Origin: Mesostigma viride
Lineage: Eukaryota > Streptophyta > Mesostigmatophyceae > Mesostigmatales > Mesostigmataceae
NCBI GenBank assembly: GCA_009746045.1
Contig: RPFO01000041.1
Location: 2,708,613 to 2,772,612, forward strand
Reading direction: 5' to 3'
DNA: 64,000 nucleotides
Part shown: positions 1-64,000 of the stretch, piece after piece
How the letters are laid out: every line of letters starts with the position of its first letter
Numbering within the stretch: position 1 is the stretch's first letter
Position numbers and translations under genes: made by a program
The notes under the pieces: model-generated
Told to the model about the DNA's origin: nothing
Databases searched by the model: none
Seen by the model: only the letters and a program-made list of their open reading frames with translations

Positions 1-48
1 TATTGCTCTAGTTGTGTTGAAAACTGATAAGCTCGTAAGATCAATCAT
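1..48. repeat. DIRS terminal-block remnant at window edge
   Basis: Bases 1-33 match 46945-46977 with one mismatch, and 34-48 match the terminal core CGTAAGATCAATCAT seen at 47457-47471. The roughly 480 bp lying between these two pieces at 46977-47456 are missing here. This is therefore an internally deleted terminal block that abuts the truncated recombinase of DIRS copy I. Confidence 0.7.
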
Positions 49-442
49 AGTTGAGGCTCCCAAACAAGGGCTCCTCGGGCTCCCGCCCAGCGCACAGGCG
101 CTCGAGCACGTACAGCGAGAGGGGGTCCTGCACCACCACCGCCTGTGCACCCCCCTTGGCTGTCTTGGGATCCCGCAGAAGAAGCGCGCCCAGTCCTCGC
201 TGCCCCAGTCGACGGTCGCCGCGCAGCGCCACGTCCCCCACTCGGAGCTTGAAGGCCTCCCCGATGCGCAGGTATTGCTGGAAAGTGATGACGCACACGG
301 CTGCTGCCATGGGCGCCCCCTGCCAGCGGAGGATCTGCACCACCAGGTAGAGCAGCTCCCACGGCACCGGATTGGGGCTATGGGTTTGCACGCGTCGCTG
401 CCACCCGTACAAGAGCCGGCGGGCCTCGCGCCACCCCTGCAC
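41..442 (-). pseudogene. DIRS copy I: truncated tyrosine recombinase
   Basis: The minus-strand frame matches the recombinase of copy II (25090-25490) through the conserved stretch YLRIGEAFKLRVGDVALRG, which carries the first catalytic Arg of box I. It stops where it meets the terminal remnant, so the R-H box and the nucleophilic Tyr are gone. It lies one frame away from the upstream RT frame, so a frameshift falls near 440-480. It cannot encode an active recombinase. Confidence 0.8.
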
Positions 443-2336
443 TTGGCTGGGGTAGTACAGTTGCAGCCCACACAGGCGCCCTCATGCACATGGAACGCCC
501 TGCTCCCCCTCCATCCTCGTAGACAGACACGAGCCACTCGCAGAACACGCTCTCCGCTTCCTCCGGCGGTACAGCACCATAGGGCTCAGCCCAAAGAAGG
601 TACGCGATCACTGCGCGATGGTAGCTGCGCAGGGTCGCGGGCAGCACGGTGCTCTGCAGTAGCTCCTGCCGCCCTCCCGGCCGTGGGTTACTCTCCACAT
701 CGCCATCGGCGGTCAGGTCCCGCACCCACCGGCCCCGGCTGGGCGCGTCAGCGGGGTTTCGCTCCGAGCGGATGTACACCCAGTGGTACCTGGTGTTGCT
801 GGCACAGCCCAGGGCGGCAGCGCGGCGGCACCACGTGAGGGAGGCCAGCTCATGGTAGCTTGCTCGTCCCCGGGCCAGCACCGCCTCAGTGTCATGGACG
901 AGGAGGGCTAGTCGCTTCGCTGACGGCCACAAGCTCCCATCTTGGTGAAACTCGATGCCCAGGATCTCCACAGCTCGGCCCTCCCGCGCCCGCTCGACCT
1001 TTTTCTCATTCACCACCAGGCCAGCTGGCGCGTAGCACTCGGTGCATGCGCGGTCCAGCAGCGCGTTCGCCTCTGCTGCGCTGCGCGCGTGTGTGGTGCC
1101 CAGATCCTCGATCATGACCAACTGTGCCGGGCGAGGAGGGTCCTCGGGCAGCAGCTGCCAGTCAAGCTCGGCGGCCCCCACCAACTCCATCCACTCCCGT
1201 CCTCCCTCACACACTGTGCGCACCCCGAGCTGATGCATCGGGACGCTCACACTCAGCCCGGGGTTCAGCTTCCCCGGCGCGAACAGGGTCTGCATGTGCG
1301 CCACCTGCGCCAGCAGGACCGAGTGGGACCACCCCATCACCAGAACACGGAACCTGGGATAGAGCCGGCGGCGCTCCCCTGGTTGGCCGACCTCGTCCGA
1401 CCAGACTGGGGGCAGCGCGAACCACTCCCGCCACTCCGTTGGCACAGAGAAGCGGTAGTAGTACGTCTCCAGGTCCGTTTTGCTCGAGTAGCTGGGCGCG
1501 CCCCGGCCGGCCATCTCTGCCACCGCCCCCACATCTGGCAGGTAACAGCTGCCAGGGGTGAGGAACTTGTCGTTGCTCTGCACCATGTTGCAGATGAGTC
1601 GCTGGCGCTGGGCTGACGGGTCCACCACCCCTGGATCGCGCTTGGGCACGCCGAACAGGCCGTTGGTGACCGGTGGTTCCTCCTCGCTATACTCTGTCAT
1701 CCCGGTCTCCGCCAGCCGCACGCTCAGGCGCGCGTACTCCGTGTCGCTCGCACAGCCATGCGTTACTCGCCGTCGACGCCCTGGCTGCGCTACCTCTTCC
1801 CTCAAAATATTTTTTATATTGCCATATACCTCCCTCCACTGGGGGGGGAGGCAGTCCATCAGCGGCACTCCGCCCGCGGGCAGCGCAAGTCTCTCCGGGG
1901 CAATTATTTCATATTGCCCGTCGGGCCCATAGGGCCCAGACTCAACGTCATGCACCAGGTCCTCTGCCGCTACGGCTCTCAGCCGGCGCTCATGGACCTG
2001 GGCGGCAATCTCCAGCCCTTGTAGGGCCGCCTGCTGGGCCGCAGTGCAGGGGGTCACTAAGGACACCCTGCTGGTACCGCAACCCGCGGGCTCCTGGGCA
2101 ACAGGTGCGGGCAAAGCCATCCGCATGCCACCGACAGGACCCGTTTCAGGCGGTTCCTGTGCTCCCCTCCACAACCAGATGAGGCCATCCACGATTCGCG
2201 CGCTGCGCAGGAGCAGGGCCCGCCGCCGCATGGCCCGCTGATACCTACGTCTGGTTGATCTCCCTCGATCTGGATTCCCTGATTTGTCGGGGCGGAGGGA
2301 GCGAAGGAGGCGAGGGACGCCGCTGGGAGACAGCAC
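378..2336 (-). pseudogene. DIRS copy I ORF2: RT, deleted RNase H, 2A remnant, YR start
   Basis: This 652-codon minus frame aligns along its length with ORF2 of copy II. It has the N-terminal arginine-rich region, the RT fingers and palm, a 2A-like stretch and the start of the recombinase. Three defects are visible. The RT catalytic motif reads MIED where copy II has MIDD. About 590 bp are deleted between the ASL and WCRR motifs (near 834-842), removing the RNase H acidic residues. The StopGo motif reads NPRP. The first 29 codons are read-through from the adjacent array and real homology begins at about 2250. Defective and not expressed as a working polyprotein. Confidence 0.85.
678..701 (-). 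other. Mutated 2A-type StopGo motif (NPRP)
   Basis: The minus-strand codons give DVESNPRP, where copy II has DVESNPGP at the same place between RNase H and recombinase. The Gly whose peptide bond to the next Pro is skipped is replaced by Arg (GGG-type to CGG), which should abolish ribosome skipping. Confidence 0.75.
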
Positions 2337-2830
2337 ATATAAAAAATAAATAGAGCATTTAATATTTTATAATAGGCCCTGGTCTTTTATAAGGGGCAGT
2401 AGTCACAATTTAGAAGGGCCTTGGAATTTAATAAGGGGCGCCAGTGTGGTGGTACGAGATCTGCCCTCTAATAGGGTGTAAGTCCGTACAAGTAACTTGT
2501 AAACTAGTTCTAAGTACTTGGATGTAGTTCCAAGTACTTCACTTGGCCTACAGGGTAGTACAGTCTACTTCAATCTACTTCAAACTAGTTCATTCTAGTT
2601 CAAACCAGTGCTGACGTGCTTCGGCGTAGCACTGGACGCTCAGGAGGTCAACGAACCTACTGGGGTGTAGTAGACCAAGACTAAACGTAGTACAATGTCA
2701 AAAGAATTAGTAGGGATGGGTTCCTTGTAGTACAACTGGCCAAGGGTGCTTTTGGCGCCAAAACCAGGTGTACCGGACTTGCATCCGCCACAGTGGGCAA
2801 GTACGCTGCCACTTCGCATGGTGTACGAAT
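2257..2830. repeat. DIRS-type terminal block in unit 1
   Basis: It begins GGTTGATCTCCCTCGATC, followed by the shared core GGATTCCCTGATTT. Next come an array of CTAGTT, AGTACTT and TCTACTTCAA words (2490-2610) and a stretch with GTAGTACAATGT that matches the left end of copy II in reverse (20690-20760). A hairpin with 8-bp arms CCAGTGCT/AGCACTGG lies at about 2606-2637. Repeated at +2411 and +4822. Confidence 0.7.
2750..2763. promoter_or_regulatory. Palindrome TTTTGGCGCCAAAA (E2F-like site)
   Basis: A perfect 14-bp palindrome containing TTTGGCGCCAAA, the symmetric form of the E2F consensus. It recurs at 5161-5174 and 7572-7585 in the later units, and as TTTGGCGCCAAA at 29112-29123 inside the hAT element. 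Factor binding is inferred from the consensus only. Confidence 0.4.
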
Positions 2831-4345
2831 ATTGTATGGGTCACGGAATTGTGTTTCGACCCGAATTAGAAGGACCTGGGCCGCCGCCGGCCCAAGTCTG
2901 AGAAAAAGTGCGGGCATATAACCAGCCGAGGTGTGCCTGTGCTGGTATTCGTTTTTATTAGTGGTGACGGCCAGCCATGGTGGCAGGCAATGATTTAAAC
3001 GAATGCAAAAGGCCTCCCCGAGTCCGGGGGGGCTGGGAATGAATTTTATTTAGAGACGCGCGACGGTGGTCGGCGTCCAAGCGGTCGTTTGAGGGCCAGA
3101 CGTTGAAAATCGGGGCAGAAATTGCGGATTTAGTGCCGAAATCTGCGGTAGGGTGCCGGCAATCTTTTTCGGCCTTAACTGACCTGGGACGAGGCGAATA
3201 AAGGTTGCTTGGACCTGTTTCGATGGTCCTAAACGACGAGCAAAGGTGGCCGGCTGCTGTCCCGACGTTTGAGGGGTGGGCATAGAAATTTGGACCCGAA
3301 ATTGAGTCGCAAGGCCGGAAAGTGCGGTAAGGGAACGAAAATTTTATTTCGGCCCTGGGCGTGCTTGTTCGAGCTGTTTTACGTTTGATACTGCCTTGCG
3401 TGATGACCCTCAACGACGAGCAGTGTAAAAAATATAGTAGGCTGCAATGCCGGCTGCCCAAGATCTGAATGCGGCATCATTAGCTACCTTTGGCTCACGG
3501 GGCTTTGCGGGCAGGGCATACCGCGTCACAGCCCGATGGCTTTGAAGGAGCGGGTCGGCTGGTCCATTACGTGATGGTAACGTGAAAAAGAATATGTGGA
3601 GCCGAATTTTATGGGGAAAACCGGTGGCTGGAGGAGCGCTGGGTGTGGCTCCCTGGTTTTTATTTCTCGAGGGCTTACGTGGTGGTAGGGCGGCTCGGCG
3701 GCCTTGGGCCAGTGGTGGCCGGTTGGGGGAGGTGCCTTTCTTGACGGCTTTGGGGAGCTAAGGACTGTGGTGTTTTGGAACTGGGGGGAGGCAAAATGAG
3801 CGGCCTACGTAAAAAGACTTTTGGGCGCTGCCAGGCTAGTACCCTGAGAGCTTTGGGATGACATCTGTAATGGCATCCAAGAGGTGGGCAGGCAATGGGG
3901 GGAGCCTGGTGAGACCGGCTGGTTTTGACGGTTGTGAGGGCTAAGAGCAGGGGCGCTTGCTCAAGATAGCCTAAGTGACCAGCTAGCTGTCCTGAGAATG
4001 GAATGGAGATTACACCTTGCTATGTATGCCGCCGGCAGCCCTCTAGGGCGAGTACCTGGGGATGCTTGCACCCCGGGTTACGCCCTGCAAACAGAGGGTT
4101 GTGACCGTAGCGGCAGCTTGTGGCATGTGACTTTTGGCGAGTCGCTGGGCCATAGCACTGGATCGTGACAGTTATGGCATGAGGAGCGCGAGGAGGATGG
4201 TGTAGGGTGGAAGTTGGCAGACGTGCCAGCTATTTTCGCTGGACGAGGAGGGGGGAAAGGTGTGGGGGATGGATTGACCGTACCTTTGGTTGGACGCTGT
4301 TCTCTCCTATCCAAGGGGGATCAAGGCATTGTTTGAGACTTCGCT

Positions 4346-4383
4346 AGTGGGGCGCACTCCAGCAGACAAGCTGGGGCCCCACT
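4346..4383 (+). other. Two-stem hairpin, copy 1 (array unit 1)
   Basis: Outer arms AGTGGGGC/GCCCCACT pair perfectly. On the 5' side an unpaired GCACT follows, then inner arms CCAGCa/aGCTGG (five pairs and an A.A mismatch) closing a GACA loop, then a single unpaired G on the 3' side. The layout is shared by all copies described in the findings. The unit-2 equivalent is at 6757-6794. Confidence 0.8.
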
Positions 4384-4412
4384 GTTGGTGGCAGGCTTCC
4401 CCGCGACCAGTA

Positions 4413-4450
4413 AGTGAGGGGCACTCTAGCAGCCATGCTAGGCCTTCACT
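4413..4450 (+). other. Two-stem hairpin, copy 2 (array unit 1)
   Basis: Outer arms AGTGAGGG/CCTTCACT (eight pairs, one G.U), 5' bulge GCACT, inner arms CTAGCA/TGCTAG, loop GCCA, 3' bulge G. It lies 29 bp after copy 1. Stem letters differ from copy 1 while pairing and bulges are kept. The unit-2 equivalent is at 6824-6861. Confidence 0.8.
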
Positions 4451-6756
4451 ATTGGTGACGGGTCCTCCACGGCCAGAATGGCCAGGCTGGGGGAAGCGGG
4501 AAGTGAGATGGCAGCATCAGCTGGCTGGGGGGGCCTGCAGATGCTTTATTCACCAATTATGCGACTTTGGTCCAAGAGTCTCTTGTGCGTAAACGTATTT
4601 TGTAAAAAATAATGTCTGGAGCCCTCAGTGATGGAGTGAACGAGTTGAGACATGCATAGGGATGGTTGATCTCCCTCGATCTGGATTCCCTGATTTGTCG
4701 GGGCGGAGGGAGCGAAGGAGGCGAGGGACGCCGCTGGGAGACAGCACATATAAAAAATAAATAGAGCATTTAATATTTTATAATAGGCCCTGGTCTTTTA
4801 TAAGGGGCAGTAGTCACAATTTATAAGGGCCCTGGAATTTAATAAGGGGCGCCAGTGTGGTGGTACGAGATCTGCCCTCTAATAGGGTGTAAGTCCGTAC
4901 AAGTAACTTGTAAACTAGTTCTAAGTACTTGGATGTAGTTCCAAGTACTTCACTTGGCCTACAGGGTAGTACAGTCTACTTCAATCTACTTCAAACTAGT
5001 TCATTCTAGTTCAAACCAGTGCTGACGTGCTTCGGCGTAGCACTGGACGCTCAAGAGGTGAACGGACCTACTGGGGTGTAGTAGACCAAGACTAAACGTA
5101 GTACAATGTCAAAAGAATTAGTAGGGATGGGTTCCTTGTAGTACAACTGGCCAAGGGTGCTTTTGGCGCCAAAACCAGGTGTACCGGACTTGCATCCGCC
5201 ACAGTGGGCAAGTACGCTGCCACTTCGCATGGTGTACGAATATTGTATGGGTCACGGAATTGTGTTTCGACCCGAATTAGAAGGACCTGGGCCGCCGCCG
5301 GCCCAAGTCTGAGAAAAAGTGCGGGCATATAACCAGCCGAGGTGTGCCTGTGCTGGTATTCGTTTTTATTAGTGGTGACGGCCAGCCATGGTGGCAGGCA
5401 ATGATTTAAACGAATGCAAAAGGCCTCCCCGAGTCCGGGGGGGCTGGGAATGAATTTTATTTAGAGACGCGCGACGGTGGTCGGCGTCCAAGCGGTCGTT
5501 TGAGGGCCAGACGTTGAAAATCGGGGCAGAAATTGCGGATTTAGTGCCGAAATCTGCGGTAGGGTGCCGGCAATCTTTTTCGGCCTTAACTGACCTGGGA
5601 CGAGGCGAATAAAGGTTGCTTGGACCTGTTTCGATGGTCCTAAACGACGAGCAAAGGTGGCCGGCTGCTGTCCCGACGTTTGAGGGGTGGGCATAGAAAT
5701 TTGGACCCGAAATTGAGTCGCAAGGCCGGAAAGTGCGGTAAGGGAACGAAAATTTTATTTCGGCCCTGGGCGTGCTTGTTCGAGCTGTTTTACGTTTGAT
5801 ACTGCCTTGCGTGATGACCCTCAACGACGAGCAGTGTAAAAAATATAGTAGGCTGCAATGCCGGCTGCCCAAGATCTGAATGCGGCATCATTAGCTACCT
5901 TTGGCTCACGGGGCTTTGCGGGCAGGGCATACCGCGTCACAGCCCGATGGCTTTGAAGGAGCGGGTCGGCTGGTCCATTACGTGATGGTAACGTGAAAAA
6001 GAATATGTGGAGCCGAATTTTATGGGGAAAACCGGTGGCTGGAGGAGCGCTGGGTGTGGCTCCCTGGTTTTTATTTCTCGAGGGCTTACGTGGTGGTAGG
6101 GCGGCTCGGCGGCCTTGGGCCAGTGGTGGCCGGTTGGGGGAGGTGCCTTTCTTGACGGCTTTGGGGAGCTAAGGACTGTGGTGTTTTGGAACTGGGGGGA
6201 GGCAAAATGAGCGGCCTACGTAAAAAGACTTTTGGGCGCTGCCAGGCTAGTACCCTGAGAGCTTTGGGATGACATCTGTAATGGCATCCAAGAGGTGGGC
6301 AGGCAATGGGGGGAGCCTGGTGAGACCGGCTGGTTTTGACGGTTGTGAGGGCTAAGAGCAGGGGCGCTTGCTCAAGATAGCCTAAGTGACCAGCTAGCTG
6401 TCCTGAGAATGGAATGGAGATTACACCTTGCTATGTATGCCGCCGGCAGCCCTCTAGGGCGAGTACCTGGGGATGCTTGCACCCCGGGTTACGCCCTGCA
6501 AACAGAGGGTTGTGACCGTAGCGGCAGCTTGTGGCATGTGACTTTTGGCGAGTCGCTGGGCCATAGCACTGGATCGTGACAGTTATGGCATGAGGAGCGC
6601 GAGGAGGATGGTGTAGGGTGGAAGTTGGCAGACGTGCCAGCTATTTTCGCTGGACGAGGAGGGGGGAAAGGTGTGGGGGATGGATTGACCGTACCTTTGG
6701 TTGGACGCTGTTCTCTCCTATCCAAGGGGGATCAAGGCATTGTTTGAGACTTCGCT

Positions 6757-6861
6757 AGTGGGGCGCACTCCAGCAGACAAGCTGGGGCCCCACTGTTGGT
6801 GGCAGGCTTCCCCGCGACCAGTAAGTGAGGGGCACTCTAGCAGCCATGCTAGGCCTTCACT
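6757..6861 (+). other. Hairpin pair in array unit 2
   Basis: An exact repeat of the unit-1 pair, with hairpins at 6757-6794 and 6824-6861. The third unit lost both through an internal deletion between the equivalents of 2960 and 4499, marked by a foreign 20-bp filler at about 7789-7808. Confidence 0.8.
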
Positions 6862-7975
6862 ATTGGTGACGGGTCCTCCACGGCCAGAATGGCCAGGCTG
6901 GGGGAAGCGGGAAGTGAGATGGCAGCATCAGCTGGCTGGGGGGGCCTGCAGATGCTTTATTCACCAATTATGCGACTTTGGTCCAAGAGTCTCTTGTGCG
7001 TAAACGTATTTTGTAAAAAATAATGTCTGGAGCCCTCAGTGATGGAGTGAACGAGTTGAGACATGCATAGGGATGGTTGATCTCCCTCGATCTGGATTCC
7101 CTGATTTGTCGGGGCGGAGGGAGCGAAGGAGGCGAGGGACGCCGCTGGGAGACAGCACATATAAAAAATAAATAGAGCATTTAATATTTTATAATAGGCC
7201 CTGGTCTTTTATAAGGGGCAGTAGTCACAATTTATAAGGGCCCTGGAATTTAATAAGGGGCGCCAGTGTGGTGGTACGAGATCTGCCCTCTAATAGGGTG
7301 TAAGTCCGTACAAGTAACTTGTAAACTAGTTCTAAGTACTTGGATGTAGTTCCAAGTACTTCACTTGGCCTACAGGGTAGTACAGTCTACTTCAATCTAC
7401 TTCAAACTAGTTCATTCTAGTTCAAACCAGTGCTGACGTGCTTCGGCGTAGCACTGGACGCTCAAGAGGTGAACGGACCTACTGGGGTGTAGTAGACCAA
7501 GACTAAACGTAGTACAATGTCAAAAGAATTAGTAGGGATGGGTTCCTTGTAGTACAACTGGCCAAGGGTGCTTTTGGCGCCAAAACCAGGTGTACCGGAC
7601 TTGCATCCGCCACAGTGGGCAAGTACGCTGCCACTTCGCATGGTGTACGAATATTGTATGGGTCACGGAATTGTGTTTCGACCCGAATTAGAAGGACCTG
7701 GGCCGCCGCCGGCCCAAGTCTGAGAAAAAGTGCTGGCATATAACCAGCCGAGGTGTGCAATGATGTGCTGGTATTCGTTTTTATTAGCCCACCCAACCCA
7801 CCCTGAGGGAAGTGAGATGGCAGCATCAGCTGGCTGGGGGGGCCTGCAGATGCTTTATTCACCAATTATGCGACTTTGGTCCAAGAGTCTCTTGTGCGTA
7901 AACGTATTTTGTAAAAAATAATGTCTGGAGCCCTCAGTGATGGAGTGAACGAGTTGAGACATGCATAGGCCGGAG

Positions 7976-8352
7976 GGACCGTAGGTGCGCGCGGTCGAGG
8001 GGCTTGATGGCCACCTCTTGGAGGGGGAATACACCTCGCCCTCTCACTTCTTCTGGGAAGAGCCCGCCACTCCTCCCTCCGCCTTGTCCTCCTTTCCTCG
8101 CGCCGACGCCAACGCATCGCGCTCCTTCTTGTGTGCCCGCAGCGCTCGTCGGGCCGCCCGCGTGCGGACACCCCCTGCCGGCCGGTAGGGCAGCATGTAC
8201 CCGGACGCGTTCCAAGACCCGCTGGTCTCCACCAGCAGGAGAGCCTCCACGCAGAGCGCCAGGTACTCCACGCCCGCCAGCTCGCTGCACACGTTGGGAC
8301 TGAGCTCCTTGTTGAGCGTATCCCAGACGTGGCACAGGTTCTGGGCCAGCTC
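7976..8352 (-). pseudogene. DIRS copy I ORF1, C-terminal fragment
   Basis: The minus frame ending at 8044 matches the C-terminus of ORF1 in copy IV (49660-49971) nearly residue for residue and resembles the ORF1 end of copy II: a conserved helix-rich stretch with ELAGVEYLALCVEALLLVE, then a basic Ala/Lys-rich tail. It is cut at 8352 by the LTR element; the rest of ORF1 resumes at 17760 after a repeated AGCTC. Role by analogy: the Gag-like nucleic-acid-binding protein of a DIRS element. Confidence 0.75.
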
Positions 8353-9020
8353 TGTTACGTCCCGGCCCTTTTGGACGGACGTAACAATGGAATAAATTAT
8401 GTAGTTTGACTTGTTGTCATGGTCCGTAGGACTTTGGGACTCATTTCGGGACTTAATTTGGGAATTGTCCCTTGGTCAGGACTTTTGTATGGAACTATGA
8501 CAGTTTGGGTGATTCGGACCAGTTATTTTGGGCCTAGGTTGTTGTATACGTGTATCTTCTAGGGGCCGGTGCAGTCGCGCCGCGCTGCGTACTTTATAGC
8601 TAGTTGAGATATTATACTCATGCGCGGATTCTGTAGGCGAGGGTCGATGTCGACCCGAGGATCCTGTGTGGACTGCATTCTTTGGAAGGTCGGCGCCATG
8701 TCGGCGCCCCTTGCCAGCGTAGTGGCAGACCTAGGTGAAATTGGTCCGAGGACGAGAGTCTCGTCCTCTTGGTTTGATGAATGATAAGTGCGAATACGCC
8801 TACACATTAAACCTGGGGCAACTATCCATTTGTAATTGGTATTGCTAGCCATTATAAGTGTGTATTAATTAGCTTGGCATCAAGTCGCGGTGCCAGATAT
8901 CTCACGACCCCAGTCGTGAAGCGCAATCTGCATTAGGCCACCTTGAATCTTCCTAATTCCGGCATGGTAGATCTTTCGCTACGTGGCTCAGGCTAGGTGT
9001 GTCTGGGCTGGGACGTAACA
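8353..9020 (+). repeat. 5' LTR
   Basis: 668 bp, starting TGTTACGTCCCGGCCC and ending GGGCTGGGACGTAACA, so the ends also form a short inverted repeat. No clear TATA box or polyadenylation signal stands out. Confidence 0.92.
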
Positions 9021-9021
9021 C

Positions 9022-9034
9022 TGGTTATCGGAGG
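9022..9034 (+). other. Putative primer-binding site
   Basis: TGGTTATCGGAGG starts two bases after the 5' LTR, where a site complementary to a tRNA 3' CCA end is expected. The chromovirus has TGGACTCGGAGG in the same place, sharing CGGAGG. The tRNA is not identified. Confidence 0.5.
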
Positions 9035-9130
9035 AAATGTGCTGGAGAGGTCAGCTAACTCTCGCGGAGAGGGTTAGGGAAGCCAATTAGGAAACCAGGG
9101 CGGTGCTTGGCGTAGATAGAGGTTCCGGAA

Positions 9131-9335
9131 TTCAACGATTGCTGACAGGTCGGCGGCCAGCCCGTAAAGGGATTCAACGACGACCTAGGCAGCAAGCGGC
9201 CAGTCCGGGATACTCGGCGGGGCTAGCAATAGTCCTGTGGTGAGGTGCTGTCAACGAAAGCGTTCAGCTCTCCTGTTTTCAACGACACCAAGTGGCGGCC
9301 AGGGCTTGCCTTCAACGACACCGGGTGGCGGCCAG
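9131..9335 (+). repeat. Leader motif repeats TTCAACGA ... GCGGCCAG
   Basis: TTCAACGA recurs at 9131, 9173, 9278 and 9311 (with TCAACGA at 9251), and four of the five are followed 15-25 bp later by GCGGCCAG. They fill the untranslated leader between primer site and gag. A packaging or structural role is possible but inferred only from position. Confidence 0.5.
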
Positions 9336-10037
9336 CTCAGGAGGGATGAACGTCATCGAAGATGGTACGTCCCCTAGTTTAGATTTATCCTTCTAGACGC
9401 TTGCCTTCTCTCCGGGACCGCACGCGTAGGGGGTTTATGTTATACGTTGTACCCTCTATAGGTTGTAAATGTCGTTGGTGCCTATGGACGTCGCGGAGAC
9501 GGACATTCGTTGTTTGACCTGCAAGGGGTCGTGGGGGTGGATACCGTCTGGCTGTTGCCGACTGTGTTGACGGTGTTTACCTCCGTGTGTGCGTATAGCC
9601 CTTGCCGCGGAAAGCTCGGGCGTGTGCTGTGTTAGATTCCGTCTTCTTCCTCGTTGCGTTATGTGGTAACTGCACTGCACTTAGAGGTATTCCTGGGATT
9701 CCCCTTTTCCTTCTTGCAAGCTTCTGCTAGCCTATAATGCATTACGTCCCTACAGGGCATGTGAGGAATACATTAAGGATAAGGGCTCTATTGCCAGGTG
9801 GAAGGGATTGGATAATCTAGGAGATGCAGATAAGTCTAGTAAGGAACACATGCCATTGCCTGAGGGTATGCACACCACTCGTGAATGCTATAAGCCACCC
9901 ACACACAGCAAGGGAGGCAGCAGTCAGGAGGTGGGGACAGCAGTTACAGTTACCTTCTCCCAGCTGACCATTGGCTCTAGCAGACAATAGAGGGGATTAT
10001 TACTAGGGAATAGTACTAGGTTCTACATATATAAGAT

Positions 10038-10565
10038 GAGGGGGGTGGCCGGCATCTGCTTATTGACGTTTCGGTGGCGCGGCCCTTGGCTCTTAGCCAC
10101 GTGGCTGGGGCCTCCCTCACGGCAGGTTACACGGCGGACCGGGCGGAGCGGGCCAAGCTCCTGGCCTACGGCGACGTCGGGCACCATCGTGTGGTGCCCT
10201 TTGTCCTGGAGGAGTTTGGGGCCATGGGGCCCCTGACCTCCGCCTTCTTCAAGGAGTGTTGCCGGCTCCGGGAGGACCGGCTGGACCTGGAGGGCCAGCG
10301 GGCCCCATGGTCGGCGCGGACCTGGACGTCATATTGGCGTCAGCGCTTGTCGGTGGCGCTGACTCGGGCCATGGCTGACATCATGCTCCGCCGTACGCGG
10401 GCTGATTTTGCGGTGCAGCAGGGCTATTAGGTTCCTCCCGTTAGGCGTTTCCATTGGTCTTATCGTAGTATAGAGCTTTGACATGGCTCTGTATATAGGT
10501 TTATAGCTGGGCGTTTGCTTTGGTTTGAGTGATTTCACTCTGCTGTAAGTAATTATATTTTTAAT
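10038..10565 (+). mobile_element. 5'-truncated non-LTR copy with 13-bp TSD
   Basis: The segment is nearly identical to 58080-58604, the 3' end of the large non-LTR element, and carries its last 118 or so codons (10074-10430), including the end of the endonuclease domain. ACATATATAAGAT flanks it at 10025-10037 and 10566-10578. The insert ends in a T-rich tail rather than poly(A). Truncation plus target duplication is the classic result of target-primed reverse transcription. It shows the family was active after the LTR element landed. Confidence 0.93.
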
Positions 10566-10664
10566 ACATATATAAGATCTATAGCACGTGGTTGCCCTCT
10601 CTCCCTCTCTCTCTTTCTTTCTGGGGAGGTGTTGCCTGCAGTGTAAGGTATCGGTACGAGCACC

Positions 10665-10971
10665 ATGCCACGAAAACGGAGAGAAGCTGTCAACAGAGAG
10701 ATAGAACAGGTAGAAAACCACGAGCAAGGTATAGAGGTGGTAGAGGTACCACCGCACGTCCAAGTAGGGACAGGTACAGGTGAGGTCATGGAGAGACCTG
10801 CGGAAGGCTCCCCACGATCCAGAGACCAGGGCCGCAGAGATTCATCAGATGAAGACAGTCCAGACTCCAGGTTGGAACAAGGGGGGGACGGGCGCAGCCA
10901 GGAGATGCTCCAGCAGGGTTTCCAGCAGCAGCAACGGCAGCAGCAGCAGCAGGGTTTCCAGCAGCAACAAC

Positions 10972-11013
<42 letters not shown>

Positions 11014-11042
11014 GTTTCCATTTCCAGCAGCAGAAGCAGCAG

Positions 11043-11082
<40 letters not shown>

Positions 11083-12743
11083 GGAGGCAGCAGCAGCGGC
11101 AGCAGCAGCAACAGCAGCAGCAGCAACCGCAGCAGCAGCAACGACCACAGTGGCCGCCGCGGTATCCTGAGCAGACAGGGCACGAGAATGAAAACACGCA
11201 GTACTACCGTTATCATGCTCAGCCAGACACGGAGCGACCATCGCAGCCCTGGGCTGGGCGCGGCCGCTCCATGGGACCTCCGCCGGCCACAACACACCGG
11301 GGCAGGCGTCGAGTGTCCTTTGGCAGTGCTTCCCTACTACCCATGGTGTTGTGGAACTCTGAGGATGACGGTGAGGACACCGGGGCAGATGGCGAATTCG
11401 GCGATTTGGAGGGGGCCGTGGAGGATATCGAGGAACCAGGGGCACAGGACCCGCCCTTTGGAGCTCATAGGCCACGGGCCTGGCTAGGGGGTGACAGAAG
11501 CAGCGCCACCGCACACGACGAGGGGACTCAGACAACCGTCCAGCGACACGTCCCCCAACCGCAGCGACCTCGGGCGCAGGACAGCAGCATGGTCCACTCG
11601 CCTGCGGTCGTCAGCAACCTGAATTTCAGCAGAGTGGCCTTGGAGGACCCGGGGTATGAACACCCCTCGTCGGTACAGGTGCGGCGGACGCACGGCACGC
11701 CGACCAGATCCGGATCTCTCCCCCGGTCGCAGCCCCCAGCCTTCGGCTCCATCGCCTACCGGGAGGTCGGTGGGCCCAAGCCTAATACGGTGAAGGCCCC
11801 ACCGTTGCCCACGTTCAAGAATGTTCCCAAGCTGCACGCGGACATGAAACCGCGGGAGATTGACGAATGGGGGCGCATGTGGCAACAGCAGTATACCGTT
11901 TGGCGCAATCACTACAGCTGGGAGCTTGCCACCTGTGATCTGATCCCGCTCGTGGTCAACACCTGCATGGACCCCGCGGTGGTGAGCATCTTGAACTGTG
12001 AGAGCATCGCATCCCAGTCGTACCCGCAAACCGTGGAGGAGTTGATGGACAGGGTGCGCCGCAAGTTGGTACCCCCAGACGCGGAGATCCACGAGCGACT
12101 CGCCTTCGGCAAGCTGCGCCAGGGGACCACTTCGTATCGCGAGTTCCTGTCCAAGTTTGAGTCCAGCGCCGCCTACCTGACCGACATGACCTGGTACGAG
12201 TACAATATCAGATTCATTGAGGCACTCAGCCCCGAGCTGCAGGACGAGGTACTGAAGCACTACGCTGAGGTTCCTTGGGAGGAGTGGGACATCTTGAATA
12301 TCCAGAGATATCTTCTGCAGGTGGCCGACGTCATGGCTCGCGGGCGCGCACCATCGGTGCGTCGGTTCTACCGATCAGGTCCCCCGCACGACGGCGAGGA
12401 GAACGATGACTCCCCCGATGACCTGGAGGACGGGAACGCTGACCATGGCCTCAACGCCATCGACGCGAGTAAAGCCCGTTGCTTCATGTGCTTTGAGGTG
12501 GGTCACCTCAGGCGCGACTGCCCCAAACTCCGTAGCAGGCACGCTGGACGTGGCACGGGGGAGACCGAGCCCAGGTTTTCAGGCCCGGCGTTCGGCAGTC
12601 GCCCGGACTCCTCCGGCCCAAGGGAAAAGCCCCGCAACGCGGACGAGCGGGCGCCAGCAGGCCCGGCAGTTCACGACTCAGCACCAGCAGCCGCGGCCGC
12701 CAGCGATGAGTTCTACCAAGGGCGTGCTGCGCGCGGTCAATGA
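10665..12743 (+). CDS. gag: Gag polyprotein of LTR element, polyQ N-terminus
   Basis: 692 codons from a clear ATG. About residues 80-165 are almost pure glutamine, encoded by CAG runs (10910-11145). An acidic linker follows, then at about 370-570 a retrotransposon Gag domain resembling the chromovirus Gag here (shared pattern TSYREFLSKFE/LSYREYMTKFE). A CCHC knuckle C-x2-C-x4-H-x4-C sits at 12480-12521. Gag binds element RNA and builds the particle. It is intact, unlike the rest of the element, so it may still be made. The polyQ tract is not a usual part of Ty3 Gag. Confidence 0.88.
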
Positions 12744-12825
12744 GATCGAGGCTCACGACTAGCCTCCGGACAGCGTGCGACCTTTGAGTCACCAGCAGTG
12801 GCCGGTTACGAGTTTGCCGCTGGGA

Positions 12826-12890
12826 AGTATACTATAAATATATTATTATATAGTATATTTAATAATAATTATATTTTTATAATATGTTCA
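12826..12890. other. AT-only stretch between gag and protease
   Basis: A run of almost only A and T with TATATA and ATTATTA words follows gag. No reading frame crosses it. It may be a later expansion that separated gag from pol. Confidence 0.4.
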
Positions 12891-13000
12891 CTCCGGTGCG
12901 CTTTTCCAGTCCTAGTGGCTGGCCACCTTAGCCATTCTGAGAATGCCCACCTGTGTAGGGCAAGGGGGGGTGTCTGTTTTGCCCCACATCTGTACCAAAT

Positions 13001-13120
13001 ACCAAGGGTGCATTGGTCCTGCACAGTAGCAGGTCACCCTGTTATCATGATGTCAGTAGTACGAAGGGTGCATTGGTCCTGCCCAGTAGCAGGTCACCCT
13101 GTTATCATGCTATCAGCAGT
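13001..13120. repeat. 60-bp tandem repeat, two copies
   Basis: GGGTGCATTGGTCCTGC and the following CAGTAGCAGGTCACCCTG recur with a 60-bp period at 13001 and 13061, with a few differences. Non-coding spacer between gag and protease. Confidence 0.75.
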
Positions 13121-13295
13121 AAGGGGGGTGTTTGGAATCATACACTGACCCCATGCATAGACGCCGTTGGCGGTAATGGGAAATTACTATTAGGCGTCTA
13201 GCACTAGTGGTTTTATATAGGGTACCGTTGGCGGTAATGGGATATTTTATATATGAGATTGTAATAATATATTCAGACACGGCCAACCAACCGTC

Positions 13296-13672
13296 ATGGA
13301 TGTCAAGTTTTTGGTCGTCACAGGCGCTTCCACGTCCTTCATCAACGCGGCACTGGTGCGCCGGCTGGGCCTGACGCCCAGCCCCCACACCGGACGGCCG
13401 TGCATCTGACCCACTCGGATGGTCGCCAACACCAATCGCCGGTCTGGCAGATATCAAAGGTGTGCTGCAAGGCACCCCGTTCGACCTGGCTGCGACCATC
13501 GCACCGCTGGGCGCAGCGGACATCATCATTGGGCTCGACTTTGGACGCGCTGGATGTGGACATTCGCGTGCGCCGGCGAGTAGTTTGGTTTCCCGATGGT
13601 TCCTTTTGGTGCCCTGACAGCGAGTATAGGGCATATCGCATTACACACGAGCGCCCGGCGGTCCAGCATCCT
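13296..13672 (+). pseudogene. Decayed retropepsin of LTR element
   Basis: It opens with FLVVTGASTSFINAALVRR, resembling the chromovirus protease start (VLIDSGAATTFI). The flap and C-terminal parts appear in other frames as APLGAADIIIGLDFG and VVWFPDGSFW, so at least two frameshifts exist. The catalytic Asp of D-T/S-G-A is Val (GTC for GAC). No RT follows. Inactive. Confidence 0.8.
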
Positions 13673-13932
13673 TGACTCCTTGGCAGTAATTGGACGATCG
13701 CGTGGACGCGTCGTCCCCGGGGGAAGGGGAGGGGTCGCAGAGCGTATGAAACCAGATGGCTACTAATAATACCATATACTTCTTTACTATACCTACCTTT
13801 TATATACTAAGTACTTGTACTGGTCCACTACACTTCTTTATGATACCATACTCTTCTTAACTATATCTAGCTCCTGTATGATCGGCACGGTTCGGCTTTG
13901 GATCGAGCCGGCCATCTATGTAGGAATCCACC

Positions 13933-14038
13933 GCAGCCGCGCGTGGATCCGACGACCCTTCTACTGCCATGCCAGGGATCGATGCGCAGCCGCGCGTGGA
14001 TCCGACGACCCTTCTACTGCCATGCCAGGGATCGATGC
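13933..14038. repeat. 53-bp tandem duplication
   Basis: Two adjacent copies starting GCAGCCGCGCGTGGATCC at 13933 and 13986. No coding role seen. Confidence 0.8.
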
Positions 14039-14039
14039 G

Positions 14040-14985
14040 CCAGCGTGCGGATATTATATATTTTCGATATTCTCTATTTTCTATATAATATATTTTCTCC
14101 ATGATATATTCTCTATGGGATAATCTGCAGTTGGCGGTGGGCTTGAACGGGTCGTCCCGAAGAGGACCACGTCAGGCACTCAGCACCGCATGTGCACATG
14201 GTCCTGGCCTTTTTGGACATGGGCTCACCGGATGCTTGATGATTCTACTACTAAGGCGTCCGTACCGAGGCATCTCCGCGTGGGATGCCGGATTCGGCAG
14301 CGAGTGCCAGTGACCCCAGACTACGGCCTGACTGCACGTCGCGTCCCGCGTGACCAACGGACGCGGAGTCCCATGGCACGCGGCCAAGTATTATTATAGG
14401 GAGTCTTCCGGCTGGCGGCTATGAGTCACGGCTCCCTGACTTCCTGGCGCATGAGGGACGCGCCTCGCTTCTCGTGCACCCGTACGTGATTAATTTCACC
14501 ATTGCGACACGGTGCATGGAGACGGCACGGTGCGTGGAGGCTGTTGCAACCCCGATGCGACTGGGCGATCAGGCAGGGCGGAGCCTGTACTGAATCGTGG
14601 TCGGCCGGCAAACAGATGTACAGCACCTTGTTGAATTGTCGGTAGCCAACCAATTGGCTACCCCGGCATTGAGTCGACGCCTAGCTGGGTCAGGGCACTC
14701 CTGGGCTCGAGTAACCGTGCATGCGGGCGCGCCCGCGTCCGCCGCGACCGTCGGGAGTAAGGGCCCCGGGGCTGCAAGCATATGCGGGCACGGTGCAGTT
14801 GCATGGCGACAGCACGTACTGCCGGCAGTAGTGGTGGATGACCCAGCCGGTCGTGGTTGCACTGGTTGCGCTGGTGCCGGTCGTGGTTGCATCAGAAGCA
14901 GGTGGCGGTGTCCGGTCATTGTCTCACCGCCTCAACAGTGCGCGTGCATGGTGCCGATGCCACATGATGTGGCGCTGTCGCCCCG
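14040..14985. other. Unassigned spacer inside LTR element
   Basis: No frame here shows retroelement motifs. It lies where RT, RNase H and integrase would be expected, so it is either very decayed pol or filler. Confidence 0.4.
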
Positions 14986-14989
14986 CAGA

Positions 14990-15810
14990 CTGCCGGTGTC
15001 CGAGTAACACCCGGTATCACTGCATAGGGCCGGTACATCCGCTCTGAGCGGACCCGGCGCTGACGCGCGCTGAGCCATGGCAGAGCACTGAGGTACATGG
15101 GACGTGCGGGATCTGGCCGTCGAGGGCGAGTCACGGGGACTGTAGTAACGGCGACCCGAGACTGAGAGGCAGGCAGGATCGAGCTGCTGGAGTCTGAGCA
15201 CCTAGTCACTGCCCGCGACCCTGTGCATGGCTACCATCGCGCAGTGTTCGCGTCCCTCCTGTGGGCTGAGCCCGGTAGGGAGTTGTTTCCTTGCACCACT
15301 GGTGGAGGCCGATCGAGCGTGATTTGCAAGTGGCTCGTGTCCGCGCGCCTACGAGGTTGCATGGATGAGGGACTCAGAGCAGGGCGTTCCATGTGCATGG
15401 CGGGCGGGCTGTGTGGGCTTCAAAATGTACTATACCCCATGGCCATGCACTGGTACAGGGGTGGTGAGAGGCCTTCAAGCTTCGAGTGGGGGATGTGGCG
15501 ACGCGCGGTGGGGACTGCATACATAGGGGCGTGTTTCTGTTGCGGGAATGGGATCCTGGGCAAGACAGTCAAGCGGGGTGGACAGGCGGTGATCGGTCGT
15601 GCGCGGCATTGACCCCGGTCCACGATCGCTGTATGTGCTTGAGCACCTGTGGGCTGGGCGCGATCGAGCCCGAGGAGCTCTTGTTTGGGACTGCGGGGTT
15701 GCTTCGGCCCTACTCCATGAGCAGCACGGTGTCTCGCAGGGGCAACGTTACTGATACGGCAGTTCCTGCAAGGCGTGTCACTCCCCGACCTGCCCATTGC
15801 ATTATATAAG
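14990..15810 (+). pseudogene. Decayed DIRS RNase H/recombinase fragment
   Basis: Matches appear in several frames in the order seen in copy II: AACACCCGGTATCACTG (NTRYH of RNase H), YHRAVFASLLWAEP and SMCM (recombinase N-terminus as in copy I), TTCAAGCTTCGAGTGGGGGA (FKLRVGD, box I), GAGGAGCTCTTGTTTGG, and CCCTACTCCATGAGC (PYSMR, box II). It is full of stops and frameshifts. Three hairpins follow where the 3' tail of a DIRS element would be. Confidence 0.75.
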
Positions 15811-16071
15811 TGCGGGCATTGCGGGCGCTATGCAGTCCACGTCGGCGGCCTCGAGCATCACATGCTTATGGGCCCGCGCAAACATCAACCGTGCTCTTGC
15901 TGTGCAAGTGTCACGGAGGGTGTGACTGCGAGCTGAGGAGTTTTCCCCCGCTTGCGGTGGAGTTCAGGCACATTGGCAGTAAGGAATGCGGGGACCGGCG
16001 ACTGCTCCGGTCTATGCACGTCGGCCGGAGTGGTGTTGTGCCTAAACTACTGCAGCTTCGTGGAGGAGTTG

Positions 16072-16107
16072 GCAGGGCGCACTCCAGTGGACACGCTGGG
16101 GCCCTGC
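16072..16107 (+). other. Two-stem hairpin, copy 3
   Basis: Outer arms GCAGGGC/GCCCTGC, 5' bulge GCACT, inner arms CCAGTG/CGCTGG (one U.G pair), loop GACA, 3' bulge G. The outer stem extends by two weaker pairs to 16070-16109. Confidence 0.8.
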
Positions 16108-16178
16108 TAGTTTTGGCCATATTATCCAAGTTTCCGGTGTTGATCGACTTTGCCTGTTTCCTGCGCTGGATAGAGACG

Positions 16179-16214
16179 GCAGGGCGCACTCTAGTGGACA
16201 CACTAGGGCCTTGC
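16179..16214 (+). other. Two-stem hairpin, copy 4
   Basis: Outer arms GCAGGGC/GCCTTGC (one G.U), 5' bulge GCACT, inner arms CTAGTG/CACTAG, loop GACA, 3' bulge G. Compared with copy 3 two inner pairs change together: C-G to U-A and U.G to U-A. Confidence 0.8.
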
Positions 16215-16241
16215 GGGCACCTGCATGCGTTCGCAGGTGCA

Positions 16242-16279
16242 GGGGAGGCGCACTCTAGCGGCCACGCTAGGGCTTCCCC
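16242..16279 (+). other. Two-stem hairpin, copy 5
   Basis: Outer arms GGGGAGGC/GCTTCCCC (one G.U), 5' bulge GCACT, inner arms CTAGCG/CGCTAG, loop GCCA, 3' bulge G. A decayed fourth relative (CACTCTAGCGGC) lies just after it at about 16291-16302. Confidence 0.8.
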
Positions 16280-17077
16280 CGCTATACAGCCACTCTAGCG
16301 GCGGCCAGGGACGGCCACGTTGCATGGTCGGTAATTGGCTCACCGCGCGCCTGGATTTGAGAGGACGCGTACAACTGTCGGTAGTGAGGCGATGGATCAG
16401 ATTCTTCTGGTGCACGCCCTCGCTTCTGAGCATGGGGCCTGCACCGCATGCTGTGCCTCACCGTCGTCGACGCTAGTAGTACTTCTTAATCGTCATGTGA
16501 TTACGCGCATCAGTCGCGCTGTAAGGCTGGGTTTCGGCTGGACGGGATACATGACTGGCCACCTCGTCGGCCGGATCATCAAGTTGTATGCATGAAAAAT
16601 ATTCCCTCCTGCTGACAGTCCCGATCGGCTATATAAAGAGTTGCCCTTGAGTGGCAAGTCTGGGGGGACCTGGTTTCACTGCATGGCCCGTTGGTGCACA
16701 AGGGCTGGGACATAGTACCCCTATGGTCAACATTTCATCAAGTTTGAGGCTGCTCAGGGCTGGTTGCGCGGGATTACATGGACTGTGCATTACTAGGTGG
16801 ATGGGATAGGGCAAGCGGTGGCGCCCTAAGGTGGCTCCAGTGGATTGGCGCGTCAACAACGGCGGTCGCTGAGATGGTTGTGAGAGTTTTATGACGGATA
16901 GTGGAATTATCCTGTCATCCTGTTTCATGCTACTACGTCAGGGTTGGTCCTGTGTATCAACCTCTAGAGGAATTGGTATTACTAACCCGCGGGAGAACCG
17001 GGGTTGGGACATAGTACTCTTATAGTAGCTTACTTGTTTCCTTTCTATCTCTTGTACGGTAGGGACTACCGACCCCC

Positions 17078-17091
17078 GTGGGGGGGAGGGG
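17078..17091 (+). other. Polypurine tract of LTR element
   Basis: A G-rich run (GGGGGGGAGGGG) directly precedes the 3' LTR, where plus-strand synthesis is primed in LTR elements. Confidence 0.7.
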
Positions 17092-17759
17092 TGTTTCGTT
17101 CCGGCCCTTTTGGACGGACGTAACAATGGAATAAATTATGTAGTTTGACTTGTTGTCATGGTCCGTAGGACTTTGGGACTCATTTCGGGACTTAATTTGG
17201 GAATTGTCCCTTGGTCAGGACTTTTGTATGGAACTATGACAGTTTGGGTGATTCGGACCAGTTATTTTGGGCCTAGGTTGTTGTATGCGTGTATCTTCTA
17301 GGGGCCGGTGCAGTCGCGCCGCGCTGCGTACTTTATAGCTAGTTGAGATATTGTACTCATGCGTGGATTCTGTAGGCGAGGGTCGATGTCGACCCGAGGA
17401 TCCTGTGTGGACTGCATGCTTTGGAAGGTCGGCGCCATGTCGGCGCCCCTTGCCACCGTAGTGGCAGACCTAGGTGAAATTGGTCCGAGGACGAGAGTCT
17501 CGTCCTCTTGGTTTGATGAATGATAAGTGCGAATACGCCTACACATTAAACCTGGGGCAACTATCCATTTGTAATTGGTATTGCTAGCCATTATAAGTGT
17601 GTATTAATTAGCTTGGCATCAAGTCGCGGTGCCAGATATCTCACGACCCCAGTCGTGAAGCGCAATCTGCATTAGGCCACCTTGAATCTTCCTAATTCCG
17701 GCATGGTAGATCTTTCGCTACGTGGCTCAGGCTAGGTGTGTCTGGGCTGGGACGTAACA
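17092..17759 (+). repeat. 3' LTR
   Basis: 668 bp, starting TGTTTCGTTCC and ending GACGTAACA. It differs from the 5' LTR at about seven positions, which points to some age. Confidence 0.92.
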
Positions 17760-18596
17760 AGCTCCATCCTCTCCTTGGATGCCCACCCAAGTCCCGTCCC
17801 CTCCTTCTGCTGGCGCAGCACGGGGGCCCTTTGCACGTTCAGCCAGGCCACCATGTTGCCGTTGTGGCCATGTATGGCGGTCTCCATGTGCTTGGGGGCC
17901 GTGCGCTGGTGGTACTTGTGGTCTTCCACGTCCCACACCACGCTGAGCGCCCGCCCCGCCGGCAGGTACTCGAGCAGGTTGACCCCGCGGGTAACTGGCA
18001 GGTCGGTCAACCTCCCACCTGTGCCCCGGCCACCCGCGCGCCCTCGCCCGCTCCCCTCCGAGTCGCTGCTCGTGCTGTCGCTGGACGTGCACCGGCAGTG
18101 CCGATGCCCGCACTCGCGGCACTTGGACCGCTTGCTCTCCCGTTTCCTCTGCCCACCTTGGGCTGCTGCGAACGCCATGTGGTACGGGGTTCCAGCCGCT
18201 TGCACCCAGGTACCGTACGCGGTACCCGCTGGTGGGTAGGGCTGAGGCCAGGCTGCACCCATCTGCCCTGGGTAGGCGTACGCTGGGCCCTGCGTTCTTT
18301 CCACGCCTGTCGGTGTGCCCGGGTACCCATGGGGCCCGCTTGTCCACCCGGCAGGGCTGGGCCCTGCTGCCCCCGCCCCCCCCATGCGCCTCCTTCCTGC
18401 ACGCTGGGTGCTGGCACCCGTACTGCGGCTCCCAACCCCTGGGCGCCGCCAATCCCCAGCTGTTGGAAGCCCCCCATGAGGGCATTCATCTGCGCCATCA
18501 TTTCTGGGCTCAGTCCCATTCCGGCCGCCCCGTCCCCCTTGGCACTGCGCGGGAGACCTGCTTTCTCCTCCTTGCCTCCCCCGCGCGCGCCCGCTT
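17760..18596 (-). pseudogene. DIRS copy I ORF1, central part
   Basis: Continues ORF1 after the LTR element. It holds a Gly/Pro/Ala-rich region, a Cys-rich motif KCRECGHRHCRC (C-x2-C-x4-C-x-C), a Ser-rich stretch, then a conserved domain with LTDLPVTRGVNLLEYL and WDVEDHKYHQR. The frame is open from 18385 to the LTR boundary, better preserved than copy IV, which has a stop at the equivalent of LRQQKEG. The N-terminal side continues in another frame and is cut at the TTAA site by the MITE. Confidence 0.75.
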
Positions 18597-18647
18597 TTAA
18601 CCCCTAAATGGTCTGGCTGCCGATTTTCCGCCTAAAACTGAGTTACA

Positions 18648-18661
18648 GCCGACACGTCGGC
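18648..18661. repeat. Subterminal palindrome of MITE, left
   Basis: GCCGACACGTCGGC follows GTTACA near the left end. The same GTTACA plus GCCGATGCATCGGC occurs near the right end (20475-20488). The last arm pair differs in a compensatory way (C/G versus T/A). A transposase binding site is plausible. Confidence 0.55.
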
Positions 18662-19903
18662 CCCTTCTCGGGGGACCAAATGCCGCGAAAACTATTGAGA
18701 ATTAGGAAAAGTTTAGCTGAGAAGATCGAAAGTTTATAATTTTCCTCACAGCATGGTACTAGGGTTTGCATACTTCTGACAAAGTTATAGAGGTGTTCTG
18801 GCCGGTCAAAGTACAAGGGGTCAGGGTACTTTTTCACGTCCAACGTGCATTCCGGAAAACGACGACCTGGCCATGGCGGCTTGCGCCCACGCATGGCATT
18901 TACGTTTTCGTTCGAATTTTCTGACCAAACTTAGGAAATTGATTTTATACGTCCTAAAGATCACACAGGCCAATTTTTGGACCGCGGGAATGCCATTTGA
19001 TAGGTGTCGGCAGCGTTCTTGCTGGAAAAAACTGCGATCAGGCCGGACGATAGAAACGTTGACAGCAATACCTTTCCGGCGTATTTTAAAGGATATATTG
19101 GTTTATTTGTACTTTTTATGATACATAGTAGTCGTAAACGTGCAAGGGTGGCCAGAAATCGCCGAATCCAGCGACCATGCTGCACAACTTTGGTGTGCCG
19201 AAATGCGCCATTTTGCGGCCACCGCCTGGGCCAAGGTAACGCCATCCATGCCTGGTAAAGCTTCAGCATCGTTTTCCTATCGATGTTTGACGTTTATATA
19301 TACGTTCTAGCTGGTGTAGCACATTCTTTTTGCATTATTCATGCTCTTTCTTGACCCTGGCCTGGCCCCTTTCTAAAACACCCTTCTTAGATGCTTCCCT
19401 CAGTCAGTTGACCTGCCACAGTGTGATGGTGATAAGTTTTAGAGGCTGTATGGGTTTGAATACCTCCATATATGTTTGTTATACATTTCCCACACACATA
19501 TTGCATGAGTGTGAGGCAGTTGGCTGGTCTCTGTGGCATCATCAAGCATGTAACCGGTGAGTAGAAGCTTCCCATTGTCAGCATGTGCCACCAGGTGTGC
19601 TGGCCATCACCTGGCAAGCTATAGCAGCTTAGGCCTAGTTTATCCTTGCTAGGGCAAGCTGAAATAGGCTTAAAATCACTAGTTTGTTGGTGGCTGCCTC
19701 CTAGAATGCATGCCTTACGTAGGGTATCGGTACCACGTTACCTACGTGCATGGACAAGGTGGCACCTGCACATAGGTGCCATGTAAGGGCAGTGTGATGA
19801 TGCAGTTATGTTTCCCCATCATTGTGGAAGGGAAATGTATTGTGTGGCATGGTTGGGGGCCATATTAGTAGGTATTAGTAGGTAGTATTCTGATCAGACA
19901 CTC

Positions 19904-19925
19904 CGCAAAGGTGAAAACCTTTGCG
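19904..19925. other. 9-bp hairpin with GAAA loop in MITE
   Basis: CGCAAAGGT-GAAA-ACCTTTGCG is a perfect stem with a GNRA loop, lying about 48 bp from the tRNA-like stretch. Function unknown. Confidence 0.5.
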
Positions 19926-19972
19926 TTCAGTGCCGGGCCGCGGAAAACGCGGAAAACGCGATCTGCAAATGA

Positions 19973-20055
19973 ATCCGACCGGAATCGAACTGGGGACCTC
20001 TCGCACCAATTTTGCTGACTATAGGACGGACGTCTCCGGTTACCATGGCATCGCC
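19973..20055 (-). other. tRNA-like stretch with A- and B-box matches
   Basis: On the minus strand AGTTCGATTCC fits the pol III B box and TGGTAACCGG loosely fits an A box about 50 bp upstream. The T-stem has two mismatches and no anticodon stem forms well, so this is at most a tRNA pseudogene or SINE head. Confidence 0.35.
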
Positions 20056-20514
20056 AACTTACACCTACAGTCATCCGCAAAAGTTCTCCTAGGTAGTATG
20101 CCCACTCCTACCCCCTTGGTTGCTTTTTACCAACGGTACCCCTATGGGCTGTACTGGGTGTAACTGCTGGCATACCCACCCAAATGATGACCCCAATGGC
20201 TCAAACTGTTCAGCAACTAATTGTTTATCATCCCTGAAGTGGTAGGTGCCTAGCTCTTACAACATAATTCAAAATGCACATTCTACCAAAAATGAAAACG
20301 CTCGTCTTGACCCCCCTGACTTTGACGGCAGTTATACATGGCCTACCCTGCATATATGTAAGGTTGTGATATACCAACCCGAAGGGCAACTCATGGACAT
20401 GCTTGGCCCCCAAGGACAGCCATTGGATATGGGTGGGTTGGATGGCATCTGGTTTGCAAAATTGTGAAGTTACAGCCGATGCATCGGCAGTATTTCTGCC
20501 CATTTAGGGGTTAA

Positions 20515-20588
20515 AGTGCCTGAGCGTGGCACTGCATACACCCCCTCGCCTCCCCCAAAACTAGCGCCAGCCGCGTTTGCCAAGCTCC
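20515..20588 (-). pseudogene. DIRS copy I ORF1, small fragment
   Basis: 74 bp match copy IV at 50797-50872 except for a 1-2 base change. The match ends at CTCCTCCC, where copy I is cut off next to the left end of copy II. Confidence 0.7.
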
Positions 20589-20614
20589 TCCCAAAAACTG
20601 ATAAAGCATGCGCC

Positions 20615-21071
20615 GCCATGTCTTCCTCAATAAATTGGCTGCATTGCATGCGCACGGTGACGAATGCAAGTCCGGTACAGTACTGGCGCGGCGCCCAGGT
20701 GCCACTGAACAGTTGTACTACAAATAACCCACTTGTACTGATTCTTTCGACATTGTACTACGTTTAGTCACTGTCTACTTCAACCCAGGTGGTCATACCA
20801 CCTCCTAGGCAGGTTGTGCTACACCTGAACGAATCTTTACTAGCCTGAGCTAGTTTGAACTAGTTTGAAGTAGATTGTACTACCCTGTAGTACCAATGAA
20901 GTACTTTGAACTACATCCAAGTACTTGGAAACAGTCCAGTGGTCATTTGCAGGGACTTTCACCCTTTCTAGGAGCATTTCTCGCAGATCAGCCATGAGGC
21001 AGCGGCACCGACTCGCACTCCGCTCCCCTTAGTCGCAAATCAGGGAATCCAGATCGTAAGATCAACCAAGG
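20615..21071. repeat. Left inverted terminal block of DIRS copy II
   Basis: Read in reverse it parallels the right block at 26045-26400: the core GATCTTACGATCTGGATTCCCTGATTT, a GGGGAGCGGAG word, the CTAGTT/AGTACTT array (20840-20945), and GTAGTACAATGT. The block is imperfect and diverged. Inverted terminal repeats are typical of DIRS elements. The first 95 bp after ACTGGCGCGGCGCCC recur at 45693-45787. Confidence 0.7.
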
Positions 21072-21174
21072 TAGAACTGAGTGACAAATTTTCAGTCCGA
21101 AATTTTCCTCAGTCTCCAAGATTGCGGAATATTGAGCCTAGTTGTGAGAAATTTCTTCATCTTTGAATTCTATA

Positions 21175-21885
21175 ATGGCTAGTGATCACGAAGACACCAC
21201 CCTTGAGGCAGTAGACCGAGATTTCTTATTAAATGTGAAAAAATCGTATTTTCAGGGGGGCAAGGAGCTGTTAACGACTTTGAAGTTCTTGACTGAGTAT
21301 CTCGGTCCAAACCGGGCCCAAAGGCTTACTACTATGTCTGAGGGTCGTTTGACATCCTTGGGACAGTTTCTCAAGACTGCAGGGCTCCAGATTAGTGAGG
21401 GGTCAAGTGATTCCGACATGGGTTCCATGTTGTGCAAGGCCATTACTCTAGAGATGAAGAAGCCCCCAGTGGCCACTGGGGGCAAGGGGAAGACTGGTCC
21501 AGCCAGGGGCGAAAGGACCCGAAAGGATCCTCCCAGCAACGGCACCGACGAGGAAGAGGAGGACGCGACGAGCTCTGAGGATTTTTTGGACGCGCGCGAG
21601 CAGCTGGCCCCTGCTGCTGCTCGCGCCAAGGGAAAGAAGTCTCAGGGCAGGAACCGAAAGCTGGCAGAGAATGCTGCCCTTCTGGCGGGCGTCCGCGAGC
21701 TCATCGGAGCGGAGTTGCAAGCCCTGGCGCGGGGGAAGAGGAGGGACGCGAGGAAAGGGAAGAGCCAGCGCGAGGACAAGGGGGGCAAGGGCCATCCGAA
21801 GAGCAAGCGCCAGGAGAAGAGACGCGCGCGGCGCGGGAGCAGCCCAGGCTCGACAGACACCAGCAGTGGGAGCGACGAGAGTCGC

Positions 21886-21933
<48 letters not shown>

Positions 21934-22674
21934 TCCGACAGCGAGAGCAGAGGCCGTGGCAGGGGCAGGGGTGGCGCTCGGTCGCGCCGCGACAAGTCCC
22001 GGGAGCGACGTGGGCATGGCAGGGGCCGTTCTGCGGAGCCCAAGGGGCGTCGGGATCGCTCCCGCGAGCGTCGCAAGGAGCGGCAGCGGTCCAGCAGCCG
22101 GAGCACGAGTCGGGACTCCTCCCAGCGGAGCTCGCGTCGATCGCGGGAGCGTGTGAGGGAGAGAGACCTGCGCCGAACCACCAAGGGGGTGCGTCTCCCC
22201 CGGCGAGCTTTCAAAGTGGCCTGGCGCCTGTTGGTCAAGGACCGCGACGACAGGGTGCTGCCGCTGCAGGTGCTGGATGCGCGCCAGGTCGCGCACGGGA
22301 GCCTGCAGGCCCGCTTGGCCCTTCGCAAGGAGCAGGAGGGCGTTGGGGCTGCACCGGGAGCCCCCCGCGGGTGGAAGAACAGCACGCACCATCTGGTGTG
22401 CAACAACCTGACCTACATTCTGGATGTGGCCATCCAAGAGCTGGGGGAGGATGTGGTGACGGAGCTGGCCTGCTTCGAGTACCTGGCGCGTGTGGTCGAG
22501 GCGTTCCTCATGGTGGAGAAGACCAGCGGCTGGAACAACGGGGCGATGCACCTGCTGCCACTGGTGGAGGGCAGTACTATTGGAAGCGCAGCAGCCCGGG
22601 CAGCGCGGAAGGCGGCTCGCCAGGAGGCGGAGCTGGCATCGGCGGCGGCGGCGGCGGCCAAAAAGGACAAGTGA
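21175..22674 (+). CDS. DIRS copy II ORF1, Gag-like with SR-type tail
   Basis: 499 codons from the ATG at 21175; it is open twelve bases upstream but only from a TTG. Residues 1-80 form an N-terminal domain shared with the ORF1s at 46735 and, more weakly, 49154 (LG...L...L.SLGQFL). An acidic part and a Lys/Arg-rich part follow, then a 13-serine run (AGC codons at 21893-21930) and a region rich in RS/SR/RE pairs (21960-22170) like the tail of SR splicing proteins. The C-terminal 150 residues carry the domain shared with 8044-8292. Predicted role: coat or RNA-binding protein. It overlaps ORF2. Confidence 0.8.
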
Positions 22675-23293
22675 GGGGCAGGGGTGTGCTCCCGCTGCCA
22701 GTGAAGATGGTCCCCCGCTCGACCGCAGCCGCCTGCGATCCAACCGCAGGCTGCAGCGCGCTCTGCGTGCCAGAGCAAGGCTGCGGTGTCAAGAGCGGGC
22801 CACAAGGGGCCTGAACTGGCTGTGGGGCAGGACCCGGGAACGGTCCGGTGGACCGGCGGTGCAGCAGCAGGCTATTACTGCGAGCCCCTGCACCGTCGCC
22901 CAAAGGGCCGCCCTACAAGGGATGGAGGATGCTGCCCGCGTCTACAACCGCCGGCTTACCGCCGTAGCGGAGGCGACAGACACGGGGGACGCAGAGCCCG
23001 CGCCATACGGGCCGGGCGGTCAATACGAAATTATTGACCCGGAGAGGCTGGCACTGCCAAAAGGAGGAGCTGCAGGTAGTGTCAAGCTGCTGGACTGCCT
23101 GCCGGAGGCATGGCAGAGGACGTATGAGGACATAAACAACATTCTACAAAGATGCGACGCGGAGGCGGGGGCGTGGATGCGGCGGGGCCGGGTGTCTCAT
23201 GGTTGTGCAAGCGATGCGGCGTACGCACGACTGAGCATCAGGCTGGCGGAGACGCGGATGATCGAGTACAGTGAGGAGGCGCCCCTGTGGTGA
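22490..23293 (+). CDS. DIRS copy II ORF2, N-terminal segment
   Basis: Coding similarity to copies I and IV starts after the ORF1 stop, at about 22715 (LDRSRLRSNRRLQRA). It runs through an Arg-rich stretch, PCTVAQRAALQG, the GPGGQYEIIDPERLALP motif and CASDAAYARLSIRLAETRMIEYSEE. It ends at a TGA because one base is lost or gained near 23284-23290; the next frame continues with VNGCFAVPKKDPG. No good ATG was found, so translation may rely on re-initiation or frameshifting after ORF1. The long overlap with ORF1 upstream of 22675 is probably not used. Confidence 0.7.
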   Translation: MWSRRSSWWRRPAAGTTGRCTCCHWWRAVLLEAQQPGQRGRRLARRRSWHRRRRRRPKRTSEGQGCAPAASEDGPPLDRSRLRSNRRLQRALRARARLRCQERATRGLNWLWGRTRERSGGPAVQQQAITASPCTVAQRAALQGMEDAARVYNRRLTAVAEATDTGDAEPAPYGPGGQYEIIDPERLALPKGGAAGSVKLLDCLPEAWQRTYEDINNILQRCDAEAGAWMRRGRVSHGCASDAAYARLSIRLAETRMIEYSEEAPLW

Positions 23294-23724
23294 ACGGCTG
23301 TTTTGCCGTCCCCAAGAAAGACCCCGGGGTTGTGGAGCCCAGCGAACGACGGCAGCGGTTTATAGGGAATATGGTGCCGTGCAACCGGCGCTTCCTCAAG
23401 CCGCCTACCTGTTACCTGCCTAACTTGGGCGAGGTCGCTGAGCTGAGTGTGGGGGCGCCATGCTATTCGGGCAAGACAGACCTTGACACCTACTATTACC
23501 GGTTCGAGGTACCTGAGAGCTGGCGCCCCTATTTCTCGCTGCCCCCCGTGTGGTCCGATGAGGTCGGCCAGCTGGGACGACGGCGAAAGTTGTACCCCAG
23601 GTTCCGGGTCCTTGTCATGGGCTGGAGCCACTCGGTGGTCCTTGCACAGGTTGCCCACCTGCACTGTCTCTACGGGGCGGGGTGCTCGATGCCAAGAGAG
23701 GGCTGTCATATCCCATGCACTTGA
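23287..23724 (+). CDS. DIRS copy II ORF2, RT fingers/palm segment
   Basis: Carries the RT part with VPKKDPG, RRQRFIGNMV, the first palm Asp in YSGKTDLDTYYYRFEVP, and the RVLVMGWSHSVVLAQVAH stretch. A second frameshift near 23680-23690 (inserted base in GGGGTGCTCGATG) moves coding to the next frame. Compared with copy I the protein runs straight through, so both breaks belong to this copy or to the assembly. Confidence 0.75.
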   Translation: MVNGCFAVPKKDPGVVEPSERRQRFIGNMVPCNRRFLKPPTCYLPNLGEVAELSVGAPCYSGKTDLDTYYYRFEVPESWRPYFSLPPVWSDEVGQLGRRRKLYPRFRVLVMGWSHSVVLAQVAHLHCLYGAGCSMPREGCHIPCT

Positions 23725-25766
23725 TGGGGGTGCGCACAGTGCGCGGGGATGGCATGGACCGGCTGGAGTTGGTGGAGAGCGCAGCCAGTGCAGCGTGGCG
23801 GCTGCTGCCGGAGGATCCCCCACATCCCGCTCAGCTGGTCATGATCGATGATCTGGGGGTCACCCATGGGCGGAGCGCGGAGGAGACCAACGCCGTGCTC
23901 ACCAAGGCGTGCGAGGAGAGCTACGGTCCCAAGGGGTTGGTGGTCAACGAGAAGAAGGTGGAGAGAGCTGAGGAGGGGCGCCCGGTGGAAATCTTGGGGA
24001 TTGAGTTCTGCCAGGACGGGTCCATGCGGCCGAGCGCGGCCCGGATGGCGGCCTTGGTGCGCGACACGCAGGCAATGCTGGGGCGTGGACGGGCCACTTA
24101 CCACCAACTGGCCTCGTTGCTGGGACGGTGGGTGTGGGTCCACTTGCTGCGTCGGGGTCTACTGTCCATCTGGTTTCACGCCTACCGCTTGCTGCAGCAA
24201 GTCCTGGTGCACAAGCGGGGCTGGAGCTATCGGTTGTGGGGTAGTGTAAGGGAAGAGCTCCAGGCTGCAATGGACTTGGCCCCGCTGGTGCATGCGCAGC
24301 GCGACCAGCCCCTGAGCTGCACCGTGGTGGCCACTGATGCGTCAACCCACGGTTCTGGGGTGGTGTACAGCCGGTGGGAGGCGCCTGCGGTGCGTGGCCT
24401 GTCCAACTGTCGGGAGCGGAAGGGCTGGAAGACGCTCTGTGTGGACTCTGAGACGGCCAGCGTGGAGCGCACAGGGGAGATTGAGCACCGAGCCATGGCA
24501 GCGGCGCAGTGGAGGACCGCTCTTGCCCACCGGTGGCTCGATCCCTCGGCCCACATCAACGAGAAGGAGATTCGTGCGGCTGTGCAAGGGATCGAGTGGG
24601 GCCTGCGCTCACAGGTTCACTGGCAGCAACGTCACGTGCGGCTGGTGGACAATTCGGCAGTTGTCGGTGCGCTCGTCAAAGGGCGTTCGTCGTCCTACCG
24701 GCTGAACGCCTGGTGCCGCCGGGCGATCGCGCTAGGGCTGGCCAGCAACACCCGCTACCACTGGGTGTATGTGAGGTCGGAGCGCAACCCGGCCGACGCG
24801 CCCAGTCGTGGTCGATGGGTGCGCAACCTCACTGCGGATGGCGACGTGGAGAGCAATCCGGGGCCACATGGGCGGCAGGAATTGCTGGAGGCCACTGTGC
24901 AGCCCAGCACGCTAGCTGCATATCACCGAGCGCTGAGGGCGTACGTGGAGTATGGTCAACCCCTCGCTCCCGTGGCCAAGACGGAGGCGGAAGGCGTCTT
25001 TTGTGAGTGGCTGGTCAGCGTGTATGAGGAAGGGGGAAGCCGGACCATGGTTGTGCGCGCATTATGCGGGCTGCAGCTGTACTTCCCCAACGAGATTAAG
25101 GGGTGGTACGAGGCGCGTCGCTTGCTGGCCGGCTGGGCGCGACGAGTTCCCGTGCAGAGCCCTCACCCCGTCCCGTGGCAGCTACTGTACCTCGTGGCAA
25201 ACATTCTTCGTGCACAAGGCTCGATATTAGCTGCCTGCTGCTGCATCATTGTTTTTCAGCAATACTTGCGCATCGGAGAAGCGTTCAAGCTTCGCGTGGG
25301 GGACGTGGCTCTGCGCGGGGACTTCCGCCTGGGGCCCAGTAACCAGGGTGCGCTGCTGCTACGCGACCCCAAGACAGCCAAGGGCCAGGCCCAGGCAGTG
25401 GTGGTTGTTGAGCCCCTTTCACTCACGTTGCTTGGCGCCCTGTGTGCTGGGCGGGCGCACGAGGAGCTGCTCTTTGGCGCACTCAGCTACAGCCGTTTCT
25501 TGCGGCGGTGGCACGCCGCCTGGGACCTCCTTGGCTTGCGGGGGATGTTTTCACCCTACAGCATGCGCCACGGGGGGGCCACCCATGACTACCTGCGCGG
25601 GGTACCAATCGCGGACATCCAAAAGCGTGGCCGGTGGCGCCAGTTTTCGTCCGTGGACCATTACGTGGGGCTCCACCGCGCCCTGCAGGTGCGGGTGCCC
25701 CAGGTGGTGTGGGACCTCGCGGGCAGACTGCCCCCCCGTGACTGGCGTCGTCACTTTGGGCCGTAG
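23682..25766 (+). CDS. DIRS copy II ORF2: RT palm, RNase H, 2A, tyrosine recombinase
   Basis: 694 codons (first codon GTG; continues the previous frame). RT catalytic pair in VMIDDLGV (about residue 50). RNase H acids in VATDAST, NEKEIRAAV, LVDNSAV and PADAPSR (about 215-385). Next comes DVESNPGP (388-395), a StopGo motif. Then the tyrosine recombinase: Arg in YLRIGEAFKLRVGD, PYSMRHGGATH as the R-H box, GRW, and the probable nucleophile in VDHYV. The order RT-RNH-YR defines DIRS-type elements, which reverse-transcribe and insert a circle through the recombinase rather than an integrase. Ends 17 bp before the conserved hairpin. Confidence 0.9.
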   Translation: MLDAKRGLSYPMHLMGVRTVRGDGMDRLELVESAASAAWRLLPEDPPHPAQLVMIDDLGVTHGRSAEETNAVLTKACEESYGPKGLVVNEKKVERAEEGRPVEILGIEFCQDGSMRPSAARMAALVRDTQAMLGRGRATYHQLASLLGRWVWVHLLRRGLLSIWFHAYRLLQQVLVHKRGWSYRLWGSVREELQAAMDLAPLVHAQRDQPLSCTVVATDASTHGSGVVYSRWEAPAVRGLSNCRERKGWKTLCVDSETASVERTGEIEHRAMAAAQWRTALAHRWLDPSAHINEKEIRAAVQGIEWGLRSQVHWQQRHVRLVDNSAVVGALVKGRSSSYRLNAWCRRAIALGLASNTRYHWVYVRSERNPADAPSRGRWVRNLTADGDVESNPGPHGRQELLEATVQPSTLAAYHRALRAYVEYGQPLAPVAKTEAEGVFCEWLVSVYEEGGSRTMVVRALCGLQLYFPNEIKGWYEARRLLAGWARRVPVQSPHPVPWQLLYLVANILRAQGSILAACCCIIVFQQYLRIGEAFKLRVGDVALRGDFRLGPSNQGALLLRDPKTAKGQAQAVVVVEPLSLTLLGALCAGRAHEELLFGALSYSRFLRRWHAAWDLLGLRGMFSPYSMRHGGATHDYLRGVPIADIQKRGRWRQFSSVDHYVGLHRALQVRVPQVVWDLAGRLPPRDWRRHFGP
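24843..24866 (+). other. 2A-type StopGo motif DVESNPGP
   Basis: In frame between the last RNase H Asp and the recombinase N-terminus. It fits the 2A consensus D-V/I-E-x-N-P-G-P exactly; skipping would occur between Gly and Pro at 24863/24864, releasing RT-RNase H from a recombinase starting with Pro. Known biochemistry supports skipping at this core; efficiency also depends on the upstream residues, which are not judged here. Confidence 0.85.
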
Positions 25767-25782
25767 ATTTCGGCCATACTTC

Positions 25783-25820
25783 GGTGAGGCGCACTCTAGC
25801 GGACACGCTAGGGCTTCACC
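25783..25820 (+). other. Two-stem hairpin, copy 6 (3' tail of copy II)
   Basis: Outer arms GGTGAGGC/GCTTCACC (one G.U), 5' bulge GCACT, inner arms CTAGCG/CGCTAG, loop GACA, 3' bulge G. It starts 17 bp after the recombinase stop and about 225 bp before the terminal block. Confidence 0.85.
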
Positions 25821-25901
25821 AGCTGGAGGGTAAGGATGTGCCCTCCCATGGCTCCTGACGCGGTTTCCAGATGTACGGCCTGCGGCCAGGTTGGAGATGC
25901 G

Positions 25902-26044
25902 GGTCAAGTGGAAGCGGCGGCCAGGGACTGCCAAAAAATATTTTATGTCTCTCTGTCCACTAAGTCCGGTCGGCTTCAACATATAGAGTAATAAACAAGT
26001 TCTGGTGCCCTTCAACCAGAAGTGGACCTAGGCAATGCACAGTG
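25902..26044 (+). repeat. Tail repeat B1
   Basis: A 140-bp block, GTCAAGTGGAAGCGGCGGCC to CAATGCACAGTGG, present twice per tail: B1 here and B2 at 26475-26614, one on each side of the terminal block. B1-A-B2 resembles the split repeats of PAT/kangaroo-type elements. Confidence 0.8.
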
Positions 26045-26474
26045 GATGATTGATCTTACGATCGGGATTCCCTGATTTTGCCTGGGGGAGCGGAGGGATG
26101 GAGGTGCGCCGCTACCTTGGAGGCGCTACACCGTTGCCCAGTGGTGCAAGTCGACATGCGGGAGCCAAACGGGGTGGCCACGCCCTCTCTGGAGGGTCTG
26201 ACAGCCTTGGATGGGCCTCAGATGTAGTTCGAACTAGTTCAAAGTTTCATAAAAATGTAGTACAATGTTGAAAAAAGTAGTATCAGGGTCCTAGATCTAG
26301 TACAGTAGTATTCTGAGGTCATTCTTACATGGAGCGCCGCGCCAGCGGGGCGCCGCACTTGCGTGTGTCACGGATGCAACGTTGATGCGATGTATTTCAA
26401 GGTGGTGATGGCTGCCAAGCCAGCTTATCAGTTTTCCCCACCCACCCACCCTTTTCTGTTTTGTCTTGGGGGGT
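26045..26474 (+). repeat. Right terminal block of copy II (A block)
   Basis: Starts ATGATTGATCTTACGATCGG, then GGATTCCCTGATTTTGCC, and is the inverted partner of 20615-21071. It lacks about 127 bp (CTAGTT array part) present in the later units at 42285-42411. Confidence 0.8.
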
Positions 26475-26614
26475 CAAGTGGAAGCGGCGGCCAGGGACTG
26501 CCAAAAAATATTTTATGTCTCTCTGTCTACTAAGTCCGGTCGGCTTCAACATATAGTGTAATAAACAAGTTCTGGTGCCCTTCAACCAGAAGTGGACCTA
26601 GGCAATGCACAGTG
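26475..26614 (+). repeat. Tail repeat B2
   Basis: Second copy of the 140-bp block. Instead of a terminal block it is followed by recombinase sequence starting AGCGTTCAAGCTTCGCG. That junction is the seam of the tandem array. Confidence 0.8.
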
Positions 26615-26909
26615 GAGCGTTCAAGCTTCGCGTGGGGGACGTGGCTCTGCGCGGGGACTTCCGCCTGGGGCCCAGTAACCAGGGTGCGCTGCTGCTACGC
26701 GACCCCAAGACAGCCAAGGGCCAGGCCCAGGCAGTGGTGGTTGTTGAGCCCCTTTCACTCACGTTGCTTGGCGCCCTGTGTGCTGGGCGGGCGCACGAGG
26801 AGCTGCTCTTTGGCGCACTCAGCTACCAGCCGTTTGTTGCGGCGGTGGCACGCCGCCTGGGACCTCCTTGGCTTGCGGGGGAGGTTTTCACCCTACAGCA
26901 TGCGCCACG
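26612..26909 (+). pseudogene. Recombinase fragment split by hAT (left half)
   Basis: Encodes FKLRVGDVALRG to the box-II region, ending at ATGCGCCACG. It has a small frame disturbance near SYQPFV compared with SYSRLL. The coding sequence resumes at 41614 after the 8-bp duplication. Confidence 0.85.
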
Positions 26910-27438
26910 CAGAGTTCAATTATACGCATTACGCGGTTATACGCGCGGGGTCCGTATAATGGATAATACGGTATAATACGGTATTATCCGGAAATTATAC
27001 GCAAATACTGGATTTCATCGTTTTTGGGGTTGTTTCATGCATTTTGATATCATTTCAAGCAGTCCACATGTTTCTGACACTAAATTACACATGATACATG
27101 GGTTGCCACTGCTCAGCAGTGCTTGGGAACACTGGACGTGTAAACCGGGGTTCACGAGGAGCTAGATTACCTATGCATTATAGCCTAAAAAACAACGCCA
27201 AATGAAATGGAAAGATGAAAAAAGCAAAAGAAGTAAGATGGCTATGCTTCCATGCAAGCAGGTCCTGGGCATCTCCATGTTTCTTGCATGCATGAGGAGC
27301 ACACAAGAAGAAGGCTGACTTTGGCGAGCAAAACAAGAAATAGTGGCTAGATCTGGCCAGAAAACCACTTGTTTCGAGATGTTTTTAGCAAGAAAAAACA
27401 TCGCGTTATCAAGCTTATCATATTGTCTAATCACCAAG

Positions 27439-27464
27439 AAAATGTCCTCATATGAGGACATTTT
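27439..27464. other. 26-bp perfect palindrome around CTCATATGAG
   Basis: Each 13-bp arm reads AAAATGTCCTCAT. A related palindrome, TGTCCTCA-AA-TGAGGACA, lies at 29161-29178 in the same element. May be a binding site or a remnant of another insertion. Confidence 0.6.
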
Positions 27465-27612
27465 TAAGCATGGATACCATTTGTAATAACTCACATATTT
27501 CAACATATCCATGGGTACGGCATGGAACCATGTTCATTTATGATATGTTCAAGAGTAGCAATGCTTAACATCCATGAAATATGCTCATTGTAGAATGGTT
27601 TACGATTTATGA

Positions 27613-28090
27613 ATGCAGGGGGGTCGCTACGCGAGTGACCAACAAGCACTCAAGTCAACAATATGCCCAGAAAGAAGGCAGGGCCAGGTCATGGCTGGTC
27701 CTGAAAATGCACCCAAGGTGCCCACAACATGTCTACGTTACACCCTCGCTATCCTAGACCCTGCAGCCTGCCGGGGGGGGGCACAAAATGTAACTGGCAG
27801 CCAGGGACCATGGTGCAGGCCAAATAGCAGGTGTAAAGCTAGCTCAAAGCTAGCCCAGTCCAAAGAATGAAATAAGAAGCAAATACTTGCCAAGGTTAGG
27901 TCCATGATCGTTATTGGACGCTTGGCTGCCACCACGGTGCTCGACAATGATGCTGAAGCCTTCAATTATATATGAAGCAGATACTGCAAAGAGGCACAAA
28001 TAGCAATACAAGCACAATGTAAGCATGACAAGCTCAAGTTTCAAAGCCAGTCTAGCTCACTTGGACATGAGGTTAAGCGTTAGAAACATA
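27613..28090. other. Unassigned hAT interior
   Basis: Short frames only, none with recognisable domains. Base composition is close to even, unlike the GC-rich DIRS blocks. Confidence 0.35.
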
Positions 28091-28297
28091 TGGGCAACAT
28101 CCCAGCAAGCCTTGAAAAAGTTTTCAGCAACAAGGCAGTATATGTGTTAAATCAAACTACCACATTGCAACTAAGCACAGTGACTTCTACTTGCTGCTGT
28201 TTTGACGACGCAAGGCCGTTTACCTTTTCAGTGACACCACGGGAAAAGAAAGCATTACCCAGCAAACTTCCTTTAAGTTCCCCGGACATAGGCGTAA

Positions 28298-28837
28298 TCA
28301 CAACCACGACGTTGGGCATTGAAAAGAACCGGAATCATTAAGTCTGCGGGAGTAATAAGCTACGATACTCTTGACACGCTTGTTTAGAACGATGCGGTTG
28401 CGGATGACATCCGGAACCTTGTTCTTGACGTGCGCCCAGGCCGCCAGCTGCGCGGGACAGCTCAAGAAATATATATTAAAGGACGGTGACGCCCGGGAAG
28501 CACCCAGCCTTGCGGCAAAAGTAAAATATGGCTCGCGCTCGCCGTGGTTTTCGCCAGGCGTGACTGCGATATCACGACGAAAAAATGGAGACTCTTTGAC
28601 CCATCTAACTGCCCAGGTCCCTCTGTTGCCCGGGTCGCCCATTAACCCAGAAGCGTACCATAACCCATACTCGCGATATCCGCAGCTACTGGGCGGAAAA
28701 AGAAATTGTAAAACCGAACTGCATACTGACCTATCATGCCATCTACGTAGCTTCCAGATTTTCTTCAACGATGCCAAAATCCGTTCATGAACAATATTTT
28801 CGACATATACAAAGCAACTGCACGTCAAAAGCAGCAT
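28298..28837 (-). CDS. Hypothetical protein in hAT interior
   Basis: 180-codon minus frame, the longest in the hAT-specific sequence. It has a basic C-terminal stretch (VIRNRIVLNKRVKSIVAYYS) that faintly recalls the region around the middle of hAT transposases, but I see no catalytic motif, BED finger or dimerisation motif. It could be a decayed exon of the transposase or a chance frame. Confidence 0.3.
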   Translation of the reverse strand: MLLLTCSCFVYVENIVHERILASLKKIWKLRRWHDRSVCSSVLQFLFPPSSCGYREYGLWYASGLMGDPGNRGTWAVRWVKESPFFRRDIAVTPGENHGEREPYFTFAARLGASRASPSFNIYFLSCPAQLAAWAHVKNKVPDVIRNRIVLNKRVKSIVAYYSRRLNDSGSFQCPTSWL

Positions 28838-29483
28838 CTTCGAAATGACTAGATGATGATCTAAAGTTCTGTCTTCATTCGGGGCAAAATAATGGCCTAT
28901 AACATTCAGGCAAGCCTCAGAACTGGAACGACCCCATAGCCGTCACTCGGCAAAATACTCGATTACATTGCAACGTTCTTGCTGTAGTAGGTACTTTTCC
29001 TCGCCTCATATTTTCCAGGTACGGTCGGCCCCTGTCGACCCCGGGGGCTTGGCGCGCTCAGTACCTATCCCAGTTTCGCGCCAAAACCCACCAGGGATCC
29101 TCAGGACCAACTTTGGCGCCAAAACCGCCCCCTGACCCCCCCCGTCTCAAACGAGGACTATGTCCTCAAATGAGGACATTTGGTTTTTGGACAATATTTA
29201 TAAACAATGCCAAGCACTACGTCACTGCTTTCGATGAAGCATAAGCTAATAGCAGACAAATATGGTCAAAAATCTGCATGTTGTAGTGGTATTCCCCAAC
29301 CATCACAAGCCAATAATGCGTAGAGGCAGTAAAGCAACCAAAAGACAAGCAGAAAACCTCCATTACAGGTCTACGACTATTTTACAATCCACCCAACAAC
29401 TTGATACAGTACGATGAACACGTGAACAAGATAGCACGTACCAGATCAAAACCGCATATTACCTTTCTTGACGGAGCCAGCAT

Positions 29484-30215
29484 TTAACACGTATGGCTAT
29501 TTAAAATAGCGCCTTAGTGATTGAGAATGAATGCGAAAGACCTTTGACTTCCTATGCGTCACAGCGCACGATGGTGGCTTAAGAATACTCGTCACACAAT
29601 ACGAATAAGCTCAAACCCGGAAAACCGGTTTCGTATATTACAATGTTACCACACAGATTAAAACACTCAATGCGGGAAGACTTACACCCAGTAGGCGAGG
29701 GATTCACACTCGAGCCCACAGGAGATTTACACTCCAGGATTAAGCGATGGTAAATAATCTGTAGAGCAACGTGGTAAATTACGATACAAGGTCCGGATTG
29801 CTGGCATAGCTCGTGCCTTCCTATTTTGTCCCTTCGTCCCCGTTGGTGGCTGCGCCTGGCGCTGCCAACCAGGCATGACGTGAGGTCCGCGGGGACGGGC
29901 TTCTCGAACCGTCTAGAACACGTTAAAGACCAGTACGGCTAGAGGCCTCTCCTGAAAAATATCCAAATGTCCGTAGGTACCATCATAACGCATGTGCAGT
30001 GCCACTTGGCTGTCCGTAACTCCCGTTCAGGCGCTAGGTCTGCCTACGGCGCAAAGGCCAAGTTCGTCAGCAAAACTTCTACACTTACTTCCACACGGAT
30101 TGCCTCGGCTGCCAACTATACTATGGCCTCGGCACTGGCGCCGGATTACGGTCGGCGCCGATCGACCGGGACGGATAATTTAATACCACAAATGGCATGT
30201 TGCATCCGTGCAACA
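29484..30215 (-). repeat. 3' LTR of chromovirus
   Basis: Matches 37211-37943 apart from one missing G (CCGTAACTCCCG versus CCGGTAACTCCCG). Minus-sense start is TGTTGCACGG. Confidence 0.92.
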
Positions 30216-30768
30216 CTCCTCCCCCCCCAACAAAAGAGGCGGCTACTCCTGTAGCCGGGACTTATAAATGACTGTATACATGGTCACTGTTCCCTTCCAG
30301 GGCACGCATCGATCGTGCCAATTGTCACCGTCCGTTGGCGATGGTTTACGGCGCCGGGCGGTAAGGGCTCGGGCGGTGTCCCCCACGAGTGGAGCCCCCA
30401 CGGCCATGCCCGCGCAGAGGTGCGGCCGGGCGTTGACGCCGGTGGACACGCTCAGCCGGCGCGGCCTCAGCCGGCTCGGGAAGAGGCAGGCCATTGGCCT
30501 GGACTAGGGCGGGCTGGAAGGTGAGTTGCCGCTCGCCGGCGCGTGCATCATGGCGTTTGGCCAGGTTGACATCCCGCAGCGCCTCCAGTGGGAAAACGCT
30601 CAAGAAGGCGGCGAGGAACTTGTGTCGGGTGAGGGACACCGAACCTCCTGTCCAAACGATACCGCACCGAATAACTCGCCCATGGACCCCTGGGGCGGGG
30701 CGGCCTGCATCAAGGCTGCCAATGCACATGCAAGGAGCATTACGCAAAAGGTAGGAGAAGGGCCGGAA

Positions 30769-31401
30769 TTATGCCAACCCTGCCCGGGCTTTATACTCCT
30801 GTAGCAAGCGTGCACAGCCCGTGAGTCCAGCCTCAGCTACCCATGAGTGCTCTAGCTCTGTTTGGGAGAACTTCCACTTAAGGAGGTACTCGCGGCGGCG
30901 GCCTCGATTGCGGTGGGCTACAATGTCCTCGACCTCATCCTCGGGCTCGCCCGTCTCGGGGTTGAACTCCAAGGGGGCGGGTGCCATGACACGACCTGGG
31001 AAGGTGCTCTTGCGGTAAAGCTTCAGCTGGTCAACGTGGAAAACATTGGACTTCAGCTGCCACGAGTCCGGGATGGCGACAGACACCATCACCTCATTGA
31101 ACACCTTCTCCACCAGATACGGTCCAAGGAATAAGGGGCGGAGCTTGACCTTCAGGCTGTCCTCGAACTTGTGCGAGAAGCGGCCTTGGTGGGGGCCCTC
31201 AATTAAAACCAAGTCACCTGCTTCGATTGCAGGGGTGCGCCTGTCCAGGGTACTTTGGACTCGCGCCATGTACTTGGCACGCGCCTGACGTAGGCCACTT
31301 ATGGCGCTGGAATGAGCTTGCACCATCCGTTGTACCAGCTCCCGCGCCCCTGCGACTGTGGAGCGTAGCTCCGTTGTCGTGGTGATGGCTGGGGCGGTCA
31401 A
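30769..31401 (-). CDS. pol: Chromovirus integrase C-terminus and chromodomain
   Basis: 210 codons. The N-terminal half is the integrase C-terminal domain: GDLVLIEGPHQGRFSHKFEDSLKVKLRP..GPYLVEKV, the GPF/Y-type module. The last 60 residues are a chromodomain (VEDIVAHRNRGRRREYLLKWK, with SWVAEAGL), which in chromoviruses steers insertion to chromatin carrying certain histone marks. It is in a different frame from the catalytic core; the break is near 31400-31415. Confidence 0.88.
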   Translation of the reverse strand: MTAPAITTTTELRSTVAGARELVQRMVQAHSSAISGLRQARAKYMARVQSTLDRRTPAIEAGDLVLIEGPHQGRFSHKFEDSLKVKLRPLFLGPYLVEKVFNEVMVSVAIPDSWQLKSNVFHVDQLKLYRKSTFPGRVMAPAPLEFNPETGEPEDEVEDIVAHRNRGRRREYLLKWKFSQTELEHSWVAEAGLTGCARLLQEYKARAGLA

Positions 31402-32210
31402 GAGATCGGTGGGGTAAGGGGATGCCTGCCTGTATCAAGAAAGAACGGGGTATACCCGTGGGCAGAATGGGGGGCATTATTGAGTGAAAACTCAATGAAT
31501 CCCAGCACTTCGTCCCAATTCCTCCCGTCTCGATCCAGGTAGTGCCGCAGTGCCTCTTCCACCACCCGATTCACTCTCTCCACCATGTGAGAAGAGCTAC
31601 TGTGATAGGCCGTACCCATAGACAACTTAGTCCCGACGACCTGAAAAAATGAGGTCCAAAATTTCGACGTGAACAGCTTGTCCTTGTCGGTGATAAATTG
31701 TCGGGGCATGCCATGGAGCCGGAACACATTGTTTAGGAACAAGTGGGCACACTCTTCCGCCGTCAGGGTGGCCTTGCAGGGGATTAAATGGCATCTCCGC
31801 GTGAGCCGGTCCACCACTACCAGGATCTGAGCATTGCCCGCCTTGGTCTCTGGCAAGGGCCCAATGAAATCCATCATCACCGAGTCCCAAGGGAACATGG
31901 GGTCTGGAATTTCCTTTGGAACGCCCTGTTTGCCCGTATTCCGTGGCTTCATGTGCTGGCAGCTGTCACAGGTACTGACATACTCCCGCACATCCCGAGC
32001 CATCTTAGGCCAATAGTAGGACCTCCGGGCCCTCGCTAACAGCCTGTCCTGGCCTTGGTGTCCCCCCAAGACGGAGTCATGTAACTCAAATAATACCTCA
32101 GCGCGGCATATTTGGGGGACATACAAGCGCCATGAGTCTTGACGGGCCGCCTGGCCACTGACATTCACGTAAAGGAACCCGTTTTGAAACTTGGCTGGGT
32201 AGCCGTCCAT
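31398..32210 (-). CDS. pol: Chromovirus integrase core
   Basis: 270 codons. H2C2 zinc module (LHDSVLGGHQGQDRLL, CDSCQHMK) then the DDE core: MMDFIGPLPE, ITDKDKLFTSKFW, and the Glu in SSSHMVERVNRVVEE. All three acids are present. Shares its frame with the RT ORF, but a stop and two compensating shifts lie between at 32210-32420, where the minus frame with VYPPMQPVGEAFTLAN carries the linker. Joins cDNA ends to the target. Confidence 0.9.
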   Translation of the reverse strand: MDGYPAKFQNGFLYVNVSGQAARQDSWRLYVPQICRAEVLFELHDSVLGGHQGQDRLLARARRSYYWPKMARDVREYVSTCDSCQHMKPRNTGKQGVPKEIPDPMFPWDSVMMDFIGPLPETKAGNAQILVVVDRLTRRCHLIPCKATLTAEECAHLFLNNVFRLHGMPRQFITDKDKLFTSKFWTSFFQVVGTKLSMGTAYHSSSSHMVERVNRVVEEALRHYLDRDGRNWDEVLGFIEFSLNNAPHSAHGYTPFFLDTGRHPLTPPIS

Positions 32211-32279
32211 GCTCTGAGGGCGGGCAGCTATGGCTTCATTTGCCTTCCTCAGTGACCGTGAAGCGCGAGATGAGGCGCT

Positions 32280-34805
32280 CTAGGTCCGAGCTGATGACGA
32301 CCGTTGTTGCAGTATTTGCCAACGTGAATGCCTCTCCAACGGGCTGCATTGGAGGGTAGACTCCTGTCGCCGGCACCATATGGCTGTACGGGGCCGAAGT
32401 CCTTCCCCCCCTGCGGCTGCGCACGTGCCCTCACGTGCAGGGGTGCTGCCGGCGAGGCGCACGGAATGGTCAACAGTGTCAACCTCCGCGGTTGTGGCGC
32501 CACAGAAGAGGAAGGGGCTCATCGGGTCGCTCAAGCGGTCGCCAAAGGGGGCGACGGGACCATGGGAGGGGATCAACGTCGTGGCCAAAACGTCAAGATC
32601 CTCATAAAACCAATAGTCGGGGCGACGCGACAGGGCGTCAGGGACCGTGTTGTCAAGGCCCTTGACATATTCGATCTTGAACGGACCGAACTGTGCCAAA
32701 TATTCAAGCCAACGGGCTTGGCGTGGCGTAAGCGTGGGCTGCGTCAACAAGTGCGTGAGGGGCCGATGGTCGGTCTGGATGATCAAGCGGTACGGGTCCG
32801 CAGGGTCGGGTTCGGCCATGGCCACGTTGAACTGAGCACCCAGAAGATGGTGCCGCCAAGTATGGCAACAGTACACCACGGCCAACAACTCTTGCTGATG
32901 GACCGGGTAATTTCTTTCGGCCGGGATCATCGTCCGGGAGATATACTCGACCGGTTGGAGACCGAGACCATGGTCTTGGAGCAGCACACCGCCAATAGCA
33001 ACCTTGCTAGAATCGCTATTGACCACGAATGGCTTGGTGGGATCCGGAAGGATGAGGACAGGCGCAGTGGCGAGCCTGGCCTTCAGCAGGTCAAAGGCCT
33101 GTTGACACAGGCCTGACCATTCCCACGGTACGTCCTTCTTGAGGAGGTGAGTAAGCGGGGCCGCAATGGTCGCGAAACGCGGGATGAAGCGGCGATAATA
33201 CGATACCAAGCCCAAGAAGCTGCGCAAGGCGCGAACATTCGCGGGAACAGGCCACTGTTGGACGGCGGCGACCTTATCGGGGTCCGTGGACACGCCCTTG
33301 TCCGAGAGAATGTGGCCTAGAAAGGGGACGCTGCGGCCTGATTCTACCTTGCTGCGGCGGGCGGACAGTTTATTATCCGCCATGATCTGCAGAACCGCGG
33401 CAACATCCTCCAAGTGCTCCTCGAACGTGCGAGAGAAAATGAGGATGTCATCCAAGTAGATGGCCACGCAGGTGCGTTTGTACGGCTGCGTCCCCGGGTC
33501 CCACGGGATAGTCGGGTCGCGCAGGTCTGCCGAGACCTGGGGCAGCCGACTAGTGCCCATCACCGACCTAAAGAGGTGGTTCATGAGCATCTGAAAAGAG
33601 GCAGGGCTGTTACACAAGCCCATGGCCGCCACGCGGAATTGGTAATGGCCAAAAGGCGTGGCAAAGGCTGTTTTATGGCAATCTTCGGGGGCGATCCGAA
33701 GTTGCCAAAAACCGTCTGCACAATCGAGCACCGTAAAGTACTTTGCGCCCTCCACCTTATTAAATATATCATCGATGCGGGGGAGGGGATACTTGGACTT
33801 CACGGTGATCGCATTGAGTTTGCGATAATCCGTAACCAGACGCCACTTCCCATTGGGTTTGGGCACCAGCAACACGCCCGCGCTGTAAGGGCTATTGCTG
33901 GGCTCGATCAAGCCGGCCTCCAACAAGCCGACCAAGATCTTCTTGAGCTCTGCCAACTCCACGGGTCCCATGCGAAAAATGGGTGAGGTGGTAGGTGGGT
34001 GCCCCTCCTGCAAATGAATGCGGTGGAGCACCGGTCTGGCCGGGGGAAACGTAGGTGTTTTCTCCTCAAACACGGCTGAATACTGATCGAGCACTGCGTT
34101 GAGTCGTTTCACCTCGTCTTCCGACAAGTCCATGCCAAGCGAGTTTAACGAAACTCCAGCCTGTGCATGCTGGGCGCTGGGCCCGCGCACGTGGGCAAGG
34201 GCGTCCAGACGAATGGAGTAAACGGGAGGAGGCTGCCGGGCTCTCATCATCCGCTTGAACTCCCTTTTGGACATGAGAATGTCCGCAAGGCGACGACGGT
34301 CACTCTTGAGGGCAGGCGTGTCATCGGTGATGGTCATGCCGTTGGCCGCATACTGCCGCTCAGGTAACCAGAATGACCCATCTGGGAAGTGGGTAACCAT
34401 GGTACCAAAAGAGACGGTCACCTTGGAGATGTGCAGCCAGTCAATCCCTAGGATGATATCAGCCGCTTGTAAGGGAATGACCGTGGCGCGAATGGGCACG
34501 CTGGTGCCTTGTACGATAGGGGCCAAGTCCACATAGCCCGGGGATGGCTGAGTGTAGCCATCCGAGTATCGCACGCGCCGAGCAATGGTATGGGGAGTCG
34601 GGGTTACTCCCAGGCGCTGCACTATGGCCTCACTGATGAAGGTGGTAGCCGCACCACTGTCAATGAGGACCTTGATGCCCTCCAAACAACGCCCAGAGCC
34701 CTGGGGGTCTGGTAGGCTTCCAGTGAAGAGGAGTAGTTGCCGCGGGCCTTCGCTAGGCTCCGCTTGCCATTCCTGGGTCTCTGTCACCACATTACATGGT
34801 AACAA
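32280..34805 (-). CDS. pol: Chromovirus protease, RT and RNase H
   Basis: 841 codons, opening with a TTG codon just after the gag stop, so synthesis by frameshift from gag is likely. Retropepsin with VLIDSGAATTFI and IILGIDWL (about residues 45-130). RT with KLNAITVKSKYPLPRIDD, VAMGLCNSPASFQ and the catalytic YLDDILIF (about 290-470). RNase H of Ty3 type with VNSDSSKVAIGGVL, QELLAVV and IQTDHRPL (about 570-700). The last 60 or so residues are out of frame (frameshift near 32420). The catalytic residues look intact. Confidence 0.92.
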   Translation of the reverse strand: MLPCNVVTETQEWQAEPSEGPRQLLLFTGSLPDPQGSGRCLEGIKVLIDSGAATTFISEAIVQRLGVTPTPHTIARRVRYSDGYTQPSPGYVDLAPIVQGTSVPIRATVIPLQAADIILGIDWLHISKVTVSFGTMVTHFPDGSFWLPERQYAANGMTITDDTPALKSDRRRLADILMSKREFKRMMRARQPPPVYSIRLDALAHVRGPSAQHAQAGVSLNSLGMDLSEDEVKRLNAVLDQYSAVFEEKTPTFPPARPVLHRIHLQEGHPPTTSPIFRMGPVELAELKKILVGLLEAGLIEPSNSPYSAGVLLVPKPNGKWRLVTDYRKLNAITVKSKYPLPRIDDIFNKVEGAKYFTVLDCADGFWQLRIAPEDCHKTAFATPFGHYQFRVAAMGLCNSPASFQMLMNHLFRSVMGTSRLPQVSADLRDPTIPWDPGTQPYKRTCVAIYLDDILIFSRTFEEHLEDVAAVLQIMADNKLSARRSKVESGRSVPFLGHILSDKGVSTDPDKVAAVQQWPVPANVRALRSFLGLVSYYRRFIPRFATIAAPLTHLLKKDVPWEWSGLCQQAFDLLKARLATAPVLILPDPTKPFVVNSDSSKVAIGGVLLQDHGLGLQPVEYISRTMIPAERNYPVHQQELLAVVYCCHTWRHHLLGAQFNVAMAEPDPADPYRLIIQTDHRPLTHLLTQPTLTPRQARWLEYLAQFGPFKIEYVKGLDNTVPDALSRRPDYWFYEDLDVLATTLIPSHGPVAPFGDRLSDPMSPFLFCGATTAEVDTVDHSVRLAGSTPAREGTCAAAGGEGLRPRTAIWCRRQESTLQCSPLERHSRWQILQQRSSSART

Positions 34806-34864
34806 AACTTGGGCGACTTGTGCATGGCCGGGTAAGGTGTCGCCCGGAGTGCCCTCCCGGCCTC

Positions 34865-36739
34865 TCAGTCCAACGCCTCTCCTGCAGGCCCCTCGTCCAC
34901 CGGTGTGCCTCGCAGGTGGCCGGATGCGGCCGCGGAAGAGCCATCATCAGGCTCGGCCGCGTCTGCGGCATCCAGTTGGTTGAGGGCATGCCCAGCTTGC
35001 TGGTAGGAGCTTGGGGGCGCCTTGGGTTGTTGGTACAGCCGGGGCTGTTGGCGCGCTTGTTGCAAGCGTCGGGCACGCTCACCCGCACTGGGAGCTGTGC
35101 GCATATTTCGCGCCGGTGGTGGCCTCGAGGCCATTTGCGGGGAGGCCGCTTGGAAATTGTTGCGTTGCACAGGCGGGGCCTGGTCCAGCGGAGGGAGATC
35201 AGGGCACTCACGTTTGATGTGCCCCACGCGGTTGCAGTGGTAGCACTGAATCCGGGAAGTGTCCAAGGCATTAATGTCCAGGACCTCGCACTGTAGCTCA
35301 TCCACCCACACGGGGGCGAATCCCAGCTCATTGAGTTCCAGTGCATTCACGCGGGGTTTTGGGGTCCGCTGCACCAAGGGAGCTATCTCCGCTAGGTAGG
35401 TCTTGATGTCCTGCAGGTTCCATTGAGCCCAGGAGAGGTGGGCGAATTTCCGCTTCACCTCATCCCGGAATTCGGGTTGCAAGCCCTCATAGAACCTTGC
35501 CAAGGCTTCTGGGCCCATCAGGTCATCAACCCGCCCAGCTAGAAGCTCGAACTTGGTCATATATTCCCGATAGCTCAGGTTCCCCTGCTTGAACGCCCCA
35601 AAAGCCTCCCGGTCCAGCTTGTCTTGGTCGGGTGGCAGGTACTTGGCCCGTGCTCGCCGAAATAATTCAGCCAAGCTGCTGGGGAAGCCATTGGCCAGGG
35701 CGCTTTCGCAATGGAGAGCTTGTCTCACATCGGGAGCCAGTGCCTCGCTGGACACCAGCTTGACCTTGATATCCTCGTCCAAGAGCTTGCGATTGTATGT
35801 CTCCCAGATGTCGATCTTCTGAGACACTGCAATCTCCCAAGCCTCAAACTCTTGGTACGAGCAGTCGGGTTTAAACTTGGGAATATCCGACAGCTTGGGC
35901 AACGGTGGTAGTCGCCCTGCATTGTGAGTATCATCGTCATGATGGCCCATGATACTCGCGGGTCTCCCGGGCCCGGCCACACCTTGCGAGGTGTGCCCAC
36001 GCGGGTAACCTGCCGGGGGGCTGCACTCATCCTCACCCGGGTGCTCATACCCATGTGGGTAGTGGGCGCGGCTTGCATAATGATGGGCGGCGGTGGCCGC
36101 TGGGTGCTGCGCTCGTGGGTCACCCGGAGCCAGGCGGTCGTATGCTGAGTTGGGGAGGGGAATCGCCTCCCCTGCGACCCCGAAGGAAGACCGACCGGTC
36201 CGTGCGGTGCCCTGGCCCTGCCCAGCCATATTTGGCGAGGCATGGCCGAAGGGGCTAGCCCCAAGGGGTCCAGGCGCATGATAGGACGCCCGATGCGCAG
36301 CTCGGCGAGACCGCGATCGGCTATCATACAAGGGTGGCGCCGGGGCGCTGCTGGGCCAAGTGGCCAATGTAGGTTGCGGCAGCACCGTAGGCAGGGCCCC
36401 ACTCCTACCGTAGTGCAGGGTAACATTATTCCCCTGCGCCCCCGCGCCGGCTCCTACACCAAGGGCCGGACCCGCCGACAATCCCGCGATGGATGTTCCA
36501 CTTGGTGGTCCATTAAGGGGATTCACTACAGGGCTACCAGGTGGTGCACCGGCAGCCGCCGAGGAATTCCCTCCCAAACGTGGGGTTTGTGCTGGGGATG
36601 ACCCCCTAGAGCCACGCTCACTACTCGGGCGTGAGTGATTTTGGGTAGCTCTCTCTGCCGCCTCGAGTGCTGCCACGAGGGAAGGGGCAGGAGAGAAGCG
36701 ATGGGCCTCTCGTCGCCCTCGCTCAACACCGTCAGCCAT
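34865..36739 (-). CDS. gag: Chromovirus Gag
   Basis: 624 codons from an ATG. A long Ala/Gly/Ser/His-rich N-terminus, then a Gag domain at about 290-470 (SYQEFEAWEIAVSQ, LSYREYMTKFELLAGR) and one CCHC knuckle CYHCNRVGHIKREC at 35204-35245, followed by a Gln-rich tail. Particle-forming and RNA-binding. Clearly related to the Gag at 10665-12743. Intact. Confidence 0.9.
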   Translation of the reverse strand: MADGVERGRREAHRFSPAPSLVAALEAAERATQNHSRPSSERGSRGSSPAQTPRLGGNSSAAAGAPPGSPVVNPLNGPPSGTSIAGLSAGPALGVGAGAGAQGNNVTLHYGRSGALPTVLPQPTLATWPSSAPAPPLYDSRSRSRRAAHRASYHAPGPLGASPFGHASPNMAGQGQGTARTGRSSFGVAGEAIPLPNSAYDRLAPGDPRAQHPAATAAHHYASRAHYPHGYEHPGEDECSPPAGYPRGHTSQGVAGPGRPASIMGHHDDDTHNAGRLPPLPKLSDIPKFKPDCSYQEFEAWEIAVSQKIDIWETYNRKLLDEDIKVKLVSSEALAPDVRQALHCESALANGFPSSLAELFRRARAKYLPPDQDKLDREAFGAFKQGNLSYREYMTKFELLAGRVDDLMGPEALARFYEGLQPEFRDEVKRKFAHLSWAQWNLQDIKTYLAEIAPLVQRTPKPRVNALELNELGFAPVWVDELQCEVLDINALDTSRIQCYHCNRVGHIKRECPDLPPLDQAPPVQRNNFQAASPQMASRPPPARNMRTAPSAGERARRLQQARQQPRLYQQPKAPPSSYQQAGHALNQLDAADAAEPDDGSSAAASGHLRGTPVDEGPAGEALD

Positions 36740-37210
36740 CGCGTGGTGGCTGGTAAAGTGTGAACAATGTGCCTCTAGTCACCTTGGCGGGATGACAAAT
36801 TAAGCACAAAAATACGTCAATTAAAGGACGTGAGATATTACTGCAGCTTGCCGGAGCTGACAGTATGTATCCCAGATATAGGGTGTGAGGCAATGGCCAA
36901 GACGCCAAACAATGCGTGAAATTGCAACCCACAAAGCGTTTCCGTTTAAAGCACGCAATATAAGGAGATTCGTTTCCGGACGAATCCCTTAGGTCAACCG
37001 GACAAGGCCAGGTTGGGGCATGCAGGAACCGCAATATGGGTAACGGGTATGGGCAGTTAGGATTGTGGGGATCCGACCCCCACAATGAATTACTGCAAGC
37101 GGAATTAGTAAGGGTTCCGGCCCTTATATAATTCCGTTGCTGATCCGGATCAGATTACAGAAAAACGGGACGGGATAGAGGCCACTAGGAAAGTTTCCTC
37201 CGAGTCCAGT
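36740..37210 (-). other. Chromovirus leader with primer-binding site
   Basis: Untranslated stretch between gag and the 5' LTR. Just inside the LTR the minus strand reads ACTGGACTCGGAGG, a probable tRNA-primed start. No conserved leader repeats like those of the other LTR element. Confidence 0.6.
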
Positions 37211-37943
37211 TTAACACGTATGGCTATTTAAAATAGCGCCTTAATGATTGAGAATGAATGCGAAAGACCTTTGACTTCCTATGCGTCACAGCGCACGATG
37301 GTGGCTTAAGAATACTCGTCACACAATACGAATAAGCTCAAACCCGGAAAACCGGTTTCGTATATTACAATGTTACCACACAGATTAAAACACTCAATGC
37401 GGGAAGACTTACACCCAGTAGGCGAGGGATTCACACTCGAGCCCACAGGAGATTTACACTCCAGGATTAAGCGATGGTAAATAATCTGTAGAGCAACGTG
37501 GTAAATTACGATACAAGGTCCGGATTGCTGGCATAGCTCGTGCCTTCCTATTTTGTCCCTTCGTCCCCGTTGGTGGCTGCGCCTGGCGCTGCCAACCAGG
37601 CATGACGTGAGGTCCGCGGGGACGGGCTTCTCGAACCGTCTAGAACACGTTAAAGACCAGTACGGCTAGAGGCCTCTCCTGAAAAATATCCAAATGTCCG
37701 TAGGTACCATCATAACGCATGTGCAGTGCCACTTGGCTGTCCGGTAACTCCCGTTCAGGCGCTAGGTCTGCCTACGGCGCAAAGGCCAAGTTCGTCAGCA
37801 AAACTTCTACACTTACTTCCACACGGATTGCCTCGGCTGCCAACTATACTATGGCCTCGGCACTGGCGCCGGATTACGGTCGGCGCCGATCGACCGGGAC
37901 GGATAATTTAATACCACAAATGGCATGTTGCATCCGTGCAACA
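37211..37943 (-). repeat. 5' LTR of chromovirus
   Basis: About 733 bp, nearly identical to 29484-30215. Followed on the right by the CAGCAT duplication. Confidence 0.92.
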
Positions 37944-38635
37944 CAGCATGCCCACCTGATGGACGTAGCTGCAAGCCTTTCCTGGCCGTCGTCGCTTATA
38001 AATCATGTAAGGAATAACGTGAAACATCTATCCGCGTTCAAATGTAGGGGCATTTCCCGCCTATCAACAGTTAGCACATGCACGGTCGCCACCTGGTTGC
38101 TGAAACGAGGTTGCCGCATCGAGCAGAAGGTCGAGACATATCTGCGCACATCCAAACGTTGCCTGGCCAAGGATATAAGCTTTTCAAGACCTAAGGATCA
38201 TGCCTACAAAATTTCAGTTGAAAATATAAAGCGGCCATGCTCTCGTACCAGTCAGTTTTCTGTACAGTATGACTTAACCCCTCAACCGTCTTTGACTCGT
38301 GACTAAAATGAGTCACGAGTTGCACAGTACGCCACAGGTGCCCCCATTCAGCCTAATTATTTTTTCTAGACCATACTAGGAACCAAGCATAACCATATTA
38401 GGGCCCACCTGGGGGTATAGTGGGTGGTCCCAGTGCTAGCCCCCCCTGCTCTATAAATAGCCCCCCCCTCAGGGGGGTACGGTGAGTGTGCGCGGTGACA
38501 CCCTTATATATAATGGATGATAGACCCCTTTCCTCAATGAGTTGACCCTGGGGTTGGTTTTGTAGATAGATTTTTTAGTTAGGATGGGATACAAACACTA
38601 AAAATTGTAACTCCCCCAGGGACCCATCAGCTGGT

Positions 38636-39110
38636 GCTAAAAATATATAACTGGTGGCTATTTCGAGTCGCGAGTTTTTTGGGGGCTAAAATAGGCATCC
38701 TAGTGCAGTTTTGAACATGGAAACGATAGGCAAGCATGGAGTATGGGCAAACATGCATGCTAACACTTATTCCAATCTGTGTGCCACCAATACCTGCCAT
38801 AACCACTACAGGTCCCTGCCGGATATGATTGGAGACGACTACGCGCGGGCCGCGAGTACGGGGTTCACAACCTTATCATGCATGATGGAGCACGTATACC
38901 TTGGATTTCACCCTAGTATTTCAGGGGGGACTGCAACTGTACCCAAGCACTACATCCAAACACTTACATGTCTTGTTTCACCCAGGGACCCACAAGATAA
39001 TGCTAAAAATAGCTGGTGACTATTCTGAGTGACCAGTTTGGGGGGGGCTAGAATAAACATCCTAGTGCAGTTTTGAACATGGAAATGATAGGTAAGCAGG
39101 AAACATGCAT
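38636..39110. repeat. Diverged 110-bp repeat in piggyBac-like 3' region
   Basis: GCTAAAAATA ... CTAGTGCAGTTTTGAACATGG occurs at 38636-38745 and again at 39002-39110 with several differences. Non-coding, between transposase end and TIR. Confidence 0.55.
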
Positions 39111-39573
39111 GATTATGTTTATTCCAGCCTATGTGGCACAAATATATGCCACAATAAGCGTAAATGCTTGCAGACCCGCTGATACTGTGGTACTTATTTT
39201 TACATGCATGATGGACCTTGCACACAAAGTCAAAACATTCCAGCACTCCTAGATAAATTAGTGACCAAGGGACCATGCATGCAGTAACACTGAAAATTGC
39301 CAACTACTAGAAATAGGTGGCACTGTGACCATCACGGAGCAGATTTTCAAACTGCGCAAGTTATGCATAAACATGAAAGCTAATAAGACATGACCATGAA
39401 ACAATAACCCATGCAGGCTAACAACATGAAACCAAATAACACATGCACAGGTGGGTCCATGAAACAATAACACACACTTCAAACCATGCCGGCCCATGGT
39501 GATACACGGCGCGCATGAGCGCGGGCAGGAAAGGCCAAACGCCATGCCACGTAGGCAACAAATGCTAGCATTC

Positions 39574-39933
39574 TTAGTCAGCCTCCGTAGGACTATATCC
39601 CAGGCGGACATGCTCCGCCCTGAGATGGCGGCGCCGCGCCACCCCCTTGAGCTTCCGGGTGGTGGCTGCTGCCCCCCTCGTGGTAGTGGCGCCCTTGAAA
39701 TTCTTGGCGCATTCGCCACGCTGGGAGAGGCGCTGCCATACCCGCTGCTTCGTCACGTTGAAGTCCAGCCCCTCCACCTGCCCGGAGTGGAAGAGGCCGA
39801 AGCAGTTCCGCTCGCTGTTGCTGCAGAACGCCATGTCACAGTGCTCGCACATGACCGAGGTCTTGTGCTTCCTGCCTTGCGCGCAGCACAGTTGGCACAG
39901 CACCTGCTCCACCCAGAAATTTGCCCATCTCAT
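39574..39933 (-). pseudogene. piggyBac-like transposase, C-terminal Cys-rich end
   Basis: Contains C-x2-CC-x-QGRKHKTSVMCEHCDMAFC ... CFGLFH, matching the zinc-binding C-terminal domain of piggyBac transposases (C-x2-C ... T ... C-x2-C ... C-F-x-x-x-H), which binds element ends. Directly upstream the frame joins the N-terminal part in another phase at 39900-39945, so the DDD core, several hundred residues, was deleted. Confidence 0.8.
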
Positions 39934-40156
39934 GCATTGTTAAGGGGTGCCACTCACGCTCACCTGGCTTGCCCGCCCCCTTGAGCTCAGCATAGTCGTT
40001 GGTCTCCTTGACAATCTTGGCCACGACATCACGTTGGGACCAGAAAAGGGAGAACAGCCCGAGGAGCCCAAACTTGAGCTGGGCATGGGAAAGGTTTTGA
40101 TAGCAGGCGGTACCCGTCATCGGCGACAGCACCGGAGTATCGGGAAAAGGAAACAC
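39836..40156 (-). pseudogene. piggyBac-like transposase, pre-core segment
   Basis: The stretch LKFGLLGLFSLFWSQRDVVA and MHEMGKFLG resembles the region just before the DDD core of piggyBac transposases (W-x-x-x-x-x-E-M-x-x-F-L-G). It then runs into the C-terminal sequence out of frame. Confidence 0.65.
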
Positions 40157-40836
40157 ACCTGGCTTGCCGAAACCAGATTTCCAGACAGTCTCGGCTGGCT
40201 CCTCAGTGGCAGGAGTGTCGTTAGGAAAAACGAATCATCGAGCTCAGCCTCGCCGCTCGGCACCGGACCCTCCGCACCCTTCTGGTAAACAAAGTCGTCA
40301 TCGGAAGCGTCCGAGACAACGCTCTCGCTGGCCGCCGCCTTGGTCTGACGGCGCCTTTTCGGGGCGTGGCTGATGGCTGGGTTCTTCTTCGGGTTGCCGA
40401 CAGCGCGCTTCCCCGGCTCGCGTCGCTTGACCGGTGTGGGCAGCTCGATATCCTCGGATTTGTCGTCGTCGTCCTCGCCGGCGTCAGAATCGCTATCCTG
40501 GCCCTGCTCGCTATCATCGTCACTGCTACCTGCCGTTGGGACCTTCCTGGCTGCGCATTCTTTCACTAGAGCTTCGTACTCATCTGAGCTGCGCGAATAT
40601 ATGAAAATCTGCTCACGGGTGAATGGGTACGTGAGCTTGTCGTCCGGGAAATAGCACCGTGCACCATCTCCGGACCTGTTCACTGTCACTACCTTGCCCG
40701 GCAAACGTACCTCGCTGTGTTTTTCCCCATACTGCTCTATCGCCCAGTCTCGTCCGAATTTTTCCACAGGCACTGCCATGAAAATGCCCTTCTTTACCTT
40801 GAAAGTCCGTATATCTGCCTGCATTTCGTCCGCCAT
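40117..40836 (-). pseudogene. piggyBac-like transposase, N-terminal region
   Basis: 239 codons from an ATG. An N-terminal domain with FGRDWAIEQYGEKHSEVRLPG and RCYFPDDKLTYPFTREQI, then an acidic Ser/Asp run and basic patches (VKRREPGKR, KRRRQTK), likely nuclear signals. An acidic N-terminus is common in piggyBac transposases. A frameshift near 40150 separates it from the next segment. Confidence 0.65.
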
Positions 40837-41151
40837 GTCTACGTCCGCGCTCCCCCCTTTTTTCGCATCCTTCGTTTTCGTACGTTTTTGTCAATTTTTT
40901 TTACCGCCCAAACCTGCATGCACCAGGGTACCCTGTTGACTTTGACCAGGGTTTCCACCCTGATACGGTGGTCAAATACGGTCAGACAAGTGTCCTACGG
41001 ATAGAGTGAATCTAAATCTTTTCGGTGGTCTAGTTGGTTCCCGCCAAAACCCTCCCGCCAAATCCCTACAGGGCGCACAAACTCATGCCGAATGTGAGGC
41101 ATGAGAAAAACTCGCAGTCGAAAATCGGCACGAGGACGGTTTAGGGGTTAA

Positions 41152-41480
41152 ATATTCGGTGCATGGCTGCCCGAGAGGCAAGGGCTGAGCACCTAAACAG
41201 CATGGAGGGTTGCCAACTTCCAGGTAACTAGGTGTACGTTTATTCCAAATATAACCAGTAGTTAATCCCTGCTAAGCCTTGCTCAGCAATGGTTGCCAAC
41301 TTGCCATGCTACAGTGTAGCTTGCTTGTAAGATCCTTGTGTCTCACGGTCGCCAAATGTCAACCAGTGGATGGTTTCCGTAGTGTTTCTAAGTTCCCTTG
41401 CTTTCCCGCCTTGGTTCCCGCCCGAAAAATTTGGCTGCCGGACCTCGGATGAGCGCGAAAACCCCATTATACGCGCGCTC
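41152..41480. other. hAT interior, right side, no gene seen
   Basis: Only short frames. E2F-type half sites (CCCGCCAAA) occur nearby at about 41040-41070 inside the piggyBac-like end. The hAT subterminal TATACG/CGTATA repeats begin at about 41468. Confidence 0.5.
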
Positions 41481-41613
41481 ATACGTGTTATTCGCCGTAT
41501 TATACGTAAAAATACGCAAATCGTATAAAACGGATAAAAATTATCCGCTCGACCTTGTATAACGCGTATTATACCGTATTATACCGTATAATACGCCGTA
41601 TAATTGAACACTG

Positions 41614-41815
41614 GCGCCACGGGGGGGCCACCCATGACTACCTGCGCGGGGTACCAATCGCGGACATCCAAAAGCGTGGCCGGTGGCGCCAGTTTTCGTC
41701 CGTGGACCATTACGTGGGGCTCCACCGCGCCCTGCAGGTGCGGGTGCCCCAGGTGGTGTGGGACCTCGCGGGCAGACTGCCCCCCCGTGACTGGCGTCGT
41801 CACTTTGGGCCATAG
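41614..41815 (+). pseudogene. Recombinase C-terminus after hAT
   Basis: Resumes at GCGCCACGGGGGGGCC and encodes HGGATHDYLRGVPIADIQKR to the end, including the catalytic-Tyr region VDHYV. The stop is at 41813-41815. Together with 26612-26909 it was one fragment of unit 2 before the insertion. Confidence 0.85.
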
Positions 41816-41831
41816 ATTTCGGCCATACTTC

Positions 41832-41869
41832 GGTGAGGCGCACTCTCGCGGACACGCTAGGGCTTCACC
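41832..41869 (+). other. Hairpin copy 7 with one broken inner pair
   Basis: Same as copy 6 but the 5' inner arm is CTCGCG while the 3' arm stays CGCTAG, leaving one C.U mismatch. The same change is present at 43287-43324 and 44741-44778, so units 2-4 descend from one mutated tail. Confidence 0.8.
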
Positions 41870-42772
41870 AGCTGGAGGGTCAGGATGTGCCCTCCCATGG
41901 CTCCTGACGCGGTTTCCAGATGTACGGCCTGCGGCCAGGTTGGAGATGCGGGTCAAGTGGAAGCGGCGGCCAGGGACTGCCAAAAAATATTTTATGTCTC
42001 TCTGTCTACTAAGTCCGGTCGGCTTCAACATATAGTGTAATAAACAAGTTCTGGTGCCCTTCAACGAGAAGTGGACCTAGGCAATGCACAGTGGATGATT
42101 GATCTTACGATCGGGATTCCCTGATTTTGCCTGGGGGAGCGGAGGGATGGAGGTGCGCCGCTACCTTGGAGGCGCTACACCGTTGCCCAGTGGTGCAAGT
42201 CGACATGCGGGAGCCAAACGGGGTGGCCACGCCCTCTCTGGAGGGTCTGACAGCCTTGGATGGGCCTCAGATGTCGTTCGAACTAGTTCAAAGTTAGTAC
42301 AGGTAGTACAAACTAGTTCAAACGAGTTCAATCTACTTCAACTAGTATCCAGGGACCCTCAAGATATGCCAGGTGGTTGCTGAACGGTTCTGGCATGACA
42401 GAACATGTGTGACATCATAAAAATGTAGTACAATGTTGAAAAAAGTAGTATCAGGGTCCTAGATCTAGTACAGTAGTATTCTGAGGTCATTCTTACATGG
42501 AGCGCCGCGCCAGCGGGGCGCCGCACTTGCGTGTGTCACGGATGCAACGTTGATGCGATGTATTTCAAGGTGGTGATGGCTGCCAAGCCAGCTTATCAGT
42601 TTTCCCCACCCACCCACCCTTTTCTGTTTTGTCTTGGGGGGTCAAGTGGAAGCGGCGGCCAGGGACTGCCAAAAAATATTTTATGTCTCTCTGTCTACTA
42701 AGTCCGGTCGGCTTCAACATATAGTGTAATAAACAAGTTCTGGTGCCCTTCAACCAGAAGTGGACCTAGGCA

Positions 42773-43270
42773 ATGCACAGTGGAGCGTTCAAGCTTCGCG
42801 TGGGGGACGTGGCTCTGCGCGGGGACTTCCGCCTGGGGCCGAGTAACCAGGGTGCGCTGCTGCTACGCGACCCCAAGACAGCCAAGGGCCAGGCCCAGGC
42901 AGTGGTGGTTGTTGAGCCCCTTTCACTCACGTTGCTTGGCGCCCTGTGTGCTGGGCGGGCGCACGAGGAGCTGCTCTTTGGCGCACTCAGCTACAGCCGT
43001 TTGTTGCGGCGGTGGCACGCCGCCTGGGACCTCCTTGGCTTGCGGGGGATGTTTTCACCCTACAGCATGCGCCACGAGGGGGCCACCCATGACTACCTGC
43101 GCGGGGTACCAATCGCGGACATCCAAAAGCGTGGCCGGTGGCGCCAGTTTTCGTCCGTGGACCATTACGTGGGGCTCCACCGCGCCCTGCAGGTGCGGGT
43201 GCCCCAGGTGATGTGGGACCTCGCGGGCAGACTGCCCCCCCGTGACTGGCGTCGTCACTTTGGGCCATAG
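42773..43270 (+). pseudogene. Tail unit 3: recombinase C-terminal half
   Basis: Opens in B2 (ATGCACAGTGG) and reads straight into FKLRVGDVALRG and on to the normal recombinase end. It holds box I, PYSMRHEGATH (Gly to Glu next to the box-II His compared with copy II) and VDHYV. A start codon inside B2 would give a 165-residue product with all visible catalytic residues except those N-terminal to box I. Confidence 0.75.
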
Positions 43271-43286
43271 ATTTCGGCCATACTTC

Positions 43287-43324
43287 GGTGAGGCGCACTC
43301 TCGCGGACACGCTAGGGCTTCACC
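43287..43324 (+). other. Hairpin copy 8
   Basis: Identical to copy 7, including the C.U mismatch in the inner stem. Confidence 0.8.
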
Positions 43325-44227
43325 AGCTGGAGGGTCAGGATGTGCCCTCCCATGGCTCCTGACGCGGTTTCCAGATGTACGGCCTGCGGCCAGGTTGGAG
43401 ATGCGGGTCAAGTGGAAGCGGCGGCCAGGGACTGCCAAAAAATATTTTATGTCTCTCTGTCTACTAAGTCCGGTCGGCTTCAACATATAGTGTAATAAAC
43501 AAGTTCTGGTGCCCTTCAACGAGAAGTGGACCTAGGCAATGCACAGTGGATGATTGATCTTACGATCGGGATTCCCTGATTTTGCCTGGGGGAGCGGAGG
43601 GATGGAGGTGCGCCGCTACCTTGGAGGCGCTACACCGTTGCCCAGTGGTGCAAGTCGACATGCGGGAGCCAAACGGGGTGGCCACGCCCTCTCTGGAGGG
43701 TCTGACAGCCTTGGATGGGCCTCAGATGTCGTTCGAACTAGTTCAAAGTTAGTACAGGTAGTACAAACTAGTTCAAACGAGTTCAATCTACTTCAACTAG
43801 TATCCAGGGACCCTCAAGATATGCCAGGTGGTTGCTGAACGGTTCTGGCATGACAGAACATGTGTGACATCATAAAAATGTAGTACAATGTTGAAAAAAG
43901 TAGTATCAGGGTCCTAGATCTAGTACAGTAGTATTCTGAGGTCATTCTTACATGGAGCGCCGCGCCAGCGGGGCGCCGCACTTGCGTGTGTCACGGATGC
44001 AACGTTGATGCGATGTATTTCAAGGTGGTGATGGCTGCCAAGCCAGCTTATCAGTTTTCCCCACCCACCCACCCTTTTCTGTTTTGTCTTGGGGGGTCAA
44101 GTGGAAGCGGCGGCCAGGGACTGCCAAAAAATATTTTATGTCTCTCTGTCTACTAAGTCCGGTCGGCTTCAACATATAGTGTAATAAACAAGTTCTGGTG
44201 CCCTTCAACCAGAAGTGGACCTAGGCA

Positions 44228-44944
44228 ATGCACAGTGGAGCGTTCAAGCTTCGCGTGGGGGACGTGGCTCTGCGCGGGGACTTCCGCCTGGGGCCGAGTA
44301 ACCAGGGTGCGCTGCTGCTACGCGACCCCAAGACAGCCAAGGGCCAGGCCCAGGCAGTGGTGGTTGTTGAGCCCCTTTCACTCACGTTGCTTGGCGCCCT
44401 GTGTGCTGGGCGGGCGCACGAGGAGCTGCTCTTTGGCGCACTCAGCTACAGCCGTTTGTTGCGGCGGTGGCACGCCGCCTGGGACCTCCTTGGCTTGCGG
44501 GGGATGTTTTCACCCTACAGCATGCGCCACGAGGGGGCCACCCATGACTACCTGCGCGGGGTACCAATCGCGGACATCCAAAAGCGTGGCCGGTGGCGAC
44601 AGTTTTCGTCCGTGGACCATTACGTGGGGCTCCACCGCGCCCTGCAGGTGCGGGTGCCCCAGGTGATGTGGGACCTCGCGGGCAGACTGCCCCCCGTGAC
44701 TGGCGTCGTCACTTTGGGCCATAGATTTCGGCCATACTTCGGTGAGGCGCACTCTCGCGGACACGCTAGGGCTTCACCAGCTGGAGGGTCAGGATGTGCC
44801 CTCCCATGGCTCCTGACGCGGTTTCCAGATGTACGGCCTGCGGCCAGGTTGGAGATGCGGGTCAAGTGGAAGCGGCGGCCAGGGACTGCCAAAAAATATT
44901 TTATGTCTCTCTGTCTACTAAGTCCGGTCGGCTTCAACATATAG
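44228..44944 (+). pseudogene. Tail unit 4: recombinase C-terminal half, frameshifted end
   Basis: As unit 3, but one C is missing from the C-run near 44691-44697, so the last residues change and the frame reads through the hairpin into B1. VDHYV is upstream of the shift and kept. Confidence 0.75.
44741..44778 (+). other. Hairpin copy 9
   Basis: Same as copies 7 and 8. The array ends after B2 of this unit at 45692. Confidence 0.8.
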
Positions 44945-45692
44945 TGTAATAAACAAGTTCTGGTGCCCTTCAACGAGAAGTGGACCTAGGCAATGCACAG
45001 TGGATGATTGATCTTACGATCGGGATTCCCTGATTTTGCCTGGGGGAGCGGAGGGATGGAGGTGCGCCGCTACCTTGGAGGCGCTACACCGTTGCCCAGT
45101 GGTGCAAGTCGACATGCGGGAGCCAAACGGGGTGGCCACGCCCTCTCTGGAGGGTCTGACAGCCTTGGATGGGCCTCAGATGTCGTTCGAACTAGTTCAA
45201 AGTTAGTACAGGTAGTACAAACTAGTTCAAACGAGTTCAATCTACTTCAACTAGTATCCAGGGACCCTCAAGATATGCCAGGTGGTTGCTGAACGGTTCT
45301 GGCATGACAGAACATGTGTGACATCATAAAAATGTAGTACAATGTTGAAAAAAGTAGTATCAGGGTCCTAGATCTAGTACACTAGTATTCTGAGGTCATT
45401 CTTACATGGAGCGCCGCGCCAGCGGGGCGCCGCACTTGCGTGTGTCACGGATGCAACGTTGATGCGATGTATTTCAAGGTGGTGATGGCTGCCAAGCCAG
45501 CTTATCAGTTTTCCCCACCCACCCACCCTTTTCTGTTTTGTCTTGGGGGGTCAAGTGGAAGCGGCGGCCAGGGACTGCCAAAAAATATTTTATGTCTCTC
45601 TGTCTACTAAGTCCGGTCGGCTTCAACATATAGTGTAATAAACAAGTTCTGGTGCCCTTCAACCAGAAGTGGACCTAGGCAATGCACAGTGG

Positions 45693-45787
45693 ACTGGCGC
45701 GGCGCCCAGGTGCCACTGAACAGTTGTACTACAAAGAACCCATTTGTACTGATTCTTTCGACATTGTACTACGTTTAGTCACTGTCT
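45693..45787 (+). repeat. Left-end fragment of a DIRS copy
   Basis: 95 bp matching 20685-20779 (CTGGCGCGGCGCCC to CACTGTCT) with a few changes. It joins the end of the tail array to a rearranged region. Confidence 0.75.
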
Positions 45788-45792
45788 GAGCC

Positions 45793-45872
45793 CTATGGCG
45801 CGAGGCCCGCCGGCTCCTGTACGGGTGGCAGCGACGCGTACACAAACGCATAGCCCCAATCCCGGTGCCCTT
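45793..45872 (+). pseudogene. Short recombinase fragment
   Basis: About 80 bp matching the reverse complement of 365-440 in copy I (GCGAGGCCCGCCGGCTC). Flanked by ORF1 sequence in the opposite direction, so a rearrangement junction. Confidence 0.65.
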
Positions 45873-45878
45873 GGGCTC

Positions 45879-46735
45879 CGCAGAACGGCCCCTGCCATGC
45901 CCACGTCGCTCCCGGGACTTGTCGCGGCGCGACCGAGCGCCACCCCTGCCCCTGCCACGGCCTTTGCTCTCGCTGTCGGAGCTGTCGCTGCTGCTGCTGC
46001 TGCTGCTGCCGCGACTCTTGTCGCTCCCACTGCTGGTGTCTGTCGAGCCTGGGCTGCTCCCGCGCCGCGCGCGTCTCTTCTCCTGGCGCTTGCTCTTCGG
46101 ATGGCCCTTGCCCCCCTTGTCCTCGCGCTGGCTCTTCCCTTTCCTCGCGTCCCTCCTCTTCCCCCGCGCCAGGGCTTGCAACTCCGCTCCGATGAGCTCG
46201 CGGACGCCCGCCAGAAGGGCAGCATTCTCTGCCAGCTTTCGGTTCCTGCCCTGAGACTTCTTTCCCTTGGCGCGAGCAGCAGCAGGGGCCAGCTGCTCGC
46301 GCGCGTCCAAAAAATCCTCAGAGCTCGTCGCGTCCTCCTCTTCCTCGTCGGTGCCGTTGCTGGGAGGATCCTTTCGGGTCCTTTCGCCCCTGGCTGGACC
46401 AGTCTTCCCCTTGCCCCCAGTGGCCACTGGGGGCTTCTTCATCTCTAGAGTAATGGCCTTGCACAACATGGAACCCATGTCGGAATCACTTGACCCCTCA
46501 CTAATCTGGAGCCCTGCAGTCTTGAGAAACTGTCCCAAGGATGTCAAACGACCCTCAGACAACTAAGTAAGCCTTTGGGCCCAGTTTGGACCGAGATACT
46601 CAGTCAAGAACTTCAAAGTCGTTAACAGCTCCTTGCCCCCCTGAAAATACGATTTTTTCACATTTAATAAGAAATCTCGGTCTACTGCCTCAAGGGTGGT
46701 GTCTTCGTGATCACTAGCCATTATAGAATTCAAAG
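45879..46735 (-). pseudogene. DIRS ORF1 relative of copy II, N-terminal half
   Basis: Near-identical to 21175-22050 in reverse. A stop has arisen where copy II has TTACTACTATG (here CTTAGTTG, near 46560-46567), splitting the N-terminal 49 residues from the rest. The serine run is shorter (seven against thirteen AGC codons). The SR-like region is cut at about 45879. The 5' flank matches 21070-21174 up to 46830. Confidence 0.8.
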
Positions 46736-46944
46736 ATGAAGAAATTTCTCACAACTAGGCTCAATATTCCGCAATCTTGGAGACTGAGAAAAATTTCGGA
46801 CTGAAAATTTGTCACTCAGTTCTACCTTGCGGACTTTTACTCCCGTTGCGCAAACCCGTCAAAACTTGGTGCGAAAACCGTCAAAATGATGTCGGCTATT
46901 GTCTCACGATTAGTTTGACACCAACTTTGTCAAAAACGGTGAAG

Positions 46945-47471
46945 TATTGCTCTAGTTGTGTTCAAAACTGATAAGCTGGCTTGGAAGCCATCACCACCTT
47001 GAAATACATCGCATCAACGTTGCATCCGTGACACACGCAAGTGCGGCGCCCCGCTGGCGCGGCGCTCCATGTAAGAATGACCTCAGAATACTACTGTACT
47101 AGATCTAGGACCCTGATACTACTTTTTTCAACATTGTACTACATTTTTATGATGTCACACATGTTCTGTCATGCCAGAACCGTTCAGCAACCACCTGGCA
47201 TATCTTGAGGGTCCCTGGATACTAGTTGAAGTAGATTGAACTCGTTTGAACTAGTTTGTACTACCTGTACTAACTTTGAACTAGTTCGAACTACATCTGA
47301 GGCCCATCCAAGGCTGTCAGACCCTCCAGAGAGGGCGTGGCCACCCTGTTTGGCTCCCGCATGTCGACTTGCACCACTGGGCAACGGTGTAGCGCCTCCA
47401 AGGTAGCGGCGCACCTCCATCCCTCCGCTCCCCCAGGCAAAATCAGGGAATCCCGATCGTAAGATCAATCA
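46945..47471 (-). repeat. Terminal block in reverse
   Basis: Reverse complement of the A block of units 3-4, with the full CTAGTT array (47216-47300), ending in the core ACGATCGGGATTCCCTGATT at about 47440-47459. Beyond the AGCTTATCAG edge it carries 46837-46976, which the other blocks lack. Confidence 0.8.
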
Positions 47472-47473
47472 TG

Positions 47474-47877
47474 CACGCGAGCTCGGTCACCCGTGACTCC
47501 CAGCTCCTTCACCGCCACGTCCAGGGCGTGGCACAGGTTGACCGCGATGTCCATGCGCTCGCGACTCTGCCACCCGCTGGTCTGGCCTTGCCCACCGATG
47601 AACATGGGCTTCAGGCCCTCCAGCCGGGCCCGCAGACTGCCCCCGTACCGGTCCTTGGCCGTTTGCAGGTACTCGGGCAGCACCCGCAGCTTGTACCGGT
47701 AGTCCTCCACCTCCCAAGGGATGCTGGTGGCAGTCCCCGGCAGGGCGACCCCCTTGGTCATGGGCACAGCCAACACCTGGCCGCTCGCTGGGTCGGCGCG
47801 ACCCGGTAGGCGGTCCCTGCGGCGCCGGCTGCTGCTGCGCCGGCCCGAGTCGCTGCTGCTGTTGCTGCTGCTGCTGC

Positions 47878-47922
<45 letters not shown>

Positions 47923-49154
47923 AACGGCACGTGCGATGGCGGCACTTGGGACACTTGGCCGCCTTGGCTCGCGCCGGTGCTAGGGCCACTGGTTTGGCGC
48001 CGGGCAGGATTGTCCCACCCCCCCGCGCCCCTTGCTGGGGCGCTGGGTGTGAGCTGTGCAAGGGATACCCCTCTGCAGGCTCCTCGTCCCCCGCCACGGA
48101 CGCGGGGGCCGTCACCCATCCCCCCTGGCCGCCCCGGGGCTCTTCCCCAGTGCCTGGGCCTCCAGCCCCCGGCCACCCGGCTCCCCAGTACCCCGGGGGG
48201 GGGGCAGGCACCCAGTAACCGCCCCCTGGCACTGCTCCTTCCCCTGCCCCACTGGTGTACCCCCATGGAGGGGCTACCCCCGTGGCGTGCAGGCCACCAG
48301 CCCACAGTGGGGCTATCCCGGGGTGGGTTTGAGGGGTGTGCCCACCCGGCACTCGCAGTGCAGGGCCCAATGGGGGGTGCCCTCCTCCCTGCAAGCCGGC
48401 AAGGCCCCCCCCCACCCCCCCCGGCACCCATCACCCCCTGTCCACCCATGACGGCGCCCATGCGGGCCATCATGGAGGGGTCCATGGCCAACAGGTGGGC
48501 CCTCGCAGCCCCTCCCTTGCCACCGCTGCGCCCCCCCCCCACAGTTGGGGCCGTGCCCCCTACCCCCTTTCCCCTGGCCCCTCCAGCCACCAGGGGGTGC
48601 CTCCCACCACCTTCCCTCGCCCAGCAAATGGCGTGGCACCTCTGCCAACAGTCTCCCCACCCCCTGGGAGACCTGTGCCAGTCTCCTGAGCCGATCCTAG
48701 GGCTTCTATGCTCATGTTGCCCATGGTTGACGCAATTTTTGCCAAATCTTTGGAAAATTTCGCAGCTTGAGGCGCCCCATCATTCTGCTCATCTCCAGAG
48801 GCCCCAGACATGTCCCCCAACATATCTTCGGCCTCCTCAGAGCCTACGAAGCCCTCCTCGGCCCCCATTTCGGCCAGGAAACCCCTCTGGCAGTTTGTGC
48901 TCCAAGGAAAACGCGATATTCTTTCCCAGTTGTGCTGGCTCGCTGCTAGCTTTGATTTCATATCCCACACTCACCAAATACCGTCCTAATGAGTCTAAGG
49001 GACTTTTTGAAGAAGCTGCAAGTCTTGCCTTGTAGGTAGGACCAAGGGAACCCACTATCAAAGTGGCCAACGAAGTGCTATCCTTATTTGCTGCAAAATA
49101 AAGATTTCGTGCAGTTTGCGCGAAACCTCTCGGAATGGGCTCATTCGACCCCAT
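47474..49154 (-). pseudogene. Third ORF1 family with Cys and polySer motif
   Basis: Starts at the ATG ending at 49154 (MGSNEPIPRG) with the shared N-terminal domain (LIVGSLGPTYKARL ... LDSLGRYLVSVGYE). The acidic and Gly/Pro-rich middle is in other frames, so at least two frameshifts exist. Then comes KCPKCRHRTCRC followed by a serine run (GCT repeats at 47870-47920), basic Arg, and a conserved domain (VPMTKGVALPGTATSIPWEVEDYRY) parallel to that of copy I. It is cut at 47473 where the terminal block begins. Confidence 0.75.
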
Positions 49155-49254
49155 TTTTTGCTGCAAAATATCTTAAGATGACGTGGAAATTATCGAGCTT
49201 TAAAGAGCGCAAAAAGATCGAGTGATTTTGACCAAGAAACGGCAAAGAAAACTG

Positions 49255-49650
49255 ATCCGTCGGGCCCATAGGGCCCAGACTCAACGTCATGCACCAGGTC
49301 CTCTGCCGCTACGGCTCTCAGCCGGCGCTCATGGACCTGGGCGGCAATCTCCAGCCCTTGTAGGGCCGCCTGCTGGGCCGCAGTGCAGGGAGTCACTAAG
49401 GACACCCTGCTGGTACCGCAACCCGCGGGCTCCTGGGCAACAGGTGCGGGCAAAGCCATCCGCATGCCACCGACAGGACCCGTTTCAGGCGGTTCCTGTG
49501 CTCCCCTCCACAACCAGTTGAGGCCATCCACGATTCGCGCGCTGCGCAGGAGCAGGGCCCGCCGCCGCATGGCCCGCTGATACCTACGTCGGGACCGTAG
49601 GCGCGCGCGGTCGAGGGGCTTGATGGCCACCTCTGGGAGGGGGAATACAC
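49255..49650 (-). pseudogene. DIRS copy IV ORF2, N-terminal fragment
   Basis: The minus frame RRRYQRAMRRRALLLRSARIVDGLNWLWRG to YGPDG is nearly identical to copy I, and then the homology stops at GATCCGTCGGGCCC. The sequence to its left (49167-49254) is unrelated, so the rest of ORF2 was lost. Confidence 0.8.
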
Positions 49651-49659
49651 CTCGCCCTC

Positions 49660-51389
49660 TCACTTCTTCTGGGAAGAGCCCGCGGCTCCTCCCTCCGCCT
49701 TGTCCTCCTTTCCTCGCGCCGACGCCAACGCATCGCGCTCCTTCTTGTGTGCCCGCAGCGCTCGTCGGGCCGCCCGCGTGCGGACACCCCCTGCCGGCCG
49801 GTAGGGCAGCATGTACCCGGACGCGTTCCAAGACCCGCTGGTCTCCACCAGCAGGAGAGCCTCCACGCAGAGCGCCAGATACTCCACGCCCGCCAGCTCG
49901 CTGCACACGTTGGGACTGAGCTCCTTGTTGAGCGTATCCCAGACGTGGCACAGGTTCTGGGCCAGCTCCATCCTCTCCTTGGATGCCCACCCAAGTCCCG
50001 TCCCCTCCTTCTACTGGCGCAGCACGGGGGCCCTTTGCACGTTCAGCCAGGCCACCATGTTGCCGTTGTGGCCCTGTATGGCGGTCTCCATGTGCTTGGG
50101 GGCCATGCGCTGGTGGTACTTGTGGTCTTCCACGTCCCACACCACGCTGAGCGCCCGCCCCGCCGGCAGGTACTCGAGCAGGTTGACCCCGCGGGTAACT
50201 GGCAGGTCGGTCAACCTCCCACCTGTGCCCCGGCCACCCTCTCCCCTCCGAGTCGCTGCTCGTGTTGTCGCTGGACGTGCACCGGCAGTGCCGATGCCTG
50301 CACTCGCGGCACTTGGACCGCTTGCTCTCCCGTTTCCTCTGCCCACCTTGGGCTGCTGCGAACGCCATGTGGTACGGGGTCCCAGCCAGCCGCTGGCACC
50401 CAGGTACCGTACGCGGTACCCGCTGGTGGGTAGGGCTGAGGCCAGGCTGCACCCATCTGCCCTGGGTAGGCGTACGCTTGGCGTAGCGTTTTATCCACGC
50501 CTGTCGGTGTGCCCGGGTACCCATGGGGCCCGCTTGTCCACCCGGCAGGGCTGGGCCCTGCTGCCCCCGCCCCCCCCCATGCGCCTGCTTCCTGCACGCT
50601 GGGTGCTGGCACCCGTACTGCGGCTCCCAACCCCTGGGCGCCGCCAATCCCCAGCTGTTGGAAGCCCCCCACGAGGGCATTCATCTGCGCCATCATTTCT
50701 GGGCTCAGTCCCATTCCGGCCGCCCCGTCCCCCTTGGCACTGCGCGGGAGACCTGCTTTCTCCTCTTTGCCTCCCCCGCGCGCGCCCGCTTTTAAAGTGC
50801 CTGAGCGTGGCACTGCTGACACCCCCTCGCCTCCCCCAAAACTAGCGCCAGCCGCGTTTGCCAAGCTCCTCCCTGCATTTGCAAGCTGTTTCCTGCCATC
50901 CCCTCCTACGACAGGCGCCGTATGACCAAAAACGGCGGGAAAAACGGCACCTGGTGCGCCAGCAACTGTGCTAGCACCTGGGGGGCGAAATCCCTGCGTC
51001 TGCTCCTCTTTGGCCCCCGCCAAAGCTTCCCCGACATCAGTGTCCTCTGAGGAGTCCCCGTTCGGTTCCTCATCGTTTGTAATGCCTGTTATACCTTGTG
51101 CTAACATTTTCGCCACCTTGGCTGAAATATTTTGCGCCAGCTCCTCACGAGTGTCATACCCATTGCTTTCAAACCCAAAGATCCGAAGCTTTTCTGCCAA
51201 ACTTCGTAACTTGTTTTCCGAGATACGCAACAATATTTTAGGGTATTCAGAGCCGAGTTCTGCCGCTATAAAATAGGCGACAGCTGAGGCGTTCCTGCCA
51301 TGGTTCACATAGATTTCCTCCACACGACTCGCAAATCCGCGCGGTAAATCCCCCGTCTCGCTAGCGTTTTCATCCCCGCTAGCCATCAT
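49660..51389 (-). pseudogene. DIRS copy IV ORF1
   Basis: Starts at MMASGDENASETG (51389). About residues 1-125 are an N-terminal domain related in position and pattern to the other ORF1s, then a Gly/Ala/Pro-rich region, KCRECRHRHCRC, a Ser-rich part, the LTDLPVTRGVNLLEYL domain and the basic C-terminus ending at 49660. Frameshifts lie near 50385-50400 and 50235-50245, and CAG became TAG at about 50011. It gives the uninterrupted reference for both insertion sites in copy I. Confidence 0.8.
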
Positions 51390-51613
51390 ATTCGTAAAAA
51401 GGAAGTCGTTAGCTTTAAGGGGACTCGGCGCGGCGAATATTTTCCGCGCCAAAAAAATTCCGCGGAACCCTCCGTACCGTGAAAAGTGGGTGCACGGTGC
51501 GCGCACCCCTTGCGGAAGTGGCCATGGCGACTGCTTTTAGACGAAACGTGACAACTCTGGCACGCGGAAAGCAGAAAAAATGCTCGATTGTTGGAGAAAA
51601 TTAGCTACTGATT

Positions 51614-52123
51614 CTAATTTATGGTGGGATGGTTGCGATCTATAATGTCGCGGGCTTTTTTTCTTTGCCATCGGCAGGGGGGGTCCGACCTGAATTTCTG
51701 TCGGGATGAATAAAGTATAATGGATGCCTGCCGGTGTGATTGTCGATTGTTGCCAGTTTTGATGGTCGTAAGGAAAGCTAGTTTAATGGTGTTTCTAAAG
51801 CCGCTGCTATCTTTACCTTTCCCGTCATTTTGCGGTAAGATAACATTAGGCCTGCGCGATGTGTTCCCAACCTCTCCATGAAAGGGTGGCCTTTCTTGTG
51901 CGCCTGGGCACGAATAAATGCCCGTTATGGTACGTTCTTGTATTAAACGTCTTAATCTAGCGTTTTCCTGCTTTCTTAGCTCGTTGAGCGTAAGCTTTTT
52001 GCCTTCTTTCCGACCAGATGCAGCCATGAAGTTGCGGGTCCTGGCGCTGCATCGCTGGATTCCTGGATGTCTTTTAGCAAGTTCGTCTGTGACATGGCTG
52101 GCTTTCTGCAGCGCGTGGCCCAC
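51614..52123 (-). CDS. Hypothetical 169-residue protein
   Basis: A single minus frame with a basic middle (GRKEGKKLTLNELRKQENARL), possibly helical. No domain recognised. It lies between ORF1 of copy IV and the non-LTR element and could be chance. Confidence 0.25.
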   Translation of the reverse strand: MGHALQKASHVTDELAKRHPGIQRCSARTRNFMAASGRKEGKKLTLNELRKQENARLRRLIQERTITGIYSCPGAQERPPFHGEVGNTSRRPNVILPQNDGKGKDSSGFRNTIKLAFLTTIKTGNNRQSHRQASIILYSSRQKFRSDPPCRWQRKKARDIIDRNHPTIN

Positions 52124-52142
52124 AACCTGTCGGGACGGTGTA

Positions 52143-52621
52143 ATGCTTTTATTTCCACGCTTCTCTGAAATTTCTTTTGCTTTATAGACAGTTGTGTTCG
52201 AGGAAATTCACGCGGTCTTCCTAAGCAGCGGCATCATTTTCCCCAGACACTGACGAGCTGGCACCTGTCTCCTAAAGAAAGTGGCTCGTGCTTGTTAGAA
52301 AGGAGGCAGTGTGCATTTTGCGGGACACAATGCTTTGGTGGCACATGCGTCAGGTAGGTTGTTCCAATGGTCTCTTCACCTTTCCCACTGAGTAAATGAT
52401 AGCCTTTGTCATGCTAACCACAGCAGCTAGCCACAGGTTGGCTGGATAAAAAGGCAGCTTATTTTATCTTTATATACTGCGTGTGTGGTCCTCCACGTGT
52501 CCGGCTTGTTGGGCATTTTGGAAGAGGGTTTTTAATGTGTTGTTGGGTGAAACAACTTGGTTGTTGGCACAAAATCACACATTATTAGCCTGAGATAGGC
52601 ATTACATATCCAAAATGCCCC
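52143..52621. other. Spacer, no gene seen
   Basis: AT-richer non-coding sequence between the hypothetical frame and the 170-bp repeats. No terminal repeats or target duplication of the non-LTR element could be placed here. Confidence 0.4.
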
Positions 52622-53199
52622 GAAAACATGCGTGGACGATAGGAATTATAGCACCGGCGGGCTTCAAAGTGCCGGACGGCAGGCGGTACCACCATTCCGT
52701 GGCAGCTTGGCCCAGTTTGCTACCGGCTGGCACACGTTTTCAGTGAATTTTGGGCTCCAGATTTAAATGCAACGTGCGGTTTGAGGCAGGGGAAAACATG
52801 CGTGGACGATAGGAATTATAGCACCGGCGGGCTTCAAAGTGCCGGACGGCAGGCGGTACCACCATTCCGTGGCAGCTTGGCCCAGTTTGCTACCGGCTGG
52901 CACACGTTTTCAGTGAATTTTGGGCTCCAGATTTAAATGCAACGTGCGGTTTGAGGCAGGGGAAAACATGCGTGGACGATAGGAATTATAGCACCGGCGG
53001 GCTTCAAAGTGCCGGACGGCAGGCGGTACCACCATTCCGTGGCAGCTTGGCCCAGTTTGCTACCGGCTGGCACACGTTTTCAGTGAATTTTGGGCTCCAG
53101 ATTTAAATGCAACGTGCGGTTTGAGGCAGGGGAAAACATGCGTGGACGATAGGAATTATAGCACCGGCGGGCTTCAAAGTGCCGGACGGCAGGCGGTAC
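52622..53199 (+). repeat. 170-bp tandem repeats at the non-LTR 5' end
   Basis: Three exact-looking 170-bp units start at 52622, 52792 and 52962 (GAAAACATGCGTGGACG), with a 68-bp partial at 53132-53199 leading straight into the GC-rich 5' part of the element. Tandem 5' monomers that act as promoters are known in some LINEs such as mouse L1; a promoter role here is inferred. Confidence 0.85.
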
Positions 53200-53313
53200 C
53201 GCGACCGCAGCGCGTTGGGGGGCTGCCGCCCCCCAAACCCCCCGCGTGGGGGGCTCCGCCCCCCACACCCCCCGCCCCCCCCTCGGTGGCTGCCACGCCT
53301 GCCCTGATTGTTC

Positions 53314-53796
53314 ATGGACGACCCACGACCCCCTTCGCCCAACGGCTCCCCCGCTCCCCGGTTGGCGCCTCGGCGGTCCTCTCGGCTTGCGGCCCTTCTT
53401 GCGGAGGTGGGCGACCCGGCTGCGGGGGGCTCGGGCGCCCCGGTCTCCCCCTCCTTGGTCTGCGAGGTCTGCCGGAGCGGGCACCGCGGGCACCACATGT
53501 TAGTTTGTGATGCTTGCAATTCCGGGTGGCACTTGCAGTGTCTTACTCCCCGGCTCTACCGGGTCCCGCCGGGCTCCTGGACGTGCCCGCGCTGTCCCCC
53601 CGGCGGGCCCCCGGGCTGCCCTCCCCGCTGGGTGCTCCGGCCCCCTGCCCCGTGTGCCCCCCTGCCGAGGCCCTCGGGGCGGGCCGTGGCCTGCCCGATG
53701 GGGCCGCCGTTGCTCGGGCCCTGGCGCCCTCGGCCCCGGGGCCCCACCCGTCGCCTGGCCCCGCCGACGGGGGCGCGGCGCTGTCGCCTGGGCTGA
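53314..53796 (+). CDS. Non-LTR element: N-terminal PHD finger segment
   Basis: From an ATG, after a Pro-rich start, residues about 50-100 form a PHD finger: CEVCRSGHRGHHMLVCDAC, then WHLQCL and CPRC, the C4HC3 pattern with the Trp two residues before His. PHD fingers read histone H3 tails, which could direct integration or tether the element. After the finger the frame becomes Pro/Arg-rich and stops; coding signal passes to the frame of 53507-54139. Confidence 0.75.
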   Translation: MDDPRPPSPNGSPAPRLAPRRSSRLAALLAEVGDPAAGGSGAPVSPSLVCEVCRSGHRGHHMLVCDACNSGWHLQCLTPRLYRVPPGSWTCPRCPPGGPPGCPPRWVLRPPAPCAPLPRPSGRAVACPMGPPLLGPWRPRPRGPTRRLAPPTGARRCRLG

Positions 53797-53837
53797 GCCC
53801 GGCCGACCCCCGGCGGGCCTGGCGACCCCGGCGCCCG

Positions 53838-54139
53838 CCCCCGGCCCCTCGCTCCCCGACGCTCTGGCCTCCCTTCCCCCGGCCGCGGTTGGCCACCCAG
53901 CCGCCACCCCCGTCCTTGCCGCGTGGGACGGCGGCCCCCGGGCCCACGCGTTCACCTCGTGGCCGCCCTCGCACATTGTCGGCGTGGTGGGCCGCGCCAC
54001 CTTTTCTTGGGCGTACTGCCCTTTGTTGCTGGACGCGGTCGGGCTCCAGGCCGCCTTCCCCTCGCTCCCTAGGCCCCCGGCCTTCCTGGCCCTAGTTGCG
54101 CAGGTGCGGGCGACATTTCTTTCCGCCGCCCCCCGGTGA
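53838..54139 (+). CDS. Non-LTR element: segment after PHD finger
   Basis: In the third frame, GPSLPDALASLPPAAVGHPA and HIVGVVGRATFSWAYCPLLL look like genuine coding sequence. It ends in a stop that overlaps the next segment (54136). No domain is certain; an OTU-type cysteine protease, known from Dualen/RandI elements, is one weak possibility for this and the next segment. Confidence 0.45.
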
Positions 54140-54700
54140 CGGCCTCGACTCTTTGGGGGTATGTCTTGGAAGGATATCACGCCGGCTGCCGGCTGCCGTG
54201 GCATCTCCCGGCCGCCCGGCAGGAAGAGCTGCTTTCCCTGGACGAGCGGGTGGGTCAGGCGGTGGTCGAGTTCGTCACGGCGGTGGCTCGAGACGCACAG
54301 GTCTCGGTGCGGGCGGCCTACCTCGCGGGCGGCGCCGACCTGGGCCTCATGTCCCCGCGGCAGCTTCGCCTCTTCTTGGACGCCCAGGCCCCGCCTCCCG
54401 GCCCGGTTGCCAGTGGGGGCTTTCTCATCACCTCCCTCAGCCTGGCGCAGGCCGCCATGCTGCGTGTGGAGTTCGGGGCCCCCATCGCGGTTCAGGGCGG
54501 CCAGGCCATCTTGGTGGACTCGGCCGGGCGCGCCCAGCCCCTAACCGCGGGGACGCCTGTTTCTGCCTTCCTCCACGACATCCTGGAGTTGGCAGGCATC
54601 CCGCACGAATGGCACCCCGCGGCTGACCAACCGGTCGGCATCCTCTCGCGCGCCCAGATTGCCGCCTCCCGGGTTGCTGGGAGGCCGGCTGGGACCCGCC
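54136..54700 (+). CDS. Non-LTR element: unassigned middle domain
   Basis: The frame opens with STLWGYVLEGYHAGCRLPWH and continues with RVGQAVVEFVTAVARDAQ, GGFLITSLSLAQAAMLRVEFG and IPHEWHP. Good coding composition up to about 54700, after which the RING finger lies in another frame. Possibly OTU-like by the order of motifs, low certainty. Confidence 0.45.
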
Positions 54701-55586
54701 CCCCCCTCATGTCCGGTCCCTTCTGGAGGGGGACGACCCCGAGTCGGGCTCCTGTGCCATCTGCCTTGAGCCCTTCCGGCCGGGGGATGGCTTGTGTCGC
54801 CTGCCCGCGTGCGGCCACACATTCCATCAAGCGTGCATCGCGCGCAGCTTGCTCCACTCCGTGCCGCGCTGCCCGTTGTGCCGGGCTGTTGTGCCGCCCC
54901 CTGGGACTGCGCTTCCTCTCGGCCCGCCCCCGGTCTCGCTGGGTCCCCTGCCGGGTCCCCACCGGGCCCCGGGGCCAGCTGCCTCCCCGACCCCTCGGCC
55001 TCCGCCCCCGGCCTCGTTGCCGGGGCCTGGGGTGGTCGCGGGCGCGCTGGCGAGTCCCCCTGGGAGGGGCGCCGGCGTTCTCGATCCCCCTCCGCTGGGG
55101 GTCTCCCCGGTGGGCACTGCCTCCTCCGTGGCCCCGGCGGGCCTGCCGGGCGCTGGTCGGGTCGTGGTGCGCGCGCCTGCCGGCCCGGCTGGGGAGACGC
55201 CGCAGGCCCCACGTCCTGCCTTTGCTGGCGCCGCTCCCCGCCACTCAGCGCCCGCCGACGGCCTTCACCGGTGTGCCGTGCTGCTTCCCACGGGGTCCCC
55301 GTGTGCGGGTGTGTTCCACAACCGTAACCTCCTCTGCCAGCACCTTCGCGCTGTGCACCCCGATCTCGGCGCGGCGGATCTGCAGGCCATGAGCTGTTAC
55401 CGGTGCCCGGAAGCTCACTGCCAGCGGGTGTACTCCATTCACGGGCGCGCTCAGCACGCGCGCGCCTGTGTTGCTCAACGGCCCCTCAACCGGCCAGCAG
55501 TCCCGGCCCCCTCCCCCCTCCCGCCTCGGCTCCCCCGGCTCCCAGCCCCCGCCGCCCGACTACTCGGCCAGTTGGCGTTGGCTTGA
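54700..55586 (+). CDS. Non-LTR element: RING-H2 and C2H2-type fingers
   Basis: Frame with CAICLEPFRPGDG, then CGHTFHQAC and CPLC, a full C3H2C3 RING (54746-54885), the signature of E3 ubiquitin ligases. A long Pro-rich linker follows, then two finger-like motifs: CAVLLPTGSPCAG with HLRAVH, and CYRCPEAHC with HGRAQHARAC. N-terminal fingers in R2-, NeSL- and Utopia-type elements bind target DNA; a RING is unusual. A TGA at 55584 interrupts the frame shortly before RT. Confidence 0.7.
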
Positions 55587-56300
55587 CACGGTCCCTGGGA
55601 TGCATGCGCCATCAACCCGACGTCTACCCTGACCGACCTCCCCCACCGCGCGCGTAGCCTTTTCGCGCAATGTGCAATCGTTTCTCTCCGGCGCATGCAC
55701 GCCGCTCCGGACGACCCGCTGGGCTTTAAACTGCACATGGTGACCCCCCGCCTGCTCCTCACCCCTCTCGGGCGTGGTGTGCGCGGCCTCCAGGGTGCGG
55801 TTATTGCCCGTTGCCGACGCTTTCTGCAGGGGGACTGGGAGGGGCTGTTTGGCGTGCCGCCCCCGCGCACGGCCCGGCTGTCGGGGGAGGTCAACTTCGA
55901 GCGGGTGGCCGCCGACGTCATCCGCCTCGTCCGCGAGGGGCAGCTCAGCCGGGCCATGACCCGCTTGGAAATGGCCAAGCTCGCCCCCGCCAATGCGGCT
56001 ACCCTGGCGGCCTTGGAGGCTCTTCACCCTGCGGAGCCCGGATTCCAGCTGCCCGTGCCGGACCCCCTGCCGGCCCCCCTCCGGCTGGACCGCGACTGCT
56101 TCCTGGAGGTGATGCGTGAGGTCCCGCGGGCTTCCTCTACCGGGCCGTCGGGCTGGCGCTACGAGCACTTGGAGGTCCTGGTGGGGCATGGGGGCGAGGA
56201 CATTCTCTTTGACACCCTCATTGACCTGGCGGCTGGTCGCGTTCCTCCCGCTGCGCGCGAGTGGTTAGCGGGCGCTCGCCTCCTCGCTCTGCTCAAGGGT
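55587..56300 (+). CDS. Non-LTR element: RT N-terminal segment
   Basis: Same frame as the RING part after the TGA. It holds DPLGFKLHMVTPRLLLTP, NFERVAADVIRLVREGQLSRAM and STGPSGWRYEHLEVL, the conserved segment before RT motif 1. A frame break falls in the C-run at about 56308-56315: one more C would join it to the next segment (LPPPEGKVRPI). Confidence 0.75.
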
Positions 56301-58471
56301 GTCTTGCCCCCCCCGAGGGCAAGGTGCGCCCGATCGCCTGCGGTGAGGTGCTCCGCAAGCTCGTGGGCAAAGTGATCTGCCGCCAAAAGGCGCCCGAGCT
56401 CCGTGCCTTTTTCTGCCCGCCCCTCGCAGCGGGTGAGACCTCGGTGGCGGCCCAGCTGGGGGTGACGACTCCAGGCGGGGCGGATATCCTCATCCATTCG
56501 GTGCAGGCCTACCTCGAGGCCCACCCCACCCACGCTGTCGTCAAGGTCGACTGCCACAACGCGTTCAACAGTCTGTCCCGCGCCAGCATGTTTGCGGCCG
56601 TCATGGAGTCCTTCGAGGACTTGTACGCTTGGACAGCCGTGTGCTACGGCCAGCCCGGCCAACTGGTTCACATCATGGAGGACGGCACTCGCGGCGGCCT
56701 GCTGTCGCGGTCGGGCACCCAGCAAGGGGACCCCCTGGGACCCCTGTACTTTGCCGCCCCCCTCCAGGGTTGCCTCCAAGCGGTCCATGCTGCCCACCCG
56801 GCGGTCGCTATTCAGGCCTACTTGGATGATATCTACCTGCTGGGCCCTGTGCCGGACACCACCGCGGCTCTGCTGGCACTGCAGACCGCGGTGGCCGACA
56901 TCAACCTCCAGTTGACCCTTGCCAAGTGCGCGGTGTACTCGCCCCAAGGTGATTGCTCCGGCTTTCCGCCCCAGCTCTTGGGCCGGGACGAGCGCCTCCA
57001 TGGGTTGGATGTCCTCGGCGTTCCGGTTGGCGACCCCGCGTTTGTCATCGATGCTCTGCGGGCCGCCCTCGAGGCACGCACTGAGGTACTGCCCTTGATT
57101 GCGCGCCTTCATGATTCGCAGACCAAGGGTCTGCTTCTGTGGTTTTGCGCTCACCCTCGCGTCGTTCACTGGCTCCGGGGCGCTCTTCCGTCTCAGGTCC
57201 GGCTGGCCGCCGAGGGCCACGACGAACGCATCCAGTCGGCCTTGGCGCAGCTGGTCCCGGGCCCCGACCTCCCGCCACATGCTATTCGCATTGCCTCCCT
57301 GCCTGCACGGATGGGTGGCTGCGGTCTGACTCGTGCCGCCCGGCTGGCCCCAGCAGCCTTTTTGGGCTCCGTCGCTCAGTCGTGGGCGGAAAGCTGCCGG
57401 CTCCTGCCCCTTTTGGCAACGGCAGCGCCTGACCTCCTGGACCCCAGCAGCCCTTTGCCCTTCGTCACCGCCATCCAGGAGGCCTATGCTGAGATCCAGC
57501 AGGCCTGTTCTCCCGTCCGTGCCGCTCAGGCGGTACAGCGCCACCTCCCTCGCGGCACTCCCTCGGTCGCCTCCGTTCAATCTCCCGCCGCATTCCCTGC
57601 TCGCGTCATCGATAAACACCAGAAAACCTACGCGGGTATTCTGCACACGGCTGATTGGATTGCTCTTTTCGCGGACCTCAACGCCCAGGGACGTGCGTGG
57701 CTGTTCTCGCTTTCCTTGCGGAGTGTGGGCTCGGCGTACCTTCGTGCTCTTCCCATGGCCCCCCCATTCGCCTTGGCTCCCAGCCACTACTCGGTGGCGC
57801 TCCGGCACCAGCTATTTGCCCCGCAGCCTCTTGTTCCGGCCGGGCGGCCTTGTGGTAGCTGTGGGCAGCCGCTGGATCCCACGGGGACTCACTACCTTGC
57901 CTGCATGGGGGGCCAACAGAATCAGAATTGGTATTTGTATTTGCACACTGTCCTCCTGACGGTGGTGCTCGCCATGATTCGGTCGGTTTTCCCCCACGCG
58001 AACATCCGGTCCGAGGATGCGGATGGCGCTGCCTTCTATTCCCCCAACCACCGGCCTGACATCGTGGTGCTGGACTTTGAGGGGGGTGGCCGGCATCTGC
58101 TTATTGACGTTTCGGTGGCGCGGCCCTTGGCTCTTAGCCACGTGGCTGGGGCCTCCCTCACGGCAGGTTACACGGCGGACCGGGCGGAGCGGGCCAAGCT
58201 CCTGGCCTACGGCGACGTCGGGCACCATCGTGTGGTGCCCTTTGTCCTGGAGGAGTTTGGGGCCATGGGGCCCCTGACCTCCGCCTTCTTCAAGGAGTGT
58301 TGCCGGCTCCGGGAGGACCGGCTGGACCTGGAGGGCCAGCGGGCCCCATGGTCGGCGCGGACCTGGACGTCATATTGGCGTCAGCGCTTGTCGGTGGCGC
58401 TGACTCGGGCCATGGCGGACATCATGCTCCGCCGTACGCGGGCTGATTTTGCGGTGCAGCAGGGCTATTAG
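56261..58471 (+). CDS. Non-LTR element: RT and restriction-like endonuclease
   Basis: RT proper begins at about residue 19 (GKVRPIACGEVLRKL) with VVKVDCHNAFNSL (first Asp), GTQQGDPLGPLYFA, and the catalytic AYLDDIYLLG. After a long thumb region come a zinc knuckle CGSCGQPLDPTGTHYLAC and a restriction-like endonuclease: HRPDIVVLDF and LLIDVSVARP (the PD ... D pattern). RT plus C-terminal RLE place it with R2/NeSL/CRE/Utopia-type elements, which often have sequence-specific targets; the family cannot be named. The C-terminal 118 codons recur at 10074-10430. Confidence 0.9.
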   Translation: MVSGRSPPRSAQGCLAPPEGKVRPIACGEVLRKLVGKVICRQKAPELRAFFCPPLAAGETSVAAQLGVTTPGGADILIHSVQAYLEAHPTHAVVKVDCHNAFNSLSRASMFAAVMESFEDLYAWTAVCYGQPGQLVHIMEDGTRGGLLSRSGTQQGDPLGPLYFAAPLQGCLQAVHAAHPAVAIQAYLDDIYLLGPVPDTTAALLALQTAVADINLQLTLAKCAVYSPQGDCSGFPPQLLGRDERLHGLDVLGVPVGDPAFVIDALRAALEARTEVLPLIARLHDSQTKGLLLWFCAHPRVVHWLRGALPSQVRLAAEGHDERIQSALAQLVPGPDLPPHAIRIASLPARMGGCGLTRAARLAPAAFLGSVAQSWAESCRLLPLLATAAPDLLDPSSPLPFVTAIQEAYAEIQQACSPVRAAQAVQRHLPRGTPSVASVQSPAAFPARVIDKHQKTYAGILHTADWIALFADLNAQGRAWLFSLSLRSVGSAYLRALPMAPPFALAPSHYSVALRHQLFAPQPLVPAGRPCGSCGQPLDPTGTHYLACMGGQQNQNWYLYLHTVLLTVVLAMIRSVFPHANIRSEDADGAAFYSPNHRPDIVVLDFEGGGRHLLIDVSVARPLALSHVAGASLTAGYTADRAERAKLLAYGDVGHHRVVPFVLEEFGAMGPLTSAFFKECCRLREDRLDLEGQRAPWSARTWTSYWRQRLSVALTRAMADIMLRRTRADFAVQQGY

Positions 58472-58604
58472 GTTCCTCCCGTTAGGCGTTTCCATTGGTC
58501 TTATCGTAGTATAGAGCTTTGACATGGCTCTGTATATAGGTTTATAGCTGGGCGTTTGCTTTGGTTTGAGTGATTTCACTCTGCTGTAAGTAATTATATT
58601 TTTT
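58472..58604 (+). other. Non-LTR element 3' UTR
   Basis: Shared with the short copy up to GTAATTATATTTTT. The short copy and its target duplication fix the 3' end within a few bases of 58604. The tail is T-rich, not poly(A). Confidence 0.85.
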
Positions 58605-58731
58605 GTATATGATGGGATGGAACCCCTGGCAGTGAAGGCCTGCCAAGGCATAGCCCCCCACAAGAGGCTCGTTCCATTAATTAACGCGGATTAATGATCC
58701 TCTCTGTTTATATAACCCCTACAGCGTCCTC

Positions 58732-59172
58732 ATGGACGTTGATGAGAGTGGTTTTATGGCAGATGAGGGCTGCCAGGTGGTAGGGGCTCCAGCAGTAACC
58801 CCTACTGACCGTAAAGCTGCCCCAGTGAGCAGCAGTAAAAGTGCCCCTGTTTGTGGCATTCCTATCCATGCCGGGAATAAAAAGAGTACCCCAGAGGGAA
58901 CTCTTTCTGTAAACAACACATGTGGATCTGCTCCTGTTTGAAGACAGATGCCACACAGTGTTGTCAATGCAGGTGCCCAAGTGAGCAACATATCTGTGAA
59001 CAATACATGTGGTGCAGCTCCTGGTTGCAGCCAAGCACCCATTGATATTGTTAACAGTCAAGCTCCTCAGAGCAATAATCCTTGTTATATTGATAATAAA
59101 AACTTGGACTCTTGCTCTGCCAGGAACGTGGATGCCCGTCCATGTCCTGAAGAGCCATCACCTAATGATTGA
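58732..59172 (+). pseudogene. Unassigned frame at start of copia-like region
   Basis: An open frame interrupted by one TGA at 58939-58941. Two similar stretches with VNNTCG-S/A-AP occur at its middle, suggesting an internal duplication. Possibly the degraded upstream part of the polyprotein; no domain recognised. Confidence 0.35.
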
Positions 59173-60218
59173 TCTTAGGATTTTGGCTAACTCTGATCTG
59201 CCTTTCCTAAGGATTGTGGGTCGTGAAGATCATCAAGCCCAAGGCAAGGTTGACAGATATATACAGGAGCTTAAGAAGTTGGTAATGTCTGGGGATTATC
59301 CTGAGATGTTTAAACCAACTTTTGCTGTCAGGTGTTTGGGTGCTGCAAGGTGGCCTCTACCCTGATGACATAATGCAGGCATGGAGTAAGCAGAGGTGGG
59401 CACAGTATGCTCATCTCTGTGAAAAGGATAAACACAGAGGAGAATCATTAAAATTTAAGGTGGGAGACCAGGTGATCTTCCACAAAGAAAATGCTCCTGG
59501 TAAACGTGGTTATTGGCAGGGTCCAGGGACCATAACCTCAGTTGACCTGGAGATGAAAACTGCTGATGTGGTCTGGAATGGGACCACTTATCATCTGGCT
59601 TGGAATAGATTGAAGAGAGATCCAATGAACGTTCAAGAAAATCCCCTGGTAAATATGGCCCCTGGAGAGGCCTCTGGATCTCCCAATCTTTCCTGTCCAC
59701 CTTTGGCCAGTGAACAGGCTGGACTCCAACTACCAGAAAGGGCGGCCTCCCATCAACTGGAGCCTACTACTCAGCAAGCTCAGCCTAAGACATTGACTGG
59801 AATATCACAGGATGATATGGATGAAGCTGACTTGTTGGATAATAGGGTGTCTGATCAGCACCGGAAGCTCCGGCCGTTGGAACATGGGCTTGAGACCCCT
59901 GGGCAGGTGGATAACATATTTCAGTCTGAACAGCCAAAGCTTGGATCCAATTACCCTGGTAATAAGCCATTGCCCTTGGAGACTGATGGGATTCCAGCCC
60001 AAGGAAGACAAGCTGAGGAGGGGTTGTCCAGGTTGAACACTCAGCTCGGCAAGAGAGGCAATCCTCAAGAGCTTCGGGATATTGTAAAGAAGCTCAAGCC
60101 CTCACTAAAGATTGCCAAAATAACTTCTCTTCTAGAGAAGGGCATGGACCTTGATGGCTTTGATGTGGATACCAAAGCAGAGGTCTCTGTCACCTCGCCC
60201 TTTAATGCTTTGCTGGAT
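59172..60218 (+). pseudogene. pol: Copia-like polyprotein: integrase end, linker, protease start
   Basis: The first segment (frame of 59009-59365) has QAQGKVDRYIQELKKLV, like the end of an integrase core. A frameshift near 59345-59355 moves to the frame of 59322. There follow an integrase C-terminal module (VGDQVIFHKENAPGKRG, YWQGPGTITSVD, WNRLKRDP), a long polar linker, and the start of a retropepsin (VDTKAEVSVTSPFNALLD at 60165-60218, where DTGAEVS is expected: Gly to Lys). The frame is cut at 60219 by the duplicated insertion and continues in register at 62183. Confidence 0.7.
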
Positions 60219-61602
60219 CGGGGTTCTTTGAACGGAGTTTCTTCTATACGTGAATGCGGGAACAAGAGGCCGCTGGATGAGCGGCTTATAGGTCGTAGTG
60301 TTTACTCGTAGCTGTTTGGCTAGAGCTTTTGTGATTAGTAGATGCAATATAGTGCATGGTTGAAAAATGAATTAAATAAAATGTGCGTTCCGCGCTTGGG
60401 TTGATTATACCCGGGCGGAACGGGGCGTGAGGTGCAGTGCCCCTGAAAAGAACAACCTACGCATTATTTAATACTAGCCGTGCAGATTCGGGATATTCTA
60501 CCCCCGGTCTGTACGGTTAGCGTCTTACTAGCATCCACTAAACATAAGGGTTTAATGACGTCAGTTAGCTAGGGATAAGGGAGGTTTTGCGACTAAAAGC
60601 CGCTCTGGCTGGTTTTGTCGGCCTCTTTCTTTGCTCGTTGTCGTTGCGGCGGCAGCCGCAGCTATGGGTGCTGCGGAGCAAAATCCCAAAAGCACTGGTT
60701 GCACTGGCCACTTGGCCAGTGGTGAGACTTCCAGTTGTTAACCGGCCAGGCGTAGTTCCTCGCTCGGTTAACTAAAAGAAAAGAAAATGATTACCTCCGG
60801 TCCGCACCTTTTCCCCAGCTTGGGGTCTTTGGTGGGCCGGATGCCGTGACAGGTGCTCAACTGTCGCTTGGTCGGCCCAGTGCGCGAGCTGGTGCTCCGT
60901 ACCTGGGGATGCTTGCACCCCGGGTTGGAGCCGGATGGCTGGCACTGGCGACCCGTGTCTCGGTCCGCGGCCTGCGGCTTTTTCTTCGGAAATTGCTGCT
61001 GGCCAGCAAACTTTGCAATTGCCTTCCGCCGAGGGGGGGGTGGTTGGGGCTGGGGACGGCGATGGGAAAAGCGCCTAAGCTAGAAATTTTTTCCCCACGC
61101 ATAGAAACCTCGGGGGGGAATGCGGTCTTGGCTGAACGGACTCTCGTTCAGCCAGGTGCCTGGGGCTGTGGCCTCGGGCATCCGGGCTGGCGGGGCCTGG
61201 GCTAGGTCCACGTTTTTTCTCGAAGCACCCCGGGTCTATGGGGAGACGGCCATAGCGGTACCGACTCGGGGCCCCGAGAGGGGTCATGATAGGCTGGCCG
61301 TGCGCAATCGCAGTGCAAATGCGCTGGGCCTTTTTGGGCCTGGCCATGCATCCACAGCCGCCGGGCACACGCCTCCCGATGTGGGGGGGCTCCCGTTTTG
61401 CGGCAGGGCGGTCACTTGTGACAACGAGCAAGGTGGAGTGCGGCTTCAAGGGAAAGCCAGGGCGGGGGTGATTGGGCAACGTACTTCATGAAGGGCCTTG
61501 AACGGCGTGCCTCCGGGCATGTCAATTAGTGTCACATGTATGCTTCCACTTATTGTTTTAATGAAGATGCTGGTTTTTGTGGGAGCTACGTGGGACATGA
61601 AT
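60219..61602. repeat. Insertion unit 1 (blocks B, X, A) in copia-like ORF
   Basis: Block B (60219-60636, 418 bp), unique X (60637-61473, 837 bp) and block A (61474-61602, 129 bp). The same B and A recur in unit 2. Removing both units (60219-62182) joins GAT to AAG and restores the protein frame, so the units are an insertion in the protease. X shares an exact 28-bp hairpin-forming word with the 2411-bp units. Confidence 0.8.
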
Positions 61603-62182
61603 CGGGGTTCTTTGAACGGAGTTTCTTCTATACGTGAATGCGGGAACAAGAGGCCGCTGGATGAGCGGCTTATAGGTCGTAGTGTTTACTCGTAGCTGTT
61701 TGGCTAGAGCTTTTGTGATTAGTAGATGCAATATAGTGCATGGTTGAAAAATGAATTAAATAAAATGTGCGTTCCGCGCTTGGGTTGATTATACCCGGGC
61801 GGAACGGGGCGTGAGGTGCAGTGCCCCTGAAAAGAACAACCTACGCATTATTTAATACTAGCCGTGCAGATTCGGGATATTCTACCCCCGGTCTGTACGG
61901 TTAGCGTCTTACTAGCATCCACTAAACATAAGGGTTTAATGACGTCAGTTAGCTAGGGATAAGGGAGGTTTTGCGACTAAAAGCCGCTCTGGCTGGTTTT
62001 GTCGGCCTCTTTCTTTGCTCCCCACCCACCCACCCGTGTCTTGGTTGCCTCTAGGGCAACGTACTTCATGAAGGGCCTTGAACGGCGTGCCTCCGGGCAT
62101 GTCAATTAGTGTCACATGTATGCTTCCACTTATTGTTTTAATGAAGATGCTGGTTTTTGTGGGAGCTACGTGGGACATGAAT
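61603..62182. repeat. Insertion unit 2 (blocks B, A)
   Basis: Block B (61603-62020) and block A (62054-62182), linked by 33 bp rich in CCCACC instead of X. On the minus strand block A has a frame with TSIFIKTISGSIHVTLIDMP, which resembles a ubiquitin N-terminus, followed by a GTACGT that could be a splice donor. Confidence 0.75.
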
Positions 62183-64000
62183 AAGTATTCCCTTGAACCC
62201 AGTCCATGGACTATTGTCCAAGACTTTGCGGGTAACACTGATCATCAAGTTCTTGGGAATATCACTATCCCATTCTTGGGTGAGTCTTTGACACTTTGTG
62301 TTGTTGATGGCTATAAGGGGCCCACTCTCATTGGCCAGCCATTCTTGGTGACTCCCGGTGTTACCATTGTTGATGGCCCCAATAACACAAAGAGTCTCCT
62401 AAAAACCCATTGTGACCCGATTCCTCTGGAATCATTCAGATGTCTCTTGCCTCTTGAAATGTTCCAGAAGGCAAATTGGAAGACCGCCTGTGTCGGTTCA
62501 GTAAAAGGAGCAGAATGGGGAAGGGATATACCCCCAGCTTCTGAGCTGGTAGAACCTGCCCAGCTCAGTGTGACTTCTCTTGGTCTCACAAAAAGGTCAT
62601 TTGCTGCTCATAGCCCCATGTCCTTTGATGATGTAGACCTGGATTGTCACACTTTCGCTGGCCTTGAGGCCTGGCGACAAGCATTGGCGCGTGCGCTCCA
62701 GGAGTGGCAAACGCTGGATGTTTTTGAAGGCATTTCAGAACCTCCACCCAATGCTCAAATGCTTCGGTTGCGTTTTGTATGCAAGATGAAGAGCAAGCTT
62801 GATGAGCCTCCCATACCAAACGCACGTCCAGTCGTAACCCAGTTCCATGGTACTACAGACTTTGATAAGGAGGAGCTGTACACTCCTGGCCTGTCACATC
62901 CTGTTCTCAGGCTTATTCTTAGTCTGTACCTTGGTGCTTTGGACTATGGCTTGGATTATGGAGCAGAAATTGATGACTTCACCAGGGCCTTTTTGCATGG
63001 TGATCCTCAGGTGGCCAGAGCCACTTGGCAAGCTCAAAGACCCTGTTGTGTTAAGACCCCAGCATGCTGGATAGCTGAAGTAGGTCATCCCTACATGCAG
63101 CCTAAAGTGGGCTGGGAAGGACTGGTCAGCAGTCCAGTCATCTGGTATGAAACCATTGCTCCTGCCATCCAGGAGAGATGTCAGATGCAACAATCTCATC
63201 TTGCTTATTGTCTCTTTGTGGGGCAATCCAAGGGACAACCCACCTGGGCTACCTTACATGGAGATGATATGCAACGCATTGGTCCCAAGGGATGGTTGAA
63301 TGAGACCTATAAAAGGCTCAATGACAAGTCCCCTATTGGTACCAGAGCATGGTTTAGTAAAAACAGCCAGGTACCTTACTATGGCATTGGCTGTACCCTT
63401 TTCCAGGATGACAAAGGATGGCATCTTAAGCTGCAATCGGCGAAGGGGTATAATAAAGAAAAATTAATAACTCAGTTGCCCAAGAGAGTAACTGAGGAGA
63501 ATGCCCCTACGGTTAAAGGTCAACTGGGTTGGCTGGCTGCCACAACTAACCCTGACCTGGCAGTACAGAGTAGGATGCCAGACTATGTTGTTGTAGGAGA
63601 AGGAAGGAGGCGCCTGGAGAGCTGCCTCAATGAATCTCCTGACTTGGTGTTGTCCGGTGTAGACTGGCATGGGCGTATCATCATAGACGCCTACACAGAT
63701 GCTAGCCAAGAGTCTAGATCTGCCAACAAGATTGGTGCCAGAGCCGGATGCCTGATCACCATCAGGAATGAAGGCAAACAGCCCTCGTTGGTATACTGGT
63801 CCAGTAACCTTCAGAGGAGGCGGTTTGCTGGCATTGACACCGCTGAGTGCAGGGCATACGCCATGTGCATTCGCGATGCCATATACATAAGAGAGCTACT
63901 CTTATGGTGTCTGAGTCAGATAAGACCTCAACCTGTGATTGATGTCAGGGTTTATTGTGATAATAAGCCCGTGGTCTCTTTTATCAAGAATGAGAGGGCC
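62183..64000 (+). CDS. pol: Copia-like polyprotein: protease end, RT, RNase H (runs off window)
   Basis: The frame is open from 62099 to the window end; genuine element sequence starts at 62183. Protease C-terminal half: VLGNITIPFLGE and VVDGYKGPTLIGQPFL. RT: RFVCKMKSKLDEP, ARPVVTQF, EIDDFTRAFLHGD (first Asp, copia style), SSPVIWYE and TLHGDDMQ (63251-63274), where the usual Y-V-D-D is H-G-D-D. RNase H: IIIDAYTDAS, VYWSSNLQ, TAECRAYAM and VYCDNKPVV, copia-type. Protease between integrase and RT is not the standard Ty1/copia order. Confidence 0.82.

Follow-up and report, generated by a model that had tools for sequence, protein, structure and literature searches.

The 64-kb stretch of Mesostigma viride DNA considered here (the window) contains a family 1 tyrosine-recombinase ORF with terminal repeats behind it, family 1 tandem units, a gene-less element and an LTR retroelement, Y; copies of a small bulged hairpin are distributed among them (Table 1). 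The ORF product is 100% identical to eukprot jgi/Mesvir1 Mv11377. Its Phage_integrase match passes the curated Pfam cut-off, as does that of P0001, and matches below the cut-off were obtained for P0002, P0003, P0005 and P0007. We read the N-terminal part of the ORF, from its motifs, as a putative RT/RNase H; a Pfam search for RT in the ORF and its relatives found none, and DNA_pol_viral_C appeared in relatives below the cut-off (E 0.06-0.2). In the 2A-like motif, G-D-V-E and N-P-G-P are invariant in all seven aligned proteins.

Since their direct repeats are split, the elements are PAT-like: the hairpin carriers are PAT-like tyrosine-recombinase retrotransposons of Mesostigma viride. As in PAT-like and Ngaro-like elements (order DIRS), a pol-like ORF has the recombinase as its C-terminal part, the 3′ end is made up of B1-A2-B2, and the first ORF (47476-45859, minus strand; a putative gag) is preceded by an A block in the same orientation. 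The non-autonomous element has an empty site near 49591, and at this one site no target-site duplication is evident, a further point of agreement with that group. The 2A-like motif before the recombinase, in contrast, sets the Mesostigma elements apart. B1, A2 and B2 were found in the window and in loci L088, L091, L095, L096 and L099 (the B2 of L095 is partial). In the element copy at 21067, an A-like block that is inverted and divergent takes the place of the direct A. An AATAAA lies in the family 1 B repeat, downstream of the hairpin.

Table 1. Features of the window, with positions counted from its first nucleotide.
Feature	Position	Strand	Basis
Non-autonomous PAT-like element, two 2411-base units and terminal repeats	2252..7971	+	repeat and empty-site comparison
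Hairpin 1, non-autonomous element unit 1	4346..4383	+	folds, covariance model
Hairpin 2, non-autonomous element unit 1	4413..4450	+	folds, covariance model
Hairpin 1, non-autonomous element unit 2	6757..6794	+	covariance model
Hairpin 2, non-autonomous element unit 2	6824..6861	+	covariance model
LTR retroelement Y	8353..17759	+	668-base LTRs, TG...CA, 5-base target duplication AGCTC
Hairpin 1 of captured family-2-like tail in Y	16072..16107	+	folds, covariance model
Hairpin 2 of captured tail in Y	16179..16214	+	folds, covariance model
Hairpin 3 of captured tail in Y	16242..16279	+	folds, covariance model
Family 1 tyrosine-recombinase ORF	23682..25766	+	Pfam Phage_integrase E 4.9e-7, residues 510-663
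2A-like motif DGDVESNPGP, upstream of recombinase domain	24837..24866	+	sequence; coordinates by arithmetic
Hairpin, family 1 autonomous element, 17 bases 3′ of recombinase stop	25783..25820	+	folds, covariance model
Purine-rich GGAGATGCGGG, start of B1	25893..25903	+	sequence comparison
Terminal repeat B1	25901..26046	+	146-base direct repeat with 26471-26616
Terminal repeat A2	26047..26470	+	same orientation as A block before first ORF
Terminal repeat B2	26471..26616	+	direct repeat of B1
Hairpin, family 1 tandem unit, one inner pair broken	41832..41869	+	folds, covariance model
Hairpin, family 1 tandem unit, identical to 41832	43287..43324	+	covariance model
Hairpin, family 1 tandem unit, identical to 41832	44741..44778	+	covariance model

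The first-pass annotation had listed eleven hairpins, and the motif is present at 11/11 of these positions, always on the sense strand, although there are only seven distinct sequences (41832, 43287 and 44741 are the same, as are 4346 and 6757, and 4413 and 6824). The single plan proposed for them, with an outer stem, a 5′ bulge and an inner stem, was upheld, but its details had to be redrawn: in place of a GCACT bulge, six inner pairs, a GACA or GCCA loop and a free 3′ G, we find an 8-pair outer stem, a 4-nt 5′ bulge GCAC, a 7-pair inner stem beginning with a U·G pair, and a GNNA loop. In the minimum-energy folds the T of GCACT and the supposedly unpaired G form a U·G wobble in 7/7 sequences (5/7 in the centroids), and the bulge is therefore GCAC; the loop consensus is GNNA because GATA, GTCA and GGCA also occur. 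Among 21 distinct full-length copies, the complete set from alignments A1, A4 and A7 apart from one that the edge of L091 truncates, GCAC is present in 21/21, the U·G wobble in 20/21 and a G...A loop in 20/21.

Pairing had also been said to be kept in the variable arms. This is so for most pairs, but some copies carry broken, A-A or G-G pairs: one inner pair is broken in 41832/43287/44741, the last inner pair is A-A in 4346/6757, and the outermost is G-G in 16179. Of the 21 distinct copies, 12 depart from standard pairing, by a gap or a non-standard pair, at one position or more, and in family 2 the last inner pair of hairpin 3 is A-C in 10/58 rows and the outermost pair of hairpin 2 is G-G in 9/58.

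A covariance model of the seven distinct copies scores the eleven hairpins at 56.9-68 bits, the next match in the window reaching 14.3 bits (E 0.25), and the core of the motif, with up to three mismatches allowed, occurs 7 times in the window against 0.00 expected from shuffles. A descriptor scan of both strands returned the eleven hairpins and two extra matches, one at 36490 (+) that has no GCACT core and one at 11163 (-) that sits in a repeat-rich stretch of another ORF.

Structure and bulge letters had been thought to be under selection, and the larger sample bears this out: in the 21 distinct copies, 301/315 cells are paired and 11 of the 15 pairs show two-sided changes, a count reached in 0/2000 replicates of a phylogeny-aware null. 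Covariation might have vanished once duplicated copies were collapsed, but it survives, with two-sided changes in 8/15 pairs among the seven distinct window copies (null 0/3000, also phylogeny-aware). The same number, 8/15, is obtained with one sequence from each of four families (phylogeny-aware null 0/2000), drawn from alignment A7, our own selection of 14 hairpins from which several damaged ones were omitted; from the same 14 sequences RNAalifold returns the same structure, unprompted. For the genome-wide copies of alignment A4, without L120, the value is 7/15, and 2/500 shuffles are as high. The count of further pair types is not above shuffles (96, 461 and 75 of 500 as high for the window copies, A4 and A7, respectively).

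G·U cells number 47 against 3 A·C cells in the 21 copies, and 27 against 3 when the U·G pair at the bulge is excluded; therefore, the sense strand is the folding strand. Selection acts on the sense strand for a bulged hairpin whose GCAC bulge is fixed and which has a U·G pair and a GNNA loop. The arms change jointly and G·U pairs are plentiful, on which grounds we rejected a double-stranded palindromic recombinase site.

The hairpin lies between the recombinase gene and B1 in families 1, 2 and L120. As had been noted, it precedes the terminal block: at least one hairpin, before B1, follows each of 23/23 recombinase 3′ ends of families 1 and 2 (window and L088-L113), of which 19 come from loci fetched through hairpin matches and four are the window's own. 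The five cluster stretches L109-L113, chosen between hairpin matches, hold no recombinase 3′ end and so neither support nor contradict this placement. The element copy at 378-2336 (-) is seen in L108 to be truncated short of its 3′ end. The bulge of the only hairpin, or of the last where several are present, lies 70-102 bases before the purine-rich GGAGATGYGGG that is common to family 1, family 2 and L120.

The first hairpin starts about 12-80 bases 3′ of the recombinase stop in these families; a distance of 17 bases, given earlier as the rule, is correct for family 1 but not for the others. The 17-base spacing is usual for stimulators of stop-codon readthrough, and the hairpin could in principle promote readthrough or recoding at the recombinase stop. 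Family 2, however, has three hairpins, the first some 80 bases past the stop, and two hairpins are found in elements without a long ORF. We reject this reading, which is exceedingly improbable, because gene-less elements retain the hairpin.

As a general mark of DIRS-like tails the hairpin fails, since 29/30 loci representing other recombinase lineages of this genome lack it (18 of the 30 belong to one abundant family), and since, among the first 100 of the 480 matches in the genome, 66 are consistent with a dispersed LTR family carrying a captured tail, with 2 more unassigned. The number of families known to have it is a lower bound. Locus L120, of another recombinase lineage, has a copy that was found by the model built from window copies only (E 3.6e-5); all 15 of its pairs are standard, and from each of 13 other copies it differs on both sides of 4-9 pairs. 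It starts 12 bases past a stop aligned with that of P0007, and the L120 gene contains an internal stop. L120 is about 81% identical to P0007-type elements, and those with open genes (L114-L116) lack the hairpin, so that in these elements it is dispensable or has been replaced.

LTR element Y carries a recombinase remnant (15172-15690) and three hairpins in a family-2-like tail; the triplet at 16072-16279, which had been read as a DIRS tail, thus lies inside an LTR element and is not free-standing. Six copies of the family were compared, of which five had been selected through hairpin matches; divergence is 0.8-2.2% in the hairpins and 2.4-3.2% in the flanking DNA, which gives no clear constraint. 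Such carriage, together with a presence that varies among close relatives at an alignable site (L120 versus L114 and L123), is what would be expected of a selfish passenger that does nothing for the element and spreads by recombination between tails. Compensatory changes in 11/15 pairs and fixed unpaired letters, however, demand selection on structure, and in families 1, 2 and L120 the hairpin keeps one and the same position, after the recombinase gene and before B1; we consider a mere passenger improbable.

In one gene-less element the longest ATG ORF is 83 aa, and its matches to autonomous elements below E 0.001 are confined to terminal repeats and hairpins, the best hairpin match having E 7.7e-7; in that comparison no match to L120 was obtained. 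Two gene-less elements, missed by the exact pattern, lie in L109-L113 and have two hairpins each. We infer that gene-less elements are mobilised in trans. Because such parasites keep the hairpin, it is a candidate recognition signal, and its retention suggests that the element machinery recognises its own RNA through it.

A host factor might instead bind the hairpin as a 3′ UTR element that affects how the mRNA is 3′-end-processed, exported from the nucleus, stabilised or translated. The position of the first hairpin shortly past the stop and, in family 1, upstream of AATAAA would suit such a role, and multiplication to one, two or three copies would be equally natural. Yet the hairpin is kept by gene-less elements, for which mRNA stability and translation matter less, and other recombinase lineages do without it in the same host although they would need the same host functions. 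We regard this explanation as unlikely, at perhaps one chance in four.

Among the roles first suggested, recognition by Gag or RT fits best, while self-cleavage finds no support, as no known ribozyme family in Rfam matches the hairpins. We put at about even the chance that PAT-like elements have in the hairpin, as part of their sense transcript, a cis-acting RNA signal for packaging or reverse transcription, and a role in one of these processes through the element's own proteins is the most likely one. Gag or the RT/RNase H-recombinase would bind the bulge and loop, and the bound hairpin would single out the element RNA to be packaged, or to be reverse-transcribed near B1. In that case the hairpin would make autonomous and parasitic elements compete for one machinery, and its one to three copies would serve as extra binding sites.

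To our knowledge, how RNA is chosen and reverse transcription started in DIRS-order retrotransposons has not been established. Coat-protein- or Gag-binding RNA hairpins, of the MS2 operator type or in retroviral packaging signals, select genomes elsewhere. The present hairpin resembles them in its small size, fixed bulge and loop letters, fixed distance, covarying stems and single or repeated occurrence, and it shares with packaging hairpins their retention by non-autonomous elements; it differs in its 4-nt GCAC bulge, U·G pair and GNNA loop. It is tempting to propose, at somewhat less than even odds, that the hairpin is an RNA identity signal, the first to be recognised in a tyrosine-recombinase retrotransposon: by it Gag or the RT-recombinase would decide which RNAs enter the particle, autonomous and gene-less elements would have it in common, and sister families would have other structured 3′ UTR modules in its stead. 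A 38-base element with fixed letters, natural compensatory variants and gene-less users is a defined target for tests of binding, packaging and transposition.

The iron-responsive element likewise has a conserved loop and, beneath an upper stem, a bulge on the 5′ side, and lies in untranslated regions, as does the hairpin; loop, bulge letters and stem lengths differ, and Rfam has no match at the Mesostigma hairpins. At the gathering threshold Rfam gave no match in the window or in L114, L120, L121 and L126, and up to E 5 there was none in 16000-16400 and in 25700-26100 only a chance-level mir-BART1 (E 3.2) beside the hairpin. That no described motif corresponds to it, as had been supposed, thus agrees with Rfam, and passages of four DIRS papers (PMC6681497, PMC5633606, PMC9210276, PMC2685390) mention no conserved hairpin 3′ of the recombinase gene. 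As a new RNA family it can be used to annotate PAT-like elements and the LTR family that captures their tails.

Core-pattern matches elsewhere, 53 in prokaryote genomes and one in viral contigs (26, the first included, with a looser pattern), are taken as chance because the outer stem is poorly paired (at most 6/8 positions, and at most 4 where the inner stem is complete) and the best covariance-model score in the 54 loci L001-L054 is 28 bits, against 56.9-68 in the window. A search of viral contigs with the recombinase profile (A2) brought up no relative. Four peptide patterns that represent the hairpin translated in frame are absent from the proteins compared, apart from one chance match in P0011.

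Finally, integron attC sites are hairpins with extrahelical bases that are served by a tyrosine recombinase, and the Mesostigma hairpin, too, has extrahelical bases and belongs to elements with such an enzyme. It could accordingly be a folded single-strand DNA site recognised by structure: in the loci examined it accompanies a recombinase, its remnant or its parasite, bulge and loop letters stay fixed while the stems drift, and only one strand folds well. Unlike attC, however, it is rich in G·U pairs, which suit RNA more than DNA, and it is internal to the terminal repeats, the insertion junctions (2254/7971 versus 49591) being elsewhere; a DNA site of this kind is, in our estimate, very improbable.

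All eleven hairpins claimed by the first-pass annotation are present in the window, on the + strand, and they amount to seven distinct sequences. Each folds into roughly 8 outer pairs, then a bulge of 4 nt (GCAC) in the 5′ arm, then roughly 7 inner pairs, the first of them a U.G wobble, closed by a tetraloop; the folding z-scores are -2.9 to -5.8. The unpaired letters are fixed: among the 21 distinct full-length copies collected, GCAC is found in all 21, and the U.G wobble and a loop of the form G...A in 20 each, both exceptions being copies within Y, an LTR retroelement with a captured family-2-like tail. In 12 of the 21, one or more pairs are non-standard or gapped. Since G.U cells exceed A.C cells by 47 to 3 in this set, the sense strand is the strand that folds.

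The sense-strand structure is under selection. Standard pairs fill 97.1% of the pair cells in the seven distinct window copies, and 8 of the 15 pairs show two-sided changes; a null model that keeps the tree and moves the substitutions of each branch to random columns averages 1.7 such pairs and reached 8 in 0 of 3000 runs. For the 21 full-length copies, standard pairs fill 301 of 315 cells, and two-sided changes affect 11 of 15 pairs (null mean 3.6; 11 reached in 0/2000). With one sequence per family for four families, a single paralogue being picked where there were several, the count is 8 of 15 (null 0/2000). The covariation survives the collapse of duplicates, both to seven distinct copies and to one per family, and the outcome that the first-pass annotation named as refuting did not occur. 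RNAalifold recovered the same structure from 14 selected copies, and the number of further pair types, one measure among the covariation controls, was not above shuffles.

The hairpin keeps a constant place between the recombinase gene and B1, one of the terminal repeat blocks. In families 1 and 2, two autonomous families that carry it, at least one hairpin lies within 350 bases of 23 of 23 recombinase 3′ ends (window and L088-L113), 19 of these ends coming from loci picked via hairpin matches and 4 from the window. Family 2 has three, about 82, 195 and 255 bases from the final recombinase codon in the alignment, the middle one with a GATA loop. Genome-wide, the exact core pattern has 480 matches and its reversal 0. 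Of the first 100 places, sorted by core sequence and spacing with the sorting checked against sequence in fetched loci only, 11 belong to family 1, 21 to family 2 and 66 to the Y type, and 2 are unassigned.

Gene-less elements retain the hairpin as well. The non-autonomous element of the window has an empty site, at which no target duplication is evident. Its single-unit relative in locus L110 has a longest ATG ORF of at most 83 aa; its matches to families 1 and 2 at E < 0.001 are confined to terminal repeats and hairpins, those elsewhere being near chance (E 2.5-8.7), and it does not match L120. In element Y, three hairpins come after a recombinase remnant; further copies of Y were found in L080-L087 (four) and L103 (one). 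Across the six copies, the hairpins diverge by 0.8, 2.2 and 2.1%, as against 2.4-3.2% in adjacent internal DNA; we read them as passengers.

The recombinase P0007, of another lineage, scored 106 places as a genome query, and 30 loci were taken, 18 of them from one abundant family. In one, L120, the covariance model built from the window copies alone detected a hairpin (30.6 bits, E 3.6e-5), which starts 12 bases past the stop that lines up with the P0007 stop, in a recombinase gene with an internal stop. All 15 pairs are kept, with two-sided differences at 4 to 9 pairs against each of 13 other copies. The best match in the remaining 29 loci had E 3.8. The wider model R2, itself built with L120 included, was run over 15 of the 30 loci and had its next match at E 2.2, and the hairpin is absent at the alignable position in L114 and L123, both relatives of L120. 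The 29 loci without a hairpin argue that, on the loci compared, the motif is limited to some recombinase lineages. A recombinase family about 63% identical to P0007 (L126-L143 and further places) has dozens of dispersed copies of equal score; in many, a frame of 995 aa is open, and the family may for these reasons be recently active.

What might the hairpin do? An element protein would recognise it in the element RNA, and this recognition would serve packaging, or reverse transcription near B1; we give this proposal about an even chance, a figure that the count over all 21 copies left unchanged. Its main rival is that a host factor acts on the hairpin, in 3′-end formation, export or stability. 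Cis-acting retroelement hairpins are a known kind of thing. No Rfam family matches the hairpins of the window or L120, no title or abstract opening among the papers listed by open-access literature searches on DIRS, PAT-like elements and Mesostigma presents such a motif, and the available portions of four DIRS papers (PMC6681497, PMC5633606, PMC9210276, PMC2685390) mention no such hairpin. Judged by open-access literature and Rfam, this hairpin family and its position in a recombinase retrotransposon appear new.

Positions of the features discussed (window numbering unless a contig or locus is named)
Feature	Position	Remark
Window	G000:C1579:2708613-2772612	part of 440-Mb assembly
Family 1		order: first ORF (putative gag), pol-like ORF, hairpin, GGAGATGCGGG, B1, A2, B2
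Copy with NPRP in place of NPGP	378-2336 (-)	
Non-autonomous element	2252-7971	empty site near 49591
Its single-unit relative	L110:751-4070	
LTR element Y	8353-17759	LTRs 668 bases; target duplication 5 bases
Stretches in Y similar to 3′ UTR module	16630-16745; about 16960-17050	
Block ahead of first ORF of 21067 copy	20649-21066	inverted, divergent relative to A2
Recombinase ORF	23682-25766	100% identical to eukprot jgi/Mesvir1 protein
2A-like motif GDVE-x-NPGP	24837-24866	upstream of recombinase domain
GGAGATGYGGG	25893, among other sites	B1 start
CCCACCCACCC-like sequence	26440, 7786, among other sites	close to A2 end, ahead of B2
Tandem units	41614-45693	~1455 bases each: recombinase end, hairpin, B1, A2, B2
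Frame from ATG in B2 of tandem units	44228-44944	runs into recombinase domain
A block, direct, ahead of first ORF	47476-45859 (-)	
Family 1/2 hairpin clusters	G000 C1:13263064-13305001; C2:3838370-3922534; C335:2462050-2609890	

The label of the protein identical to the recombinase ORF of the window is read as Mesostigma viride, a streptophyte alga. In family 1, the first ORF has no Pfam domain. Pfam detects the recombinase in the pol-like ORF and finds no RT there; by its motifs, the N-terminal part is a putative RT/RNase H. The 2A-like motif also occurs in P0001-P0007, G-D-V-E and N-P-G-P being unchanged in all 7 proteins aligned, and may separate the pol protein and the recombinase as they are translated. 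No paper linking a 2A peptide to DIRS elements and tyrosine recombinases came up in a literature search. In the tandem units, B2 joins the recombinase without a gap. The inverted block of the 21067 copy contrasts with the direct junction of the A block, and the 5′ end of this copy would be mixed or rearranged.

Within the first 100 places with a hairpin, the copies of families 1 and 2 form a single cluster of 42-148 kb on each of three multi-megabase contigs, with another place on C106 and a pair on C446, unlike the dispersed Y-type copies; the window itself (C1579:2.71-2.77 Mb) is grouped with these clusters. DIRS-1 clusters are centromeres in Dictyostelium, and by analogy the family 1/2 clusters may be centromeres.

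Other signals lie nearby. GGAGATGYGGG recurs at the B1 start in several families and, with the CCCACCCACCC-like sequence, is a possible priming or joining signal; outside the window, the loci for this pair of sequences are L090, L092, L100, L107, L114 and L120. Past the recombinase stop, L121, L122 and L125-L143, of sister families without this hairpin, carry a different structured 3′ UTR module, made up of a stem whose loop is TTGTGT and then GGGGGGAAATGGTTTAAC...GGGACAAAGTACCCCCATAGC, with arms altered yet pairing; Rfam gave no match for L121 and L126. In P0007-type lineages (L114, L120, L123), an extra hairpin at the B1 start, after GGAGATGTGGG, has variable arms around TAGGTGYTTA; it is damaged in L118.
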